A stretch of 64,000 nt of DNA, from positions 941,518-1,005,517 of the forward strand of contig NZ_QBKB01000002.1 of assembly GCF_004137855.1 (NCBI RefSeq), read 5' to 3'. The translations under genes were made by a program, and so were the position numbers. Of the stretch, positions 1 to 64,000 are shown piece after piece; position 1 is the first letter of the stretch, and every line of letters starts with the position of its first letter. The DNA comes from Methanohalophilus profundi (GTDB taxonomy: Archaea; Halobacteriota; Methanosarcinia; Methanosarcinales; Methanosarcinaceae). The notes under the pieces are model-generated. The model saw only the letters and a program-made list of their open reading frames with translations, made no database searches and had not been told where the DNA came from.

Positions 1-405
1 AAGGAGGATCGAAGTAATACCTATCGCTGTAATCTTTTCTGTTTCATAACCTCTCTCTATTGACTGGAGCTTTAGGTCCAGATTGTCGTCTGCTTCGTTT
101 TTGATTTCAAAGCCGGTAATTGTACCCTTATTTGCAAGATTTATATTCAAATCATAAATATGACCACTTGAAAATTCATTATTTCCCAGTATACTTGCTT
201 TTAGGTCAGGGCTGCCATAGGTAGTATAAAAATTATCCCCGAAATTGAAATTCTCAGACCTTTGGGGAGAGACGGTCCAGTAAATTGAGTCATCGTTTTC
301 AATTTCTGAGACATTAAAACCAATGGATGTTCCAATGGCTGTTGAAGAGGAAAGAACAATAAATAAACATACAATTGCCAGTAATACAATGTTTCTACCG
401 ATCAT
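1..405 (-). CDS. COG1361-type S-layer-like surface protein, N-terminal part (cut by window edge)
   Basis: The reading frame starts with ATG at 405 and runs off the left edge, so only about 135 residues are visible. It opens with a signal peptide (MIGRNIVLLAIVCLFIVLSS) and continues into a beta-rich extracellular region containing INLANKGTITGFEI. That stretch resembles INLANKGIIQALKI in the next gene, so the two are paralogues of the COG1361 type. The start lies one base after the TGA of the upstream gene (407-409), with GGGTG about ten bases before it, so translation is probably coupled. It is likely exported and attached to the cell surface as a partner of the RND protein. The family is recognised by pattern only. 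Confidence 0.7.
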   Translation of the reverse strand, partial: MIGRNIVLLAIVCLFIVLSSSTAIGTSIGFNVSEIENDDSIYWTVSPQRSENFNFGDNFYTTYGSPDLKASILGNNEFSSGHIYDLNINLANKGTITGFEIKNEADDNLDLKLQSIERGYETEKITAIGITSILL

Positions 406-406
406 T

Positions 407-1462
407 TCATACACCCTTATTATTTCTTTTATTTTTGACAGTATCCACTATCAAATAGATAATCAATGAGGTAATTATTATCAATGCAAGAGTAGAAAGG
501 CTCATCCATTTATCAGAAGGTACTACTTCTATTTTTGAAACCAATATATTTGAATATTGGATTTTTTCATCGTCAAAATATTTCACACTGCTTGAGATAG
601 AATAATTCTTTGGAATTACACCTCTCCCCGTTGAAAATTTGAAACTGGCGGTTACAGTTTCATTGGGTTTAACGTCACCAAGTGTGGCAATGGAATGTTC
701 AATCTCCAATGGATCCATAGCAGTAAGTTTTACAGATGCATCCTCTGCCACATTCTCGCCGATGTTCCTATAGGCGATATTAATGACACCCCCGTCATCG
801 ACTGAAATGTTGCCCCGGGTATTTGTGATTTCAAAGTTTGGAGATTTTTCAATTTCTATGGGAAAAGTTATACTTGTATTGGCATTCTTATAATACGATA
901 TATAAGGTCTCTCAGTGGTATCCTGCAGAATTTCGTTATTTGTAACCGTCCTAACCTGGCTCTGATATTCATAAGACACCTGTAGATTGAGGGAATAGTT
1001 CCCTGCAGGTGCATTATTATCGATATCAATTGTATATCTTAAGGGATGCTCAAGAATCATACCGGGTTTTAAGGCCTTGATCGTATACACACTCGTTTCA
1101 GGTCTAATGTAGATATAGGGACTCGGGGATACAAGTTCTGCTTTGACGCCATGTGCCACCGTCCTCATTTTCTCTTTTTCCATTTCATTCTGGGCCAATT
1201 CAATATCCAGTGGGTCCTGTGGAACAACATTGATCTTTAAAGCTTGAATTATTCCTTTATTTGCAAGATTGATTTCTATGATTCTGGTTTCACCTTTTTC
1301 AACTTCAGGATTTGAAAGTAAAGAGCCATGTATATTCGGCACCCCGGAAGCTTCATAGTAATCTATTGTGTTGTGTGGGGGAATCGATGTGATTTCAGCA
1401 GAGGCTCCTGTGGAAATAGAAAACATCATTATCAAAAGGATTAAATGAATGGCTTTTTTCAT
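407..1462 (-). CDS. COG1361-type S-layer-like protein with C-terminal membrane anchor
   Basis: This 351-residue protein has a signal peptide (MKKAIHLILLIMMFSISTGA), an extracellular region with two immunoglobulin-like CARDB/COG1361 segments (around residues 45-200 and 205-310), and one C-terminal transmembrane helix (about 323-342) followed by a basic tail. The body is therefore outside the cell and the tail inside. Its start overlaps the stop of the RND gene by four bases (ATGA), and its stop abuts the next paralogue, so the three genes look like one operon. In methanogens this family often sits beside RND/MMPL exporters; the actual substrate is unknown. Confidence 0.75.
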   Translation of the reverse strand: MKKAIHLILLIMMFSISTGASAEITSIPPHNTIDYYEASGVPNIHGSLLSNPEVEKGETRIIEINLANKGIIQALKINVVPQDPLDIELAQNEMEKEKMRTVAHGVKAELVSPSPYIYIRPETSVYTIKALKPGMILEHPLRYTIDIDNNAPAGNYSLNLQVSYEYQSQVRTVTNNEILQDTTERPYISYYKNANTSITFPIEIEKSPNFEITNTRGNISVDDGGVINIAYRNIGENVAEDASVKLTAMDPLEIEHSIATLGDVKPNETVTASFKFSTGRGVIPKNYSISSSVKYFDDEKIQYSNILVSKIEVVPSDKWMSLSTLALIIITSLIIYLIVDTVKNKRNNKGV

Positions 1463-3707
1463 AAATCAAGACTTCCTTTTCTTTTATCACGAATATTTTC
1501 CAGCAAAATCATAGTAGCCGGAAACACAAAAAAGGAGGATACAAGTGCAAGCAATACGATCAGTACTGTAATCATACCGAAATTTTGATTGATCAAAAAA
1601 GGAGAAACGATCAAAGCAGAGAATCCAAAAACTGTTGTCAGTCCGGATGTAACTATAGCTGATCCTATTTTTGTACTGGCTTCCCTCATAGCTTCAAAAG
1701 ATGTTGCACCTTTCTCTTTTTCTTCATAGTATCTTTCCATTATGTGAATAGCATATTCCGTCCCGATTCCAAGAATCATAGCCCCGAGGGTAGCTGTCAT
1801 GGGACTATAGGAAAGCCCGGAATAATACATAGCTCCCCCTGCCCATCCGATTACCATGAACATGGTTACAACAGGTACAAGAGCTTTCAACCAGTCCTTG
1901 TATACAAAAAGTAATCCGATAAAAATCATAAACACTCCCAGAAGTGTCATTGCGAATCTGCCTGTTGTAAGCGCATCAATAATTGCAGTAAAAACCACAT
2001 TATTTCCGGTAATTGTAATTTCCGTATCCGGAGGAGATTGATACCACGCAATATCTTCCTCTAGATGCCCGATAAGATTTCCCAACCCTTCCCCATCCAG
2101 ATCATTATTAACACTTAATTCCATCATGAGCAGATTATTTCCATGTAAATATGAAGCCTTCTGATTTTGCGGGATAGTATCATAGATTTTTGCAATTTCA
2201 CTATTTGTATCCGGTATTGAGCCTGAATTCAGAGATTTTACAGCAGATACAATGCTTCTGGATCCATACACATGGCTACGTGAATCAACAATATAATCAG
2301 AGAAAGAATCCATCCATTTAATTAATTCAGGATTGGTGTTATCCCCGGTTTGAATAACCAGATATACACTTTCTCCTCTTTCAGTTATTTTATAAAAATT
2401 ATCTATATGTATCAGAGCTTCCATATCCTGAGGCACAAATTCTTTTTCATCTGTTTGCACAGGAACAGACTGGTCTGCATACAATCCAAAAACACACAAC
2501 GTTGCAGCAATTATAAGTATCGGCACCGGGTGATTCAACGTAAATACAGTTGTTTTATCAAGAAAACGTTCAATCATTGTAGGCTTTTGAGGTTTTGTAT
2601 TGGTTTTATCATCAAAAGGAGAATTTCCAAAAGATTTTTTCTTATATTTTCTGGCTAAGATATGAATTACAGGAACCCCTACAAACTGAGCTGCTATATA
2701 GCACAGAAAAGTACCAATAAACAGCATTTTTCCAAAATCCCGTATCATGGGAACAGAAGATGTTAACAGGGATACAAAGCCCAATGCACTGATACTATAT
2801 GCTATCAATATGGCAGGTGCAGTATGTTTGACCGTTTCTATAACTGCATCCTTCTCTGAATCCTGTGATGACAGTTCCTCTTCCAGCCGATTATGAAACT
2901 GGATTGTATAATCAATCCCCATACCGATAAGAATTGGAAATGCAGCCATGGACACCATTGTCATGGGAATGCCAATATAACCCATAGCACCAAATGTGTA
3001 AATAATTCCGACACCGACAATAAATATCGGTAAAACCCGCCATCTTACACCCCCAAATGTCATATAGAGGGCAATTATGATAAGAATGGCAGATGCACCA
3101 ATCAGAGGGGGCATTGCCTGTCGTATCGCATTTTTCATTTCAATTGAAAATGCCTCTTCCCCTGTAACCACAACAGAGGTCGCCGGTGGGAAATCTGCAT
3201 ACAGAACGGATTTTTCTGTTTCACGCAAAATTTTTTCGAGTCTAACATCAGCAGTATTTCCGGATGTTTGTATAAGAAAAGTGTGTGAGTGTTGTCAGGA
3301 AGGAGAAGTTCAGTTTCCCCGTTTTCAGGCACTACAATATCTTTTTGATTTTCAGGAATTACCATGTTTCCTGTTTTTATGTAGTTTGCATTCTTGACCG
3401 CATCTGCTATGTGTAAAGTCTCAACAACTCCTGGTATATCGGAAATCTGTTGGTCCAATCTGTCAATAGCTTTTAAAACTTCAGGTGACCTGATATCCTC
3501 ATCTTCTATCATTATTACTATCGAATGGGCACCCAGATAACGAAGATAAAGATTTTCATAATCCTGGTAGACTTTTGTATCTTTATCGACATAGGTTTCT
3601 GTACCGGTACTCATACCTATTTGTTGTGCTCCCTGAAAAGCAACAAAAATGAATAAGAATGCAATAAGGAGTATAATTAAAGGTCGTTTTTCAATAAAGA
3701 AACCCAA
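1459..3707 (-). pseudogene. RND/MMPL superfamily exporter, interrupted by one frameshift
   Basis: Two frames together encode one RND-type membrane protein. The upstream frame (3707 to about 3275) gives the first transmembrane helix and the first extracytoplasmic domain. The downstream frame (to 1459) gives helices 2-12, including the typical GMGIDYTIQF and GIGTEYAIHI segments in the two halves. The frame changes by one base at 3272-3281, next to an AAAA run. Adding one base joins TLFL to IQTSGNTADVRLEKIL without loss. TTG at 3707 is a possible start, but a strong ribosome site (AGAGGTG, 3734-3740 complement) lies five bases before an in-frame ATT at 3728. Export of lipid or another hydrophobic molecule is inferred from the family. 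Confidence 0.75.
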
Positions 3708-3735
3708 TTTCTCAAATTTATCTTTAATTATAGCA

Positions 3736-4065
3736 CCTCTTAAAAGTAAAATTGATACATTGCACCAGATTCATTCTTCTAGAAGGTAAGCAGAATATAC
3801 TATAAAAATTAAACAGTTTCAGTAATGATACCGATTATCAATAGGTACAGCCTCTGATGTTTTACATTAATTAGGTTTCTGACAAAATCCCATATAACCA
3901 AACTAATTAACCTGAAAGATATAAAGTCGATAGCTACTTCCAACAATTTCACTCCAAAAGGACGTGTTAGTTTTTAGATTTTCAAGAGACAGATTTCCTG
4001 ATCCACAACAACGTATGGGATATGATGCAAGTACATGGAAAACTCAATACGCTGAGCCCTAGGAT
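3736..4065. other. Intergenic stretch, mostly without recognisable genes
   Basis: This AT-rich stretch lies upstream of the RND gene. Its left part probably holds the RND promoter. From about 3974 onward a short open frame on the plus strand reads like protein (see the ferredoxin-like relic). I see no tRNA or repeat here. Confidence 0.4.
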
Positions 4066-4203
4066 ATGAAGGATAAGGTATGTATCGGCAAATGTAACCG
4101 CAATGCAATCTGGATTGAAAACAAAATTGCCTATATAGGGGATAAGTGCACCCACTGCGGCAAATGTATCGAGGTCTGTCCTGTGGTGAAATTTTCTGAA
4201 TAA
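3974..4203 (+). pseudogene. 4Fe-4S ferredoxin-type protein relic
   Basis: The stretch 4066-4203 encodes 45 residues with a clear iron-sulfur motif ([12 protein letters not shown]) and an additional CIGKC. Just upstream, 3974-4065 reads as protein-like sequence in another frame (NNVWDMMQVHGKL, LSPRI). The two frames meet near 4064, so a single-base shift would join them. Upstream of 3974 the frame stops at once, so the N-terminus is missing. I read this as the decayed 3' end of a small ferredoxin-like protein. The alternative is a genuine 45-residue ferredoxin starting at ATG 4066, but no ribosome site is evident there. Confidence 0.4.
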
Positions 4204-4227
4204 GAACCTAATTTTATGGATGAAGAT

Positions 4228-4635
4228 TCAGATAACACCATTTATTACAAGATACAGATAAGTTCCACCCAAAAATACAGCCAGCCAGAGAACCAATTCA
4301 ATTCTCATATATTTTTTAGTCTTCCAGCTCCACCTATTTGTGACAAATATAGCTCCTAGCACCAATGCTATGGTGCCCAGTGAACCATGCACTACAACTG
4401 ATGGTGAGATTGAACCTGTGCCAATTATAAAAAGGTAAGCAGAATAGGCCATATACAAGACAGATATTATTGCCAGAGAATAGCCAACATTGATTATCTT
4501 CCCATGTTTTGATATTCCTTCATTCATGGATGTGCTTTTTTTCAAAGCAATAAAACCTATAACAATCAGCAATAAGGCTACTATTTGTAAAATCAATGAA
4601 AACATACGAAGTTCAGACATTGTAAATCCAAGCAT
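4228..4635 (-). CDS. Four-helix integral membrane protein, DUF420-like
   Basis: The protein has 135 residues with four hydrophobic helices, at about 10-30, 48-70, 78-98 and 110-130. The last loop carries RWSWKTKKYMRIELVLW, which resembles the DUF420 and cytochrome-b-like membrane families, and a single histidine (VVHGSLG) sits at the start of helix 3. No signal peptide or soluble domain is present. It stands alone between the ferredoxin relic and the divergent purH gene. Function is unknown; the family assignment is tentative. Confidence 0.6.
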   Translation of the reverse strand: MLGFTMSELRMFSLILQIVALLLIVIGFIALKKSTSMNEGISKHGKIINVGYSLAIISVLYMAYSAYLFIIGTGSISPSVVVHGSLGTIALVLGAIFVTNRWSWKTKKYMRIELVLWLAVFLGGTYLYLVINGVI

Positions 4636-5027
4636 TATGACACCCCACTAAGTACCAAACTGAATTTCTTTTATACATAAATTTACCAGCCCAGAGCTTA
4701 TAAGTTTTTGGAGAGCAATAGTTAGTAGGATTAATCACTAATTTTGTACCATTGGGTTAATTAGCATTCCAAAATACAGCAAAACTTGGAAATAGACCTA
4801 AAAAAGCAGGCTAACATGTGACTATCCCTGGCAAAAGTTGTAAATTCTAAAAAAGTCGCGGAACGTAGGTCAAAGAGGTTCAGATTGATACCTGCAGAGA
4901 AAATAATTGTTGAGAACCGGCCAATTCTTAAATGCATATCTGGATGTAATGGCCACCAATATTTACTACAACCAGAAGAGACCAGAACCTTTATTAGTAA
5001 TATCTTACAACCTGACTTGGTGATTTT
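4636..5027. promoter_or_regulatory. Intergenic region holding the purH promoter
   Basis: This is a 392-base gap between divergent genes. AT-rich TATA-like sequence at about 4990-5005 (TTTATTAGTAATATC) lies some 30 bases before the purH start, and GGTGA at 5019-5023 is a good ribosome site four bases before the TTG start. I looked for tRNA arms and found none. The rest (4680-4980) shows nothing I can name. Confidence 0.4.
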
Positions 5028-6770
5028 TTGGTAAAAAGGGCATTGCTGAGCGTTTCCGACAAAACGGGAATCGTGGATTTTGCACGCGGGCTCAAACAAC
5101 TTGATGTAGAAATCATTTCAACCGGAGGCACGGCACGTATGCTCCGGGATGCAGGAATAGAAACAATTGACGTATCAGAGATCACCGGATTTCCCGAGAT
5201 GATGGGAGGCAGGGTTAAGACACTTCACCCAAAGATACATGGTGGCCTGCTTTGCCTGCGGGAAAATCCGGAACACGTCAGCGACGCTGAAGACCTTTCT
5301 ATCGAACTTATCGACATGGTGGTCGTAAACCTCTATCCCTTCGAGATAACCATATCCAGGGAAGGAGTTAATCTGGAAGAAGCCATCGAGAACATTGATA
5401 TCGGCGGGCCCTCCATGCTCAGGTCGGCTGCCAAGAACTACAAATCTGTTACAGTGCTGAGTGACCCCAAAGATTACGGACACATTCTCAAGGAACTGCG
5501 CTCAAACGGAGTAGTTTCACAGGAAAGCCGGGAAAAAATGGCAGTCAAGGCATTCCGCCATACTGCAAACTATGACAGTACAATTGATACATACTTAAGC
5601 CGCACCTTATTGGGAGAAGATACCCTGCGGCTTAATTTCACAGGCGGCAGAGAACTGCGTTATGGAGAGAACTGGCATCAGGAAGCATTATTTTTCTCCC
5701 AGCCAGAAATAGAGGGCCCTGCCCTTGCAAACTGTCGCCAGCTGCACGGCAAGGAACTATCTTACAACAATTATGTGGATGGGGACAACGCCCTCCAGAC
5801 TGTCAAGGAATTGGGGCACGAAAAACCTGCAGTATGTATCGTCAAACACAATAATCCCTGTGGTTTGGCAACCGGCAACACACTCCTGCAGGCCCTGCAG
5901 GCTGCCTGGGACGGTGATCCGATATCCGCCTTTGGAAGTATCATATGCACCAATGTCCCGATGGATCTCGAATCCGCCAAATTCCTCAAGGGCAAGTTCG
6001 TGGAAATCATAATTGCTCCGGAATTCAAACACGATGCACTGGACTTTTTGAAGAACAAGAGCAAAAACCTGCGCCTGCTGGAACTACCTTCACTCAATGA
6101 ATCCTTTGACGCGGAATTTACCTACAAGTATATTGCAGGCGGAATGCTCAAACAGTCCCGCAATATCGGATTGTACGAGAAATGGGAATGCGTCACCAAC
6201 ACAGATTATCCCGAGGAGAAAAAGGGCCTGTCCGAATTCTGTATTGCAGCCTGCAAATGCACCAAATCCAATGCAGTAAACCTTTCATGGGAATATGAGG
6301 ATGGATGCTACATGATGCTGGCAATGGGTGCCGGTCAGCCCAACCGGGTGGATTCCATCCGCAAATTATGTGCAACCAAGGCAAGGGAAAACCTGAAAGA
6401 GATCTATGACAGGGGACAGCCCGAAATGGACTTTGAGGAATACTGCAAAAGTATTTTCGCAGAATCTGTCCTGGCCTCTGATGCCTTCTTCCCCTTCGAT
6501 GACAGCATCATCCATGCCGCCGAGAACAATATCAAATATATTGTCTCCCCTGGTGGCTCCATCCGGGACAATGAAGTTATAGACACCGCCAACCGGCTGG
6601 GTGTTTCCCTCGTATTTACCGGAATGAGGCACTTTTGCATTGAAAAAATCAGTGGGAATTATCCCACGATATTTTTACCCTTGACGAGCGACCTACCTGA
6701 ACCAGCTCGTCCCCTTCTTTTTCCAGTATTTCTTCCAGATGGGAGCGCAGTATCTGTTCCTGCTCATTAG
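5028..6770 (+). CDS. purH: Bifunctional AICAR formyltransferase / IMP cyclohydrolase PurH, C-terminus altered
   Basis: PurH catalyses the last two steps of de novo IMP synthesis. The N-terminal IMP cyclohydrolase domain (residues about 1-190) starts VKRALLSVSDKTGI and holds STGGTA and GGRVKTLHPKIHGG. The C-terminal transformylase domain contains RYGENWHQ, VKHNNPCG and the SDAFFPF segment. The TTG start is preceded by GGTGA. Normal PurH ends about GMRHFxH; here the frame runs 43 residues further, to 6770, across the 3' end of the convergent methyltransferase gene. One extra base near 6633-6641 would give GMRHFCH followed by TGA at about 6641, so the tail is probably a frameshift product. Confidence 0.95.
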   Translation: MVKRALLSVSDKTGIVDFARGLKQLDVEIISTGGTARMLRDAGIETIDVSEITGFPEMMGGRVKTLHPKIHGGLLCLRENPEHVSDAEDLSIELIDMVVVNLYPFEITISREGVNLEEAIENIDIGGPSMLRSAAKNYKSVTVLSDPKDYGHILKELRSNGVVSQESREKMAVKAFRHTANYDSTIDTYLSRTLLGEDTLRLNFTGGRELRYGENWHQEALFFSQPEIEGPALANCRQLHGKELSYNNYVDGDNALQTVKELGHEKPAVCIVKHNNPCGLATGNTLLQALQAAWDGDPISAFGSIICTNVPMDLESAKFLKGKFVEIIIAPEFKHDALDFLKNKSKNLRLLELPSLNESFDAEFTYKYIAGGMLKQSRNIGLYEKWECVTNTDYPEEKKGLSEFCIAACKCTKSNAVNLSWEYEDGCYMMLAMGAGQPNRVDSIRKLCATKARENLKEIYDRGQPEMDFEEYCKSIFAESVLASDAFFPFDDSIIHAAENNIKYIVSPGGSIRDNEVIDTANRLGVSLVFTGMRHFCIEKISGNYPTIFLPLTSDLPEPARPLLFPVFLPDGSAVSVPAH

Positions 6771-7485
6771 TGGCAATCTTGTAATGGGGTTTGTAGTGCT
6801 GTACCGCCTCATCCAGGGAAGAAAAGCGGGTATCATGTGTCAACTCAAAATTTTCCATATCCGGATAGATCCCCATGCTATAGAGCACATTGTAGAGGAC
6901 ATCACATTTGGGAGAGGGATAATATTGTCTGCCATGCAACTGCGGCCAGATACGTGAATAATTCTTATCCCAGGAAGTCGGACCTGCAAACCAGTAGATG
7001 TAAACTTTGCCACTGCTTACCTGCTGGATCTTTTCAATAGCCTTCCTGATATCGGGCACATGCAGGGAATAGGACGCTACAATCACATCATAAGGAGAAC
7101 CCAGTTCCTCCAGGGACACATCCTCCCAGTTCTTCTGGATACATGTGACATTGCCGAGATTGTTATCAGCGATATTTTCCTTCAGGACTTCTGTCATCCC
7201 GTCAGCAGGCTCCACTGCAGTTACATGGGACCCCCTTTGCGCCAGGGGAATTGCCATTGAACCGGGACCGGCACCTATATCCAGTATCCGGGAATCGCTG
7301 TCGTGCTTGATGTCCTTAAGGGTTTTTTCCAGCCGTTTACCACTTTTGCGGGAGGATTGCCAGAAGCGTTTGGCGTTTTCATAGGTACCCCAACGATCCG
7401 GCTGTTGAACCTGTTCATCTGCCTCGTTATGCAATTTCATCTGCTCGATCCAGACGCTGCCCCAATCAATTTCATCATACAACAT
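6649..7485 (-). CDS. Class I SAM-dependent methyltransferase
   Basis: The 278-residue protein has a Rossmann-type methyltransferase core. Motif I is LDIGAGPGSM at about residues 69-78, an acidic motif II (VEPADGM) follows, and motif IV is around DVIVASYSLH. An N-terminal extension of about 65 residues (WGTYENAKRFWQSS) precedes the fold, and a C-terminal region ending in RVKISWDNSH follows it. The substrate is unknown. It points toward purH and would not overlap it if purH ended at its expected place. It is the last gene of the minus-strand block that starts at flpA/nop5, separated from the rhodanese-like gene by 39 bases with an AGAAGGAG ribosome site. Confidence 0.85.
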   Translation of the reverse strand: MLYDEIDWGSVWIEQMKLHNEADEQVQQPDRWGTYENAKRFWQSSRKSGKRLEKTLKDIKHDSDSRILDIGAGPGSMAIPLAQRGSHVTAVEPADGMTEVLKENIADNNLGNVTCIQKNWEDVSLEELGSPYDVIVASYSLHVPDIRKAIEKIQQVSSGKVYIYWFAGPTSWDKNYSRIWPQLHGRQYYPSPKCDVLYNVLYSMGIYPDMENFELTHDTRFSSLDEAVQHYKPHYKIATNEQEQILRSHLEEILEKEGDELVQVGRSSRVKISWDNSH

Positions 7486-7524
7486 GTATGTGAAAAGGAG
7501 AGAAGGAGTAAAAAAGATTGGGTT

Positions 7525-7785
7525 TTATTCCTCGTAAGGATAGCCACCAGAGCGCCATTCATTAAAACCGGCTTCCATATTATAAACATCACAGTAACCC
7601 GCATCCAGAAGAATATTCGAGGCGGTCACACTGCGTCTGCCACTGCGACAGTAGACAAGAATCGCAGTCTCCGAAGGTACCTCATCCAAGCGGGATTCCA
7701 GTTCAGAAACAGGAATCAGGTAGGAATCCTCCAGATGGGCGTTACCATAATTGTATTTTTGCTCACAATTCATTCCAGCCTGCAA
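7525..7785 (-). CDS. Rhodanese-like domain protein, short N-terminus
   Basis: The protein shows the second half of a rhodanese domain. The active-site loop YCRSGRRS carries the catalytic cysteine, followed by ASNILLDAGYCDVYNMEAGFNEW, which is typical of the family. The usual first strand and LDVR segment are absent, so the domain is about 25-30 residues short. Two starts are possible: TTG at 7785, or ATG at 7773 (MNCEQKYNYG). It overlaps the upstream DUF2769 gene by 16 bases, so the pair is probably co-translated. A role in sulfur transfer is inferred from the family. The missing N-terminal half may reflect a frameshift or decay. Confidence 0.65.
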   Translation of the reverse strand: MQAGMNCEQKYNYGNAHLEDSYLIPVSELESRLDEVPSETAILVYCRSGRRSVTASNILLDAGYCDVYNMEAGFNEWRSGGYPYEE

Positions 7786-8012
7786 AAATAATCCCCTTCA
7801 AGAGCAAACTGATGATAGACATAACAGTCCTTACACATACATCCCTGCCTGGCCTCACCGGATACAGGACCCCGCGCACAAAACATATAACCTTCACCCG
7901 GATAGGATGGACATTTCTTACACAAGCAGGCCCTGGAATGATGATACGATGGGCAGACACCGAAATATTTGCCCAGACCCTGTCTCAATTCCTCCTGATC
8001 TGCCATCTGCAA
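7770..8012 (-). CDS. Cysteine-rich DUF2769 family protein
   Basis: This small protein of 80 residues contains eight cysteines arranged as C-P-x-Y, CLCKKCP, FCARG, CMCKDC and a terminal FC. That pattern matches the DUF2769 family of methanogens and suggests zinc or iron-sulfur binding. The sequence starts MQMADQEELRQGLGKYFG. It lies directly downstream of flpA with three bases between them and overlaps the rhodanese-like gene. Function is unknown; the neighbour suggests sulfur or metal chemistry, but this is inference. Confidence 0.75.
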   Translation of the reverse strand: MQMADQEELRQGLGKYFGVCPSYHHSRACLCKKCPSYPGEGYMFCARGPVSGEARQGCMCKDCYVYHQFALEGDYFCRLE

Positions 8013-8015
8013 ACC

Positions 8016-8699
8016 TCATTCAGTCTTTTTTACAACTACCCCGAGATGATCGATATGGAACGGTGCAAGTTTCTGTTTCTTGACAAGTTCCAATTTTGAA
8101 TTATCTTGCTCCAGTAATGTTTTGAGCTGCTGCTTAAAAACCGTATCGGGTTTTGCAGTTGAATCCACACTCCGGGCCTTGATGCTCATCAACAGGTAAC
8201 CGCCGGGTTTGAGGAAGTGCTGCACATTGGACAGGGCAATGGATGCCTGGTCCGGCTGGGCCACATCCTGAAATATAACATCAACAGGCTCCACAACATT
8301 TGCATAGGACTGCGGTTTGGAAGCATCGGCAAGCAGAGGGATTATATTTGGCCTTTCTTCGCAGATAGGCAACATGTCCCGCATTGTACGGGGGGAGAAT
8401 TCCACTGCATAGACCACTCCCTGCTGCACAATATCCGAAACATGACTGACAGTGGTACCTGTAGCCGAGCCCAGGTAAAGCACCTTCGACGTGTTTGTAA
8501 AGGGCGAGGGAAGTTTTTTGAGCAGCATTGCCGCAAGTTTACTCCTTTTGGGCTCCCAGATACGGTACTCCGCCTGTTCAACCTGCACCAGGCGTTCCCC
8601 GTACACTTCAAATCCGGGAGAAAGATTTCTGGTTGCAAGGAACCTTTTCTTGCCCTGCTGTAGCGTGAAAATGTTTTCATGGAAGGTTTTGACCTTCAT
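8016..8699 (-). CDS. flpA: Fibrillarin-like rRNA/tRNA 2'-O-methyltransferase
   Basis: FlpA is the catalytic subunit of archaeal box C/D sRNPs and methylates 2'-hydroxyls of rRNA and tRNA using SAM. The 227-residue protein has the short N-terminal beta domain, then YLGSATGTTVSHVSDIV (motif I), VYAVEFSPR, and DVIFQDVAQPDQA. The family's catalytic K-D-K-type residues fall in the core. Its length is normal. The start overlaps the end of nop5 by four bases (8696-8699), the classic nop5-flpA arrangement, which supports co-translation of the complex partners. Confidence 0.97.
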   Translation of the reverse strand: MKVKTFHENIFTLQQGKKRFLATRNLSPGFEVYGERLVQVEQAEYRIWEPKRSKLAAMLLKKLPSPFTNTSKVLYLGSATGTTVSHVSDIVQQGVVYAVEFSPRTMRDMLPICEERPNIIPLLADASKPQSYANVVEPVDVIFQDVAQPDQASIALSNVQHFLKPGGYLLMSIKARSVDSTAKPDTVFKQQLKTLLEQDNSKLELVKKQKLAPFHIDHLGVVVKKTE

Positions 8700-9649
8700 T
8701 TGCTCCCCTCCTTGATGGATTGGACCTTACGATCCAGTTTTTCTTTAATTGCAGGATTCAGCTGACCGGAAAAAGCATCCACCCTGCTTGCGATACTCAG
8801 GCTTGAAGCAAGAGCGCGGGCCATTTTGCCCCGGATTTTGGGATGGGAATTCTTGATTAAAGGATGATTGAAAATAATACCGTGTTTGGGAGAAGTAGCC
8901 TTGCCTCTGAGATGTTTGAATAAGGCCTGGTTTGCACCCATTACCTGAATGGTACTTGACGGCATGCGGGAGAGAGATTGCAATCCGCCGGCCATACTGA
9001 TCAATCGAGCACCCAGATTGGCTCCTGCAACCTCATCCAGATTGGGAGCGAGTTGTTCCATGTTTTTGTGAATATAGGCTTCTATCACATGACGCCTCTC
9101 ATACAGGGAAGTGAGGTCCGCTGCAAAAGCCTTTATGATAGCTCCGTCCTCTGCATCCATTTCCATACCCACCGACGAGCGGGCAGCCTCATGGAACTGC
9201 GAATCCTGCTGTAAATCCTGCCTGAGCCCGTTTTCGGCTACGAATTTAGCCAGGTTTTCGGTAAGCATGCCTGCTTCGGGGAAATGTTCACCGTACCATA
9301 TACCCAATCTCTCAGCCAGCAGGTTGGCCGCCTCATCAATATCATCCAGCGCTTCCACGGCATGGATAATTCGCAAATCCGGAGAATAAGAGTTCTTTAT
9401 CTTAAGCCGTGTGGCTGCAATACATACTTGCTGCAACAGGGAATAATATTCAGTTTCCCCTGCTACGAAACCACACTCAATAGCGTTTTGAACAGGATCA
9501 AACCCTGCCGGCGGGATTTGTTTGGGATCTGCCTGAAAGACAAGCAATCTTTCTGCCAGCTGCTGCACATCCTGAGTACAGGGACTGCAGTCAGCCACAC
9601 TTCCATCTTCATTGATTTCAATATCTGCAAACCAGGTTTTCACATTCAA
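8696..9649 (-). CDS. nop5: Nop5 (Nop56/58 homologue), box C/D sRNP core protein
   Basis: Nop5 bridges fibrillarin and the L7Ae-bound sRNA. The 317-residue protein has an N-terminal fibrillarin-binding domain, a central coiled-coil (about 100-180), and the C-terminal Nop domain with GANLGARLISMAGGLQSLSR and the SSTIQVMGANQALFKHL signature. It ends in a short basic tail. It overlaps flpA by four bases and sits two bases downstream of the beta-RFAP synthase gene, so all three are probably transcribed together. Confidence 0.96.
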   Translation of the reverse strand: MNVKTWFADIEINEDGSVADCSPCTQDVQQLAERLLVFQADPKQIPPAGFDPVQNAIECGFVAGETEYYSLLQQVCIAATRLKIKNSYSPDLRIIHAVEALDDIDEAANLLAERLGIWYGEHFPEAGMLTENLAKFVAENGLRQDLQQDSQFHEAARSSVGMEMDAEDGAIIKAFAADLTSLYERRHVIEAYIHKNMEQLAPNLDEVAGANLGARLISMAGGLQSLSRMPSSTIQVMGANQALFKHLRGKATSPKHGIIFNHPLIKNSHPKIRGKMARALASSLSIASRVDAFSGQLNPAIKEKLDRKVQSIKEGSK

Positions 9650-9651
9650 GG

Positions 9652-10611
9652 TTAATCCATCCTTATATCCGCACCGGTGTTATTGGGAGTTGTAAGCAAA
9701 ACCTTGCCTCCTATATTCTCATCCAGGAATTTTTGCATTTGTCGGACAATACGTTTCCCCTGAGTCTCATTTTCAACAAAACCACATATTGCAGGCCCAA
9801 AGGAACTCATCCCGACACCATGGGTGTCGGCCAGTCTCATCTGTTCAATTACGTCTTGCACCTGCTGGCTCTGCAGGGATATCTCTTGCTTTTTGAAGCC
9901 CAGTGTCTGCAGGCTGTCAAGTGCACTGGCGAAGTTCTCAATATCTTTTTCAATAACTGCCGGAATCATCTGCATCAGAACAATGTGGGAGATCGCCTGT
10001 ACATCCTCCAGGGGTACAGGACAGACCTGCCTGAAAATATCGACTTCCTGTGCATCATGTGCTCCCTGCCTGTCAGGAAGGGCCAACACTATGGGCCAGT
10101 CAGGAAAATCATGCCTGAAAACTATAGGAGCGGGAGGGGCCGGACTGGCAGAGGAGGGAGAAAAAGCGCCTTTATCAGAAAAACTATGTCCGCAATCCAC
10201 AAGGAAACCTCCTTCCTCAAAAGCCGCCACACCAATGCCGGAAGTACCACCCCGGCCCACTTTTTGGGCCATCTGTCTGACAGAAAATCCCAGTTCGAAA
10301 AGCTCGTTGATCGCAGCCGCAGTACACAAAGCCACCTGTGTACCCGAGCCCAGACCTACATGGGCAGGCATGTCCTCATCAAGATAGATACTGATCCCTT
10401 CTCCTTCAGGCAGCAGGGCAAAAACTGCAGATTGCACTTTGTCGTACAGCAATGAACTGCCGGTAATCTCCACATGATCACTTTTTTCAGCAGTAAGATG
10501 TATGTGGGGATACTGCAGACTAACCCCCACTCCCCCATCAACCCGGCCCAGGGAAGCATTAAGGTCAATCAGAGAGAGGTGCAGCCTTGAAGGGGATGTA
10601 ATCTCGATCAT
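9652..10611 (-). CDS. mptG: beta-ribofuranosylaminobenzene 5'-phosphate synthase
   Basis: This enzyme condenses 4-hydroxybenzoate (or 4-aminobenzoate) with PRPP to give the first arylamine-type intermediate of tetrahydromethanopterin, the C1 carrier of methanogenesis. The 319-residue protein belongs to the GHMP fold: it opens with ITSPSRLHLSLIDLN, and the glycine-rich loop is PAHVGLGSGTQVALCTAAA at about residues 79-97. A second glycine-rich region (GRGGTSGIGVAAFEEGGF) follows. The C-terminal part contains THGVGMSSFGPAICGFV. Its presence is diagnostic for a methanopterin-using archaeon. Confidence 0.92.
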   Translation of the reverse strand: MIEITSPSRLHLSLIDLNASLGRVDGGVGVSLQYPHIHLTAEKSDHVEITGSSLLYDKVQSAVFALLPEGEGISIYLDEDMPAHVGLGSGTQVALCTAAAINELFELGFSVRQMAQKVGRGGTSGIGVAAFEEGGFLVDCGHSFSDKGAFSPSSASPAPPAPIVFRHDFPDWPIVLALPDRQGAHDAQEVDIFRQVCPVPLEDVQAISHIVLMQMIPAVIEKDIENFASALDSLQTLGFKKQEISLQSQQVQDVIEQMRLADTHGVGMSSFGPAICGFVENETQGKRIVRQMQKFLDENIGGKVLLTTPNNTGADIRMD

Positions 10612-10649
10612 AGTACCTTGGAACTAATTCACAATCATATATATATGTG

Positions 10650-12851
10650 TCAGGACAGCTCTTCCATGTCCGAAAAGAAATTGAGCAGGGAATATTTCAC
10701 TTTCCCGGCTTCCACATCAAGGAATTCTGCTCTCTCATCTTCTGGAAATGAAGGGTATACCGAATATTTTCCCAGTCTTTTAACCGAATCCGTCATGAAC
10801 CTGCCATCCAGCAGTATCCTGACACCGTAATCGGTTGGTGAACGTACCACTCTGCCCATGGCCTGTCTGATCTTACGTATCGTGGGAACCTGTACCGCAT
10901 ATTCCCAGCCGGCACCATAACCGAATTCATGATCATAGGCAGATTCCACCGCATGCATCCTGTCATTCAGGGCTGAATAGCCTACACCGACCACCACAAC
11001 AACCCGACCCCGGCCATTGCGGTAATCCACTCCTTCACTGAGGGTACCCCAGAGATAGGTGAAAAGGACGGCTTTGCCTCCCTGCTCTCCGGTCTGGAAG
11101 AATTGCTTGCGTATATCCTGAGCAGATACCCCGGTTTCATCAAGGAACAGTTCGACATCAACCACACCATCGAATTTGCGGAAATAACGTTTTGCCTCAA
11201 AGGCATTCGGGAAAAAGATTATCACATTGCCCCCGGCATTTTCAATGGTGTCCTGTAGCACCTGTTCTAATATCTGCAGGTTCTGGGGATCGTCCCGTAT
11301 TCTTGAATACTGGGGAGGCACGGATACTGCGATTGTCAATCTGCGTTCTTCAGGAAAAGTCAGACCGTATGCTAAATCGCATGTCTGCCGTGTGATACCC
11401 AGTGTGCTTTTGATCATATCAAAGGGACGCAGAGTTGCAGACATCAGGATTGCTGAGTAGATCGAATCCAGCAGCGGACCTGTAACGTTTTTCGGGATAC
11501 AGGTGAATAGTTCCAGCCTGCCATAGATCTCCCCGCCCTGATCCCGGCGGACATTGAGTACCGGATAATAATTCTCGTTGTTGCAGAGTTTGAGATACTG
11601 GGAGAAGAATTCTGCTGTGGGGTTTAGGTGGGATCTTTTCAGGATAGGCGTCTGGCCCTGTTTGTACTGTTCATGATAGGCATTATCCAGTAAACCCCCC
11701 ACTTCAGCAGCAATCCCGAGCAATTCCTGTACCTGTTTTTCCTCCCCATAACCGGTTTCTTTCATCCGCCTCATGAAACGGGCGTGGACCACATCATTTC
11801 TTTCATAGGGGTCACTTATGCGTATATCATACCAGTTGCGCCCCACACGCTGGCGTTCCCCGAACTTGAAACGGTTATCATAGGTATCCCTGACCACTTC
11901 CAGGAGAATGGAGAGCACGGCTTCCACATCTTCTACCGGCATGGAGGTGAAAAGATCACTTTTTTCATTGGCATTAAGTTCAGCCAGGGCACTTTCAATG
12001 GTATGTTCGGTCAAAGTAATGGATGAATGGGATCTGGCAGCATTTTCTATATTATGGGCTTCATCAAATATTGCAATGATATCTTCGGGTTCTTTATCCA
12101 TCCAGCGCAGCATTGTGGAAAATATCATATCATTGAGGATATGATGAAAATTGGCTATGACAAGGTCGGCATTTTTCAATTCCCGCTTGAGAAGTTCATA
12201 TCCACACATGCCGTTCTCAGCGGCGTAATCACTGACCTCTTCGGGATCGCGTACATCCTGGAACAGCCACTTCTGGAATTTGTCATCCTCTGCCCTTAAA
12301 ACCTCATACAGAGGATCACATGAACGTTTCCTCAGGGAACTTGCTTTTTCCTCGAGTTTTTCCCGCTCCTCCTCGACAGCATCCCTCAGAGAAGCATGAG
12401 CTGCTTCTCCCGAGGATTTGTACTCGTCCCAGGCAGCCTTTGATTCCTGTTTTTTGAGAATGATTTCCTTTTCGATCTCCATGAGATCATAGGTATTATC
12501 CCGTTTGGCCTCGCATTCATCATACCCCTGTTTCAGGGGACACATGCCCATCTTACCCTTGAAAACCAGGACCTTGATGTCATGGGTACGTTTAATCTGG
12601 CGGGCTTCATCTATGAACTGTAACATCTGTTGATGGACATTCGTGGCAATGAACACAGTTTTGCCCAATTGTTTTCCCACATGCAGCGAAGGAACCAGAG
12701 CACTCAGGGTCTTCCCGGTCCCACAGGCTCCTTCAAAAAGCACCAGATTTTCTTCCAGCAGGGAGCGGTGAATCTTCTCCATTGCGTCCTTCTGGTTGGG
12801 ATAACATTGCTCCAGGGGGAAGTACTGGATATAATTGTCAGGGGTGCTCAT
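10650..12851 (-). CDS. XPD/Rad3-type superfamily 2 DNA helicase
   Basis: A 733-residue ATP-dependent 5'-3' DNA helicase of the XPD family, probably acting in repair or replication fork processing. Walker A is GACGTGKT at about residues 41-48 and the DEAH box is IFDEAHNIENAARS. Cysteines of the iron-sulfur domain are seen at MCPLKQGYDEC, SCDPLYE and GMCGYEL. Motifs V-VI near the C-terminus include WGTLSEGVDYRNGRGR and QAMGRVVRSPTDYG. An unusual charged coiled-coil insertion (about 120-175) sits between the cysteines. It is 38 bases upstream of mptG on the same strand. Confidence 0.92.
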   Translation of the reverse strand: MSTPDNYIQYFPLEQCYPNQKDAMEKIHRSLLEENLVLFEGACGTGKTLSALVPSLHVGKQLGKTVFIATNVHQQMLQFIDEARQIKRTHDIKVLVFKGKMGMCPLKQGYDECEAKRDNTYDLMEIEKEIILKKQESKAAWDEYKSSGEAAHASLRDAVEEEREKLEEKASSLRKRSCDPLYEVLRAEDDKFQKWLFQDVRDPEEVSDYAAENGMCGYELLKRELKNADLVIANFHHILNDMIFSTMLRWMDKEPEDIIAIFDEAHNIENAARSHSSITLTEHTIESALAELNANEKSDLFTSMPVEDVEAVLSILLEVVRDTYDNRFKFGERQRVGRNWYDIRISDPYERNDVVHARFMRRMKETGYGEEKQVQELLGIAAEVGGLLDNAYHEQYKQGQTPILKRSHLNPTAEFFSQYLKLCNNENYYPVLNVRRDQGGEIYGRLELFTCIPKNVTGPLLDSIYSAILMSATLRPFDMIKSTLGITRQTCDLAYGLTFPEERRLTIAVSVPPQYSRIRDDPQNLQILEQVLQDTIENAGGNVIIFFPNAFEAKRYFRKFDGVVDVELFLDETGVSAQDIRKQFFQTGEQGGKAVLFTYLWGTLSEGVDYRNGRGRVVVVVGVGYSALNDRMHAVESAYDHEFGYGAGWEYAVQVPTIRKIRQAMGRVVRSPTDYGVRILLDGRFMTDSVKRLGKYSVYPSFPEDERAEFLDVEAGKVKYSLLNFFSDMEELS

Positions 12852-12907
12852 GGCTTTCCCTAAAGCTCCTCCTATTAAAAAGATATTGGATGGGAATTTT
12901 ATGCGTG

Positions 12908-13456
12908 TCAGGAAGCGGTCAGAGTTTCTTCTATGATTACTGTGTTGGTAGGCGTATGTATGATTTTTACAGTTATCTGGTCACCTTTTTTCAGGGGACA
13001 TGCGTTCTCCCCACTGTTAATACGGAACATAAGCAATTCGCCTGTAGAAAATTCGATTTCTTTGATTGCTCCGGCAATTCCATCAGAACTTTTGTCGAAT
13101 ATATCTTCATTCCCTTCTATATTTTCGGAGGAAAGAGCCACACCAACATAAGGCACATGCTCCGCCGGAAGATTGACTAATTTAACACGTTCCCCACAAA
13201 CTTCAGTAGCATCCACCACAATTTCAATATCAGATAAATTAATACAATCGCCCCCTTCATGATAGAGATAGACTTTCTGGTCATCACCTCCGTCCACATC
13301 ACGCACCAGTTCCCCGCTTGAATGTGCCACAAATGGTGCAGGCTCCTGCATTTCAAAGGCTGTGGCAAAGAAGATCAGAGTGACTCCAAGAACAATGGTT
13401 ATGGCAATCATTAACATGATGCCGACAACAGGAGAAATTGCTTTTTCATCTTTCAT
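12908..13456 (-). CDS. Archaeal type IV pilin-like protein (DUF1628 family)
   Basis: The 182-residue protein starts MKDEKAISPVVGIMLMIAIT, a class III signal peptide recognised by the archaeal prepilin peptidase; the conserved ISPVVG segment leads into a single hydrophobic helix. The rest is an extracellular beta domain with three cysteines that could form disulfides (GGDCIN, VCGERV, NACPLKKGD). The protein probably forms an adhesion pilus or a surface subunit. No pilus assembly genes are adjacent. Confidence 0.85.
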   Translation of the reverse strand: MKDEKAISPVVGIMLMIAITIVLGVTLIFFATAFEMQEPAPFVAHSSGELVRDVDGGDDQKVYLYHEGGDCINLSDIEIVVDATEVCGERVKLVNLPAEHVPYVGVALSSENIEGNEDIFDKSSDGIAGAIKEIEFSTGELLMFRINSGENACPLKKGDQITVKIIHTPTNTVIIEETLTAS

Positions 13457-13679
13457 TGTATCATATATCCAAATTGAGAGTGTGTTTACAATATCATTAT
13501 ATTACACCAAAATAAATATGTCTGTTAAGTTAAAAAGATTCTGCAATCGTTCCGTACTCATTCGAAGTAAGGGTGAAAACAGATGCCATAAATCCTAATC
13601 GATAACTTTTTATTTTAGTTATTTAATGATAGGATGAAGTCTATTAAGACATCAAAAATTAACAGGAGAGTCGATAGAT

Positions 13680-13856
13680 ATGGTAGCAGTAATCAATGTT
13701 GACGAATGTGTAGGTTGCGGAGCATGTGTGGACGAATGTCCCTCTGAAGCAATCTCAATGAACGATGAAAACATTGCAGTCGTAGACGCTGAAGAGTGTG
13801 TAGACTGTGGTGTATGTGTGGACGTCTGTCCAACCGAAGCAATAACAATGGAATAA
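13680..13856 (+). CDS. Two-[4Fe-4S] ferredoxin
   Basis: This 58-residue ferredoxin carries two complete cluster motifs, [11 protein letters not shown] at residues 10-20 and [11 protein letters not shown] at 40-50, each followed by proline. It is highly acidic, as expected for an electron carrier in a salt-adapted methanogen. It would carry low-potential electrons between soluble oxidoreductases and membrane complexes; the specific partner is unknown. The start is ATG with AGGAGAG about 11 bases before it. A 20-base perfect palindrome overlaps its last codons. Confidence 0.93.
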
Positions 13857-13866
13857 TTATTCCATT
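13847..13866. terminator. 20-base perfect palindrome across the ferredoxin stop codon
   Basis: The sequence is AATGGAATAATTATTCCATT and equals its own reverse complement. It covers the last two codons and the stop of the ferredoxin gene and is followed by a T-rich tail (TTCTCTTTACTTTTTT). It could act as a terminator or mRNA-stabilising hairpin, or bind a dimeric regulator. Confidence 0.45.
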
Positions 13867-14083
13867 TTCTCTTTACTTTTTTGAACAAATTTGCCGGGTC
13901 AATCCTATGTCTGAAGAGGGAATCTATTACGTAATCAGAAATTACAGAACTACTTCCTATTCTTCAGGTGCCACGGGTTTGGACAGAGTGCGATTGTATC
14001 AGGCATACCTTTTATGAAGGTAGGAAAATGCAGCCTCAACAAATCTTTTTTACAAACAGGCTGTATTCTTCCATCATCCTCAT

Positions 14084-14130
14084 TTTACATATAATATATT
14101 TACATAATATTTTTGAACAATATCCGGAGG
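14084..14130 (+). promoter_or_regulatory. pyrH promoter and ribosome site
   Basis: A long TATA-type element (TTTACATATAATATATTTA, 14084-14102) is followed by CCGGAGG at 14124-14130, seven bases before the ATG at 14138. The spacing suits archaeal transcription with a short leader. Confidence 0.6.
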
Positions 14131-14137
14131 ACCATTC

Positions 14138-14842
14138 ATGCTAGTAGTAATATCAATAGGCGGATCCATTCTTGCCAGGGACCTAGATCCAGAGAGGTTC
14201 GCAAAATACGCCGACATGCTGGAAGAACTTTCGAAAGAACATTCCGTGGTAGTAGTGACCGGCGGAGGTGTTGCCGCCCGCCAGTACATAGAAACTGCCA
14301 GGCAGGTCGGAGCTAATGAGGTCACCTGTGATTTTATAGGGATCGATGTTACCCGCCTCAATGCCCAGCTTCTAATATCTGCCCTGGGTAAAAATGCCTA
14401 TCCAGAACCACCTCAGAGTTACAGGGATGCAGAACTTGCACTGTCCTCCGGCAAGATCATTGTAATGGGAGGGGTTATCCCGGGACAGACCACAGATACG
14501 GTGTCCGCTGTACTTGCCGAGTATCTGGGAGCTGAGTTAATGGTGATTGCAACTTCTGTGGACGGCGTATATTCAAAAGACCCGACAACATCCCCTGATG
14601 CTATAAAATTTGATGTGATGAGTCCCAAAGAACTGCTTGATGTGGTAATGTCCACCGAAATGAAAGCCGGTTCAAAATCCCCTGTCGACCCCCTGGCTGC
14701 AAAAATAATCGAGAGATGCAATATTGAAACAATCGTTATGGATGGTTCCAGTGAAGGGGATATTTACAAAGTCGTAATGCAGGAAAAAATAAAGAGTGAG
14801 CCTGTCGAAGGAGAACGTGTGGGTACACGGATTAAGAGCTGA
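14138..14842 (+). CDS. pyrH: Uridylate kinase, archaeal type
   Basis: PyrH phosphorylates UMP to UDP with ATP. The 234-residue protein belongs to the amino-acid kinase fold: ISIGGSILARDLD at the N-terminus binds phosphate, VVVTGGGVAARQYIE follows, and SVDGVYSKDPTTSPDAIKF is the nucleotide-binding part. GGVIPGQTTDTVSA is the UMP loop. Length and order are normal. It has its own promoter and a strong ribosome site, and it is the only intact metabolic gene between the ferredoxin and the orphan archaellum fragment. Confidence 0.95.
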   Translation: MLVVISIGGSILARDLDPERFAKYADMLEELSKEHSVVVVTGGGVAARQYIETARQVGANEVTCDFIGIDVTRLNAQLLISALGKNAYPEPPQSYRDAELALSSGKIIVMGGVIPGQTTDTVSAVLAEYLGAELMVIATSVDGVYSKDPTTSPDAIKFDVMSPKELLDVVMSTEMKAGSKSPVDPLAAKIIERCNIETIVMDGSSEGDIYKVVMQEKIKSEPVEGERVGTRIKS

Positions 14843-14882
14843 TCAGCCACAATTGCGGATTATTTGTAAATAATAGTATTTT

Positions 14883-15203
14883 ATGGGCTCTGTAGAAACC
14901 TATTCTCTACCCTCAAGTCAACTTATGCAGGATATGTTCACTTCATCCATGCAATCACCCGATGGTGTTGATACCGGCATAGGGATGATCCTGCATACGG
15001 ATGTGGGAAGCCTGGAGACCCTTTCCCTCCTGGTCCTTCTGATCATAGCGGTCCATGCCATTATATCCGCTCTGATGATCCGGGTTGTAGACGGAGGACA
15101 TCCTCTGGTCGGAGCTACTGATTTTGTGATTATGATGTGGATTGGCGGAGGAAGCGCCGTGGTAACAGAGAAGGGAATTGCCTCCCTGCTGGGCGTGACC
15201 TGA
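14883..15203 (+). pseudogene. Orphan C-terminal fragment resembling archaellum assembly protein ArlJ (FlaJ)
   Basis: The frame encodes 106 residues. The second half has two transmembrane helices (about 44-68 and 80-104) separated by ALMIRVVDGGHPLVGATDFV, which matches the end of ArlJ/FlaJ and of archaeal GspF-like proteins, where IRVVDGGH is a hallmark. A full protein has more than 500 residues, so at most the last fifth is present. No other archaellum gene is nearby. It starts 40 bases after pyrH with no good ribosome site. I judge it a remnant, though a short membrane protein that is still expressed cannot be excluded. Confidence 0.55.
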
Positions 15204-15206
15204 AAA

Positions 15207-16202
15207 TCAGGAATGGGATTGTACGTAGTGTACCAGAAACTCTGTTACTTCTGCCGTTGTGGAGTTGCCACCCAGATCAGCAGTCTTTATATTTGCATTA
15301 ACAGAAGCCTCCACCGCTTCCCTGACAATTTGGGCCTCTTGAGATCTATCCAGCCAGTCAAGCAGCATGGCCACTGAAAGCACGGCTGCAATCGGATTGG
15401 CTATGCCCTTGCCTGCAATATCGGGAGCACTGCCGTGTACCGGTTCAAAAAAAGCCTGTTTTTTTCCAATATTGACACTGGCCAGCAAGCCCAGACTTCC
15501 CACAAGCGCCCCGCCGAGGTCACTCAGGATATCCCCGTAGAGGTTGGGAGCCACCACTACATCATATTTTACGGGAGAGCGCACCATATCATACGCCATG
15601 GCGTCTACCAGCATAGCGTCATGAGTTACGTCGTAGGATTGGGCAACGTCCCTGCAGGTATTCAGGAACAGGGAATCCGCCTTGATCACATTGGATTTGT
15701 GGACAATTGTCAGATGATTGTCTCGTTTGGCGGCATATTCACAGGCTACTTGTGCAATACGCTCGCAAGCCCGGCGAGTGATTATACGCTTGCTCCAGGC
15801 TTCATTCTCGCCCACTTCCTCAATTGACGAATACAAGCCTTCAGTGTTTTCCCGCACCACCAGGATATCAAAATCAGTGCTGTCTGTGGCACCTATTATT
15901 CCCTTTATGGGTTTTAAAGGCCGAATATTGGCATAGAGGTCCAGTTCCCGGCGGATGGTCAGCAGCACACTCTTATAGTCGGGATCTGACGGAGTTGTAA
16001 CCGCTCCGAACAGGATGCAGTCACAGTTTTTCAGGATTTCGAGATCTGCATCCGTGATTGCCTTACCGGCCTTTTCCCATTTACCGTAACCCAGTTCCAG
16101 AGAGATTTTTTCCAGTTGCAGATCGAAGCAATCCAGTACCTGCAATGCCGCAGGAATTACCTCCCTGCCCACACCATCCCCTTCAATTACAGCCAGTTTC
16201 AT
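15207..16202 (-). CDS. Homoisocitrate / 3-isopropylmalate dehydrogenase (AksF or LeuB)
   Basis: A 331-residue NAD(P)-dependent beta-decarboxylating dehydrogenase. It has the N-terminal VIEGDGVGREVIPAAL, the substrate arginine region RRELDLYANIRPLK, the catalytic lysine/tyrosine region and metal-binding DILSDLGGALVGSLG, and the NAD loop EPVHGSAPDIAGKGIANP. The neighbouring small aconitase subunit has the YLRT loop of homoaconitase, so the coenzyme B pathway role (AksF) is favoured over leucine synthesis. The start overlaps the corrected stop of the upstream gene by four bases. Confidence 0.88.
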   Translation of the reverse strand: MKLAVIEGDGVGREVIPAALQVLDCFDLQLEKISLELGYGKWEKAGKAITDADLEILKNCDCILFGAVTTPSDPDYKSVLLTIRRELDLYANIRPLKPIKGIIGATDSTDFDILVVRENTEGLYSSIEEVGENEAWSKRIITRRACERIAQVACEYAAKRDNHLTIVHKSNVIKADSLFLNTCRDVAQSYDVTHDAMLVDAMAYDMVRSPVKYDVVVAPNLYGDILSDLGGALVGSLGLLASVNIGKKQAFFEPVHGSAPDIAGKGIANPIAAVLSVAMLLDWLDRSQEAQIVREAVEASVNANIKTADLGGNSTTAEVTEFLVHYVQSHS

Positions 16203-17046
16203 GCATTATCCGTCCTTATCCTGTCCACAAGATCCCTGATCATATTTGCCACATCAAATTCGGAGGCACCCCAGTGCACGGTTGCGCCAGGAAAACCATT
16301 GATGGTAACCTGCCCGCATTCTCAGCCCGGCAACAGCGAGCGATGAAGGGCCCTGTGGGTCTGACTATATCACTGGTGAAGGGACAGAGACTGATAAACT
16401 CATATTCCAGCCCCGGGAAACGGGATTCGAAAAGAGAGCGGGAAATTTCACAACCCACAAGTAAAGAGCCGGGTTTTTCGATCACATCGGTGTCAAGGCA
16501 TTTGCCTTCAAGACCCGAGGAAGAGCAGGGGAAAACCGTATCAGGACCACTGTATTGGGTCAGATCAATCGTGTTTTCTTTGAACGTGATTGTGAGATCG
16601 CCGAATATACCCGAAGTTTCTAGGCGGCGCATCACATCGGTCAGCCAGGAAGGATAGGGGGGAGCGATATCCAGGATTTCAAGTTCCAGTATTGCTGAGG
16701 GGTCGGGTTCATGGACAAAGGTCACATGTTTGTCGATTCCCGTAAAGATGACCGTGGTTATACTGTTTTTACACAATTCTACAGCCTTTTGAATCAGGAG
16801 AGAGCGATCCTTGATATTGAGTTTCTCCTGGAAACTGACAATGTTTGCAGGTTTTGCCAGCAGTTCCACGGATTCGGCTTTACGCAACAGGCCTTCACCA
16901 CTATGTTCCACCTGATAGAGCCATTTGTTTCCATTGCACTTCTCCACAAGCATGTAATGGGTCAGAAAATAGATAGGTTCTTTTGAATCCTCGTCTGGAT
17001 GAATATGGGTTACACCCACATGCTTGTATTCTTGAGGGAATATCAT
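16199..17046 (-). CDS. Conserved methanogen protein of unknown function, one frameshift near 3' end
   Basis: The protein lies between the small aconitase subunit and the dehydrogenase. It starts MIFPQEYKHVGVTHIHP at 17046, four bases after the upstream stop. As sequenced, the frame ends at 16240 after LMWQI. One extra G in the GGG run at 16313-16315 switches to a frame reading QVTINGFPGATVHWGASEF and ending in RIRTDNA, with a TGA at 16199 that overlaps the next ATG. That tail is clearly more protein-like and restores the usual operon overlap. The protein is soluble with no recognised domain. Its place suggests a role in coenzyme B or leucine synthesis. Confidence 0.7.
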
Positions 17047-17050
17047 GGAT

Positions 17051-17545
17051 TTAGCCCTGCTGCTGTTTTTTCCGGTGTTCCACAAGCCCGCCGTCACTCA
17101 GTATTTCCAGCAGGAAATCGGGGATCTGCTGGCCCCTGTAAGTCCTGTCTGCCACTTTCACAGTGCCTTCGGAGAGGTTGACTTCGACCTCATCACCCTC
17201 CTCACATTCCACTTCCGCCTCAATCAAAGGCAGGCCCACATTAATGGAATTGCGGAAAAAGATACGTCCGAAGGATTTAGCAACCACACAACCCACACCT
17301 GCATGTTTGAGCGCCAGGGGAGCCTGTTCTCTGGAGGAGCCACAGCCAAAATTGTTGCCACCGACAATGATGTCACCGGGAGATACTTTGTTTGAAAAAT
17401 CGGGGTCGATGCCTTCCATGGCATGATCGGCAAAGACCTGCATATCGGTGGTGCGCAGGTATTTACCCGGGATGATTACATCGGTGTCCACATCGTCACC
17501 GAAGATCCATGCTTTACCTTTAATCACTTTGTCCAATCCTCTCAC
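17051..17545 (-). CDS. Homoaconitase / isopropylmalate isomerase small subunit (AksE/HacB or LeuD)
   Basis: This 164-residue swivelling domain subunit pairs with a large iron-sulfur subunit not present here. It contains [19 protein letters not shown], the [19 protein letters not shown] loop, and [18 protein letters not shown]. In methanogens the YLRT loop has been linked to homoaconitase specificity in coenzyme B biosynthesis, whereas the isopropylmalate enzyme carries a different tetrapeptide. I therefore favour AksE, with LeuD as the alternative. It is the first gene of a three-gene operon with the unknown protein and the dehydrogenase. Confidence 0.85.
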
Positions 17546-17621
17546 CTGCTTAGGGATACCTCTTATCTATTATATGTAGATAGCGAATTATGCGTAATTG
17601 TAGTTGTATGCAAAGTGCGCC

Positions 17622-17978
17622 TTATTTCTTCTGATAGCCAAACAATTTGTCATAGGTGGCATGATCAACAATGTCTACAATCATCACAAGAATAGAATTA
17701 CTGCTGTCTGGATCTTTTTTTAGTGTATAGAGCAACCTCCAAAAATGAGGCAATTCCAGCCGGAATAGATTCGTTATGCCATAATTTTTGAGATATGTCC
17801 CCGGAATCAGTTTTTTACTTATAGGTCATCCATAATGTACATCCCTCTTGAGAATATCGGTTTTGTTTCGGATTGCTTCCACAATGGCCATTTCAACTTT
17901 GGAGTCGGATGCCTTCTCTTGCAACCAATGATAACTATCAGCTGCGTTGTCGATCAGGACGATCCGAACCTTTTTCAT
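17622..17978 (-). pseudogene. RelE-superfamily toxin with in-frame TGA
   Basis: The frame reads from ATG 17978 (MKKVRIVLIDNAADSYHWL) through an in-frame TGA at 17826-17828 to TAA at 17622. The second half (PISKKLIPGTYLKNYGITNL, FRLELPHFWRLLYTL) is well preserved and matches archaeal RelE-like toxins, where HYGxPISKKLIP is typical. The start overlaps the antitoxin stop by four bases (ATGA). Because everything else is intact, the stop looks recent. As sequenced the toxin would be inactive. Confidence 0.7.
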
Positions 17979-18253
17979 AGCTCAATGCCTCGAGATATCG
18001 CTTTGTTGAGCCCGGGGTGATCATTGTGTATCCAGGTAATACCTTTGACACTTACTGCAATCTTATCGCTTTCTTCCAGATATTCCAGAATGGTCGTGAG
18101 TGTATTATGATTGACCTGTTTGGGCAATTTCCTTTTCAATTCGGCAACAGATATTATGCTTTCATCCATATTCCGGAGGGTTGCTTCTACCATTTTGATG
18201 GTATTCAAAGTCGGTGAACGGCTTTGTTTATTTAACGGTGCTGTCGTGTTCAT
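17975..18253 (-). CDS. Winged-helix antitoxin of a RelE-type pair
   Basis: The 92-residue protein contains a winged helix (residues about 35-75: ISVAELKRKLPKQVNHNTL, then ILEYLEESDKIAVSVKGITW). It lies directly upstream of the RelE-type toxin with a four-base overlap, so it is read as the antitoxin and likely autorepressor. A perfect palindrome just before the gene is the probable operator. The gene is intact while the toxin is broken, which is the usual order of decay. Confidence 0.75.
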   Translation of the reverse strand: MNTTAPLNKQSRSPTLNTIKMVEATLRNMDESIISVAELKRKLPKQVNHNTLTTILEYLEESDKIAVSVKGITWIHNDHPGLNKAISRGIEL

Positions 18254-18285
18254 AAGTAATCTCCCCCTTCTTATTATTCAATACC

Positions 18286-18301
18286 CAATTGATATCAATT
18301 G
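18286..18301. promoter_or_regulatory. Palindromic operator-like site before the antitoxin gene
   Basis: CAATTGATATCAATTG is a perfect 16-base palindrome about 33 bases upstream of the antitoxin start. It overlaps a direct repeat of CAATTGATA. A TATA-like ACTATATAG lies further upstream at about 18325. Autoregulation by the antitoxin is inferred. Confidence 0.5.
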
Positions 18302-18431
18302 ATAATTAATAACTACGCAACCATAACTATATAGCACTTTTGCTGCTTTAATCCAACGTTGACAGTCAAAATTAATAAAAGAATTCCTGGCTTTGTTGTA
18401 TTAGATCAAAAATACAACAAATGACCCAGTA

Positions 18432-18626
18432 TCAATAAATTTCCTTCACCCTACCGACACTACCATCGTCCAGTTGTACTTTTATTCCGTGGGGATGAGA
18501 TGAGGATTTGGTGAGAATTCTTTTCACAATACCTTTGGTTATCTTGCCGCTCTTCTGGTCCTGTTTTAGAACAATTCCTACGTTTAACCCTAGTTTGATA
18601 TTCGTTCTGTTAGTGCCTGCATTCAT
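18432..18626 (-). CDS. YwbE family protein (DUF2196)
   Basis: A 64-residue protein that matches YwbE: it has GLNVGIVLKQDQKSGKITKG, then VKRILTKSSSHPHGIKVQLD and DGSVGRVKEI. The length is the family's usual length. The fold is a small beta barrel; the function is unknown. It lies alone between the toxin-antitoxin remnants. Confidence 0.88.
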   Translation of the reverse strand: MNAGTNRTNIKLGLNVGIVLKQDQKSGKITKGIVKRILTKSSSHPHGIKVQLDDGSVGRVKEIY

Positions 18627-18713
18627 GGTCTGAAGGTGCCTTTGTAGGCATATAAGGGTGTTTATTGATGGAAAAGAGTTACAATAGGAGATTTGATTCA
18701 GAATATTGCTATA

Positions 18714-18761
18714 TTATTGTATGTAGTGGAGAATCTGGCAGACTTGACTTTCATTCTTCAT
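18714..18761 (-). pseudogene. Truncated start of a HEPN-type toxin gene
   Basis: The MNT gene stop overlaps an ATG (18761), from which a 15-codon frame reads MKNESQVCQILHYIQ before TAA. HEPN toxins normally start at this position in MNT/HEPN operons with a similar LxHIL-type helix. Nothing resembling the rest of a HEPN domain (RxxxxH) follows. I read it as the 5' stub of a lost hepT. Confidence 0.4.
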
Positions 18762-19069
18762 ACCGGTATGGCCTCATTCAGTATATTTTTCCCGATATTT
18801 GGCTTCAAAGCCTTTTTGTGCACAAGATCAACTTTTATTCCCAAAGTATCAGAAAGATAGTTTTCAAGCTCGATGAACTCAAGCAATCCCGGGGTTTCAC
18901 TGAATTCCACCAGTATATCAAGGTCACTACTACTCGTTTGTTCTCCCCTGACATAAGAACCAAATACAGCAAGAGAGGCGATCTTATATTTTTCCTTTAA
19001 CTCCGGCAACATCTTGTGAAGCTGGTGCCTGTAAGTATCAATTACATTGTTTTGTGAAGCCATAGGCAT
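18758..19069 (-). CDS. MNT-domain nucleotidyltransferase antitoxin, partner lost
   Basis: The 103-residue protein has the minimal nucleotidyltransferase motif GSYVRGEQTSSSDLDILVEF (GS-x10-DxD) at about residues 37-56, and a C-terminal helix ending LKPNIGKNILNEAIPV. In MntA/HepT systems this protein adds AMP to the HEPN ribonuclease and so neutralises it. The partner here is reduced to a stub. It is closely similar to the intact MNT at 62234-62536 (shared stretch ENYLSDTLGIKVDLV). Confidence 0.85.
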   Translation of the reverse strand: MPMASQNNVIDTYRHQLHKMLPELKEKYKIASLAVFGSYVRGEQTSSSDLDILVEFSETPGLLEFIELENYLSDTLGIKVDLVHKKALKPNIGKNILNEAIPV

Positions 19070-19156
19070 CTGATTGTTTTGTTTTTATTATATTAATTGA
19101 TATCGCCAACAAAAAAAAGGAATTCAGGAAAAGTAGAGAAATGGAGAATAGAGGCC

Positions 19157-21622
19157 TCAGACCTCTATTTCCCCACCATTCAAAACAGCCGATTCGCTTA
19201 CCCGCACGGATTCGGTGGTATCCCCGAAGGAAACCTTGTAGGAACCTGTGGGTGCGGTATCGAACTGTGTCTGGCCTGTCATTGGTCCTTCAGTCGAGTA
19301 GGGCACCACGAATTCATAGGTACCATCCGTGGCTGTGGTGGACTGGGAATACTCAAAGGTTCGGCCGGTAGTAGTGCGGATGGTATTTGTGATGGTTACT
19401 TCTTCACCTTCAGGTGCCTGTCCTGTGATGGTGGCACCGTCCACATACTCGAAGATCTTCACATAACCGGTATTCACCACTTCAATATTGCCGCCAAAGA
19501 GGGCATTGTAGACCTGCTTGTAGCCAGTCTCTGCAGTATTGGCAGCAGGGGTTTCGTGCACCATACGGTACTGCTCAAGACCATCACCATCAAAGATGTG
19601 CAGCCGGGCTTCCATTGTATTGAAATATCGCTCTCCGGGTACAGTCTGGGTACCCTGGGCAGTCTGGGCCTGCACATAGTAATTATCGGTATCCAGAGTC
19701 CAGGCAGCCATGGCATAGAATTTACCGGTGGCCATTTCCACATCGGAGACCACGTAACGTGCCCCTGCCTTGTGGGGGTCGGGATGGATGGCTTCCAGTA
19801 CTGCTGTAGCCTCTGCTTCAGAGGAGGCCGTGAAGAAAGTGGATGCACCGGGTTTATTCTCATCTTCCATACTTCCCCGCCGGCCGCCTATACCCTGCTG
19901 GAAGGGATTGGCGTTGGGAATCCTGTGGCCGATGACTTCAAGCCAGTGGCCGTAATCCCACCAGGACATTACTCCATAGGCTTCATCGGGATAGGGATAG
20001 AGTTCACCTTCAGGCGGTTGTTCATAACTCTCATAGTAATCCAGACCGGGATCCGGTGTATTGTATTTCATCCATTGTGTTGCCTCGATCCAGTAGCCAT
20101 TGGGTCCACCTGTGCCCTGGTTCTGCTGCATGGAAAGGTCATAGGACGGATAGGCCAGTACAAGCACCACCAGTACAAGAGCAACTGCATGTACCGGTTT
20201 GATCTGTTTGAGCCAGTCGCTTATACTGGATGTCGCTTCGGCAAAAGGACTCTTGATATTTTTCCAGCCTGCCAGGTCCAGCACTTTGATTCCCAGATAA
20301 GCCGATAGGATGGCTGCATTGACCGAGTAGTAGTAGGCAAAGCGGTTCTGCTGCAGCATGGCCCAGATGATCATTACCGACCAGACGATCAGGAAGGTCT
20401 GCTCCCGGTTGTTGCGGCGATAGATGGCAATGTAGGCCAGGATTGCCAGGGCGAAGAAGGAGAGAATACCTGCCAGAGCGAAATTATACCAGAGGGGTTG
20501 CAGGGTGAACTGTCCTCCCATCAGAGGGGAGGCTTCGGCGATGGTGAGGCCGCCGCCTGTACGCATGAAATAACCGAAAACGCTTGTTACCAGAGCATAG
20601 GCCGATTCGGAGACTACACGGGCCAGCAGAATACCTCCGCCGAAAAGAGCTGCTACAGAGAGTGGATAGTAATAGCGGTTGAGTTGTTTTTCCCTCATGT
20701 AGTACGATATCACAGAGAGAAGGGGAAATGCCACAAGGCCTGCTGTCAGCCCGAATATTTGTCGGAATTTGGTGTTTCCTATTTCAGGAGCCAGCAGTAC
20801 CATTACAAGTGCCACCGCAAAGATTGCCATCCCACCGATGGCCAGATACTCCGTGGAGCGGCCATGCATGTGGTCAATGATGTGCTGGGCTGTGATGTAG
20901 ACGCCGATTATGAAACTGAAGAACAGGGCTCCTTTCCATGCAAGGGTGTAGGCACCCAGGAAAAACCCTGTAAGCAGGAAATAGGGAAGAAATGGGCGGA
21001 TTTGTGAGAAGCCTTTCTCCCTGAGATGGGATAGTGTAAAATCACTGGATTCACTGCGTCTTAGTCCTCCAATTAAGAACATTGCCACAACCGTGCTGAG
21101 CAGGGCTTCTGCAATGTGATGATCGTTAAAACCAATTATAGCACGTGACAGGAACTGCCCCGGAGCCAGTGCAATAAGCAAGGCTGCGAGCAACCCAATG
21201 CGACGATCATTGAAGGCCCATTTGCCGACAAAGTATGTGGGAATGACAACAAGGGAGCCAAGCAGGGCCGGGTAATAAGCACAGATTGTATGTGTGAGTT
21301 CAGTGGAAGGATTTCCCATGCCAATTATCCATATAATACTGGCAAGGAACATGTCAAAGAGAGGGGCAAAAACCTGATCGGTTCCATGAGGATATTGCGT
21401 ATAGGCATCAAACCAGAGCATAGAGGGGAAATTATGCAGAATATTTTCCACATTTCTCAGATGGTACCAGGGATCATTCCCCCCGAAACGCACGAAGTTT
21501 TCAGATATGAATACGCCTTCTGCAGGGATTGTTCTTATGTACAGTGCCAACAGGAAAAACAGTAGAATTCCTGTAAAGGGTAAAATGGAAGATTTTAATT
21601 TTTCATGATAATCTATACTCAT
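19157..21622 (-). CDS. aglB: Oligosaccharyltransferase AglB (STT3 family)
   Basis: AglB moves the lipid-linked glycan onto asparagine in the sequon N-x-S/T on the outer face of the membrane. Starting at ATG 21622 (MSIDYHEKLKSS) the protein has 821 residues. About 12-13 membrane helices fill the first 470 residues, with the GGNDPWYHLRNVENI DxD-like loop near the N-terminus and GFNDHHIAEALLSTV. The catalytic WWDYGHW motif lies at about residue 535, followed by a soluble domain and a beta-rich tail (about 690-821). A longer frame from TTG 21664 is possible but has no ribosome site. It opens the surface-glycan region. Confidence 0.95.
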   Translation of the reverse strand: MSIDYHEKLKSSILPFTGILLFFLLALYIRTIPAEGVFISENFVRFGGNDPWYHLRNVENILHNFPSMLWFDAYTQYPHGTDQVFAPLFDMFLASIIWIIGMGNPSTELTHTICAYYPALLGSLVVIPTYFVGKWAFNDRRIGLLAALLIALAPGQFLSRAIIGFNDHHIAEALLSTVVAMFLIGGLRRSESSDFTLSHLREKGFSQIRPFLPYFLLTGFFLGAYTLAWKGALFFSFIIGVYITAQHIIDHMHGRSTEYLAIGGMAIFAVALVMVLLAPEIGNTKFRQIFGLTAGLVAFPLLSVISYYMREKQLNRYYYPLSVAALFGGGILLARVVSESAYALVTSVFGYFMRTGGGLTIAEASPLMGGQFTLQPLWYNFALAGILSFFALAILAYIAIYRRNNREQTFLIVWSVMIIWAMLQQNRFAYYYSVNAAILSAYLGIKVLDLAGWKNIKSPFAEATSSISDWLKQIKPVHAVALVLVVLVLAYPSYDLSMQQNQGTGGPNGYWIEATQWMKYNTPDPGLDYYESYEQPPEGELYPYPDEAYGVMSWWDYGHWLEVIGHRIPNANPFQQGIGGRRGSMEDENKPGASTFFTASSEAEATAVLEAIHPDPHKAGARYVVSDVEMATGKFYAMAAWTLDTDNYYVQAQTAQGTQTVPGERYFNTMEARLHIFDGDGLEQYRMVHETPAANTAETGYKQVYNALFGGNIEVVNTGYVKIFEYVDGATITGQAPEGEEVTITNTIRTTTGRTFEYSQSTTATDGTYEFVVPYSTEGPMTGQTQFDTAPTGSYKVSFGDTTESVRVSESAVLNGGEIEV

Positions 21623-21724
21623 AGCCCACACTTCTTGAAATGATTGATAAGATGATTGATGCAATTGTATTGTTCAATCCAATTTAAAAGTTTTGAGAAG
21701 ATGAAAGATAGCCGATGACTGAAA

Positions 21725-22645
21725 TCAGGAAAAGAATTTCTCATAGACATAACCAAAAGGTTTCATGCCTTTATTCAAGATGTCAACGAGATAAATGCCC
21801 GCCTTTTTCCAAACAGGCAAAGCATTCCACAGAGACGAATCTTTCCTGAAAGTAAACAGGCTCCAGGAATTATCATCTGAACCGGAAAGAGAGGATGCTG
21901 CATTTTTGTTCATTTTTCTGGACATCTGGGGATACCGGTGAGATAACTGATAGAAACCCCGGCCAATCCGGAATGATTTTTTGAGCAAAATTTTCAGCGA
22001 TGTCCTTGCCGGGTGATACATGACAATATCAGGATCATAATATAAGTTGTAGCCCGCATCAAAAACACGGTTGCCGAACTCATAATCCCCGCTGGATATC
22101 AAATTTGGGTCAAAGACACCCACATGTTCAAAAATCTCTTTGCGGACTACAAGACAACATGTAGGTGCAAAATATCTTTTATACACATATTCATCCATGG
22201 GAAACCCTGACAGCTTATTGTGCAGGGCTGACAGGGAATTACTTTCAGAATAGATCTCCACCCTGCAACCCAGGTAATCCGCATTGTGTTCGGCCATGGA
22301 TTGGCTTATGTTTTGCAGCCAGTCCTTTTCCACTGTCATATCGGAATCGATAAAGGCAATAATCGAGCCTTTAGCAATCTCAAGTCCCCTGTTGCGGGCA
22401 GCATAGGAACTCTGGATAGTATCCTCTACAACAAGTTTTACTGAATAGTTACAATACTTTTCTGCAATGTCCGGGGTATTATCCGTGGAACCATTATCCG
22501 CAACTATGATTTCAAATTTTCCCGGATACTCCTGTGCCACCAGGGATTGCAGCGTATCCTCTAGGCCTGATGGATCATTGTACACCGGAATGATCACGGA
22601 GATAAATGAATTCTCGTTTTTTTGGGGAGAGTGTGGCATTTTCAA
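21725..22645 (-). CDS. Glycosyltransferase family 2
   Basis: The 306-residue enzyme has a GT-A fold: VIIPVYNDPSGLEDTLQSL at about residues 18-36, the IIVADNGSTDN UDP-binding stretch, and AFIDSDMTVEKDW with the DxD metal site. It lacks obvious membrane helices, so it is probably a peripheral cytosolic enzyme adding a sugar to a lipid-linked glycan. The start overlaps the upstream gene by four bases. Donor and acceptor are unknown. Confidence 0.9.
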   Translation of the reverse strand: MKMPHSPQKNENSFISVIIPVYNDPSGLEDTLQSLVAQEYPGKFEIIVADNGSTDNTPDIAEKYCNYSVKLVVEDTIQSSYAARNRGLEIAKGSIIAFIDSDMTVEKDWLQNISQSMAEHNADYLGCRVEIYSESNSLSALHNKLSGFPMDEYVYKRYFAPTCCLVVRKEIFEHVGVFDPNLISSGDYEFGNRVFDAGYNLYYDPDIVMYHPARTSLKILLKKSFRIGRGFYQLSHRYPQMSRKMNKNAASSLSGSDDNSWSLFTFRKDSSLWNALPVWKKAGIYLVDILNKGMKPFGYVYEKFFS

Positions 22646-23794
22646 TCCTTTAGTTGTACTCTGTGTAATATAGCAGAGGGCATTCGGGTCAATTCATAGA
22701 TACGTGAGGTATGGGTGACAGGGTCTTCTGTATTTCGATCCAGCATACCGGTTTCATGGTTGTAGCATTTCCTAAACTGTCTGTTGACCCACCTGTCGGT
22801 AATGTCCACCAGATCATTCTCATCCATATGCTTTAACATATACAGCGAATAAGGGACCTCAAATCCAGGTGGATTATAGGGATATCCGTATTTATTGGAT
22901 TCCAATGCATAGACATATTCATCTTTTAACATATAATCAACAGCCTTTCTGAAATTTTCAGTCTCCCAGAATTCACCGGAAGGCATGTTCTTCTTCAAAA
23001 GGGCAAATGCATACATATTGAATGAATGATAACCTATGGACTTGTGCTTCTGTTTCCTGATCCTGTCATCCAGATCCATCCCGATGAGAGGAACCTTTTT
23101 GATCAAACTTCTATACCTGAATTTCTGGAAGGTGGACAAAAGGCCTGCATGTAAATCATCAATAGAGATGTTTTCCCTTAACCTCTCAATATGATGATGA
23201 ATGAGCCCATCATCCAGGATTGTGAGATTTTGCGGCAGGCATTCAATAAAACGCCCCACCCTATCCATGACCTCAGGATGGTCGTCACCTATCAGGGAGC
23301 CGCAGGCTGCAAACCACAACTGGTGATTGAATGTCTCATCCATTGATAGAACCCGACCATCAATCTCAAGACGGTTCCACAAACCGTATTTGTGGTTGAA
23401 CTGGTGCTTAGTGAACACATCTGCTGCAACTGACCTATATTTTTCATCACCGAAAACCTCTGCAGCTGTGACAAGGGCTTCAATGGTCCAGGCCTGTCCC
23501 ATCAGCCCATTGCAGCTGTCCTTACCTTTTTTTGGTGCGGTGATGGAACGAAAAACCATGTGGTCTTGCCTTTTTGGAAGACAGGTAACCTGCAATCTCG
23601 CAGACCTTATCCCTATATATTGCATTTCCTGTCAGCTCATAGCATTTCGCAAAGATCATTAACCAGTGCCCGGAGGTTCGAACTGGTGTTTCCGGGTCAT
23701 GATAGGGACCATTGTGGCCGGCCGGAAATGAACCATCAGGATTCTGCAGGTGGCAAATCCTGTCAGATACAGCGATTATGACATCACTCAGCAT
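22642..23794 (-). CDS. (alpha/alpha)6-barrel glycan-related protein (AglQ-like), one frameshift
   Basis: Two frames encode a single helical-repeat protein. The first starts at 23794 (MLSDVIIAVSDRICHLQNPD) and contains GSFPAGHNGPYHDPETPVRT. The second contains CNGLMGQAWTIEALVTAAE and NHQLWFAACGSLIGDDHP, ending at 22642. The switch is at a run of seven T (23527-23533); six would give HHRTKKGKDSCNGL in one frame. The repeats resemble the unsaturated-glucuronyl hydrolase type barrel and AglQ of archaeal agl clusters. It overlaps the downstream GT2 by four bases. Role in trimming or modifying the glycan is inferred. Confidence 0.7.
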
Positions 23795-23847
23795 TTATTT
23801 GCTCCGTTTCAACTTTAACACATTAATGATGGGTGAAATATTACTAA

Positions 23848-25071
23848 TTATATATTCTTGTATTCAATTGAATTTTGGAATATTTCTTCTATTTTTTTAG
23901 CTTTATCCTCAAAGCGAAAATCATTTAAAACTGTTTGATAGGCCTTTTCTCCCAAAGATATCCTTAAATTCGAATTTAGATATAATTCATGCAATGCTTC
24001 TGTTATACTATCACTATCTTCTACAGGAACGAGAATGCCATTTTCTTTATTTGAAATTAATTCAGAGGGACCTGTATCACAATTGGTAGATATGCAGGAA
24101 AGTTTTAAAGCCATTGCTTCTAAAAGCACATTGGGAAAACCTTCACGTCTTGATGGAAGTATAAAAACTGAAGATACTTTAAAAAAGGGATATGGATTAT
24201 GCTGTTCACCAACAAAATTGACATAATCAGATATTCCAAGAGATAATACTTTTTCTTTCAATTTATTTTCATCTTTCCCCGTTCCTACAATAATTAATTG
24301 ACTACTAATATCTCTAGGTTCTTTTAAGAAATTCGAATAAGCAAGCAACAATATGTCGAGCCCTTTTCGGTATTCATCTAAACTGCCACAATATAAAATA
24401 TTAAATGAATTTGAATTTATTCCTTTTAGATCAATTGGTTTTGTAGACAACGATTGTAATTTTTCAATATTTACACCATTTTGAACAATTTTTATTTTAG
24501 AATCACATAAAGGGAGTTTCTTTTTAAGACGCTCACCTCCTGTATGTGATACACAAACAATTTTGGACTTGAGTCTCAATATGCAAATCAACCAGGGTGC
24601 AGATCCAAAATTAAATTTTGCTTTGATTTTTTTATAACAATAATTGAAAGGATTGCGTTGAATCTGGGGTTCCGGTAAAATTTGACCACTAATAAAAATT
24701 ACACTTGGAATTCCAGAAAAAAACGCTGATAGAATAGTTATTTTATTTCCCAAAAAAGCCCTACTATAAATTAAATCTATCTCATTTTGCTTTATGTAGC
24801 GAACCACTTTTCTTATTGTTTTAAATGTTATAGTGTTCCATATTTTGCGCCAAAGGTAAATTGATTTTTGACGTGTTTTAGGGTTCACAATATAATATTC
24901 AAAATTATTTTGTTTCAATACTTCAAAATAGTCTCCTTTTTCTTCTATTACTATGATAGATACTGACCAGCCTTTTGCCCTCAAATTTTCAGCTATAGCT
25001 AATCCTTGACGTTCAGTTCCTCTTGATTTTAAATATGGTAAGACGAGAGCTATTTTATGACTTGTATTCAT
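23848..25071 (-). CDS. Glycosyltransferase family 4
   Basis: A 407-residue GT-B enzyme. The N-terminal half begins VLPYLKSRGTERQGLAIAENL, typical for GT4. The C-terminal half has NILYCGSLDEYRKGLDILLLA, VIVGTGKDENKL-type sequence and the E-x7-E motif region PSRREGFPNVLLEAMALKL. From here to 29.5 kb the DNA is markedly richer in A+T than the flanking housekeeping genes, suggesting transfer. The gene probably builds the oligosaccharide transferred by AglB or flipped by the Wzx protein. Confidence 0.9.
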   Translation of the reverse strand: MNTSHKIALVLPYLKSRGTERQGLAIAENLRAKGWSVSIIVIEEKGDYFEVLKQNNFEYYIVNPKTRQKSIYLWRKIWNTITFKTIRKVVRYIKQNEIDLIYSRAFLGNKITILSAFFSGIPSVIFISGQILPEPQIQRNPFNYCYKKIKAKFNFGSAPWLICILRLKSKIVCVSHTGGERLKKKLPLCDSKIKIVQNGVNIEKLQSLSTKPIDLKGINSNSFNILYCGSLDEYRKGLDILLLAYSNFLKEPRDISSQLIIVGTGKDENKLKEKVLSLGISDYVNFVGEQHNPYPFFKVSSVFILPSRREGFPNVLLEAMALKLSCISTNCDTGPSELISNKENGILVPVEDSDSITEALHELYLNSNLRISLGEKAYQTVLNDFRFEDKAKKIEEIFQNSIEYKNI

Positions 25072-25170
25072 GTTTGTACATTATTCCTTTCCATTTTTAA
25101 GTATACTTCTCAAAAATCACATGCTGAATTACATATGTTACCCAAGTACTTCTACTTATATAAACGTCTA

Positions 25171-26063
25171 TTAGTAATACCTATATTTTAATGCTAGAGG
25201 CCACGAGATAATCCAATAATAAAAAAGGTCTTTATATGAAAGGTGTTCTTTCCATTCAAATGACTGTTTTAATACAACATTGTCTGATGAAAATCTCATT
25301 CTGTTTCCAGCCAAAATGTGACCTTTTACTGGTATCCCTGAACCATTAATTAATTTATCAGATATGTCTGAAAAGTTAAGGTTTAGCATTCTTCCAATTT
25401 TAGATAGGACTATATCAGGAGTGGAAATTAAATCTTCATATCGGACCCTAATTTTTTTTAGCATTAATTCTATGGCTTACAAGTTCACTTTGTAGATTTG
25501 TTAAAAACCAACCTTTTTATTCTTTTTTTCTCATCAGGATTTTTTTTCATGATAGAATAACTTACCCCTCTTCCATCTCTAATCAGATGAATTAAAATTA
25601 GTTCAATTTCGGGTATCAAAGAAAGATAAAAAGCACGAGTTGGATTTTTAGATGAATCAACAATAATATTTTTCCCACTCGATGAACTTAGTGATTTTAG
25701 AAATTCGAGAGTATAAAATAAATATTGATTAAAATCTTCACTTTTACTCCAATTTAAGTTGAAAGGGATTTTCGTGTCTTCATATTTTTTTTGAAGGCGT
25801 TGATATGATTTTATATTTTTGATACCAGTCCTATATTTCCAGGTATCAATTACTTGGTTACAAAACTGACAGGTTTGACTTTTTTGACCACATGTACATA
25901 GACAATTTTCCTGATATTTATTAAGAAAATTGTTATATTTCAATTCACCACAACTTTGGATTTCGGGATGATTCCCCAAAATAATATCCAAAAGAGTGGA
26001 CCCACTATGCCCAGCCCCCATTACATAAATTACTTTTATCTTTTGCCGTTCAATCATAACCAT
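25171..26063 (-). CDS. PAPS-dependent sulfotransferase, two frameshifts
   Basis: Two frames and a short third one together form a sulfotransferase of about 295 residues. The 5'-phosphosulfate loop is MGAGHSGSTLLDIILG near the start, followed by a Cys-rich segment (CLCTCGQKSQTCQFC) and VDSSKNPTRAFYLSL (3'-phosphate loop). The first frame stops at 25485. Removing one A from each of two runs (complement of T5 at about 25511-25515 and T8 at 25452-25459) restores GWFLTNLQSELVSHRINAKK and then IRVRYEDLIS in one frame. The protein would transfer sulfate to a sugar. It is one of three sulfotransferases here. Confidence 0.75.
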
Positions 26064-26166
26064 GAATTCACCTTATTATTAAAATTAATACAGTATCATT
26101 ATTAGTGCGCGATGAGATAAAAAATATAATAGAACTATATAACCAGACAATCGATATAAATCTTGA

Positions 26167-26985
26167 TTAATTATTCCAATTATAAGATAGAACAGATATT
26201 TCATTTGCACATATTTTTTCAATTTTAGCACGTGAGTGCTTGTCTAGAATTTCGGAATAATGTGATTTATTTTTCCGATACTTATGCTTTGATAAAGGCA
26301 ACTTTATTTCATCACAAATCCTAATTTTATCTTTAATAAAATGCAGGCATTCTGACATATTCTCATATCTACCTACAAAATCAACTGCTATTTCATCATT
26401 TATGGTATAAATATACCAATTCGAAATTAATCCAGTTGGTTGATTTTTCAAGTATTCAAAAAGTGTAGGTGTTTCGGCAAGATGCTTTTTGCTCCAGCAA
26501 TAATTTTTGAATGTTTTGGTGTATGAAAAATTATCAAGTGGAGGCAGGCGGTACAAAAATTCGGATATATCCGGACTTATATTCTTTTTTCTAGTACTCC
26601 AATGATATCTACTAATTGCTTTATCATATGGATTACGTTCAAAGCAAAATTTGAAATAATTTTTCCAGACATCCTCCGAAACATGGTTTTTAATATAACT
26701 TGCAGGAACATGATTGTAATATTTATAATAAGGTTTTAATTGATTATTAAGCACTGAAATTTCATCACACATATAATATAATTTGTTTTTTATGATATAG
26801 TTCTGAGGGCCACGATAACCTAACTCAAGTCGAATTTTCTCATCTTCTGGAGATATTGGAGTTATTATATCATCAGGCCCACAATATTTAGACAGAGCAA
26901 TTTCAATACTTGTACCTGCTGTTTTTTTTGTTTTGATAAATATAAATTTATGTTTATGGCTAATAATCATATTAATCGATCTCAC
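26167..26985 (-). CDS. Sulfotransferase family 2-type protein
   Basis: The intact 272-residue protein starts near MIISHKHKFIFIKTKKTAGT; KTKKTAGTSIEIALS is the 5'-phosphosulfate-binding loop and CFERNPYDKAISRY is the 3'-phosphate region (RNP). Later sequence includes VDFVGRYENMSECLHFIKDK. It resembles carbohydrate sulfotransferases of the Sulfotransfer_2 type. The acceptor sugar is unknown. It shares the AT-rich composition of its neighbours and is the only one of the three sulfotransferase genes here without a frameshift. Confidence 0.85.
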   Translation of the reverse strand: MRSINMIISHKHKFIFIKTKKTAGTSIEIALSKYCGPDDIITPISPEDEKIRLELGYRGPQNYIIKNKLYYMCDEISVLNNQLKPYYKYYNHVPASYIKNHVSEDVWKNYFKFCFERNPYDKAISRYHWSTRKKNISPDISEFLYRLPPLDNFSYTKTFKNYCWSKKHLAETPTLFEYLKNQPTGLISNWYIYTINDEIAVDFVGRYENMSECLHFIKDKIRICDEIKLPLSKHKYRKNKSHYSEILDKHSRAKIEKICANEISVLSYNWNN

Positions 26986-27034
26986 TAAAGGACTACTGAC
27001 AAATTATTACTATTCTCTGAGTATATGATATAAA

Positions 27035-28091
27035 TTATACCCTATAATGCAACTTATACCAATCCACGAACCTCTTAATCCCGTCATCAATGGGAGTATC
27101 TGGCCTATAGTTAAAATCTTTCATCAAATCATCCACATCTGCCCAGGTAGAAACAACATCACCTGGTTGCATAGGCTTGTAGTTCTTTTTTTACTTCTTT
27201 TCCTGTAGCTTTTTCTACTGCTCCTATAAAATCCATCAGGTTTACAGGACGGTTGTTCCCAATGTTATAGATTCTATATGGAGCCTTTGAAATGGATGGC
27301 ACCGGCTCTTCAGAGTACCATTCATTATTTCCTTCTGGTGGTTCACTACCTATAATTTTAATAATGCCAGCCACAACATCATCTACATAGGTAAAATCCC
27401 TTTCCATATTGCCATAGTTGTACACATCAATTGACCTGTCTTCAATTATGGCCTTTGTAAATTTGAAATAAGCCATATCCGGGCGTCCCCATGGACCATA
27501 TACTGTGAAAAAACGAAGCCCTGTAGTGGGTATTCCATATAAGTGGCTGTATGTGTGTGCCATCAATTCATTAGATTTTTTGCTTGCAGCATATAAACTT
27601 ACAGGGTGATCCACATTATCCTGTGTAGAAAATGGCATTTTTGTGTTGAGACCATAGACACTTGAACTGCTAGCATATACCAGATGTTTGATATTGTTAT
27701 GCCTACATCCTTCAAGAATATTCATGAATCCAACGATATTACTTTGGATGTAGGTATGAGGATCTTTTAAGCTGTATCTAACTCCTGCCTGTGCTGCAAG
27801 ATGGCACACAACATCAAATCCTTCCGTTTCAAAAAGATTTTCTATGTTACCCCTGTCTTCAATATTTAATTTTATAAACCTGTAATCCATATATTCGTTG
27901 CTCTGGACAAACCTATTGTATCCTAGGTTTTTAGAATCTATTCCTGTCTGTTCAAGTCGCCCAAATTTCAAATCTATATCATAATAATTGTTGATGTTGT
28001 CAAGTCCAACGATTTCATGACCAGAATTAACTAATTTTTTTACAAGATGAAAGCCTATGAATCCAGCATTACCTGTTACTAATATCTTCAT
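27035..28091 (-). CDS. UDP-glucuronate 4-epimerase-like NAD-dependent epimerase, one frameshift
   Basis: The protein is an extended short-chain dehydrogenase: MKILVTGNAGFIGFHLVKKL holds the NAD-binding GxxGxxG, and VYGLNTKMPF with YAASKKSNE carry the catalytic Ser/Tyr-x3-Lys. As sequenced the frame ends early at 27159 (QAYATR). Shortening the T7 run at 27186-27192 to six gives EVKKNYKPMQPGDVVSTWAD and a normal C-terminus ending in KLHYRV at 27035. The corrected length is about 350 residues, as for UDP-glucuronate 4-epimerases of capsule clusters. It supplies an uronic acid or other epimerised sugar donor; the precise specificity is inferred. Confidence 0.82.
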
Positions 28092-28104
28092 GATCATCAA
28101 TATA

Positions 28105-28813
28105 TTAAAAATGGTAGTTGAAATATTCTATGTCTTTTTTATAAATTAATTCCACAATTTTTTTTGTTTCATTATTATAATATTTCCTATAATGTTTGTG
28201 TGAAGTTCTATTTTTTACAGGTAATTCACCCTTAACCCCAAGATAATGTTTTATTTTATCAAAATCCTCATCTAGATTTTCAAATTTGCCTACAAAATCA
28301 ACAATGATTTCATCTTTATCATTGGTAATCCACTCTACTTGAGGCTGACACTGACTAAATCCTTAACATTATATATTCCAATTGGGTCTATGCCATTTAG
28401 ATATATATATTCCACAAATTTTGTAAATGAATATTTTTTTACTCAGTTTTCCTGTTTTTAGGAAGTAAAAGTACAAAGAAACCAACCGATCCCAAGGATT
28501 TCTAACAAAAGCGAATTTGAATGATTTTGAAAAAAAAATCTGGAGATATGATGTGGTTTTCCAAAAGAGTTAATACATTCACATGACCAAAGGTTACTAT
28601 ACCACCATTATCAAATTTATGGAAATGTTGTGATTTTTTGATTTTGTGACATCCATGATTTGAAAGAACATCATATATACTGGTGCCAGCAGTTTTTGGT
28701 ATCCAGAAAAAGATAGCATCCTTTCCATTTTTATTATAAGTAACGTCCAACCTCTTCATAATTTTAATATATTTTTTGTTAACATGGGGAGATGCTATTA
28801 TTTTATCTACCAT
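28105..28813 (-). pseudogene. Sulfotransferase family 2-type protein, several frameshifts; may be fused to the upstream methyltransferase
   Basis: The first frame gives FFWIPKTAGTSIYDVLS, the 5'-phosphosulfate loop. Further on, other frames give FAFVRNPWDRLVSLYFYFLK (3'-phosphate region), FVEYIYLNGIDPIGIYNV, and VDFVGKFENLDEDFDKIKHY, in the right order to TAA at 28105. Three single-base shifts are needed: one too many A in the run 28530-28538, one too many T in 28434-28440, and one missing base near 28350-28356. All fit sequencing error or decay. Correcting the upstream T8 run (28850-28857) also joins it to the methyltransferase. Confidence 0.6.
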
Positions 28814-28832
28814 TTTATGAAGTAGACTGTCT

Positions 28833-29423
28833 TTAGATATATATTGATATTTTTTTTATTTGTAACGGAGCTTTTGATGATTCAAGTTCATTATTGAAAG
28901 TACCTATGTTATAATGGCGATAGTGTTTATTTTTTAGAGGAACGACGGTTGTGGGTACGGAAATTATAACTTTCCCTGATTTTTTTGTTTTGTTAGCTAA
29001 ATCATTTATAAAACTATCAACATCACAATCTGGCACGTGTTCTAATGTTTCAATACAAGTAACTACATCAAACACAGAATTTAAATTATTAACATCTTCG
29101 TTATAATATGTAAATTGGGGGTTGAATCCTTTTGCAAATTGTATTGCTCTGTAGGAGAGATCACAACCTACCTTTTCAATATCATCACTTAATTCGCTTA
29201 TAAATCTTCCATCACCACATCCTACATCCAAAACAGAAGTGGGATTTGATTTTTCAACCATTTCTTTTATGTGATATATATAACAAAGATATCCAAAAGC
29301 TGGTGAATCTAATCGATGTCTGAGAGGGTAACAATTTTCATCTAAAGCAGATATATGATGATATGGAAATGTATATTGATTATCTTGAACTTTAAATTTG
29401 TTTTTTTGATCCATTACATACAA
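28833..29423 (-). CDS. SAM-dependent methyltransferase of the glycan cluster
   Basis: The visible 196 residues contain a complete class I core: VLDVGCGDGRFISELS (motif I, about residues 65-80), VGCDLSYRAI, NEDVNNLNSVFDVVTCIETL and SGKVIISVPT. Start is ATG near 29423. The frame stops after ISIYI at 28833. If one base is removed from the T8 run at 28850-28857, the reading continues YQYISKDSLLHKMVDK into the sulfotransferase without a stop. The protein probably methylates a sugar or a lipid-linked intermediate; the fusion is a separate hypothesis. Confidence 0.8.
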   Translation of the reverse strand: MYVMDQKNKFKVQDNQYTFPYHHISALDENCYPLRHRLDSPAFGYLCYIYHIKEMVEKSNPTSVLDVGCGDGRFISELSDDIEKVGCDLSYRAIQFAKGFNPQFTYYNEDVNNLNSVFDVVTCIETLEHVPDCDVDSFINDLANKTKKSGKVIISVPTTVVPLKNKHYRHYNIGTFNNELESSKAPLQIKKISIYI

Positions 29424-29569
29424 CTCCTATTTCTCCCAAACTTAACCTAATATAGAGCATTTTATCACTGTAGTAGATGTTCCGTTAAAAAACAATAATA
29501 TGATTATATAAAAGAATCGCTAATTTTGAAAACGATAATTTCTTCACTATTTCCAACAATCTGTTAATT

Positions 29570-31012
29570 TCAGTACACGAATGTTTTGAAAAAATCGATT
29601 TCTTTCCTGCTAAATCCTTTCAATAATATCAAAGTCACAAAGTAGAACACTACACAAACACCTATTGACAGAAGGGTAATAACTACACCATCAGGGTTCC
29701 ATAGTAAAATGATCCCTGACATCAAGACAGAAGCAAATACACTTTTCAATATAAAAAAGAAGTCTATCTCAAATTGCAAATATCTCAGAGAATATTGAAC
29801 TATGAATCCCAGAGCAATTGCGAAGGACAGGAGAGTTGTCATTGCAGCTGCAATGATTCCAATATAAGGAATTAGTAGTATGTTCAAACCCAGGTTCAGT
29901 GCTGCTGCAATTACCCAGATCGTACCAATAACCTTTGTCTTCTTCACAAGCATAGCGACCTTTTCAAAGACAGAAAATATACCGAAAAGCAGTGCGCCCA
30001 GTGCCACAAAAGGCGTGATAATATAACCCTGCTCCGCTATTTCTGGTGTTGAGAGGATCTCCAGCAATTGTCTTGAAAGAAGGGATAATCCGAATGCTGC
30101 AGGGATGGCAATGGCCAGGAAATATTTCAGTGAATAACTCAGATACCTTTTGACCTCCTCCAGATTATTCCCATCGTAATGTTTTGAAAGGATCATCGGC
30201 AACATGAAATTGAGAGGTGCCACAAACATTTGCAGGATACTACCCAAAGTGTAACCCGGCGAATAGTAACCAACGGCCGAAGTACCCAGAAAACCACTTA
30301 TCACATAACGGTCACTGGAGTTTAAAATCCATCTTGACATGGTGCTGGATTCTGTAGGTATGCCGTAAGATAGGTGCTCTTTAAGGCCTTTGAATTCAGG
30401 CAGTTTCAACCCAAGGTTAGGCATTATGAGAAGCAGAGTGATTAATACCATGATAGCAGAGTTCAAAAGCAACCCTTTAGCTGCTCCCATTATTCCCTCA
30501 CCCTGCAATACAAAAAAGGCAACTAGCAACACAAGGAGAATATTCGTGGTTGCAGTCAGCATGGAATGCTTCTTAATCTGCTGGGTGGCCCTGAAATAAT
30601 TTAAAAGAAACTTCTGTAAAGTCTTAAAGAACACAACCAGAGAAAGTATCTCAACAATCATTACATTACCACCAAAGAGCAGACCTGCGACCTGCTCGGA
30701 CATAATGTATATCATAAGGGAAGCAAACAACCCTGTTAAAGTTATGATGGATAAGAAAGAATAAAACATGTCCTGTAACTTATCTCTGCCTTTAACAGAA
30801 GGCATGAACCTCACCATAGATTCGGACAAACCAAGGCTCATAAGAGCAGGAATTATTCCTATAGTAACCATGATCTGTGCCCATATACCGTAATCTCCAA
30901 CAGACATATTCTTTGTAAGGATTGGCAGCAGTATAACTCCCTGGAATCGATTTACAAATTTTGTCAACCCTACCAATCCCATCCTCTGGGCAAAAAGTTT
31001 GTATTCTTTCAT
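29570..31012 (-). CDS. Wzx-type polysaccharide flippase
   Basis: A 480-residue polytopic membrane protein of the MOP superfamily, with about 14 hydrophobic helices. It starts MKEYKLFAQRMGLVGLTKF and contains the typical NMSVGDYGIWAQI and IMSEQVAGLLFGG segments. It would flip a lipid-linked oligosaccharide to the outer membrane face, where AglB or another enzyme could use it. It sits between the AT-rich sulfotransferase group and the sulfate transporter genes. Confidence 0.9.
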   Translation of the reverse strand: MKEYKLFAQRMGLVGLTKFVNRFQGVILLPILTKNMSVGDYGIWAQIMVTIGIIPALMSLGLSESMVRFMPSVKGRDKLQDMFYSFLSIITLTGLFASLMIYIMSEQVAGLLFGGNVMIVEILSLVVFFKTLQKFLLNYFRATQQIKKHSMLTATTNILLVLLVAFFVLQGEGIMGAAKGLLLNSAIMVLITLLLIMPNLGLKLPEFKGLKEHLSYGIPTESSTMSRWILNSSDRYVISGFLGTSAVGYYSPGYTLGSILQMFVAPLNFMLPMILSKHYDGNNLEEVKRYLSYSLKYFLAIAIPAAFGLSLLSRQLLEILSTPEIAEQGYIITPFVALGALLFGIFSVFEKVAMLVKKTKVIGTIWVIAAALNLGLNILLIPYIGIIAAAMTTLLSFAIALGFIVQYSLRYLQFEIDFFFILKSVFASVLMSGIILLWNPDGVVITLLSIGVCVVFYFVTLILLKGFSRKEIDFFKTFVY

Positions 31013-31143
31013 TGTTGGACCAAATTAATTAGAATAACACTTAGACAGAATAATAGAGACTCAGGATTTAAAGGGAATTGAAATATTAAAGTAAAAACTT
31101 TGTGGTTTCAAGTTATTAAAAAATAGAATTGTTCGGCAAAATG

Positions 31144-31590
31144 TCACTCAAATGAATAAACTTCTGCGTCTATTTTCTTTTCGATATCATTCACAATGGA
31201 ACTGGAAGCAACCATCACAACATCAGCACCATACATCCCCGCAGCCTCAATCACCTGCTCCACAAAATCACCCTTCACCTTCACCGTCTCAAACTCAATC
31301 CCACGCTTTCCAGCCTCTTCTTCCACCCTGCTAAGCCTCTGGGCAATCAATTCATCCCTGTCTCTCTTGATATCAGCCGCCAGTTTCTCCACCACAGCCC
31401 TGCCCATGAAACCCTGGTCCTTTGTAACTCTGGCAACCTTTTCAGCCATATTCTTGTCGCGCACATTCAGTATGATAAGTCTGGCATTCTGCTCTTCTGC
31501 CATGTCAAGGGCTGCTTTTGCCAGATTGCGGTGGATCGAGGTTGCCGAAAAGGCCACAAGCACTGTATTGATCTCTGCCATATCATTCAT
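31144..31590 (-). CDS. Universal stress protein (UspA family)
   Basis: A 148-residue UspA fold protein: INTVLVAFSATSIHRNLAKA at the N-terminus, RLIILNVRDK, and a C-terminal ADVVMVASSSIVNDIEKKID. The usual ATP-binding G-x2-G-x9-G(S/T) motif is not fully preserved (VASSSIVND instead). It directly follows the DASS transporter gene with 12 bases between them, so it may tune or accompany the transporter, as Usp proteins often do in archaeal transporter operons. Confidence 0.85.
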   Translation of the reverse strand: MNDMAEINTVLVAFSATSIHRNLAKAALDMAEEQNARLIILNVRDKNMAEKVARVTKDQGFMGRAVVEKLAADIKRDRDELIAQRLSRVEEEAGKRGIEFETVKVKGDFVEQVIEAAGMYGADVVMVASSSIVNDIEKKIDAEVYSFE

Positions 31591-31602
31591 CCTATAAAGA
31601 AA

Positions 31603-32994
31603 TCATGTTATATTAATTCCTACCAATGGCCAGTAGACAAGCGCCATTATTATGAAAACTATCCAGGCAGTGAAATTGAGGATCAGGCCGGGCAGGATTA
31701 CTTCCTTTATCTCATAATAGCCGGACGAATACGCAATGGCATTGGGAGGTGTTCCCATGGGCAGGATGAAAGCCAGGCCTGCGGGGATTGCTATCATGTA
31801 GACCATGGCGATGGGATTGATGCCCAGTACATCGCCTATACTGAAACCGATGGGCAGCAGAATTGCAACTGCAGCCGAATTACTTATTCCTTCTGTCAGG
31901 AAGATTGATACCAGACTGACAATAATCAACAAAAGCAGGGGTGTCATGTAACCATTAGCCAGCACCAGATTGGAGATCCAGAGTGCAGCCCCTGTTTTTG
32001 CCAGGGCTGAGCCCATTGCAATGGCCCCGCCATACATCAGGATTATTCCCCAGTTCACATTGGATTCCACATCATCCCAGGACAGGATGTCCAGCAAGAA
32101 AAGGGCAACTGCAGCCAGTATAGCTATTACAGCCAGCCCCATATCTGTACCGAAAAAGATCCAGGCAAGAATTGTCAGAGTAATAATGAGAGCTGTCCTC
32201 TTCTCTATGATACTCATCTGGCCTATATTATCAAGTTCCCTGCCAAGCACATCCTTTGCAGCCTTCACATCCTTCACATCCACACGGAAAAAAAGGTTCA
32301 GAACCACAAAACCTGCTGCCAGCATCACAAAAACAATGGGAATTGCTGCCACACACCATTCAAAAAAAGAAATGCTCATCCCGGCACTTTCTTCCAGCAG
32401 CCCGATAGCAAGAGGGTTGCGTGCCCCTCCAAGCAGCGTTCCCACACCGCCTATGATCGTACCCCAGGCCATCGACAGGAAAAGCAGGATACCGTATTCA
32501 CTGTTTAAGGGTTCCAGCTCCAGACTGTCTGCAATGGACCCTACCACAGGAAACATGATCGCAGCCACCGCGTGTTCCGGCATGATGAAGGAAAGAAGGG
32601 CGGATGTACACATGATGCTGCAGAGCAGCCTGCGCGGAGTCCTGTCGAACCTGCCAAGCATCAAAAGAGCTACCCTTTTACTCAGACCGGTCTTCATCAT
32701 GGCCGCTGCCAGTATAAAGGCACCCAGAATAAAAAAGACTGCCTTGTTGCCGAACAGGGCAAAGGCAGCCTTACTGCTCATCACATTCAGAAGGGGCAGG
32801 AGGACGATTACAAAAAGACCGGTCACAGACAGAGGGAGGGCATTGGTAGTCCAGAGAATTATGGCAAGAAGAAAGATACCCAGCGCATTCTTTGCCTCCG
32901 GGGATAGACCATCAGGAGAGGGTAACAGGAATATGCCAATCAGCACGATCAAACTGAATAATACTACCGCATGATTGGTGCCACCATTTCCCAT
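31603..32994 (-). CDS. DASS/SLC13-family anion transporter
   Basis: The 463-residue protein has about 11-12 membrane helices and the family signature stretches NALPLSVTGLFVIVLLPLL, FALFGNKAVFFILGAF and GFSIGDVLGINPIAMVYMIA. DASS transporters import sulfate or dicarboxylates with sodium. It is divergent from the sulfate-activation genes cysQCDN, which makes sulfate the more likely substrate, but sequence alone does not decide. The uspA gene follows it in the same operon. Confidence 0.85.
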   Translation of the reverse strand: MGNGGTNHAVVLFSLIVLIGIFLLPSPDGLSPEAKNALGIFLLAIILWTTNALPLSVTGLFVIVLLPLLNVMSSKAAFALFGNKAVFFILGAFILAAAMMKTGLSKRVALLMLGRFDRTPRRLLCSIMCTSALLSFIMPEHAVAAIMFPVVGSIADSLELEPLNSEYGILLFLSMAWGTIIGGVGTLLGGARNPLAIGLLEESAGMSISFFEWCVAAIPIVFVMLAAGFVVLNLFFRVDVKDVKAAKDVLGRELDNIGQMSIIEKRTALIITLTILAWIFFGTDMGLAVIAILAAVALFLLDILSWDDVESNVNWGIILMYGGAIAMGSALAKTGAALWISNLVLANGYMTPLLLLIIVSLVSIFLTEGISNSAAVAILLPIGFSIGDVLGINPIAMVYMIAIPAGLAFILPMGTPPNAIAYSSGYYEIKEVILPGLILNFTAWIVFIIMALVYWPLVGINIT

Positions 32995-33079
32995 TGATTT
33001 TGTACCTCTGGTTTACTTAATTTCTTCAATTTAATCAAATTAGCAGTAAATTGGATTGCAATGTCACAAAGGATAATTT

Positions 33080-33154
33080 TATAATATTTAAAATAAGTGT
33101 TCATTCATATTTAATCAATTCATTACAGAACGACTGCTTCAGGATTATTTAACA
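33080..33154 (+). promoter_or_regulatory. Promoter region of the cysQ-cysC-cysD-cysN genes
   Basis: A TATA-like element (TTTATAATATTTAAAATAAG, about 33078-33098) lies 55-75 bases before the cysQ start at 33155, between the divergent DASS and cysQ genes. The ribosome site is weak (AGGATT). Confidence 0.4.
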
Positions 33155-33957
33155 ATGAATAAAGAAACTATTCCCAAAATGCTGGAAGAATTAATTGAAA
33201 TATCCAGGGATGCCGGTAACATCATTTTGAACTACTATGATAACCCGGAACAATCCATCCAGATAAAGGAAGATGAATCACCCCTCACAAAGGCAGATAC
33301 AGAATCCAATGAATATATCTGTGGAAAACTCAAGGAATTGTATAACATCCCTATAATCTCAGAAGAATGTTATGATGCATATGATATAAGAAAGGATTAT
33401 TCTGAGTTTTTCCTTGTTGACCCCCTGGATGGAACAAAGGAATTTATCGAGCGCAACGGCGAATTCACAGTAAATATTGCATACGTGAAAAACAAAAGAC
33501 CTGTAATGGGAGTCATCTATGTGCCGGCATCCGGAACTACATTTTTTGCAGCCGAAAACTTCGGCTCCTATGTGGAAGACAGGAATGGAACAAAGAAACT
33601 ACCCTTAAATGAACTACCTAAAGGAGAACTTCGGCTACCGGCAGCAGAAAGCATAGTACAGGTCTTGATGCAGAGTTTGCCCGGATGAACAATATCCGGG
33701 AAACGGTTCCTGCAGGATCTTCGCTTAAGTTCTGCAAAGTGGCCATGGGACATGCTCACTTATATCCAAGATTCCAGGGTTCAATGGAATGGGATATCGC
33801 CGCGGGCCATATTGTTGCAAAGGAAGCCGGATGCAGATTAGTAGACCTTAAAACTATGGAAGAGCCTGAATACAACAAGGAATCATTACTAAATAATTAT
33901 TTTATAGTACTTGCCAAAGGGTTAGATATTTCTTCAATAAAGATACCTGAAATATAA
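33155..33957 (+). CDS. cysQ: 3'(2'),5'-bisphosphate nucleotidase (CysQ), one frameshift
   Basis: CysQ removes the 3'-phosphate of PAP, the by-product of every PAPS-dependent sulfotransfer, and so prevents inhibition of the sulfotransferases. The inositol-phosphatase fold is seen in the metal motifs ISEEC and DPLDGTKEFIERNGEF in the first frame and WDIAAGHIVAKEAGCR in the second. The frame breaks at about 33633; one extra base there gives an uninterrupted TGSRKHSTGLDAEFARMNNI. It is the first gene of the cysQCDN operon. Confidence 0.88.
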
Positions 33958-33968
33958 GGAGGATACCT

Positions 33969-34499
33969 ATGCCAGAGGAAGGATTTACAGTATGGTTTAC
34001 GGGATGGTCGGGCGCAGGTAAAACTACGATTGCGATTGCCCTTGAAGAAGAGTTGAATAAAAGGAATATCGGGCCCGTACAGAGACTTGATGGGGACATT
34101 ATCCGAAGTGATCTTTGCAGTGATCTGGGTTTTTCAAAAGAAGACAGGAATGAAAATATCAAAAGGGCGACATTTGTTGCTGAATTGCTGTCAAAAAATG
34201 GTGTCGCAACTCTTGTATCATTCATTTCCCCCTATATATCTCTACGAGAACGTGCAAGACATAAATGCCACAATTTCATTGAAGTTTACGTTAAATGTGA
34301 CAGGGACACCCTGATCAACCGGGATGTCAAAGGTCTTTATAAACAGGCAATTGAAGGCGAAATCAAGGAATTCACTGGCATCACTGACCCCTACGAAGAG
34401 CCTGAAAATCCGGAGATCGTCCTCAATACGGCAGAAGAGGATATCTCTGAATCTGTAGGGAAAGTTATTGAATATCTGGAAGAAAAAGGGCATATCTGA
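33969..34499 (+). CDS. cysC: Adenylylsulfate (APS) kinase
   Basis: CysC phosphorylates APS to PAPS, the sulfate donor. The 176-residue enzyme has the P-loop GWSGAGKTTIAIALE at about residues 13-27, RLDGDIIRSDLCSDLGF and FISPYISLRERARH. The C-terminal segment (YKQAIEGEIKEFTGITDPYE) matches the lid loop of the family. It starts 11 bases after cysQ with an AAGGAGG ribosome site and is followed closely by cysD. Confidence 0.95.
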   Translation: MPEEGFTVWFTGWSGAGKTTIAIALEEELNKRNIGPVQRLDGDIIRSDLCSDLGFSKEDRNENIKRATFVAELLSKNGVATLVSFISPYISLRERARHKCHNFIEVYVKCDRDTLINRDVKGLYKQAIEGEIKEFTGITDPYEEPENPEIVLNTAEEDISESVGKVIEYLEEKGHI

Positions 34500-34508
34500 G
34501 GACATCTC

Positions 34509-35417
34509 ATGGAAGAAAAGGAAGAATCCTACCACCTCTCAAACTTGAAGACACTTGAAGCCGAAAGTATAGGAATAATCAGGGAAGTTGCTGCAGAATT
34601 TGAAAATCCGGTGATGCTATATTCTGTTGGCAAAGATTCATCGGTGATGGCTCATCTGGCAATCAAGGCTTTTTATCCGGAAAAAGTACCTTTCCCTTTG
34701 CTACATATTGATACCAGCTACAAATTCCCGGAAATGTATGAATTCAGGGACTATTACACAAAAAAGCATGACCTGGACCTGAAAGTCCACAGGAATGAAG
34801 AAGCTCTGTCAAAAGGGATAAATCCTCTTTCTGCGGGAACAGTCAAATGTTGCGCCGAACTGAAAACAAAGGCCCTGCTGGATGCATTGAAAGAAGGCGG
34901 CTATGATGCTGCATTCGGGGGGGCCAGAAGGGATGAAGAAAAATCCCGGGCAAAAGAGAGGGTTTTTTCATTCCGTGACAAACATGGCCAATGGGACCCA
35001 AAGAATCAGAAACCGGAGTTATGGAATATTTTTAATTCAAGGATCGATCCGGGTGAATCCATAAGGGTATTCCCCCTTTCAAACTGGACCGAACTGGATA
35101 TCTGGACATACATATACCATGAAAATATCGAGGTCGTACCCCTTTACTTTGCAAAAAAGAGACCGGTTATCGAGAAGAACGACCAGCTCATCCCGGTTTA
35201 TACGGATGAAAATCCGGAAGAGACAAAGGAAGTAATGTGTCGCTTCAGGACCCTTGGATGCCATTACTGCACAGGTGCGGTAAGATCTGAGGCAGACACC
35301 ATGCCAAAAATTATTGAAGAAATGATGGTTGCACGCCATTCCGAGCGGATAACACGGGTCATTGATCATGATCAGGACAGTTCAATGGAGCAGAAAAAAA
35401 TGGAGGGGTATTTCTGA
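34509..35417 (+). CDS. cysD: Sulfate adenylyltransferase subunit 2
   Basis: CysD is the catalytic subunit that makes APS from ATP and sulfate together with the GTPase CysN. The 302-residue protein belongs to the PAPS-reductase/ATP pyrophosphatase fold with the [14 protein letters not shown] loop at about residues 40-53 and the [15 protein letters not shown] segment. [18 protein letters not shown] near the C-terminus is diagnostic for CysD. Ten bases separate it from cysC. Confidence 0.96.
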
Positions 35418-36964
35418 AGACTCCTGAAGCCTTGATCGAAGACAGTCAAAATATCGAACTGTTACGAATTACCACTGCAGGAAGCGTGGATGATGGAAAA
35501 TCCACTCTTATCGGACGCCTGCTGTATGATTCAAAATCAATATTTGAGGACCAGTTAAGTTCGATCAGGGATTACTCAAAGACCAACCGTAATCAGGAAA
35601 TCGATTATTCACTGATCACCGATGGCCTGAAATCCGAGAGAGAGCAGGGAATTACAATTGATGTTGCCTATCGCTTCTACTCAACTCCCAAGAGACGTTT
35701 TATAATAGCAGATACGCCGGGGCATGAGCAATATACAAGAAACATGGCCACCGGAGCATCAAATGCCTCCCTTGCCCTGATTCTTATTGATGCCAAAAAG
35801 GGCATTGTGACACAGACCAGAAGACACACATTTATTTCTTCCCTGCTGGGTATCCGCCATTTTGTGGTAGCCATTAATAAAATGGATCTTGTTGATTATT
35901 CAGAAGAGGTTTTCGAACAAATAGTTGAAGAATATAAAGCATTCGCTGAAAAACTGTCTGTCGAATCTATCTCTTTTATTCCCCTCAGTGCCCTGAAAGG
36001 TGACAATGTCATTGAACGTAGCACCAATATGCCCTGGTATCAGGGATCCCCTCTTCTTGATTATCTGGAAAATGTGAATGTAGCCGGCGGACGTAACTTG
36101 ATCGATTTCAGGTTCCCGGTCCAGTATGTCAACTGGAGTGGAAACGAATTCAGGGGATATTGCGGCACAATATCATCCGGAGTAATTCGTAAAGGCGAAC
36201 GTGTAATCGCCCTGCCCTCCGGAAGAACCAGTAAAATATCAAGAATTGTTACCTATGACGGAGACCTGGATTATGCCTTTGCCCCCATGGCAGTAACCCT
36301 CTGTATTGAGGATGACATAGACATCAGTCGTGGAGACCTGATTTCAAGGGAAAATAACCTGCCTGCCATCACGGGAAATATCGAAGCGAATGTTGTATGG
36401 ATGGATACAGAATCCATGCAAACCGGCAAAGATTATTTAATCAAGCATACCACCAAAACCGTAAAGGGCAGTTTTTCAGAAGTACGCTATAAATTCGATC
36501 TCGAAAAGATCCATAGAATACCTGCCGAATTCCTGAGCGTAAATGATATCGGGAAGGTGAAGATTGAACTTAAAAAGCCCCTTTACGCAGATCTTTATTC
36601 CAAAAACCGACTTACAGGTTCGTTCATTGTTATCGATCCACATACCAACCAGACAGTTGCCGCCGGCATGATATCCAAATACAAGCAGGTCTCTCCAGAT
36701 AAGGCATGTGAATCTGTAAAATCCAAAGTTATCAGATATCCCGGAGACAAAAAGGAAAAGGCAAAATCGGATTATGACCGTCTTTCCATGCAGGGCACCC
36801 AGTGCATCTATGTGGATGACGAAATTCTCCAAAAAGGCCTTTGCAGGGGAATTGCGGTCGATACCGATGAATATTCCAGGATTATAGAGGGTTTGTGCAA
36901 TATTGCTACAGAATCAGGAGTATCTGTGGTGTTGTGTACAGAGAATGAAGTTTCATTGGAATGA
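35414..36964 (+). CDS. cysN: Sulfate adenylyltransferase subunit 1 (GTPase)
   Basis: CysN is an EF-Tu-like GTPase that drives APS formation by CysD. It has [18 protein letters not shown] (G1), [19 protein letters not shown] (G3) and INKMDLVDY (G4). The C-terminal domains are of the EF-Tu type. The start is unclear. TTG at 35432 gives 510 residues, but GGAGGGG at 35402-35408 lies five bases before a CTG at 35414 in the same frame, which would be an unusual start. The coordinates given use the CTG. It overlaps the cysD stop by four bases in that case. Confidence 0.93.
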
Positions 36965-37013
36965 AAGGTAGAGGATGGAATATTTTTCATACCATCCTTT
37001 AGATAACTTCATT

Positions 37014-37280
37014 TCACTTCATGCCCGTTCTTATCTCCCCTACCAATCCCCTTACACAAACCCTGCATCGATAAAAGCATCCGGCTCCACCACATTCCTG
37101 CCATCCACGATAACAGGATGTGTCTGTCCGGACAACTCCTGCAACTGCCGGGGCTCCAGAGAATAATACTGCCTGTGGCCTGCAAAGATCACCACAGCAT
37201 CCACACCGTCCAGCACTCAGCCGGCGTATTCCGGGCGTCATCTGAATCATTGAGGAAAAGCCGATCCGGTATGGCTGCAT
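37014..37280 (-). pseudogene. Relic of a nucleotide-sugar dehydrogenase 3' end (copy 1)
   Basis: In one frame the minus strand reads VDAVVIFAGHRQYYSLEP, then HPVIVDGRNVVEPDAFIDAG, which is the C-terminal UDP-binding part of UDP-glucose / UDP-ManNAc dehydrogenases. The frame breaks after FV with a TAA, so the end (YKGIGRG in the second copy) is destroyed. About 172 bases are shared with a second relic at 38120-38320. No complete dehydrogenase gene is in the window. Confidence 0.7.
37021..37192. repeat. Direct repeat, copy 1 (nucleotide-sugar dehydrogenase 3' end)
   Basis: It begins ATGCCCGTTCTTATC on the plus strand and pairs with 38135-38308, with about 90% identity by eye and two small indels. 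The two copies lie in the same orientation and flank the DUF3368/UPF0175 gene pair. Confidence 0.75.
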
Positions 37281-37288
37281 TAATAATG

Positions 37289-37786
37289 TTATTCCTCTGT
37301 ATATTGTAAAACCCGATTATACAATTTATCGTCAATCCAGAATCCTGTCTCGTTACGAAGTTTATCTAATTCATCCTGAAGAGACATAATTCTGCCTTCA
37401 GACTTCGCACGCATCAAAATACCAATAATTCCGGTTATCCGCAATCCATACAGGTTCGCTACTCTTCTTGCCTCGGACTCATCCAGAAAAACTACATCAG
37501 GTTGCTGCTCAATAGCCAGCGCAATAGTTTCAGCCTCTCCGGCATGTAATTCCCGCTAAAGCAATCGAACCACAGGCTCGTTTGCAGGTGCCATAATCTT
37601 CACCCAACCCAAACTGTGGGCTTTCCTCACCTCAAGAGCACCGGATCTGCCATGGCCCTCCTCAACAACCTCCTTCCACACACCAGGCGTAATGAGAATC
37701 CTGTCATAAAATTCTTTCAATAACTCCAGGCGACCAATCCCTGTAGAATGAATCAAAGTGGAGGAATCACTGATGGCTTCGGACAT
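37289..37786 (-). CDS. DUF3368 PIN-like toxin with in-frame TAG
   Basis: From ATG 37786 (MSEAISDSSTLIHSTGIGRL) the frame reads 76 residues to an in-frame TAG at 37556-37558 and then continues 88 more residues without any stop, to TAA at 37289. The second half (RELHAGEAETIALAIEQQ, VVFLDESEARRVANLYG, LRITGIIGILMRAKSEG) is typical DUF3368/VapC-like sequence with its acidic residues. The TAG occupies one residue in an alignment by eye (VRLL-x-REL). Either pyrrolysine/readthrough gives a 165-residue protein, or the toxin is truncated. The gene overlaps the UPF0175 antitoxin by 20 bases. Confidence 0.75.
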
Positions 37787-38027
37787 AATCAAGATCTTCA
37801 TCCAAATTTTGTTCAGTATAGTGACGGGAAATTCCATGTCGCCCCAAAATTTCCTCGAACTCCCATCGGGTCATCCCGGCAAGAGCACAGGCTTTACCGG
37901 ATGAAAGTATACCACGTTGATACAATGCCAAAGAAAGTTCTTTGTGCAGTTCCCGATCCAAATCCCCGGGGGGGAAATGAATCGCATCTACAACATCATC
38001 AGGTATATTCAATGCAAATGCACTCAT
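37767..38027 (-). CDS. UPF0175 family antitoxin
   Basis: The 86-residue protein contains the UPF0175 pattern: FPPGDLDRELHKELSLALYQ, then RGILSSGKACALAGMTRWEF and EILGRHGI, a helix-turn-helix. This family is the usual upstream partner of DUF3368 PIN-type toxins, and the 20-base overlap with the next gene agrees. It probably binds DNA and represses its own operon. The pair sits between two direct repeats. Confidence 0.85.
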   Translation of the reverse strand: MSAFALNIPDDVVDAIHFPPGDLDRELHKELSLALYQRGILSSGKACALAGMTRWEFEEILGRHGISRHYTEQNLDEDLDYVRSHQ

Positions 38028-38119
38028 TTTTCTTCCTCTGTTCTTTTATCATAGATTATTCTTTATCTATTCATAATTATAGTTGTCCCTATAAAGAATA
38101 GATATATATCGATCTGTAT

Positions 38120-38320
38120 TTACTCAAACATCTTATGCCCGTTCTTATCCCCTCTGCCAATCCCCTTATACACAAACCCTGCATCAATGAAAGCATCTGA
38201 CTCCACCACATTCCTGCCATCCACGATAACAGGATGTGTCTGTCCGGACAACTTCTGCAACTGCCCGGGATCCAGAGAATAATACTGCCTGTGGCCTGCA
38301 AAGATCACGCTATGTCCACA
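38120..38320 (-). pseudogene. Relic of a nucleotide-sugar dehydrogenase 3' end (copy 2)
   Basis: Here the frame is open and keeps the natural C-terminus: HSVIFAGHRQYYSLDPGQLQ, HPVIVDGRNVVESDAFIDAG, FVYKGIGRGDKNGHKMFE, then TAA at 38120. Upstream of about 38320 the frame no longer looks like the family, so only the last 65 residues remain. With copy 1 this shows that a complete gene once existed nearby. Confidence 0.75.
38135..38308. repeat. Direct repeat, copy 2 (nucleotide-sugar dehydrogenase 3' end)
   Basis: It matches 37021-37192. The spacing between the copies is about 940 bases, holding the antitoxin/toxin pair. Such an arrangement is expected when a small element integrates at the 3' end of a gene or when tandem copies recombine. 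Confidence 0.75.
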
Positions 38321-38409
38321 CACATTACGGAAGGAAACTCCTGCTCTAAAAGTTGAATATATACTAACATCCCAAACAATTATATCCCATTCACACCCTA
38401 CCCAGACCA

Positions 38410-39537
38410 ATGAATTCCTTACTCATCGCAGCAATAATATTCACCGCCATCCCGGTTATTACATATCTTATTTACATCCTGGCAATCCTTAGATCCCAAA
38501 ACTCAAAAATCCACACACCTGATTCCCAACCTCCGATCACAGTGGTAATTCCCACCTACAACGAAAGTGAGGTCATCGAGCATCGTATCAAAAATATTGT
38601 TGAAATGGATTATCCTGCAGAAAACATCCATGTGATTGTAGTGGATGACCAGTCCACAGACAATACGGTAGGGCTGGCGGCAGAGGCTTTTAAAAAGTAT
38701 GACCTATCCGGCGAAGTGATCGTGAAGGAAAAACGTAGCGGTACCAATGCTTCGGTGAACATGGGAGTAGGAGAGGCAACTACCGATTTTGTGGTGACCA
38801 CGGATGCAGATGTCACCTTTGAGCCTGATGCGGTAAACCACGCCCTGGGCCGGCTGCTCAGCGATGAGAAAATTGGAGCGGTATGCGGGGAACTGGAACC
38901 CATCGCTCGCAGGGATTCCTTTACCACCCATTCCGAGAAAGCCTACAGGGATGTCTACGGCAGGATGTGTTCCTGGGAAAGTGGCCTGCATTCCACCTAC
39001 TGTTTCAACGGGCCCCTCATTGTGCTGAGGAAAAAAGCATTTTCTCCGATTCCCGAAACAAAAGGAGCATCCGATGCTGGCATGGCGCTGCGTATCATCC
39101 GCAATGGTTACCGCTGCCTCTACGAATCCTCTGCCCGGTTCTCTGAGTATATCACCAGTGACATGGGTCAGCAGCGCCGCCAGAAACTCAGACGCTCGGC
39201 CCGCTTGCAGGAAGCCACCATGCACAATATCGGGCTGATCTCACCAAAATACGGAAAATTCGGGATGTTTGTGCTGCCTTTACGCTTTACTATGTTCTTC
39301 ATAGCCCCCGCTTCATTCTTCCTGGCAGTGATACTCTGGTCGGTTGTGCTGGGTGGAATTAATCTATTCTGGGGCATCGGTGTATGGATATTGTTTGGCC
39401 TGGCACTGCTTTCAGGGCAATGGAAATCCAATCTCATATCATCCTTTATCTGGCACCAGATCTACTTGCTGGTAAGTCTGGTCTACATGTCCAGGGGAGT
39501 ACATGTCTGGCAGGCAATTGAAAGGAAGAAAGTGTAA
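38410..39537 (+). CDS. Membrane-bound glycosyltransferase family 2
   Basis: The 375-residue protein has an N-terminal membrane helix (about 3-27), a GT2 domain (ITVVIPTYNESEVIEHRIKN, VIVVDDQSTDNTVGLA, VTTDADVTFEPDAV with the DxD-like site, and QQRRQKLRRSARL corresponding to QxxRW), and two or three C-terminal helices (about 290-360). This architecture is that of processive or dolichol-phosphate-type transferases. It lies between the dehydrogenase relic and the TspO-like gene and may act in the same glycan pathway. The start overlaps nothing and has a weak ribosome site. Confidence 0.9.
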   Translation: MNSLLIAAIIFTAIPVITYLIYILAILRSQNSKIHTPDSQPPITVVIPTYNESEVIEHRIKNIVEMDYPAENIHVIVVDDQSTDNTVGLAAEAFKKYDLSGEVIVKEKRSGTNASVNMGVGEATTDFVVTTDADVTFEPDAVNHALGRLLSDEKIGAVCGELEPIARRDSFTTHSEKAYRDVYGRMCSWESGLHSTYCFNGPLIVLRKKAFSPIPETKGASDAGMALRIIRNGYRCLYESSARFSEYITSDMGQQRRQKLRRSARLQEATMHNIGLISPKYGKFGMFVLPLRFTMFFIAPASFFLAVILWSVVLGGINLFWGIGVWILFGLALLSGQWKSNLISSFIWHQIYLLVSLVYMSRGVHVWQAIERKKV

Positions 39538-39607
39538 ACAGCGATACAAATATCCCTCCTGGTTTACATCAATTAATTTGCAGGAACATTTGCAAAGGAA
39601 AAATAAG

Positions 39608-40430
39608 ATGGAACGAAATCAGCCAACATTGATGATCAAAATAATCACCACGGTAACTTTCTCAGCAATGGTCATTGCCAATGCACTGGCCAATGCTCTC
39701 CCGATCAATGGGCTCACTACCGGCCAGATATCGGATTTCTATCCCAATCCCTTTGCCCCGACAGGCTGGACCTTTGCAATCTGGGGACTCATCTATCTGC
39801 TGCTGGCTGGATATACACTATACCAGCTTGGGGTTTTTCAGGATAATGAAAATTCTGTCAGAAATGGACTGTTAAGTAAAATAGGAATTCTTTTCTCAAT
39901 TTCCTCCATTGCCAACGCCGCCTGGATTTTTGCCTGGCACTATCAGATCATACCATTATCTCTGCTGCTGATGTCGTAATCCTTGTATGTTTGATCCTGA
40001 TAAATCAAAAGATTAACAAAGAACAACTTTCTGCAAAAGAGAAACTGTTTATCGGATTGCCATTTAGCGTATACTTCGGCTGGATCACTGTGGCAACCAT
40101 TGCCAACGCTACTGTTCTTCTTGTCAGCCTGAACTGGCAGGGTTTTGGTTTACCTGAACCCACATGGGCATCTATTGTAATCATTCTTGGCTTTCCTATA
40201 GGAGCCGTGACAATGCTGAAAAACAGGGATGTTGCCTACGGCCTTGTTATTGTGTGGGCTTAGTGGGAATATTGTCCAGGCACACCTCAACTGAGGGATT
40301 TGGAGGGCAGTATCCTGTAATTATCAATATCACAACTGCGTGCATTGGATTGCTACTTCTTGGCGAAGCCTATCTTTTGATTTCAAAAAAGAGGAATGGG
40401 GATATGAGGCTTTTAGCAAAACAATCCTGA
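39608..40430 (+). CDS. TspO/MBR-like tryptophan-rich membrane protein, two frameshifts
   Basis: Three frames together encode a protein of about 270 residues with some eight hydrophobic helices. The first contains TVTFSAMVIANALANALPIN and FAPTGWTFAIWGLIYLLLAG. The second contains LPFSVYFGWITVATIANAT. The third contains QYPVIINITTACIGLLLLGE and ends in MRLLAKQS. One extra base near 39963-39970 joins frames 1 and 2 (ADVVILVCLILINQK), and one extra T near 40258-40262 joins frames 2 and 3 (VWALVGILSRH). It resembles the tryptophan-rich sensory protein family. Function is uncertain. Confidence 0.65.
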
Positions 40431-40472
40431 TTTGCTGCAGGGGAATACACCCCCATAAAATCAGTAACCCCT

Positions 40473-41333
40473 TCAGCCCAGCTTCTCCATATGCCCCAGG
40501 ATCTCGTCCCTCATCCCTTCATCCTTCAGGGCAAAATCCAGCACAGCCTTCACATACTCCACCTTGTTGCCGGAATCATAACGCTGGCCTGTGAACTGGT
40601 GCGCATACACCTTCTGTGAATCATTGAGCAACCGGATCCCGTCGGTCAGCTGGATCTCGCCACCCACGCCTTTGGAGGTCTGCTTTATGCAATCGAAGAT
40701 CTCCGGAGTGAAAACGTAACGCCCGATGGCACCGATATTGGAGGGAGCCTCCTCCACAGAGGGTTTTTCCACGATGTCATCCAGGGCGTAGAGATATTCA
40801 TCCACAGGACTGCCGCTTATTATCCCGTAACTGCTGACCTTATCCTGTGGCACTTCCTCCACCGCGATCGTGGAGCGGCCGTATTTGCGGAAGACATCGA
40901 TCAGCTGACGTGTACAGGGTTTCTCATTGACAATGATATCATCCCCCAGCAGCACTGCAAAGGGGTCGCCACTGACATGTTTGCGAGCAGTCATTATGGC
41001 ATCCCCCAGCCCGTTGGGTTCCTTCTGGCGGATGTAGTGGATATCCACCATTGAAGAAATCTCCTGCACCATTTCCAGCATGTCATACTTGCCCCGATTC
41101 TGCAGATGCATCTCCAGTTCAGGACAGCCGTCAAAATAATCCTCGATTGCCCGCTTGTTACGCCCGGTTACAAATATGATATCATCTATCCCGGATTCAA
41201 TGGCTTCCTGTACCACATAATGGATAACAGGAGTATCAATAATCGGCAGCATCTCTTTGGGCATTGATTTTGTGACCGGCAGGAAACGGGTCCCCAGCCC
41301 CGCCACCGGTATTACGGCCTTTTTTACATCCAT
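40473..41333 (-). CDS. galU: UTP-glucose-1-phosphate uridylyltransferase
   Basis: GalU makes UDP-glucose, the precursor of UDP-glucuronate and many glycans. The 287-residue protein starts MDVKKAVIPVAGLGTRFLPV at ATG 41333, preceded by AGAGGATG. Further signatures are TKSMPKEMLPI, GDDIIVNEKP, and VEKPSVEEAPSN, and GGEIQLTDGI is conserved. A longer frame from 41354 (MLPEDAE) is less likely because the ribosome site lies inside it. The gene faces the TspO-like gene and ends the glycan region. Confidence 0.95.
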   Translation of the reverse strand: MDVKKAVIPVAGLGTRFLPVTKSMPKEMLPIIDTPVIHYVVQEAIESGIDDIIFVTGRNKRAIEDYFDGCPELEMHLQNRGKYDMLEMVQEISSMVDIHYIRQKEPNGLGDAIMTARKHVSGDPFAVLLGDDIIVNEKPCTRQLIDVFRKYGRSTIAVEEVPQDKVSSYGIISGSPVDEYLYALDDIVEKPSVEEAPSNIGAIGRYVFTPEIFDCIKQTSKGVGGEIQLTDGIRLLNDSQKVYAHQFTGQRYDSGNKVEYVKAVLDFALKDEGMRDEILGHMEKLG

Positions 41334-41493
41334 TTCAGCATCCTCTGGTAGCATTTTCTGTTATGTTTGATGCATCCAATTGATATTAGGGTTTGGTCTG
41401 TGAATTACAAAAATTCGATAGTTTTTTGTACATCACAAATATAAACTGTTAGTAGAAAAAGAGAGTATAGTATATCAATAAAAGGTGTCACCA

Positions 41494-42801
41494 TTGAAAC
41501 GATTACATAAGTGTATATTATTACTGTTTATCGCCCTGGTACTGGGAGTCTCCACAGCCTCTGCTTTTGAAGTGTCCCCTGCAAATCCGACCGTGGGAGA
41601 TGAGATCACAATTAGTGGAACGGCTTCTGGAGATTCTGTAGATGCATCTGTGGCTTTTACCGAAAGCGTAGATGTAGCAAATGGAGAATATGAATATACT
41701 ATAAATGGAGTGGAGATTCCAAGCGGAGATAATCGTTTCAAAGTACAGGCTGAAGGTGTGCAGGATCTGAATGTCCAGGTAAAGATATTGTTCTGGATTA
41801 CCAAGAGTGCAGATGCTTCCGGAGGTGTGGCAACAGTATCCCAATCCAACGTACCCTCCGGAAATTACAATATCAAAATCGATGGTAATGCTGCAAGTGG
41901 CCAATCAAATGTGGACCTGACAATTAATGCAACCCAGACAATGGACATAACAAATGGCCAGTTTGAAGAAACTTATTCCACAAGCAGTATTCCTGCAGGG
42001 GATTTCAGTGTTACCGTGGGTGGGGAAACCAAAACTATAACTTTAAGTTCAATTGGTTCCGGCAGTTCCAGTGGAAGTAGCGAGAGTAGCAGTAATACAG
42101 GAGGCGGAGGAGGCACAACACCCGATGTTGCAAACGGAAATGTGGACGCATCAGAATCCATCACAAAAAGAGTATTCAGCGATATGCCGGTGGAATATCA
42201 GTTCTCTCATTCATCTATGCCGGTCAGGTCAGTAAACATCACATCCCGAATAACTGCAATGGATATACCCGTCAATGTTGAAGTTCTGGATGATACTTCC
42301 GTAATGGTAAAGAAGGAGCCCTCTGGAAAAATCTACAAACATCTCAATATCTGGGTCGGCAGTACCGGCTTTGCAGTACCGGAGAATATTAATTCTGCAA
42401 CCATTCATTTCAGGGTAGACAATGACTGGATACATAACAATGATATTGATCCTGACACAATTGTCCTGATGCATTATGAAGAAGAGGCAGAAGAATGGAC
42501 AAAATTGCCTACAGAGCAAGTTTCAAAGAATGAAGAGTATACAAATTACAGGGCTTCTACACCTCATTTTTCTCCATTTGCAATTATCGGGAAAATTGAC
42601 CAGGAAACTATCGATAATACCACTAATGACACAAACTCCACCAACGAAAGCCAGAATTCAACTATAAATAATTCCGATATTACGGATAATAATCCAACTG
42701 GTGAAACAGACAATCAATCTATTTACACAAATGCATGGATTTTTGCTCTGATAATTACAGGAATTGTTGGTATAATAATACTGAAAATGAGAAAGTCCTG
42801 A
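41494..42801 (+). CDS. PGF-pre-PGF domain surface protein
   Basis: The protein has a signal peptide (MKRLHKCILLLFIALVLGVS, cleavage near ASA), an N-terminal region resembling methanogen cell-surface repeats, and a Ser/Gly linker (about 185-205). A PGF-pre-PGF domain follows (about residues 230-365, with VEYQFSHSSMPVRSVNIT and STPHFSPFAIIGKI). A sequon-rich stem (many N-x-T/S, about 365-405) and a C-terminal membrane helix follow. TTG at 41494 is chosen because AAAGGTG lies six bases before it; GTG at 41485 falls inside that site. It is a likely target of AglB. Confidence 0.85.
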   Translation: MKRLHKCILLLFIALVLGVSTASAFEVSPANPTVGDEITISGTASGDSVDASVAFTESVDVANGEYEYTINGVEIPSGDNRFKVQAEGVQDLNVQVKILFWITKSADASGGVATVSQSNVPSGNYNIKIDGNAASGQSNVDLTINATQTMDITNGQFEETYSTSSIPAGDFSVTVGGETKTITLSSIGSGSSSGSSESSSNTGGGGGTTPDVANGNVDASESITKRVFSDMPVEYQFSHSSMPVRSVNITSRITAMDIPVNVEVLDDTSVMVKKEPSGKIYKHLNIWVGSTGFAVPENINSATIHFRVDNDWIHNNDIDPDTIVLMHYEEEAEEWTKLPTEQVSKNEEYTNYRASTPHFSPFAIIGKIDQETIDNTTNDTNSTNESQNSTINNSDITDNNPTGETDNQSIYTNAWIFALIITGIVGIIILKMRKS

Positions 42802-42859
42802 AATTGAAAAACCAAGCAATTTCAGTACCGTGCAGGTTTTTCAGCCACTTTTTAAAATT

Positions 42860-42999
42860 GCAATACTATAATTATATAATAACGCAAGGATAAGGTTTAT
42901 CACTTTAAAATTTGTTAATATACAATCAAGTAATTGAAAACTATTGAAATGATACGTATTACAAATCATAACCTAAGACCTAATTATACATAAAAGGAG
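42860..42999 (+). promoter_or_regulatory. Promoter and leader of the large surface protein gene
   Basis: TATA-like sequence (CTATAATTATATAATAAC) lies at about 42866-42883, some 130 bases before the ATG at 43009, which implies a leader of about 100 bases. AAAGGAGC at about 42992-42999 is a strong ribosome site. A long leader is common for abundant S-layer transcripts. Confidence 0.45.
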
Positions 43000-43008
43000 C
43001 AACTGCTG

Positions 43009-46000
43009 ATGAGAATGTTAAAGAACGGGCTAATGATACTGTTTTTATTATTGGCTTCAACTGCAATGCTGGGTTCCGGAGTTGCAGGCGCGGAATCGAA
43101 TGATGGGTATATTATGAATGTGACAGTAAGTGGCAATTATAATTTGGATTTGACTTTTGCAAATCATACATCATCCACTACTAATGGAAACTGGATAGAA
43201 TTAAATGGCGGGGAAGATTTTAGATTGCCTAATCCAGTTTCTTTTACCTACAATGGTGTCAACAAATCTGACTTTTCAGTCGAAGGTTATAATGTAGCCG
43301 TAGAATTGAAATTGGATAATTATACCAACCACACCATTAGTTATCCATATGAAACACATCCAATGTATGTCAACACTACAGGGAAAAATGATGTATCATT
43401 CTCTTTTGATGGTTTAACTGCTTTTGGCACCGAGGATGTGGAAGTCTCTCTTGTGAAGACAAACATTTCAGAATTGTCCGGTATATTTAGCGATATCAAA
43501 AATGGAGATACAAACAGCTTTACAGATTTAATTAACAGAATGAAATCCGGAGCCGTTCCTTATACACTTGACAGTTCTGGCAATATTGACGGCGGAAACT
43601 ATGATTCTCTTTCTGCTGGAGATTATGTATTAATTATCAAGTTGGCTGATGAAAATACGATCCTCTCCACCACTGCCTTCACAGTCCTGGATTACGATTC
43701 AACCACTTCAGTATCTGCCAATGAAGACAACGTGGCCGTTGATTTCAATCTCCTGAATGCACATGAATCCCAATATACCTACGATGCAATCCTGGTCAAG
43801 GAAAGTGAATACAAAGCAGACGTATTCATGCAATACAACGAAACTTCAGACGGGCTCAATGCATCTTTAAACGGCAATCCTCTTGTAGATGGATTATCCC
43901 TTGTGGGCCTGGACATTTCAAACCCAACCAGTTCTGACCTGAAAAACATGAGTGGTATTGAAAATATCGCAGCGGTAGAGAATACTTCTGTTTCCAATGC
44001 CACAACCCTGAATATACCTACCACCGGTTTGTCTGCAGGCAACTATATTCTGTTTACGACTGCCAGATCCGGAAGCGATCTGCTTGCATTTGATCAATCA
44101 GAAGTTAATCTGACAAACTACGATTTTGAAATGACGGTTAATACCACATCCCAAACCGTAGAGCAGAATGAGAATGCAAGTTATCTGGTTAATCTGACAA
44201 ATACCGGAAATATAGAGGATACAATAAATCTCAGCACATCCAGCAGCAAGGCAGAGTTAAATGAAACTTCAGTTACTCTGGCTGCGGGAGAAAGTGCTCA
44301 CATTAAAATGAATGTCAGCAGTGCCGATATTGGTGAACATTCAATTAATGTCATGGCAGAAGGTTCTGAATACACTGAGAGTATAAACACCAAGACCACA
44401 GTAATCGATGCTCTGGATGTCAGCGTTGATTCCACAAGTAAAGCAGTTGTTACCGGCCAGAATGCCAGTTATATAATTACTGTTGAGAATAACGGTAATA
44501 AGCAGCATACATACAATTTGACCGCAACTAAAGAAGCTGGCGGTGATGTAACAGATTATCTACTGGATGATTCTGTAACCCTCAGTCCAGGAGGATCCAC
44601 ACATATCACATATAATGTGAGCAGTAATGATAATGACACATATGTACACAATATCGTGGTGGAGGATTCTAAAAATCCATACATTACAGAAACCCTGAGT
44701 CTTGCTACAACGGTAAATACAAAGCCAATCTATGCAGTCTCAGTTAATTCCAATACCACCGATCAATCAGTAGATGCAGGAACGAATGCCACCTATGCCA
44801 TTACCATCACCAACAATGGTAACACAGATGATACCTATGACATCAGTGTAGTGAACCAACAGGCAGATTACGCATCCTTTAACACATCATCTGTTCCTCT
44901 GGATTCCGGTGAATCGGAAACAAGACTCTTGAATGTATCCTCTAAAGACGGTGGAACCTACGACGTAAAGGTGGTGGCACAATCCCAGGAGTCTGCCGAA
45001 TATGACAGTGTCATAACCACCACAAAGGTCAATAATTACGGATTGACACTCTCTGCTGATTCCTACAGTGCAACAGCAAAACCGGGTGAACCCGTCAACT
45101 ACACCTTAACCCTCAAGAACACGGGTAATGTAGAGGATAACTTCACACTCAGCAATCCCACCAATGATGATAACCTGATAATGCGTGATGCAATCAACAA
45201 TCTGGCAGCCGGGGACACAGCAACTTTTGAAGTGGCCCTTTCCAATTCGACAAATGTAACTGCAACAATTAAGGCCAGTTCCGAAGGAGATAACAATGAA
45301 AACACATCTCTCGAACTTGATCTTGTTGTTGAAGAAACAGATCGCTATGGAGTGGCTCTTTCAATCGACCCTGTATCCAATACAATGGAGATTAAGGATA
45401 CAAAATCCTACACTCTCAAGATCAGGAATACAGGTAACGTGGAAGATACCTTCATCCTTTCAACAACTTCAGACTACGCCACTCTTGATTCAGAAACCAT
45501 AACCCTGGCTGCCGGAGAAGTCGGCTATACCCAGATGACTGTGGAAGGGATCAATGAAACCGGCACATACACCATACCGGTCAGTGTTGTTTCAGATACA
45601 GATGAAAATGCCGATGCTCAAAAGACAGCCTTTATAGAAGTTGTAGAAGCCGTTTCAATGAAAGTAACCCCTGCCACCCAGACAGTGACATACGGTGAAC
45701 CTGCAGAGTATGTGGTAAAAATTATCAATACCGGTGCACAGACACACACCTACAACCTGGAAGTGTCTGAGAATTCATCCAACACAACCGCAGTGCTGAA
45801 CAGGGCGACAATTCCGGATCTGGCTGTGGGAGAATCCGAAAAAGTGGATTTCACCTTCAACAATACAGGTAGTGCAGACAGGCTTATTGAAGCCACACTT
45901 CTGGTAAGTGTAAAGGGTGAAACTTACAAGAATGAAACGTCTGTTGCAAGTGCTCTTTATCTGGCAGAAGATGTTTATGGAGTATCCATAGAAGCCGATG

Positions 46001-47913
46001 AGGACAAGCAGGCCATAAAATCCGGAAAGAATGCTACCTACTTCCTCACGGTCAGCAACCTCGGTAATACCAATGATACGTTCAATCTGACAACCACAGG
46101 TGAAAATGTAAGTCTTGTCGAGTCACTGGAACTGAATGCAAGTGGAACTGCTGACAGTAAGGAAGTTGTAACTCTTGACCACTGGCCAACAGCCCCAGGT
46201 GAACATAAAATCTATGTAACTGTTGAATCCACAAACGCTACTGATACGGTAAAACTGATCACACGGGTTGTGGAAGTTGAAGGAAATGAACTAAGCAACA
46301 GTGAAATTGACGATGAGTCAACTGTAAAAATTTCTAATGTCACCAACTCCGAGATCAAGAATTCCTTAATCGTGGATTCTAATGTCACCAATTCCGAGAT
46401 CAAGGATTCTGTGGTGAACAAAAGCACAGTCATTGATTCCGAACTCAAAAATCTGGAAATTAATGATGGATATATAAAGGCGAACCTGATCTACAACGGA
46501 ACCATCATTGTCGATGATACCGAATACGAGGTAAATGAACCTGAAGGTATAACTCCTGATGACCTTGTGGAAGGTACCGATGATCTGGATAGCAGTATAT
46601 CAGGAGTTGGAGGCGAGGAAACTTCAGTCGAAGCCAAGAACTCCGGAGTCAAACTAACAATCGGAAACAACAAGAGTATTGTCGGAGGTTCAATAAAGGT
46701 TCAAAAGACCAAAACACCTTCAAAAGGAGTAGGACAACCTGATTTCCAGTCTTCGGGATCATTCCTCAAATTCGATGAAAGTGAAAACGTCAATGATTCC
46801 ATGGAATATGTTTTCATCAACATGAGTTATAAGGAAGACGAAATTGGAGATATCGAAGAAAATGATCTCCAGCCCTACTGGTACGATGAAGATAACGATA
46901 AATGGGTTATCTTGCAACCTGGAAATCCAGAATTCTGCCTGGATACAGGTGTAAATACTGATGAGAACTATGTCTGGGCCAAAGTAACTCACTTCTCGAC
47001 ATATTCAATGGGAACACCCACAGAGGACACCTCAACAGAAGAAGAGTCCAAGACCAGTGCTGATGGTGGCAGTGGAGCTGCTATAAGTGCAGAACCCTAT
47101 GAAAATGTTGAATCCAAAGGCGTGGACAGCAAGTACATTGGCAGGAATGTAAAGGCAGCTTACAGTTTCGCTGAAGGCAGCGGACCAGTGGAAAACATTA
47201 CCTTCACACCGCAGATCAATGCAGGTTATACCAGTGTCATGGTCGAAGTACTCAAAGATACATCCACTCTGGTTGATACAAAGCCTTCAGGTCTGCTGTA
47301 CAGCAATATTAACATCTGGATAGGTTCAAGACTTAATGAGGATGTAATCGATAATGTAACAATTTCCTTCAGTGTGGACAAAAACTGGCTGGATGAAAAT
47401 GATGTGGACGCCGCAAACATCAGGTTGTTGAGGTACACCACAGAATGGACACCTCTTTCAACCACAATGACAGGAGAAGATGAAGACAGGGTGTACTATA
47501 CTGCACAAACACCTGGCTTTTCCAGTTTCGCAATTGTTGCAGATACCGATGCTGAACCGGTTACCGAACCAGCAGACATAGAAGCCGAATTTTCAGCAAC
47601 TCCTGTAGAAGGACAGAGTCCCCTGGAAGTCACCTTTACAGCAGAGGCAGATAATGCTGACTCCTGGCAATGGGAATTCGGTGACGGCAGCACATCAACA
47701 GAACAGAACCCAACCCACACCTATGAAGAACCCGGCACCTACACTGTAGTACTGACAGTTGAGGGCGAAGGTGGAGTCGATGTTGTGGAGAAGACAGACC
47801 TGATCACAGTAACTGCACAGGAAGAAGATAAAGGAATACCTGGATTTGAGGCAATCTTTGCCATTGCAGGATTGCTGGCAGTAGCAGGCCTTTTGAGAAG
47901 GAGGAAACTGTAA
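43009..47913 (+). CDS. Giant PGF-CTERM surface protein with COG1361-like repeats
   Basis: The protein has 1634 residues. A signal peptide (MLKNGLMILFLLLASTAMLG) is followed by an N-terminal domain (30-370) and about seven immunoglobulin-like repeats. Each repeat carries a NTGNxEDT-type motif, at about residues 391, 490, 597, 700, 803, 903 and 1013. A short beta-helix-like stretch with a 15-residue period (NVTNSEIK, about 1094-1150) follows. A PGF-pre-PGF domain (about 1365-1505), a PKD domain (about 1524-1603, WQWEFGDGS) and a PGF-CTERM anchor (GIPGFEAIFAIAGLLAVAGL, then RRRKL) end the protein. The anchor is cut by an archaeosortase and replaced by a lipid. Dozens of sequons fit N-glycosylation by AglB. 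Confidence 0.92.
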   Translation: MRMLKNGLMILFLLLASTAMLGSGVAGAESNDGYIMNVTVSGNYNLDLTFANHTSSTTNGNWIELNGGEDFRLPNPVSFTYNGVNKSDFSVEGYNVAVELKLDNYTNHTISYPYETHPMYVNTTGKNDVSFSFDGLTAFGTEDVEVSLVKTNISELSGIFSDIKNGDTNSFTDLINRMKSGAVPYTLDSSGNIDGGNYDSLSAGDYVLIIKLADENTILSTTAFTVLDYDSTTSVSANEDNVAVDFNLLNAHESQYTYDAILVKESEYKADVFMQYNETSDGLNASLNGNPLVDGLSLVGLDISNPTSSDLKNMSGIENIAAVENTSVSNATTLNIPTTGLSAGNYILFTTARSGSDLLAFDQSEVNLTNYDFEMTVNTTSQTVEQNENASYLVNLTNTGNIEDTINLSTSSSKAELNETSVTLAAGESAHIKMNVSSADIGEHSINVMAEGSEYTESINTKTTVIDALDVSVDSTSKAVVTGQNASYIITVENNGNKQHTYNLTATKEAGGDVTDYLLDDSVTLSPGGSTHITYNVSSNDNDTYVHNIVVEDSKNPYITETLSLATTVNTKPIYAVSVNSNTTDQSVDAGTNATYAITITNNGNTDDTYDISVVNQQADYASFNTSSVPLDSGESETRLLNVSSKDGGTYDVKVVAQSQESAEYDSVITTTKVNNYGLTLSADSYSATAKPGEPVNYTLTLKNTGNVEDNFTLSNPTNDDNLIMRDAINNLAAGDTATFEVALSNSTNVTATIKASSEGDNNENTSLELDLVVEETDRYGVALSIDPVSNTMEIKDTKSYTLKIRNTGNVEDTFILSTTSDYATLDSETITLAAGEVGYTQMTVEGINETGTYTIPVSVVSDTDENADAQKTAFIEVVEAVSMKVTPATQTVTYGEPAEYVVKIINTGAQTHTYNLEVSENSSNTTAVLNRATIPDLAVGESEKVDFTFNNTGSADRLIEATLLVSVKGETYKNETSVASALYLAEDVYGVSIEADEDKQAIKSGKNATYFLTVSNLGNTNDTFNLTTTGENVSLVESLELNASGTADSKEVVTLDHWPTAPGEHKIYVTVESTNATDTVKLITRVVEVEGNELSNSEIDDESTVKISNVTNSEIKNSLIVDSNVTNSEIKDSVVNKSTVIDSELKNLEINDGYIKANLIYNGTIIVDDTEYEVNEPEGITPDDLVEGTDDLDSSISGVGGEETSVEAKNSGVKLTIGNNKSIVGGSIKVQKTKTPSKGVGQPDFQSSGSFLKFDESENVNDSMEYVFINMSYKEDEIGDIEENDLQPYWYDEDNDKWVILQPGNPEFCLDTGVNTDENYVWAKVTHFSTYSMGTPTEDTSTEEESKTSADGGSGAAISAEPYENVESKGVDSKYIGRNVKAAYSFAEGSGPVENITFTPQINAGYTSVMVEVLKDTSTLVDTKPSGLLYSNINIWIGSRLNEDVIDNVTISFSVDKNWLDENDVDAANIRLLRYTTEWTPLSTTMTGEDEDRVYYTAQTPGFSSFAIVADTDAEPVTEPADIEAEFSATPVEGQSPLEVTFTAEADNADSWQWEFGDGSTSTEQNPTHTYEEPGTYTVVLTVEGEGGVDVVEKTDLITVTAQEEDKGIPGFEAIFAIAGLLAVAGLLRRRKL

Positions 47914-47921
47914 ACGAATTG

Positions 47922-47946
47922 ATATGCAGGTTTTTTACCTGCATAT
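47922..47946 (+). terminator. Hairpin terminator after the large surface protein gene
   Basis: ATATGCAGGT and ACCTGCATAT form a perfect ten-base stem around a TTTTT loop, nine bases after the stop codon. It is followed by TCTTTCC. Confidence 0.65.
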
Positions 47947-48019
47947 TCTTTCCGGAAAAATCCAAAACCTTTTAATAGTAACATTATAATCTAATTGCAG
48001 GAACATTCAGAGGATAATC

Positions 48020-48277
48020 ATGCTTACAAGTGTAATTTCAACAACCAGTGCAATATCTTCCGCAGCAGGTGCCATTTCAATGACCACGGGCATCGGATTG
48101 CCGGAATACGGCGTACTGGCTGTAATCGGCCTTATTCTATTATTGTCAGCCAAAGAGATACTTTCTGCGTCCAGTAAATGGAACAGGACACTCAACACGT
48201 CCCTCAATATGGGAATAATGCCTCTACTCGTTGCCTTTGTCGCCATAGTTGTGTTCAAGGTAGCAGAGATTGTGTGA
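48020..48277 (+). CDS. Small two-helix membrane protein
   Basis: The protein has 85 residues. A Ser/Ala-rich start (MLTSVISTTSAISSAAGAIS) leads to a helix at about 27-46 (LPEYGVLAVIGLILLLSAKE) and a second at about 65-84 (MPLLVAFVAIVVFKVAEIV). No family recognised beyond similar short methanogen proteins. Its position just after the S-layer-type gene, separated by the terminator, does not suggest an operon. Function unknown. Confidence 0.6.
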   Translation: MLTSVISTTSAISSAAGAISMTTGIGLPEYGVLAVIGLILLLSAKEILSASSKWNRTLNTSLNMGIMPLLVAFVAIVVFKVAEIV

Positions 48278-48381
48278 ATTTCCTTTACAATTCTTTTTTC
48301 CACATATTTTTTACTTATTTTGAATTATTCTGAGCTGGATTTAAAATGCAGTTTATCCCATAAACAGCTGATCGTTAGCTA

Positions 48382-49218
48382 TCAGAATAGACCCAATCCG
48401 GGACCCAGGTGAGGGAATACCCCAAAAAGGAATACATTAACAAATCCGTGGGTTAAAGAAACAAAAGAGATACTTTTCGTTCTGAGGAACATATAACCCA
48501 GAATCAGTCCTGCAAATGCCGTCATAAGCACTTCTAAAGGGGCACCATAGCCCGAGTGCATAACACCGAACAAAAGACTGGCCATAATTAGCCCCGGCCA
48601 GACGCCAAAGGTATCTGCAAGCCTGGTCTGGAGGATGTACCTGAAAATCAACTCCTCAACAAAACCCACAAAAAACACCATTACCAGGGAAATCTTGAGC
48701 AAACTGATAAATGACAGATCCGGGATCAGGTAATTACTCGCCAGGATTGCATACTCTCCCTGGGCAATCAGAATCGCCACAAGAATTGCCAGAAAGATAT
48801 AAACCAGCCACATCCTGTTTACATCCTTAAAACCTCTTAAAGAAAGCGTGATATCCTGTTCTTTTGCAACCAGATAAACAGGAATTATAAGCGGGGCATA
48901 AATGAATACAAAGACGTACAGGGTCGTATCGAAAAAGATTGGCATGGAGATATTTACCAGGCGCAACAGAGGCAGCAACATCAGGGCCTGGAAAGCCATC
49001 GTGATCTCTTTTTTGCTAAAATAGATGGATGCCAGGGGCAGGCCGAGAAGTAAAGCCACATGGATACAGATGGAAAGATAATCCATTTCGGCAAAAAGTA
49101 ACAGTTCTGCCAGCATTATGAGCAGTACAGGTACCAGTATTACAGCTGAGTTGCGGTTAAACTGTACATCTGAAAGGTCCGGGAAAGCCCCATTTTTAAA
49201 AGGGTGAGATTCAATCAT
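48382..49218 (-). CDS. CPBP family intramembrane metalloprotease
   Basis: The 278-residue protein has eight or so membrane helices and the three CPBP/Abi motifs in the C-terminal half: EELIFRYILQ (EExxxR), FGVMHSGYG (FxxxH) and THGFVNVF (HxxxN). Zinc-dependent prenyl-protein-type or other intramembrane cleavage is inferred. The start overlaps the DUF1616 gene by eight bases, so the two form an operon and may act together at the membrane. Confidence 0.88.
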   Translation of the reverse strand: MIESHPFKNGAFPDLSDVQFNRNSAVILVPVLLIMLAELLLFAEMDYLSICIHVALLLGLPLASIYFSKKEITMAFQALMLLPLLRLVNISMPIFFDTTLYVFVFIYAPLIIPVYLVAKEQDITLSLRGFKDVNRMWLVYIFLAILVAILIAQGEYAILASNYLIPDLSFISLLKISLVMVFFVGFVEELIFRYILQTRLADTFGVWPGLIMASLLFGVMHSGYGAPLEVLMTAFAGLILGYMFLRTKSISFVSLTHGFVNVFLFGVFPHLGPGLGLF

Positions 49219-50095
49219 TTACATCCTCCGATACATTGATCCAGAGATGCAGGTCCCTGTAGGATTCTGTGTAATTACCATTCTTGTAGAGCAAAAACTG
49301 CAATTTCATGTCCGTGCCGTTAAACGGCGGCGCTACCGTGACAGGTTGCTCCCAGGTCTGGTTATGCTCAAGATTTACTTCATTTATGGTTTGCAGGGAT
49401 TGATTCTCCAATTGTATGTCAATAGTATAATTGACATCCTCATATTCATGATTTACCACACCGAGAATTACCTTTCCACTGTCTCCGAGAGTATAGTTGA
49501 CCGGGTAATCATCCGCCATTCCTCCTGAGCCCAGGATATAGAATTCGGTGAACTGTTCGCCCTGTTTCGGAGTCACTACCACATAGATCAGGGTCACTAC
49601 CGAGGCCAGAATCGAAATTACCAGAATTATTGTTAGTGCCTTATCCAGCCTGGACTGGGATTCGGAGTGAAATTCGTCCTGCAGGGAGTCGTAGGTTTGC
49701 CTGAAGGGGACATGAAATGCTTCTTCTTCAGAAAGATTGGATCGGCGTACCACGGCTATGATACACATACCGATTGTGAAGATGGATAATGAGATCAGTA
49801 TAGGCAACAGACGGATACCCCAGGGTGTGTAGTTCAATCCCAGGCCAATCAGAGGCACCACTGCAATACTCAGACCAAAACTCAAAGCCACACGTTCAAT
49901 GCCATCCAGGTCATCGTTTTTGGGAAACAGGGCGGCAATCAGAGCATAACCCGGCAGGAACAATACCATGGGCAGGCCCAAAACGGTACGTATGGCCGAA
50001 TCACTGAGTTGGGGAATGAGAATAAATACTGCCGTCAGGAGCACCAGGCCTACGACAATTTGTATGTCAACAGGTATTTTTCTTATATCCGCCAA
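49211..50095 (-). CDS. DUF1616 family membrane protein
   Basis: The 294-residue protein starts MADIRKIPVDIQIVVGLVLL and has four N-terminal helices, with the DUF1616 stretch VLGLPMVLFLPGYALIAALF. After a charged linker there is a fifth helix (about 150-175) and an extracellular beta domain (about 180-294: NYTLGDSGKVILGVVNHEYE) with several sequons. DUF1616 proteins are common in methanogens near surface glycan genes, with unknown function. Confidence 0.85.
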   Translation of the reverse strand: MADIRKIPVDIQIVVGLVLLTAVFILIPQLSDSAIRTVLGLPMVLFLPGYALIAALFPKNDDLDGIERVALSFGLSIAVVPLIGLGLNYTPWGIRLLPILISLSIFTIGMCIIAVVRRSNLSEEEAFHVPFRQTYDSLQDEFHSESQSRLDKALTIILVISILASVVTLIYVVVTPKQGEQFTEFYILGSGGMADDYPVNYTLGDSGKVILGVVNHEYEDVNYTIDIQLENQSLQTINEVNLEHNQTWEQPVTVAPPFNGTDMKLQFLLYKNGNYTESYRDLHLWINVSEDVND

Positions 50096-50294
50096 TATGT
50101 ACCCTCAAATTGATTGCAGAATCAAATGTTACAATGCTTAAATATTATTCGGTCAGCAGATATATAATTAACATTGTACCCGGGAAACGAATTTTCAATA
50201 CAGTGAGAGAGGGATACAAGTCCTATAAAATTACAAATTGAAAATCAGACAATAACCGTAATCTTTAACACATCTATTGATCATTCCGCAACCA

Positions 50295-50819
50295 ATGTTT
50301 GTGTTTGGCCATGTGGGATTAACTATACTTGCCTTCTATCTGGCAGAGCGATGGTTGCCCAGGTTGCAGGGCAAAGTCAATTATGGATTTGTGGCGATCG
50401 GAGCACTGCTGCCAGACCTAATCGACAAGCCGCTGGGCCGGTTTTTACTGGCGGATAGCCTGGCAAGCGGCAGGATTTTTGCCCATACCCTGATCTTCTG
50501 GATACTGGTTGGCCTCATCATTGTTTTGATATGGCAGAAATGGCGAGCAGATTTCTTATTGATACTGCCCGGTGCAGCAGTTTTACATTTACTGGAAGAT
50601 TCGATGTGGCAGACTCCCGAAGTGTTGTTCTGGCCGTTTCTGGGTTGGAGTTTCCAGGCTGATGAGATGGCAGGCGGTTTTCTGGATTACCTGCTACATG
50701 TGTTCTCCAATTGCTATGACCCGGCCATATCGATGGTTTTTGTATCGGAAATTTTCGGGATCATGATATGTATGGTGGGTGCTGTGCGATGGTACAGGGC
50801 AAATAGGATTTGGCATTGA
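50295..50819 (+). CDS. Membrane-bound metal-dependent hydrolase, DUF457/YdjM-like
   Basis: The protein of 174 residues starts MFVFGHVGLTILAFYLAERW; the longer frame from 50277 adds six unlikely residues. GHVGLT, LLPDLIDKPLG and RIFAHTLIFW carry the histidines and aspartates typical of the YdjM/DUF457 group, and AVLHLLEDSMW adds another HxxxD. Four to five membrane helices are predicted by eye. The chemistry is unknown. It faces the AAA ATPase gene, with only three bases between the stop codons. Confidence 0.75.
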   Translation: MFVFGHVGLTILAFYLAERWLPRLQGKVNYGFVAIGALLPDLIDKPLGRFLLADSLASGRIFAHTLIFWILVGLIIVLIWQKWRADFLLILPGAAVLHLLEDSMWQTPEVLFWPFLGWSFQADEMAGGFLDYLLHVFSNCYDPAISMVFVSEIFGIMICMVGAVRWYRANRIWH

Positions 50820-50822
50820 AGG

Positions 50823-52169
50823 TCAAATGTGTTTAGAAGAATCCATTTCAAGTAACCAGTACCACAGAGGGACATAATTAATTATTTTGCCATTTACATC
50901 TTCACTATCAAAAAGATCAGCCGTTATTATAGTTCCTTCCTGAAAACCAAAATGGTCCATTGCCGAAAGTAATCCCTGAATTTCCCTCTGCTTTGTATCA
51001 GAATCAGAAATGTCGATACTTACCTGGATCAAACTTGTGGGGTGTAACCCCCGTTTTGTGATAAAATCTACTTCCAATCCTTTTTGATCCTGCCAATAAT
51101 AGATGTCCTCGCCACTTCTCAAAAGTTGAATGAAAACTATATTTTCATACAGCCTGCCAAGATCATCGGAGAATCGGAATGAAACTGCATTTAGCAAGCC
51201 CGGATCTATGCAGTATATTTTCTTAGGCTTGTTTATCTGCTTTTTGAGGGATGCGTCATAATGATTGATAGTAAACAACAGGAAAGCGTCCTCAAGATAG
51301 GAGATGTAGGTGATCAGGGCATCGGTACTCAGGGAGGTATAACTGGCAAACAATTTACGCAGCGAGTTATAGGTATGGGGTTTGGCGATATTTGATATGC
51401 AAAAAAGTGCAAGTTCGTTGAATATGCGGGTATTACGAATCCTGTGTCTGCCAATGATATCCCGGTAGATGATATCGTCAAAATAGGATTGTAACAATTC
51501 TTTATGGTCGATTGAGGGATAGAATATAACTTCCGGAAAACCGCCTTTATTTACATATTCATTAAATTTAGTTTTTATTTCGATTTTCTTTTTTGAGAAC
51601 GGCAATGTCTCGATATCAAAATCTATTTTCTGGCTGCGAAGATATTCAGCGAAACTGAAGGGAAACATCCGGGTGGTCAGATGTCTGCCTGTCAGGCGAA
51701 ATGAGACATCCTTTGCAAGCAGGGATGCACTGGAGGCACTTATTATGAGTTTGACATTTTGCTGCCTATCATAAACTCCCTTCATCCATCTAACCCATCC
51801 CGGAAAGTTCTGGACCTCATCAAGAAACAGGTACAATACATCTTCTTCAGAAGCCGGGAAAAGTTCCCTGAAAGTGTCTATCAATAATGCCAACTCGTCT
51901 CCTTTAAGAGGCTGGAGTCTGTCATCATCAAGGTTGAAATAGAGAATACTGGTTTTGGGTACCCCTCGTCCAAGCAATTCGGAGATTAACTGGTACATAT
52001 AGTAGGTCTTGCCGCAGCGGCGAACACCTATAATATCATTGATATGGGGTGCATCTATGTTAGTTTTGCATCCTCTCTGCTGCAACGGCGGAAGCTCGCT
52101 TTCCTGCCATTCGACAATTGCCTTTTTGAGTTTGACCCGTGTATCCATTATATGTGAATTGACCTGCAT
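50823..52169 (-). CDS. AAA+ ATPase with DUF4143 C-terminal domain
   Basis: The 448-residue protein has an N-terminal P-loop ATPase: GVRRCGKTYYMYQLISELL (Walker A, about residues 48-66) and LYLFLDEVQNFPGWVRWMKG (Walker B and sensor). The C-terminal part is the DUF4143 nuclease-like domain, with ENIVFIQLLRSGEDIYYWQD followed by EVDFITKRGLHPTSLIQV (PD-(D/E)xK-like). These ATPases are widespread in archaeal accessory DNA; their function is unclear. The promoter region includes three TGTCGA/TTTGTCG-like words (52160-52225). Confidence 0.88.
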   Translation of the reverse strand: MQVNSHIMDTRVKLKKAIVEWQESELPPLQQRGCKTNIDAPHINDIIGVRRCGKTYYMYQLISELLGRGVPKTSILYFNLDDDRLQPLKGDELALLIDTFRELFPASEEDVLYLFLDEVQNFPGWVRWMKGVYDRQQNVKLIISASSASLLAKDVSFRLTGRHLTTRMFPFSFAEYLRSQKIDFDIETLPFSKKKIEIKTKFNEYVNKGGFPEVIFYPSIDHKELLQSYFDDIIYRDIIGRHRIRNTRIFNELALFCISNIAKPHTYNSLRKLFASYTSLSTDALITYISYLEDAFLLFTINHYDASLKKQINKPKKIYCIDPGLLNAVSFRFSDDLGRLYENIVFIQLLRSGEDIYYWQDQKGLEVDFITKRGLHPTSLIQVSIDISDSDTKQREIQGLLSAMDHFGFQEGTIITADLFDSEDVNGKIINYVPLWYWLLEMDSSKHI

Positions 52170-52262
52170 ATATTATAATTTTGTCGACTGTATTCGACAA
52201 ATTTAGAGGAATTTGTCGTATATAAACGATAAATTTCCAGAACATGTTTATAATGGGCTAAA

Positions 52263-53678
52263 TCAGATCTGCATGTCTTCCAGTGTAATAAGCATAAAAT
52301 CGTGTTCTTCTGCAAACTTCCGGCCCTGTTCTGTGAATCCGGATTTGGAAACAACCATGAAGTATTCCGATCTCTCCCTGTTATACCAGTCGACAAGCCA
52401 GGATTTGTCGATCAGGGATTGCAGGACACCGGCATCTACCAGCCGGTTTTGCCATTTACATTCGCAGAACAGAATTTGCCGGGTGTTCTCATTCAAAGCC
52501 ACAAGATCTATCTCATAGGTGTTTTTGCCTCTGGATTTCTGGTAACGTCCCCACTGTTTGCCAATCTTACTGAATTTGAAGTTGAGTTTGTCCTGTTTAT
52601 TCAATTTGATCAGGAATTGTTTGGTTATGTCCTCGAAAGTATGTCCAGCAAACCTGTTGAGTTCAGAGAGAATATGGTCTGCAACAGCGGACGTATTGCC
52701 GATTTCAATTTCAGAGAGGTTGGGATAGACAAACCTGAACCAGAACCGGAAAAAGTTGTCTTTCATCCGATACAGGGTCTTTTTGGATTTGCGGGATTCA
52801 GTTACAGGTATTTCCTTTTTGACAAGATCCAGGTCATTGATCAAAACACTGAGATAATAATCGATAGAAGTGTTTTTAATCCCCGAACTACTGGCAATCT
52901 CAGACGACTTTGTCATTCCCTGTGCAATGTTTTTCAGTATGGAAAAATAGGTATTGCTATCTGAGATTTCGGTTTTCAACAGAATTTCCGGCTCATTGTA
53001 CAGAATACTCGTCTTGTCCAGTATGCGGTTGATGTCCTGAACAATATCTCCAGACTCCACCTCTTCCAGATATTTGGGAGTGCCTCCATAGATTGCATAT
53101 ATGTTGACTCTGGATTCGATATCAAAATCTGGAAACCATTCGTCAAGAGCAAAGAAATCCAGTGCCTCAAACATCAATTGACCGGTCCTGCGTCCATAAA
53201 GGGGGGAGGCATGATCGAAGATGCTGTGCATCATACCTATGGATGAGCCGCAGACCAGCAGGAACATTTGTGAATCCGACCCGTATTCATCGATGTATCT
53301 TTGCATTTTAGAGAAGATGTCCTTGTTAATACCCAGAAAACGCTGGAATTCATCAAACACCAGTATTATCCTGTGTTGGCGGGAATACTGGAACAATTGT
53401 TCAAAAATATCTTCCCAGTGGGGTGTTCCAAAAAAACTGAGCCCGAAATTTTGATGCAGGTTCATTGCGATTTCAAGCCGGGCCTGTGAGTCGTTCAATT
53501 CGGGAATAAGCAGGAAACTGGAATTAGGCTTGTTTTCCAAGAATTCTCGAATCAGACGGGTTTTACCAAGTCTTCTGCGCCCTATTATTGAAATGAAGCG
53601 AAAATCTGCCTTTGCATATTCGGCTTCCAGGTACTCCAGTTCTGCCTGCCTGTTGATGAACTCACTTTTTATTGCCAC
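52263..53678 (-). CDS. Archaeal AAA ATPase with C-terminal PD-(D/E)xK nuclease-like domain
   Basis: I place the start at GTG 53678 (VAIKSEFINRQAELEYLEAE), about 20 bases after a TATATATT box. The longer frame from 53753 would add a hydrophobic stretch that looks like translated promoter. Walker A is IIGRRRLGKTRLIREF and Walker B is ILVFDEFQRFLG. A winged helix follows (about residues 220-320). The C-terminal nuclease-like motif is YEIDLVALNENTRQILFCEC with K following. The end reads SGFTEQGRKFAEEHDFMLIT, and relics of this end recur three times downstream. Confidence 0.87.
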   Translation of the reverse strand: MAIKSEFINRQAELEYLEAEYAKADFRFISIIGRRRLGKTRLIREFLENKPNSSFLLIPELNDSQARLEIAMNLHQNFGLSFFGTPHWEDIFEQLFQYSRQHRIILVFDEFQRFLGINKDIFSKMQRYIDEYGSDSQMFLLVCGSSIGMMHSIFDHASPLYGRRTGQLMFEALDFFALDEWFPDFDIESRVNIYAIYGGTPKYLEEVESGDIVQDINRILDKTSILYNEPEILLKTEISDSNTYFSILKNIAQGMTKSSEIASSSGIKNTSIDYYLSVLINDLDLVKKEIPVTESRKSKKTLYRMKDNFFRFWFRFVYPNLSEIEIGNTSAVADHILSELNRFAGHTFEDITKQFLIKLNKQDKLNFKFSKIGKQWGRYQKSRGKNTYEIDLVALNENTRQILFCECKWQNRLVDAGVLQSLIDKSWLVDWYNRERSEYFMVVSKSGFTEQGRKFAEEHDFMLITLEDMQI

Positions 53679-53788
53679 AACAATTATTGTGCAGACAATA
53701 ATATATAAAATCAATCCTTTTAGCATATTAGCCAGAAATTTCCTTCCAGACAAAGACTATTTGGGCAATCCAGAAGATATGAATCAAT

Positions 53789-53977
53789 ATGTTACCGGAC
53801 AGTTGCAGCTTCTGCCAGGGTAGATTGGTTTAGAAAAACACCGAGGTGGAAGTCAAAAAAGCAGATAGCGAAAGTGTTTCTTTGAGAGTACCTGCCTATG
53901 TGTGTGATACCTGCGGGGAGGTTTATTATACGCCGGAGGTTTCCAGGAAACTGGATCGGATTGCTTATAGTAGGTAA
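53789..53977 (+). pseudogene. YgiT-type zinc-finger antitoxin with in-frame TAG
   Basis: The frame from ATG 53789 reads MLPDSCSFCQGRLV, then TAG at 53831-53833, then KNTEVEVKKADSESVSLRVP and AYVCDTCGEVYYTPEVSRKL to TAA at 53977. CxxC...CxxC is complete, and the length and order are those of YgiT/MqsA-type antitoxin zinc domains. Without the TAG it would be a normal 62-residue protein. Pyrrolysine or readthrough are alternatives to decay. The usual toxin partner would be just beside it and is not recognised. Confidence 0.65.
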
Positions 53978-54224
53978 GCGGCGATTATCATTATACTGAC
54001 AAGATATAGATAGATATCATGTCCATTTTCATTCACGCAATATAAATAACGTGTGAACAAATATACCCATAATGCTTAATTTAACTGAATTGAAGAGAAC
54101 GTTTGTTTTACAATCCAGTATTGCTGTGATATCGTACAGAGAATGAAAAGCTATCTGAATATGTACTGTCCGGACAAACAGCATCTGTATTGTGTGGAAG
54201 CAGAAAATAATTGCGAGGATATAC

Positions 54225-54563
54225 GTGCCACAAATGGACCTCTATACTTTCATAGAATGTTTAGCAAACATTGACAAATCCCAACTGCATTATACTGCTC
54301 ATTTCATTAAACGGTGGGAAGCACGATTAAGTTATTATTTTAGTGAAATTGACGATATATATGATGTTATAGCAAATCAGACACCGGTAGGCATCTTAAT
54401 CCAAGATGAGGGAAAATTTAAAGTACATTATACGATAGATATTGTATACGACTTAATCATTGTTTTATCCATTAAACGATTAAACCCATTTGAGATTTCA
54501 TTGGTTACTTCATACAAACAGCGTGCAAACAGAAGAGTGAGAGAAGATGAAAAAAGTGATTAA
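54225..54563 (+). CDS. DUF4258/RelE-like toxin candidate
   Basis: The protein is about 112 residues from GTG 54225 (VPQMDLYTFIECLANIDKSQ); GAGG at 54214-54217 precedes it at good distance. ATG at 54234 is an alternative. It contains LHYTAHFIKRWEARLSYYFS, then VGILIQDEGKFKVHYTIDIV and VYDLIIVLSIKRLNPFEISL, similar to DUF4258-type toxins with an H-x-R-type start. The next gene (DUF2283) overlaps it by 17 bases, a typical toxin-antitoxin overlap. The assignment is tentative. Confidence 0.65.
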   Translation: MPQMDLYTFIECLANIDKSQLHYTAHFIKRWEARLSYYFSEIDDIYDVIANQTPVGILIQDEGKFKVHYTIDIVYDLIIVLSIKRLNPFEISLVTSYKQRANRRVREDEKSD

Positions 54564-54933
54564 TATCAATAGTAAGAGCGACTACTGGGATTATGACTCA
54601 CTCAACGATAGTTTTTTTGCATTTTCAAAAGGAGTCCAATACAAGTCCTCTATAGAAATTGATGGTGTTTTACTGGATGTTGGAATGGACAATTCGATTG
54701 TCGGGATTGAAATACTTGATGCAGCCAAAAGATTTGGAATTTCCAAATATGACATGAAGAATCTTAAACATATCAAGGCAGATATCAAGGTTTCAGAAGA
54801 ATCTATCAATATTAAACTATTATTGGAAGTTTCTAAACGAAATCGTGAATTGCCATTAAAATTATCGATTACCGGGGCAAATGAGATGAAGTTGCCATCT
54901 ACAAGTTCTGGTACGATGGCTGTTGCTACCTGA
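54547..54933 (+). CDS. DUF2283 family protein
   Basis: The 128-residue protein has the DUF2283 pattern YDSLNDSFFAFSKGVQYKSS, then IEIDGVLLDVGMDNSIVGIE and ILDAAKRFGISKYDMKN. The second half is a helical region followed by a short tail. DUF2283 proteins are commonly paired with DUF4258 toxins, as here. The gene overlaps its neighbour by 17 bases and likely acts as the antitoxin. Function is inferred from the pairing. Confidence 0.75.
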   Translation: MKKVININSKSDYWDYDSLNDSFFAFSKGVQYKSSIEIDGVLLDVGMDNSIVGIEILDAAKRFGISKYDMKNLKHIKADIKVSEESINIKLLLEVSKRNRELPLKLSITGANEMKLPSTSSGTMAVAT

Positions 54934-54998
54934 AATCAGTTCAGATGTGTGGATATTTTTGTACCATGATAAGTTACTGCTGTGATATCTCACAAAGA

Positions 54999-55124
54999 GT
55001 CAACTACATCCTTACGACAAGGGCTTGGATGTCAATTAAGCATTCATCCGGGTGGCTGACAAGCACCTCTGATACTCCACGATATACCTGAAATACCGTG
55101 TTTTGTGTTCAATGTTATTGCACC
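54999..55124 (-). repeat. IS605-like right-end relic, copy A
   Basis: The stretch is shared with copies B (56173-56303) and C (62034-62092): it starts GTCAACTACAT, contains GATGTCAATTAAGCATTC and ends TGTTCAATGTTATTGCACC. On the minus strand A and B share an open frame (IEHKTR, FRYI, EYQRCLSAT, then NA and stop) with few substitutions, so the relic is the 3' end of a coding element plus its terminal hairpin. The attribution to an IS200/IS605 type is inferred. Confidence 0.6.
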
Positions 55125-55200
55125 ACCAGATGTGAATTGCTTTTTACAACTAAATTTTCATCCATTATTTGTCTAAAATTATGGCTAAAGGGGACAAAAC

Positions 55201-55737
55201 ATGAATGAAAATATAGATAAAGACAATTCATTGGCCGATTTGCTTGATGAGGATACTGCAGAGATCAAAGAAAGTATGGGCCCGAAACAAAGGCCGGATG
55301 AATATACTTTCCACATTGGCAAACTCGAACATACCATCGCTCAGTACTATTATAAGCAGGACCAGGATCTGACCGATAATGACGTTGAAATGAGATTGTT
55401 CAACATAATGTTTCACTTGGAGAATAAAATCAGTTATTTCTCCCATCCCCTTGAGTTATCGATTATCGCGACTATGACGGAAGTATTCAAAAAGAGACCC
55501 CTCACATTCAGTGAATTTGAATTTGTGCTGGATTATGTGATAAAAAGTGTAGAGAACAGGTCCTGGCTGCCTGGCAAGAGAGCCTATCTGAAATGGATCT
55601 GTTATTTCTTGAGAATGCTTGAGCCTGAAGATGAAGAGAGATATGTCAAATCCATAAAAAGGAAAGCCAAAAGAAAAGGAATGTCCCGCTCAGAGATCAA
55701 TTTCCTACTGCTTAGAAGTGGCGAGGCGCTGGACTGA
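55201..55737 (+). CDS. Hypothetical protein, 178 residues
   Basis: I do not recognise the family. The sequence starts MNENIDKDNSLADLLDEDTA and is highly charged. Three helical segments are predicted by eye: HIGKLEHTIAQYYYKQDQDL, then LFNIMFHLENKISYFSHPLE, then FEFVLDYVIKSVENRSWLPG. The C-terminus is strongly basic (SIKRKAKRKGMSRSEINFLL), as in nucleic-acid-binding proteins. No signal peptide or membrane helix is visible. The start has a weak ribosome site (AAAGGGGACAAAACATG). It stands between two IS-type relics. Confidence 0.7.
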   Translation: MNENIDKDNSLADLLDEDTAEIKESMGPKQRPDEYTFHIGKLEHTIAQYYYKQDQDLTDNDVEMRLFNIMFHLENKISYFSHPLELSIIATMTEVFKKRPLTFSEFEFVLDYVIKSVENRSWLPGKRAYLKWICYFLRMLEPEDEERYVKSIKRKAKRKGMSRSEINFLLLRSGEALD

Positions 55738-55972
55738 AAAAGAAGGGTATCTTGATTGGCATAATAAAAGTTGTATTTTTCTATCCAAAATCACATGGAG
55801 AATCCATTTCTTAATAATCGATAGAATAAGAATACATCATATATTATGTGCAATTATAAGGCATAATTAATTAAATATAAACACTAAAATTTACTTATAC
55901 TACTTGTACTCTAGCCATAAATAGTACAACGGGCGTAAACAAATATGGATAGAATAATAGGAGTTAGGACAC

Positions 55973-56206
55973 ATGAGCAAACACATTCACCAAGCGACGA
56001 CTATCCCCACAACAAAGGCAATAAGAGACAGACTGAAAAATTATGGTCATAAAGGAGAGACCTATAGTGATATTCTTACACGCATGATGGATTTGATTGA
56101 TAGGGAGGAATTCATGGACCGGATGTACAAGCGTCTGGAAGAAAAGGATCAATTTGTCTCAGTTGACGAAATGTCAACCACCCCTCCCTCGTGGCAAGGG
56201 ACTTGA
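55973..56206 (+). CDS. VapB/DUF7557-like antitoxin, C-terminus replaced by repeat
   Basis: The 77-residue protein begins MSKHIHQATTIPTTKAIRDR and contains LKNYGHKGETYSDILTRMMD, a ribbon-helix-helix-like pattern of archaeal antitoxins. The natural end is probably near SVDEM; the last residues (STTPPSWQGT) are translated from repeat copy B, which starts at 56173. The partner toxin gene is absent. TATA-like TTACTTATACTACTTG lies at about 55890-55905, and AGGAGTTAGGACAC is the ribosome site. Confidence 0.75.
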   Translation: MSKHIHQATTIPTTKAIRDRLKNYGHKGETYSDILTRMMDLIDREEFMDRMYKRLEEKDQFVSVDEMSTTPPSWQGT

Positions 56207-56303
56207 ATGTCAATTAAGCATTCGTCTGGGTGGCTGACAAGCACCTCTGATATTCCAGGATATACCTGAAATCCCGTGTTTTGTGTTCAATATTTATTGC
56301 ACC
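56173..56303 (-). repeat. IS605-like right-end relic, copy B
   Basis: It begins GTCAACCACCCCTCCCTCGT and shows a small hairpin (CCCTCGTGGCAAGGG). It then matches copy A through TGTCAATTAAGCATTC and the IEHKTR frame (minus strand) to TTGCACC. It cuts the antitoxin gene near its 3' end, which shows its mobility in the past. Confidence 0.65.
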
Positions 56304-56445
56304 TCAGCCCCCTATTATTTCCACAACATTTACACCCAAAACCCAAAAAATTAAAGGGAAATCTATTCACATATATTTAATTGAGGGTGGTTTACTATTT
56401 TTTCTTTAGACCACTCTTTCAAAATATAAAAGAGGATGAGTTAAA

Positions 56446-56781
56446 ATGAGTGAAACAAGTATCGGGCTTGAGGAAAATATAGCTGGTGTATTGACCTATC
56501 TCCTGGGTTTTATTACCGGCATAATTTTTCTTTTAATCGAGAAAGAGAACAAATCCGTGAGATTCAATGCAGCACAATCGATCGTTGTATTTGGGGGTCT
56601 TTCCATACTGAACACCATAGTGTCAATGCTCCCGGTTCTAGGAGGAGTGATATCTTCCCTGATAGGTTTGGTCAGTATAGTATTGTGGGGTTATCTGATG
56701 TACATGACCTATACCGGGAATTTAGTAAGACTACCTGTGGCTTGCGAGTATGCTGATAAAATTATTGCTAAAGATGTGTAA
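56446..56781 (+). CDS. DUF4870 family membrane protein
   Basis: The 111-residue protein has two long hydrophobic regions plus a third: LTYLLGFITGIIFLLIEKEN, then IVVFGGLSILNTIVSMLPVL and VSIVLWGYLMYMTYTGNLV. The stretch KSVRFNAAQSIV is the conserved DUF4870 (Tic20-like) loop. Length is typical. It has a TATA-like element at about 56370-56380 and AAAGAGGATG before the ATG. It is intact amid relics and its function is unknown. Confidence 0.85.
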   Translation: MSETSIGLEENIAGVLTYLLGFITGIIFLLIEKENKSVRFNAAQSIVVFGGLSILNTIVSMLPVLGGVISSLIGLVSIVLWGYLMYMTYTGNLVRLPVACEYADKIIAKDV

Positions 56782-56997
56782 GTGTTTCCGCATTTGGAAC
56801 ACTTCACTCGTTCCCTTTTATAATGAGCGCTGCACCCGCGGTCAGTGCTACAGCAAATATGGCAGTTAATCCGAATGCCTGTGGACTTGTGTCCGTTAGG
56901 AAAAGAGATGATACAGGAAGCATTTTGCATAAGGGGGGGGTTCACCATCAGTACCATTATCAAAATACGAAACACAATCATAATAAACATGTTCCGT

Positions 56998-57108
56998 AAA
57001 TTTGTTGATTGGGCCGTTTTTACTCCCCGGATGCGGGAAGTCACAGAGGAAGAAGGAGTGATTCTGATTGGTCTGGAAGATAAAGACTTACAGGAAAAGT
57101 TTCAATAA
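56998..57108 (+). pseudogene. Relic of ATPase C-terminus (copy 1)
   Basis: The plus strand reads KFVDWAVFTPRMREVTEEEG and VILIGLEDKDLQEKFQ to TAA at 57108. It resembles the end of the ATPase at 52263-53678 (SGFTEQGRKFAEEHDFMLIT). About 70 bases are nearly identical to relics at 58154-58294 and 61482-61568. Upstream sequence no longer matches. Confidence 0.65.
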
Positions 57109-57412
57109 ATTATTCTGAATTTCTTTTTGTTTGTACAAATGAACATTTCCAATTATTTTAAGGACATTGCTGGAGTCCATTGTGAATATTTTGTTCACCC
57201 GAACCCAGCTACCCTGGCGAAGTGAGCCTTCAGATAGATCGCTATCTGAAACATAGACAGCACAATTGTCTGCAGGTTTTCTGGATGTAATCTGGCACAG
57301 TATTATGTCCCGTCTCATCTGATCAGAAACAGCGATCGCCGGTCTGAGTTTGGTATTGTTGTTGTCAGTAAAGGGGAAGGGAATGATAACTGAGATTTGC
57401 TTTCTAAATCAT
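57088..57412 (-). CDS. PemK/MazF-type toxin, frameshift near start
   Basis: Most of the protein is in one frame: IIPFPFTDNNNTKLRPAIAV, SDQMRRDIILCQITSRKPAD, and GSLRQGSWVRVNKIF, which are MazF/PemK signatures with the RPA motif and the ITSR strand. No start codon is in this frame. ATG at 57412 reads ATG ATT TAG; one more T in that run (57403-57408) would give MIFRKQISVIIPFPFTD. As sequenced the toxin is silent. It follows the AbrB-type antitoxin by four bases. Confidence 0.7.
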
Positions 57413-57415
57413 CGA

Positions 57416-57655
57416 TTACTTCCCCAGGTAGTCTTTCATATGATCCCAGGCAGCATCTTCTTCAGGAGTGTCCCATTCTTTTGAAAGGGATTCCTGGGAA
57501 GCGATAGCACAACTTAATCCTTCTTCGATGAAAGACAAAGGTCGAATCTCAATGTGGTCATCATAAACAAAAACAGCTGCTTTGTCGCCTATCTTCATAC
57601 CGGAATTTCTGTATGCGCTGGGAATGGTAATTTGCCCTTTTTTGCTGACAGTCAC
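57416..57655 (-). CDS. AbrB/MazE-type antitoxin
   Basis: The protein of 79 residues begins with a swapped-hairpin AbrB domain: VSKKGQITIPSAYRNSGMKI and GDKAAVFVYDDHIEIRPL. The acidic C-terminal tail (WDTPEEDAAWDHMKDYLGK) would bind the MazF toxin downstream. The start is GTG at 57655. The right end of an IS605-type element lies directly upstream, so its original promoter is probably lost. Confidence 0.8.
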   Translation of the reverse strand: MTVSKKGQITIPSAYRNSGMKIGDKAAVFVYDDHIEIRPLSFIEEGLSCAIASQESLSKEWDTPEEDAAWDHMKDYLGK

Positions 57656-57660
57656 ACTTT

Positions 57661-58030
57661 TTACATCTAGTGAACTACCCCTCCCTAATTAACGTGTCAA
57701 AGACATGTTAATTTGAGGAAGGGACTTCCTGCGAGTGAAGAAAGACTTATAATCACTATCAAGACACTTCAAAGTTCCCTGTAATACTTTGGAATATACC
57801 CAGTTATAATCAGGAAATTTTTGTTTGAGATCGGGCAATCCATTTTGTTGTTTAACGTAACTGATTCTGATTTTGTTTTTATATGCATCACGACGTTCAC
57901 TCAATCCAAAATTATATACAAGCCTACATTTTTCAGAAATATCCCACAGGACAGATTCCTGCTCGGGAGTGGGTCTAATATGGATTGGTAACGTTAATTG
58001 CATATAATATTCCCTAACTTATAAATATAT
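57661..58030 (-). mobile_element. Internally deleted IS605-type element with truncated tnpB
   Basis: The frame 58003-57689 starts MQLTLPIHIRPTPEQESVLW and continues EKCRLVYNFGLSERRDAYKN up to YKSFFTRRKS, the N-terminal quarter of TnpB (OrfB). It then joins the right end of the element, which has a hairpin (AATTAACGTGTC, three A, GACATGTTAATT) at 57687-57713 and CCCCTCCC next to the outer border. The catalytic RuvC part is deleted. Its right end borders the mazE gene. In TnpB elements the right end encodes the 3' part of the omega RNA guide. Confidence 0.75.
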
Positions 58031-58087
58031 TAAAACTATTAAAATGTTAATATCCGTTATCGTTTTTATACGATATGGAACGCTTTC

Positions 58088-58133
58088 ATCCCCCACCTAG
58101 CAGCCGTTGGCTGCTTGAGGAGGGGGACTTCTC
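58088..58133. repeat. Strong imperfect hairpin, IS605-end-like
   Basis: TCCCCCACCTAGCAGCC and GGCTGCTTGAGGAGGGGGA pair around a GTT loop with few mismatches. The GC-rich stem and position next to a tnpB fragment suggest a left or right end of an IS605-type element, or an RNA hairpin. Confidence 0.55.
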
Positions 58134-58153
58134 GCTTAAGATGTGAAAGAAAG

Positions 58154-58294
58154 GGATGCTTTGTGGACTGGTATCCAGAAGGCCAGGAACATTTCGCCCT
58201 GATAAACCGGGCAGGTTTTACTCCCCGGATGCGGGAGATTGCAGAGGAAGAAGGAGTGATTCTGATTGGTTTGGCAGATATGACACAGACATAA
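58154..58294 (+). pseudogene. Relic of ATPase C-terminus (copy 2)
   Basis: The frame reads GCFVDWYPEGQEHFALINRA, then GFTPRMREIAEEEGVILIGL and ADMTQT to TAA. This aligns with WLVDWYNRERSEYFMVVSKS and GFTEQGRKFAEEHDFMLITL of the intact ATPase at 52263-53678. It is the longest of the three relics. It lies directly after the hairpin at 58088-58133. Confidence 0.7.
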
Positions 58295-58688
58295 TCGCTC
58301 TGTAGAAAACCTACCACAGTAATAAACATACACCTGATATTAGAGAGGATATGGGACTGGGAGAAGAGCGGTATAAGCTTGTGAAAGGGACCGGAGAAGA
58401 TAGAGGGGATTGTGGTGTATTGGGGTACATAATGTTTTTAGACCGGTCCCGTTCACCCAATGATGACACAAAAATATTAGTTCTGTTATATAAGTGTGCC
58501 TGTTTTCATGTACAAGCCGGTTAATGTCAACTAGACATGAAAATCCTGTTCTAAAAGTTGAAATACCTAAGCAGAGAAGGGCTTTTCTCTGCCTGTCTCT
58601 TCTGATGTAACTTCGAACGAATTCGAACCTTAGCCAATTTTTTAATACCTAGCGGTACATCTAGTATATGAACAAAGGAGAGGATTAA
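58295..58688. other. Intergenic stretch without recognised genes; one hairpin
   Basis: The gap holds no convincing frame. A hairpin at 58571-58592 (GCAGAGAA, loop GGGCTT, TTCTCTGC) has a perfect eight-base stem and is followed by pyrimidine-rich sequence; it may be a terminator of an older transcript. The promoter of the SIMPL gene should lie between 58620 and 58680; AAAGGAGAGG at 58674-58683 is the ribosome site. Confidence 0.45.
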
Positions 58689-59435
58689 ATGTCCCAGGAA
58701 AATAATAAAGAAAAGTCATATTACATCATAATTGCACTTTCAGTAGTTCTGGTGCTAATGGCAGCGACGTTGTATGCAGGATCGGTCGGCGGATCTGACA
58801 GTGATTCAGAAAATACTCTGCAGATGAATGGAAATGCGGAGATGATGGTTGTGCCTGACACTGCAACCCTGAACATTGGTGCAGAGGTCATGGCTCCCAC
58901 TGCAGAAGAAGCGAGTCAGGAGAATGCAGTTATCATGAATGCGGTTATCGAGGAACTTAAAGGTCTCGGCCTGGAGGAGGAAGATATCCGGACATCACGT
59001 GTTTCTGTGAGGCCTCAATACAATTATGGAGAAGGGACACGGACAATTGAAGGATATTCGGCTTCCAATAGTGTGCAGATTACCACCACAAACCTCGATA
59101 TCCTCGGGGAGATGATTGACAGGTCGGCCTCTGCAGGAGCAAATCAGATCGGCGGAGTTTCTTTTAGTGTATCTGATGAAAAACAGAAAGAGTTGCATGA
59201 GGACCTGATCACCGAAGCTGTGGCCGATGCATCATCAAAAGCCGAAGTACTGGCTGATAATCTGGGTGTGGAGATCGTAGGCGTAAAATCATCATCGATA
59301 TCCGATGGTACACAGCCAAGAACATATTATGAAGAGAGTGTGGCAATGGATGCTGCTGAAAAACCGGCAACACCAATTGAGCCGGGAGAGTCCAGGGTTT
59401 CAATGTCAGTCCGGGTTACATATATTGTACAGTGA
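58689..59435 (+). CDS. SIMPL domain protein (DUF541)
   Basis: The 248-residue protein has an N-terminal membrane helix (about 11-31), so the bulk is outside. The SIMPL domain follows: NGNAEMMVVPDTATLNIGAE, EDIRTSRVSVRPQYNY, and a C-terminal SRVSMSVRVTYIVQ. These proteins are found in bacteria and archaea as periplasmic or surface proteins, some linked to stress tolerance. It has its own ribosome site and terminator and stands alone. Confidence 0.88.
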   Translation: MSQENNKEKSYYIIIALSVVLVLMAATLYAGSVGGSDSDSENTLQMNGNAEMMVVPDTATLNIGAEVMAPTAEEASQENAVIMNAVIEELKGLGLEEEDIRTSRVSVRPQYNYGEGTRTIEGYSASNSVQITTTNLDILGEMIDRSASAGANQIGGVSFSVSDEKQKELHEDLITEAVADASSKAEVLADNLGVEIVGVKSSSISDGTQPRTYYEESVAMDAAEKPATPIEPGESRVSMSVRVTYIVQ

Positions 59436-59477
59436 ATTTGTTGTGCAAGTGATCAGAACTGCCACAAAAACAAAAGT

Positions 59478-59521
59478 CCGGGAGTTGTAGAATGGCGAAT
59501 TTGTCTTCTACAATCTTCCGG
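59478..59521 (+). terminator. Imperfect hairpin after the SIMPL gene
   Basis: CCGGGAGTTGTAGAA and TTCTACAATCTTCCGG form a long stem with two mismatches about 43 bases after the stop codon. It is probably the terminator or a stabilising end. Confidence 0.5.
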
Positions 59522-59655
59522 GGCAACTATTATTTTAAGAAGGATGGGCAGAAAAGATACTGCGATAAGGGCTCTGCAGATTCCTCTAACTTTCACTGAT
59601 ACATTTTTTCATAAAAGGAAATCCCAGTGTGATTTTAGCCATTAAATGACCTTAA

Positions 59656-60411
59656 TCAAATCAAAGAAAGTATCTGTCCAATAATCATTTTAGCGGTGCT
59701 TTCTGGCATTCTGCCATATTTTTCGATTCCATCATCTGATTCACCTACTGATGCAAGAGATTCTTTTAGAAATGGATATGTGTTCATTAGTTTACCTAAG
59801 ACGGAGATTTCCACATCATTCCCACCATTGTTGGGGTCAATTAATGCAAGAATATCTGCATAGTCTTTGGCAAGTTTTCCGGATTCCCATTCGACATCAT
59901 AACTTTTTCTTTGGGATATTCGAGTATTTCGATCCCATACAGCTTTTAATTTCAGAACAATCAACGTTGCTCTGTTGGGCACTGCCATTTCGATGTTACC
60001 CCGAATTGCCCTGGTTTCAGTGTTTCCGTCAAGAATACTGAAATCTAAATACTCATCATTCCCTTCAAAAGGAAATGGTTTTTCTCTTGTTGCAAAATCA
60101 ATAATTACAGACCCTGCTTTGGTTACTTTTTTTACACTCCGGGGTTGTCCGGGCAGTCTGTATGGTACAAAATCACGCTCTTTTCGCAGATAGTAATTTA
60201 GGCTATTTCGTGTACTGTTATTGGTAATGAGATCGATATCTACTGAGCCATACCAGGGATTATATGAATCAACTGCCCATCCGCCAATTAGCACGGTTGT
60301 AGGGTTATCGGTATCCTCTCTTTCATGTAGATATCTAGTAATTACACGTAATTCATCCAGTGAAAAATTAATTATTCCACTCATTCTTTCATAAGAGGTC
60401 ATATTTTGCAA
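59656..60411 (-). CDS. AbiEii-like nucleotidyltransferase toxin candidate
   Basis: The 251-residue protein has a nucleotidyltransferase motif in the order GGWAVDSYNPWYGSVDIDLI (GG-W ... D-x-D), then IIDFATREKPFPFEGNDEYL with a third acidic residue. It thus resembles the AbiEii/DUF1814 group. The gene overlaps its upstream partner by 23 bases. By analogy with AbiE, it would be a toxin that modifies tRNA or nucleotides. The assignment is by architecture, not by strong similarity. Confidence 0.7.
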   Translation of the reverse strand: MQNMTSYERMSGIINFSLDELRVITRYLHEREDTDNPTTVLIGGWAVDSYNPWYGSVDIDLITNNSTRNSLNYYLRKERDFVPYRLPGQPRSVKKVTKAGSVIIDFATREKPFPFEGNDEYLDFSILDGNTETRAIRGNIEMAVPNRATLIVLKLKAVWDRNTRISQRKSYDVEWESGKLAKDYADILALIDPNNGGNDVEISVLGKLMNTYPFLKESLASVGESDDGIEKYGRMPESTAKMIIGQILSLI

Positions 60412-61408
60412 CCATTGCTTTTGTAATATCCATTGCAGAATATCCCATGCCTGCCAGGTCCAGAAGTGTCCGGGAAGCAGATACGATCCGGATACCCTCT
60501 TTTTCCAGAGTGTTCTGGAAAACTTCTCTGTCAGGCCTATAGATTATCGCCTTTATACTATTTGCCGAAGAGGATTCGAATAATTCTTTAAAATAATCTA
60601 TATGCTCATCATTCAGGTATAAGTAAACTGCATCATTGCGTACCCCATAACCGGTATACAAAGCCGCTGCCGTGTATGAAGTAAATCCAACTGGTATGTT
60701 ATGCTGCATCGAAAAAGCCCGGGTAATTTCCCTTGCTGCATCCATCGATTCACTGAAGGGGATCTGGATCTCGCAACGTTTAAGTTTATTTAGAGGACGT
60801 TCCCACGCAATACCATTTAGCAGTTTATCAACATTAGAAATGCTTACACGGTTGTTTTCCTTTTTCACAATATTCTGCTGAATAAGTGCCTGGATTGTTT
60901 TGTGTGCCCAGCCGTACGATATATCTTCAAGAATTGCCAGCTGCCGGATTGAGGTTTTCTTTTCTTTCAAAAGGCGGGATACTATTTTCCATGATTTGGC
61001 CGAAGTTATTCGATGGTTGCTGGGTTTGGAATGTTTTTCAGTGGTGAGTTTAATGGACCAGGGAAGTTTTACCATGGTGATGTCCAGTTGGTCCATGAGC
61101 AGTTTTTCTCGTTCAGGAAAGGATTTGGCGGCAATAACCAATTGTATTTCTTTTGGGAATGTGTTTTTGAGACAGAAATCCCGAAGAAGATTCAATTTTG
61201 CAATAATGTCTACAGTGGCTTTCGATTTTATTCCAATGAAATAGATAGCATCATTTTCTTCTACAATTAGATCAGGATAGATGGGAAGATCCACTGCAAT
61301 ATTTTCACTTAAAGTAGTGATGTCGGTATGGAGGGATTGTGGCGAAATATCCAGATCTTTGCGGATATGAGACTGCACGTTGTTCCAATCAGGAGTTTCT
61401 GCACTCAT
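60389..61408 (-). CDS. AbiEi-like regulator/antitoxin with degenerate nuclease-like N-terminus
   Basis: The protein has 339 residues. The first part (about 40-115) resembles a PD-(D/E)xK domain: YPDLIVEENDAIYFIGIKSK, where the usual E of ExK is replaced by G. A winged helix follows (about 140-200: SRLLKEKKTSIRQLAILEDI, KTIQALIQQNIVKKENNRVS). The C-terminal part (VGFTSYTAAALYTGYGVRND and RIVSASRTLLDLAGMGYSAM) is like AbiEi-type antitoxins. It overlaps the toxin candidate by 23 bases. The combination is unusual. Confidence 0.7.
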   Translation of the reverse strand: MSAETPDWNNVQSHIRKDLDISPQSLHTDITTLSENIAVDLPIYPDLIVEENDAIYFIGIKSKATVDIIAKLNLLRDFCLKNTFPKEIQLVIAAKSFPEREKLLMDQLDITMVKLPWSIKLTTEKHSKPSNHRITSAKSWKIVSRLLKEKKTSIRQLAILEDISYGWAHKTIQALIQQNIVKKENNRVSISNVDKLLNGIAWERPLNKLKRCEIQIPFSESMDAAREITRAFSMQHNIPVGFTSYTAAALYTGYGVRNDAVYLYLNDEHIDYFKELFESSSANSIKAIIYRPDREVFQNTLEKEGIRIVSASRTLLDLAGMGYSAMDITKAMVAKYDLL

Positions 61409-61481
61409 CTGTACCTATCACTATATTGTGATACCTATATAAACCTATCAGTGATAGTCTCAGTTTCCCAATTAGATAAAT

Positions 61482-61568
61482 CAGGCCGTTTTTACTCCCG
61501 GGATGCGGCAGATTGCAGAGGAAGAGAAAGTGATTCTGATTGGTCTGGCAGATATGATTAAGGGATGA
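61482..61568 (+). pseudogene. Relic of ATPase C-terminus (copy 3)
   Basis: The frame reads QAVFTPGMRQIAEEEKVILI then GLADMIKG and TGA. It matches copies 1 and 2 over about 75 bases, and the end of the ATPase at 52263-53678 more distantly. Only 28 codons remain. Confidence 0.6.
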
Positions 61569-61745
61569 GATACATTCCAGTGTGATTGCTCTTTTTCAAA
61601 AATTAGACTGATTCAGCGTTTTTATCACAAAAAAATTGAAGGAAAGAGGATTGCAATTTTTTGCAACCTCATTAAAAACTATCCTGGTTTTCAGTATTAC
61701 TTGTCTGCCACAAAACCTTTAATTTGAGTACGTATATTTCCTATT

Positions 61746-62027
61746 ATGGAAGTCGCAATCTCAGATGATGCATTACCTGTTGTGAAAGAATCACTGGAAA
61801 AGGAGATTCTTCTGCTGCGGGCAAAAATACGCCTGGCAGAAAAAGAAATTGCTGTTTTTGAAGACAGGTACAACATGCCGTCGTCCCGATTATATATAGA
61901 ATTTGAAAACGGGGACCTCGGGGATTCTCAGGACTATTTTGAATGGTGGGGGCTGTTGAAGGGTATTGAGAGTCTTAAAACACAGTTGGATCAGGCACAA
62001 TCGGTGATTTCAAATTGGCGATTCTAA
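61746..62027 (+). CDS. Small coiled-coil antitoxin-like protein
   Basis: The 93-residue protein starts MEVAISDDALPVVKESLEKE and is mostly helical, with an N-terminal coiled coil (EILLLRAKIRLAEKEIAVFE), then SRLYIEFENGDLGDSQDYFE WWGLLKGIESL. Similar archaeal small proteins are found before predicted toxins; here no toxin follows, and repeat copy C begins seven bases after the stop. I infer an orphan antitoxin. Confidence 0.65.
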   Translation: MEVAISDDALPVVKESLEKEILLLRAKIRLAEKEIAVFEDRYNMPSSRLYIEFENGDLGDSQDYFEWWGLLKGIESLKTQLDQAQSVISNWRF

Positions 62028-62033
62028 GGTGCT

Positions 62034-62092
62034 GTCAACTACCCCCCCCCCTGACTGCAAGGGGCTTGAATGTTAATTAAGCATTTGTCCGG
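62034..62092 (-). repeat. IS605-like right-end relic, copy C
   Basis: It begins GTCAACTACCCCCCCCCCTG, then AAGGGGCTTGAATGTTAATTAAG and CATTTGTCCGGG, after which the similarity to copies A and B ends. It is the shortest copy and contains a run of ten C. Confidence 0.6.
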
Positions 62093-62233
62093 GAGAAGGA
62101 GTTAACTTTCCCGTGATGAGGTGCAGGTGTATTGACGAGGAAGGCGGAAAATAGAGGCCCTGGCTTTACAGCTGTACACAAAATAATTATACCCTGCAAA
62201 CAACATTAACCTGGAGGAATTTTCTTAGAGGCT

Positions 62234-62536
62234 ATGTCATACAACCCAGACCTTGAAATATACCGAAAAAAACTCCGGGAGATGTTGCCGCAGCTGGAAG
62301 ATCGATATAACGTCAAGTATATTGGACTGTTTGGCTCCTATGTAAGAGGAGAGCAAACTGCGGAAAGTGATCTCGATATCCTGGTGGAATTCAGCAAGAC
62401 TCCCACCCTTTTACAATTCATTAACCTGGAGAATTATCTCTCAGATACCCTGGGAATCAAGGTGGATCTGGTCATGAAGGATTCACTGAAACCCAATATT
62501 GGAAAATACATACTTAACGAAGTCAGGGCAGTGTGA
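62234..62536 (+). CDS. MNT-domain antitoxin (MntA type)
   Basis: The 100-residue protein has GSYVRGEQTAESDLDILVEF (GS-x10-DxD) at about residues 34-53 and ends LKPNIGKYILNEVRAV. It would AMPylate the HEPN toxin encoded four bases downstream. The sequence is closely related to the solo copy at 18758-19069, with identical ENYLSDTLGIKVDLV. A GGAGG ribosome site precedes the start (62213-62217). Confidence 0.9.
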   Translation: MSYNPDLEIYRKKLREMLPQLEDRYNVKYIGLFGSYVRGEQTAESDLDILVEFSKTPTLLQFINLENYLSDTLGIKVDLVMKDSLKPNIGKYILNEVRAV

Positions 62537-62539
62537 TAT

Positions 62540-62884
62540 ATGACTCGAGACATCAGGGATTATGTCAATGACATCTATGCTGCCATGGAGGCGGCAGAGA
62601 ATTTTGTCAGTGATTGTACATATGAAGATTTTCTCGAAGACAGAAAGACCCAATATGCCGTTATCAGAGCCCTGGAGATAATTGGTGAAGCAACAAAGAA
62701 TGTCCCTGATGATGTCAGACAAAAGTATCCCTCAATCCCCTGGAAAGACCTGACAGGAATCCGGGACAAATTGATACATGCTTATTTTGGAGTTAATCTG
62801 GAGGTTGTCTGGCTCAGTGTGAAAGAAGATATTCCACAAGCAAAGCCCGTGATCCGAAGTTTGCTGGAAGAACTGGATGCATAA
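62540..62884 (+). CDS. HEPN-domain ribonuclease toxin (HepT type)
   Basis: The 114-residue protein is all-helical: MTRDIRDYVNDIYAAMEAAE, VIRALEIIGEATKNVPDD, and the catalytic RDKLIHAYFGVN (R-x4-H followed by Y) at about residues 75-86. HepT toxins cleave or bind RNA and are neutralised by the MNT partner. The pair is intact, unlike the locus at 18.7 kb. It is followed by a fragment of a second HEPN gene. Confidence 0.9.
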   Translation: MTRDIRDYVNDIYAAMEAAENFVSDCTYEDFLEDRKTQYAVIRALEIIGEATKNVPDDVRQKYPSIPWKDLTGIRDKLIHAYFGVNLEVVWLSVKEDIPQAKPVIRSLLEELDA

Positions 62885-62885
62885 A

Positions 62886-62966
62886 TTGGTATGGGATACG
62901 CTCGAAAACGAATTGCCCGCCCTTAAAGCCGGGCTTGAAAGATTATATAATGATATGACAAAATGA
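62886..62966 (+). pseudogene. C-terminal fragment of a second HEPN gene
   Basis: The frame reads LVWDTLENELPALKAGLERL then YNDMTK and TGA at 62964-62966. It matches the usual end of HEPN toxins (compare VVWLSVKEDIPQAKPVIRSL in the intact gene). It starts two bases after that gene's stop, so a second HEPN gene was lost by recombination. Confidence 0.55.
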
Positions 62967-62988
62967 CCTCTCTCACTCCCCCGCAAAC

Positions 62989-63078
62989 TCACCCCAGCCC
63001 CTCCTCCAGGGAAACTTGCGGGACAAATCCCAGCGCTTTCGCAGCACTGATGTCGGCCACGATATGAGCCGACCTGAC
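62989..63078 (-). pseudogene. Relic of a nucleotide-sugar epimerase 3' end
   Basis: The minus strand reads VRSAHIVADISAAKALGFVP then QVSLEEGLG and TGA, a typical C-terminal part of UDP-glucose 4-epimerase-type enzymes. Nothing upstream continues the family. Like the dehydrogenase relics it marks the loss of sugar-nucleotide genes at the border of accessory DNA. Confidence 0.65.
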
Positions 63079-63352
63079 CCAGCCCCGGTGATGAGGATTT
63101 ATGTATGTGCAGGCATGTCCGATTATTAGAGGGGTGTGTAAATCCGGTTTTTCCGGGGATATAGGAGATGATTCCCGCTCATCGATGTAATAATGATGTC
63201 TTCAATCACATTGGGTACAAATTTCTATTGATGGAATCCATTGCAGACGGAGTGGTTTTCCTTTCAAAATATATATAAGAACCATTTCAATATTGGATTA
63301 TTGACTTGTGGTCCCATAAATTTATTATGATTCATGAGAGGAGGTATATTTA

Positions 63353-63502
63353 ATGAGTAATTATCCCACACCACAAGAAAAACAGCGCCTTATTCAAAAC
63401 TTCAAACAGAGATTGAAAAACCGGGCTTCACAACAAAATGAATTAAAAAAAGAGTTGACCCATATAGACGTAGAAGATCTCTTAAAGCCAATTACGATTT
63501 AA
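63353..63502 (+). CDS. Small hypothetical protein, 49 residues
   Basis: The frame starts MSNYPTPQEKQRLIQNFKQR and ends with HIDVEDLLKPITI. It is basic at first and then acidic, and likely helical (LKNRASQQNELKKELT). A strong ribosome site GAGAGGAGG (63336-63344) precedes it, and TATATATAA lies at about 63270-63278. No family recognised; it may be an antitoxin-like small protein. Confidence 0.6.
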   Translation: MSNYPTPQEKQRLIQNFKQRLKNRASQQNELKKELTHIDVEDLLKPITI

Positions 63503-63559
63503 CAATACACTTTTTCTGAGGACATGTATGAAAGTGTACCCATTCTCATCGACAGGCGA

Positions 63560-63739
63560 TCAACTCTTTGATAGGATATCTTCTTTATCAAGTTGGGGAT
63601 AATTTTCCAGAATATCATCGTATGTCCAGTTATTTCCCAGAAGTTCAATGACAAAATCAACCGATATCCTGGTCCCTTTGATTACAGGTTTGCCTGCGCA
63701 AATTTCGTGACTGATCGTTATCCTATCATTGGAGGGCAT
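63560..63739 (-). CDS. DUF433 antitoxin, shortened C-terminus
   Basis: From ATG 63739 the protein reads MPSNDRITISHEICAGKPVI then KGTRISVDFVIELLGNNWTY and DDILENYPQLDKEDILSKS. This is the DUF433 helix-turn-helix family, usually about 75 residues; here it has 59, ending abruptly after EDILSKS. A frameshift or deletion near 63570 is likely. It follows the partial toxin gene by one base. DUF433 usually pairs with a DUF5615 PIN-like toxin, not seen here. Confidence 0.75.
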   Translation of the reverse strand: MPSNDRITISHEICAGKPVIKGTRISVDFVIELLGNNWTYDDILENYPQLDKEDILSKS

Positions 63740-63740
63740 A

Positions 63741-64000
63741 TTAATCCACTTCACCGTTTGACCGTAACAACTCGATATAATCTTCTTCGGACATTGGACA
63801 ATTGAGCAAATCTTCAATTTGTTGTTTTGATTGTAATTTGAGTTGCTTTTTAATGGCAGATATCAGGTTTGGTCCATATTCTTTTTTCCCGTGGCTGATA
63901 CGGGTCTTTATATGAGTCCTTTTTCCATTATAATAGAACCAGAAATATTCGTGGTGGGTCTGTTCAACCTTAAATCCTTTTGCTAAAAGAGCCTTTTCAA
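63741..64000 (-). CDS. Toxin-like protein (HicA-like), cut by window edge
   Basis: The partial frame gives 85 residues: EKALLAKGFKVEQTHHEYFW, FYYNGKRTHIKTRISHGKKE, YGPNLISAIKKQLKL, and an acidic end (MSEEDYIELLRSNGEVD). The first part resembles HicA-type toxins with a conserved histidine pair and the T-H-I-K-T-R-I-S-H stretch. The start lies outside the window. It is two bases upstream of the DUF433 start and probably co-transcribed. Confidence 0.6.
   Translation of the reverse strand, partial: EKALLAKGFKVEQTHHEYFWFYYNGKRTHIKTRISHGKKEYGPNLISAIKKQLKLQSKQQIEDLLNCPMSEEDYIELLRSNGEVD

Follow-up and report, generated by a model that had tools for sequence, protein, structure and literature searches.

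Gene content, family-wide co-occurrence and locus comparisons indicate that an island of the halophilic methanogen Methanohalophilus profundi, situated between aglB and a galU-like gene, probably makes a sulfated surface glycan, and that it behaves as an exchangeable cassette, with aglB on one side and a border formed by a GT2 gene and galU on the other. The window, i.e. the whole stretch of DNA analyzed, comprises 64,000 nucleotides (assembly GCF_004137855.1, contig NZ_QBKB01000002.1, positions 941,518–1,005,517). Its relevant features, numbered from the first letter of the window, are the following.

19157–21664, minus strand: AglB oligosaccharyltransferase, bounding the island on the left (Pfam STT3, AglB_core-like, AglB_L1)
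21725–22645, minus strand: GT2 glycosyltransferase (PF00535, E 8.8e-33)
22642–23625, minus strand: 327-aa ORF with no assigned family, within the glycan island between GT2 and GT4
23848–25071, minus strand: GT4 glycosyltransferase (PF13692/PF00534)
25485–26063, minus strand: sulfotransferase 1 (Sulfotransfer_3), N-terminal part (PF13469, 29.3 bits, cut-off 27)
26167–26985, minus strand: sulfotransferase 2 (Sulfotransfer_2), whole (PF03567, 29.1 bits, cut-off 22)
27159–28100, minus strand: NAD-dependent sugar-nucleotide epimerase, C-terminally shortened (PF01370)
28114–28813, minus strand: sulfotransferase 3 (Sulfotransfer_2), frame-broken (ORF 28502–28813 with an IPKTAGTS loop)
28833–29423, minus strand: SAM-dependent methyltransferase, shortened (PF13489)
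29570–31012, minus strand: Wzx-type flippase (PF13440/PF01943)
31144–31590, minus strand: Usp-family protein between Wzx and DASS, a conserved neighbour of DASS (PF00582)
31603–32994, minus strand: DASS sodium-coupled anion symporter (TIGR00785, 317.6 bits, cut-off 198.6)
33155–33956, plus strand: cysQ, PAP phosphatase, frame-broken, with a net loss of one base (TIGR01331, 158.1 bits, first part)
33969–34499, plus strand: cysC, APS kinase (TIGR00455, 216.7 bits, cut-off 138.7)
34509–35417, plus strand: cysD, sulfate adenylyltransferase small subunit (TIGR02039, 452.3 bits, cut-off 396.6)
35432–36964, plus strand: cysN, sulfate adenylyltransferase GTPase subunit (TIGR02034, 586.3 bits, cut-off 336.1)
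38410–39537, plus strand: GT2 glycosyltransferase, closing the variable slot on the right (PF00535)
40473–41354, minus strand: GalU-like nucleotidyltransferase (PF00483)
43009–47913, plus strand: sequon-rich PGF-CTERM surface protein, a possible acceptor (PF18204)

Pfam and NCBIfam matches placed AglB, two GT2s, a GT4, Sulfotransfer_3, Sulfotransfer_2, the epimerase, the methyltransferase, the Wzx-type flippase, the DASS symporter, the first part of CysQ, CysC, CysD, CysN and the GalU-like protein where a sequence-only reading of the interval had claimed them, the third sulfotransferase being recovered as a frame-broken match in a whole-genome search. The Usp-family protein and the 327-aa ORF had gone unmentioned in that reading; the latter gave zero matches in Pfam, NCBIfam and PDB-sequence searches. 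The epimerase found 5u4q as its top PDB-sequence match (E 1.2e-125), followed by 6zl6. AglB was matched in all eight genomes of the genus. M. halophilus and M. mahii carry nothing in the slot next to aglB, and there a homologue of the GT2 at 38410–39537 directly adjoins it.

CysD, CysN and CysC, the PAPS synthesis module, all exceeded curated model cut-offs, and CysC had PDB-sequence matches to 5cb6 and 8a8h. The family assignment is strong evidence that CysDN would make APS and CysC would make PAPS. The cysQ score was obtained on the first part alone, the TIGR01331 cut-off of 228.8 being set for the whole protein. The gene runs in one frame over 33155–33688 and in another for the remainder to 33956, and is one net base short of the M. 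portucalensis copy. That copy has an uninterrupted reading frame of 264 aa up to the end of the sequence fetched, and the aligned stop falls just past that end.

Three sulfotransferase genes had been proposed between aglB and galU, and three were found, two of them frame-broken. Two window proteins exceeded Pfam cut-offs for PAPS-dependent sulfotransferases, the third being the frame-broken match, and their motifs could be aligned; the aligned stretches are presumably the 5'-PSB and 3'-PB motifs. In sulfotransferase 1, GAGHSGSTL and RDGRGVSYS could be aligned to three relatives, the longest having 302 aa; its frame breaks, and an apparent C-terminal part, read by eye, continues to about 25170. 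Sulfotransferase 2 has KTAGTS and RNPYDKAIS in common with its M. portucalensis homologue, and a PDB sequence search with it (26167–26985) returned nothing useful. ORF 28502–28813 of sulfotransferase 3 had zero NCBIfam matches; its continuation was detected in the whole-genome search (PF03567, E 1.3e-10, at 28114–28539) with two stops inside.

The distribution of these functions was analyzed in 111 Methanosarcinaceae genomes. For APS kinase, up to 31 candidates per genome were scored; an initial count of 81 of the 111 was rejected, and removal of weak, short P-loop matches (best E 1.6e-6) left six genomes with a true APS kinase (E<1e-50). Sulfotransferases of four families (PF13469, PF03567, PF00685 and PF17784) occurred in five of these six genomes vs two of the other 105 (Fisher, 9.7e-7). 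PF17784 was searched after such a gene had been noticed in G050; with the three families searched first, the figures were 4/6 vs 1/105 (p 1.2e-5), and by genus 4/4 vs 1/10 (p 0.005). The five genomes with both functions belong to M. profundi (G000), M. portucalensis (G035), Methanococcoides (G021), Methanohalobium (G029) and Methanolobus (G050). A sixth, G030, has an APS kinase and none of the sulfotransferase families searched, and G034 and G071 have a sulfotransferase without an APS kinase; M. halophilus has neither APS kinase nor island. DASS and Usp adjoin the activation genes in all six APS-kinase loci. In Methanococcoides two sulfotransferases adjoin Wzx-Usp-DASS-CysN-CysD-CysC, in Methanolobus one adjoins cysQ, and Methanohalobium has two at separate loci, together with a Wzx homologue. 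A further locus, L053 from the ZodW MAG, contains cysQCDN, with no match to DASS or Usp and no sulfotransferase in the seven downstream ORFs scanned.

Loci carrying cysD separated into two kinds. Strong cysD loci numbered 25 in 24 genomes. This count leaves out CysD matches scoring under the TIGR02039 cut-off, among them a G055 fragment and a divergent G104 match, and also L053, which was used in the tree only. Four of the 25 bear cysC, none with an adjacent CysH-type reductase in the ORF lists. Among the 21 without cysC, 20 have a CysH-type reductase 32–153 bases upstream of cysD and 16 a sulfite reductase, and CysC, CysQ, DASS and Usp were found in none of the 21 within the 5–20 kb fetched. 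The CysH-CysDN clusters of Methanolobus and Methanococcoides that lack cysC (L133–L143, L145–L153) encode a CysD 87–93% identical to that of the window; unlike the window, they have their own CysH-type reductase, in most cases together with a sulfite reductase, and show no match to CysC, CysQ, DASS or Usp. Genomes with reductase-linked loci lack APS kinase, except Methanococcoides G021, which has both kinds of locus, implying that assimilation in the others needs no PAPS. In the rooted CysDN tree the reductase-linked kind was nested inside the cysC-linked kind, and an AU test of this tree vs two separate groups gave p 0.018.

The proposal that PAPS is destined for sulfation and not for assimilation was supported by three tests that might have gone against it: the co-occurrence of APS kinase with sulfotransferases, the separation of cysC from adjacent CysH-type reductases at cysD loci, and a genome search for CysH, suggested by the same reading, which found no CysH-type reductase in M. 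profundi or M. portucalensis. It had also been argued that the window contains no PAPS reductase. This stood, in that no dedicated APS or PAPS reductase accompanies the activation genes and the only PAPS_reduct match there is CysD, but the argument was too weak alone because the M. profundi genome encodes, outside the window, two PRK13795-type PAPS-reductase-like proteins and an Fsr-like protein of 638 aa, besides a small sulfite-reductase-like ORF. Absence of CysH was dropped as the main argument, given the non-CysD PAPS_reduct proteins in the genome and the occurrence of their family in every genome searched. Two results weaken the sulfation reading. L053 shows no sulfotransferase, and three CysH-type reductases scanned passed the APS_reductase model as well as NF002537 and TIGR00434, both named phosphoadenylyl-sulfate reductase, and failed TIGR02057; since APS and PAPS models are passed alike, the models alone leave the substrate unfixed. 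Counted against sulfation were also the broken cysQ and two broken sulfotransferases, the Fsr-like and two PRK13795-type proteins, the mismatches in G034, G071 and G030, and the occurrence of a CysH-type reductase elsewhere in the genome in G021, G050, G029 and G030, which make up four of the six genomes with APS kinase.

The sulfation reading goes against a published one of the M. portucalensis genes, for which the excerpt of Guan et al. 2019 (PMC6491703) lists CysDN, PAPSS and PAPS reductase, suggesting sulfate assimilation and asking for verification. In agreement with that account, PRK13795-type proteins might reduce PAPS and Fsr might reduce sulfite, both being encoded in M. profundi, and PAPS reduction by these ubiquitous proteins may be an alternative use of PAPS. 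Assimilatory sulfate reduction is nevertheless considered quite unlikely here. A 657-aa PRK13795-type query was matched in 111/111 genomes vs APS kinase in 6/111, which means that the occurrence of this family does not follow PAPS supply; the reductase-bearing cysD clusters do without cysC; and assimilation leaves the sulfotransferases and Wzx at the locus unexplained. According to the excerpt of PMC6286981, which calls the function of Group II Fsr into question, Group II Fsr of Methanosarcinales has lost two sulfite-binding arginines; the M. profundi protein may belong to this group.

Under the preferred reading of a sulfated surface glycan, sulfate would be imported by DASS, a probable sulfate importer, converted to APS by CysDN and to PAPS by CysC, and the sulfo group would be transferred to sugars built by the GT2 and GT4 enzymes, epimerase and methyltransferase of the island, as family, motifs and neighbourhood suggest. 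CysQ would remove the leftover PAP, Wzx would export the lipid-linked glycan, and AglB, judging from its position, may transfer this glycan to PGF-CTERM proteins, of the S-layer or others; the cassette itself would be exchanged in and out of the slot between aglB and the GT2/galU border. The glycan may be borne by nearby sequon-rich proteins. Sequon richness, previously ascribed to nearby surface proteins, held for a 1634-aa protein (52 sequons vs 30.8 ± 4.7 in 2000 shuffles) but not for one of 438 aa (9 vs 7.6 ± 2.4).

The sulfotransferase families found here act on acceptors of many kinds, and the sulfo group might instead be passed to lipids or small molecules. Consistent with this, the nearest PDB sequences to the Methanococcoides enzyme are sulfotransferases of the polyketide-synthase and tyrosyl-protein types, and for the Methanolobus G050 sulfotransferase no match to island glycosyltransferases or Wzx was found in L036–L038. 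Such acceptors are deemed unlikely, given that in four of the five genomes where both APS kinase and sulfotransferase occur, the sulfotransferase genes have Wzx and glycosyltransferase genes around them, and that the island sits between aglB and galU. The state of the genes raises another possibility. The gene set is present as first described, but cysQ and two sulfotransferases (ORFs 25485–26063 and 28502–28813 break off) are frame-broken, and two neighbours are shortened with respect to M. portucalensis homologues, the methyltransferase to 196 aa from 245 and the epimerase to 313 aa from 353, all of which had been missed. The island could therefore be decaying in M. profundi, yielding no product, which would be compatible with a working island in relatives. 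This appears very improbable, as both halves of cysQ are still conserved and the M. portucalensis cysQ is open. In this assembly, whose estimated completeness is only 90%, a PRK13795-type gene located elsewhere than the island is split as well, which points to single-base sequence errors as the probable cause of the breaks and shortenings.

Beyond M. profundi, it is tentatively proposed that Methanosarcinaceae possess a self-contained, swappable sulfation cassette for surface glycans, comprising sulfate importer, CysQCDN, sulfotransferases and flippase. The nesting of reductase-linked CysDN among cysC-linked ones suggests that the assimilatory CysDN of the family derived from this cassette. 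Methanohalobium would perform the same function with other parts, namely Sat, a distant APS kinase and a PAP phosphatase of the DHH type, with the same DASS-Usp pair at the centre; its cysC neighbour is a homologue of the Methanothermococcus thermolithotrophicus DHH PAP phosphatase 8a8k.

Known systems offer partial parallels. The sulfated N-glycan of Halobacterium salinarum (VNG1056C, VNG1057C; excerpt of PMC11980604) is likewise an archaeal surface glycan with dedicated sulfotransferases, its product being seen by mass spectrometry. The present island, from a methanogen, is predicted to make such a glycan and groups the uptake and activation genes (DASS, CysQCDN) with its putative sulfotransferases. 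Sulfate assimilation in M. thermolithotrophicus, as described in the excerpt of PMC10322725, has in common ATP sulfurylase, APS kinase (8a8h, by sequence match) and PAP removal, and proceeds by reduction of PAPS by an AprAB-like enzyme, with no canonical sulfotransferase; the window, by contrast, has sulfotransferases, and its PAP phosphatase is CysQ. Methanochondroitin of Methanosarcina, from the same family, is a uronic-acid-containing surface polysaccharide (PMC12369344), stated in the excerpt as not sulfated, unlike the product proposed here. Titles and abstract openings among the matches listed from open-licence PMC literature contained no report of a sulfotransferase or a sulfated glycan from these methanogens; in two PMC papers containing the words, the mention was confined to reference lists.

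The proposal can be tested directly in cultured species, since M. portucalensis and Methanohalobium evestigatum have the genes, whereas M. halophilus lacks APS kinase and the island. Use of sulfate on surface sugars has so far been a suggestion for methanogens, and the island, seemingly equipped for sulfate uptake, activation and transfer to such sugars, is a candidate gene set for it. A PAPS sink in methanogens was raised as a possibility, 'route 1c', in the excerpt of PMC10322725, and the island provides a concrete candidate for such a sink, with genes that may fill that route.

The gene content of the island between aglB and galU, as proposed by the sequence-only reading, was borne out by matches to family models. 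In the window, cysQ and two of the three sulfotransferase genes are frame-broken, and the methyltransferase and epimerase genes are shortened. Since a gene of the PRK13795 type (a PAPS-reductase-like family) some 8 kb beyond the window's left end is likewise split, these breaks are likely sequence errors; the genome (1.83 Mb) is about 90% complete. Several frame breaks in conserved genes, in the window and in a separately fetched piece (L026 10245-12001), suggest single-base errors in this assembly. No family match was found for a 327-aa ORF at 22642-23625, which overlaps a GT2 gene by a few bases.

The genes that travel with APS kinase were sought in 111 genomes of Methanosarcinaceae. True APS kinase (match at E<1e-50) was present in six: the window genome, Methanohalophilus portucalensis FDF-1, Methanococcoides G021, Methanolobus sp. 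Soudan_27 (G050), Methanohalobium evestigatum Z-7303 (G029) and Methanohalobium G030. DASS and Usp genes adjoin the activation genes in all six APS-kinase loci. Searches with PF13469, PF03567 and PF00685 detected sulfotransferases in five genomes (the window genome, M. portucalensis, G021, G029 and M. mahii SLP), that is, in 4/6 genomes with APS kinase versus 1/105 others (p 1.2e-5). PF17784, searched later after such a gene had been noticed beside cysQ in G050, added G050 and one further genome, G071, giving 5/6 versus 2/105 (p 9.7e-7) for the four families. These p-values are too sharp because the genomes are related, and the fairest count is by genus: 4/4 with APS kinase versus 1/10 without (p 0.005). 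The proposal that PAPS serves sulfation thus gained support, as sulfotransferases accompany APS kinase. Nine of ten candidate sulfotransferases from relatives passed the Pfam cut-off; the tenth (L034:6315-7109), cut by a late start, scored 24.5 against a cut-off of 27, and its longer frame 39.8 bits. Sulfotransferase genes also occur in M. mahii (L044 9985-10773) and G071 (C26:8415-9020), genomes in which no APS kinase was detected.

Model TIGR02039 detected 25 cysD loci above cut-off in 24 genomes, and cysC was present at four, those of the window genome, M. portucalensis, G050 and G021. The remaining 21 were examined in fetched pieces of 5-20 kb, in which no match to CysC, CysQ, DASS or Usp was found. 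In 20 of them a PAPS_reduct-domain gene, hereafter the CysH-type reductase, lies upstream of cysD at 32-153 bases (between tblastn matches), with a sulfite-reductase gene beyond it in 16/21. G021 carries both kinds of locus, 1.69 Mb apart. The exception among the 21 is G033, whose reductase sits on another contig and whose cysDN (L144 8774-11226), with neither cysC nor reductase adjacent, is found about 22 kb away from aglB amid genes for polysaccharides. Its CysDN belongs to the reductase-linked group, and since it lies so without cysC, cysDN beside glycan genes alone does not mark a sulfation locus.

Two further loci were observed. In the ZodW MAG, cysQ-cysC-cysD-cysN (L053 8645-12450) follows a phosphate-uptake-looking operon; no DASS, Usp or recognised sulfotransferase was found in the 21 kb fetched (seven downstream ORFs scanned). 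In G104 (L154 7395-10307), divergent CysD-like (44%) and CysN-like (33%) genes flank a permease-looking ORF. The surrounding locus also carries Wzx-like and glycan genes but no match to the window's CysC, and it may represent a further sulfation cassette.

A tree built on concatenated CysD and CysN sequences of 26 methanogen and six bacterial loci, with a distant bacterial root and CysN partial in some bacterial loci, placed the 21 cysC-less loci as one group nested within the cysC-linked ones. Support was 96 for this group plus the cysC-linked copy of G021; it reached 100 once G050 was included, was again 100 after the Methanohalophilus pair joined, and stood at 89 with L053 as well. The AU test rejected a tree with two separate groups (p 0.018).

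An aglB match was found in 8/8 Methanohalophilus genomes, and the sulfation island lies beside it in the window genome and M. portucalensis. The GT2 gene at the island's right border directly adjoins aglB in M. halophilus and M. mahii. G031, G036 and G037 have different gene content, and on the side of aglB that was fetched none of them gave a cys match. The M. portucalensis island has three sulfotransferase genes (one with an internal stop) and sialic-acid-synthase-like genes, and a second glycan locus of that genome (L046) holds two more Sulfotransfer_3 genes (6109-7113 and 14515-15465). The sialic-acid-synthase-like genes (under model cut-off) and CMP-sugar-synthetase-looking genes at L034 11922-13972 were not seen in the window's island. 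The APS kinase of Methanohalobium shares only 45% identity with its counterpart in the window. A Sat-type ATP sulfurylase is encoded elsewhere in the genome, and the cysC neighbour encodes a DHH protein that, among PDB entries, best matches the PAP phosphatase of M. thermolithotrophicus (8a8k, E 2.6e-36).

The alternative purpose of the island, sulfate assimilation, has been proposed for its relative: PMC6491703 interprets the M. portucalensis gene set as complete sulfate assimilation, verification pending. The sequence-only reading had seen no PAPS reductase in the window, and a genome search showed the CysH-type reductase to be absent from the window genome and M. portucalensis (best matches E 2.3e-8 and 4.2e-11; 29 genomes had matches at E below 1e-70). 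The other four APS-kinase genomes carry it apart from the APS-kinase locus. All three copies scanned (L054, L158 and L143) passed the APS_reductase model TIGR02055 and failed TIGR02057 (PAPS_reductase); they also passed NF002537 and TIGR00434, both named phosphoadenylyl-sulfate reductase. A better argument than the models is that APS kinase is absent from all genomes with cysC-less cysD loci but G021, because of which this reductase probably acts on APS. M. mahii, without APS kinase, has a compact cluster of sulfite reductase, CysH-type reductase and Sat-type ATP sulfurylase (L158 5695-8723). Besides CysD, the window genome does hold two PAPS_reduct proteins over cut-off, both of the PRK13795 type and 31% alike over 307 residues, and a fourth, weak match under cut-off; used as a query, the 657-aa member of the pair matched in 111/111 genomes. 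The genome also encodes a protein resembling Fsr and, in a small ORF, one resembling sulfite reductase. Given these reductase-like proteins, assimilation retains some plausibility, though as the purpose of the island it is unlikely.

Among titles and abstract openings of the open-licence PMC papers listed by literature searches, there was no report of glycan sulfation for these methanogens; PMC11980604 demonstrates it in Halobacterium. PMC10322725 suggests that in other methanogens PAPS may serve as donor for a non-canonical sulfotransferase, and itself cites the reductases as a counterargument.
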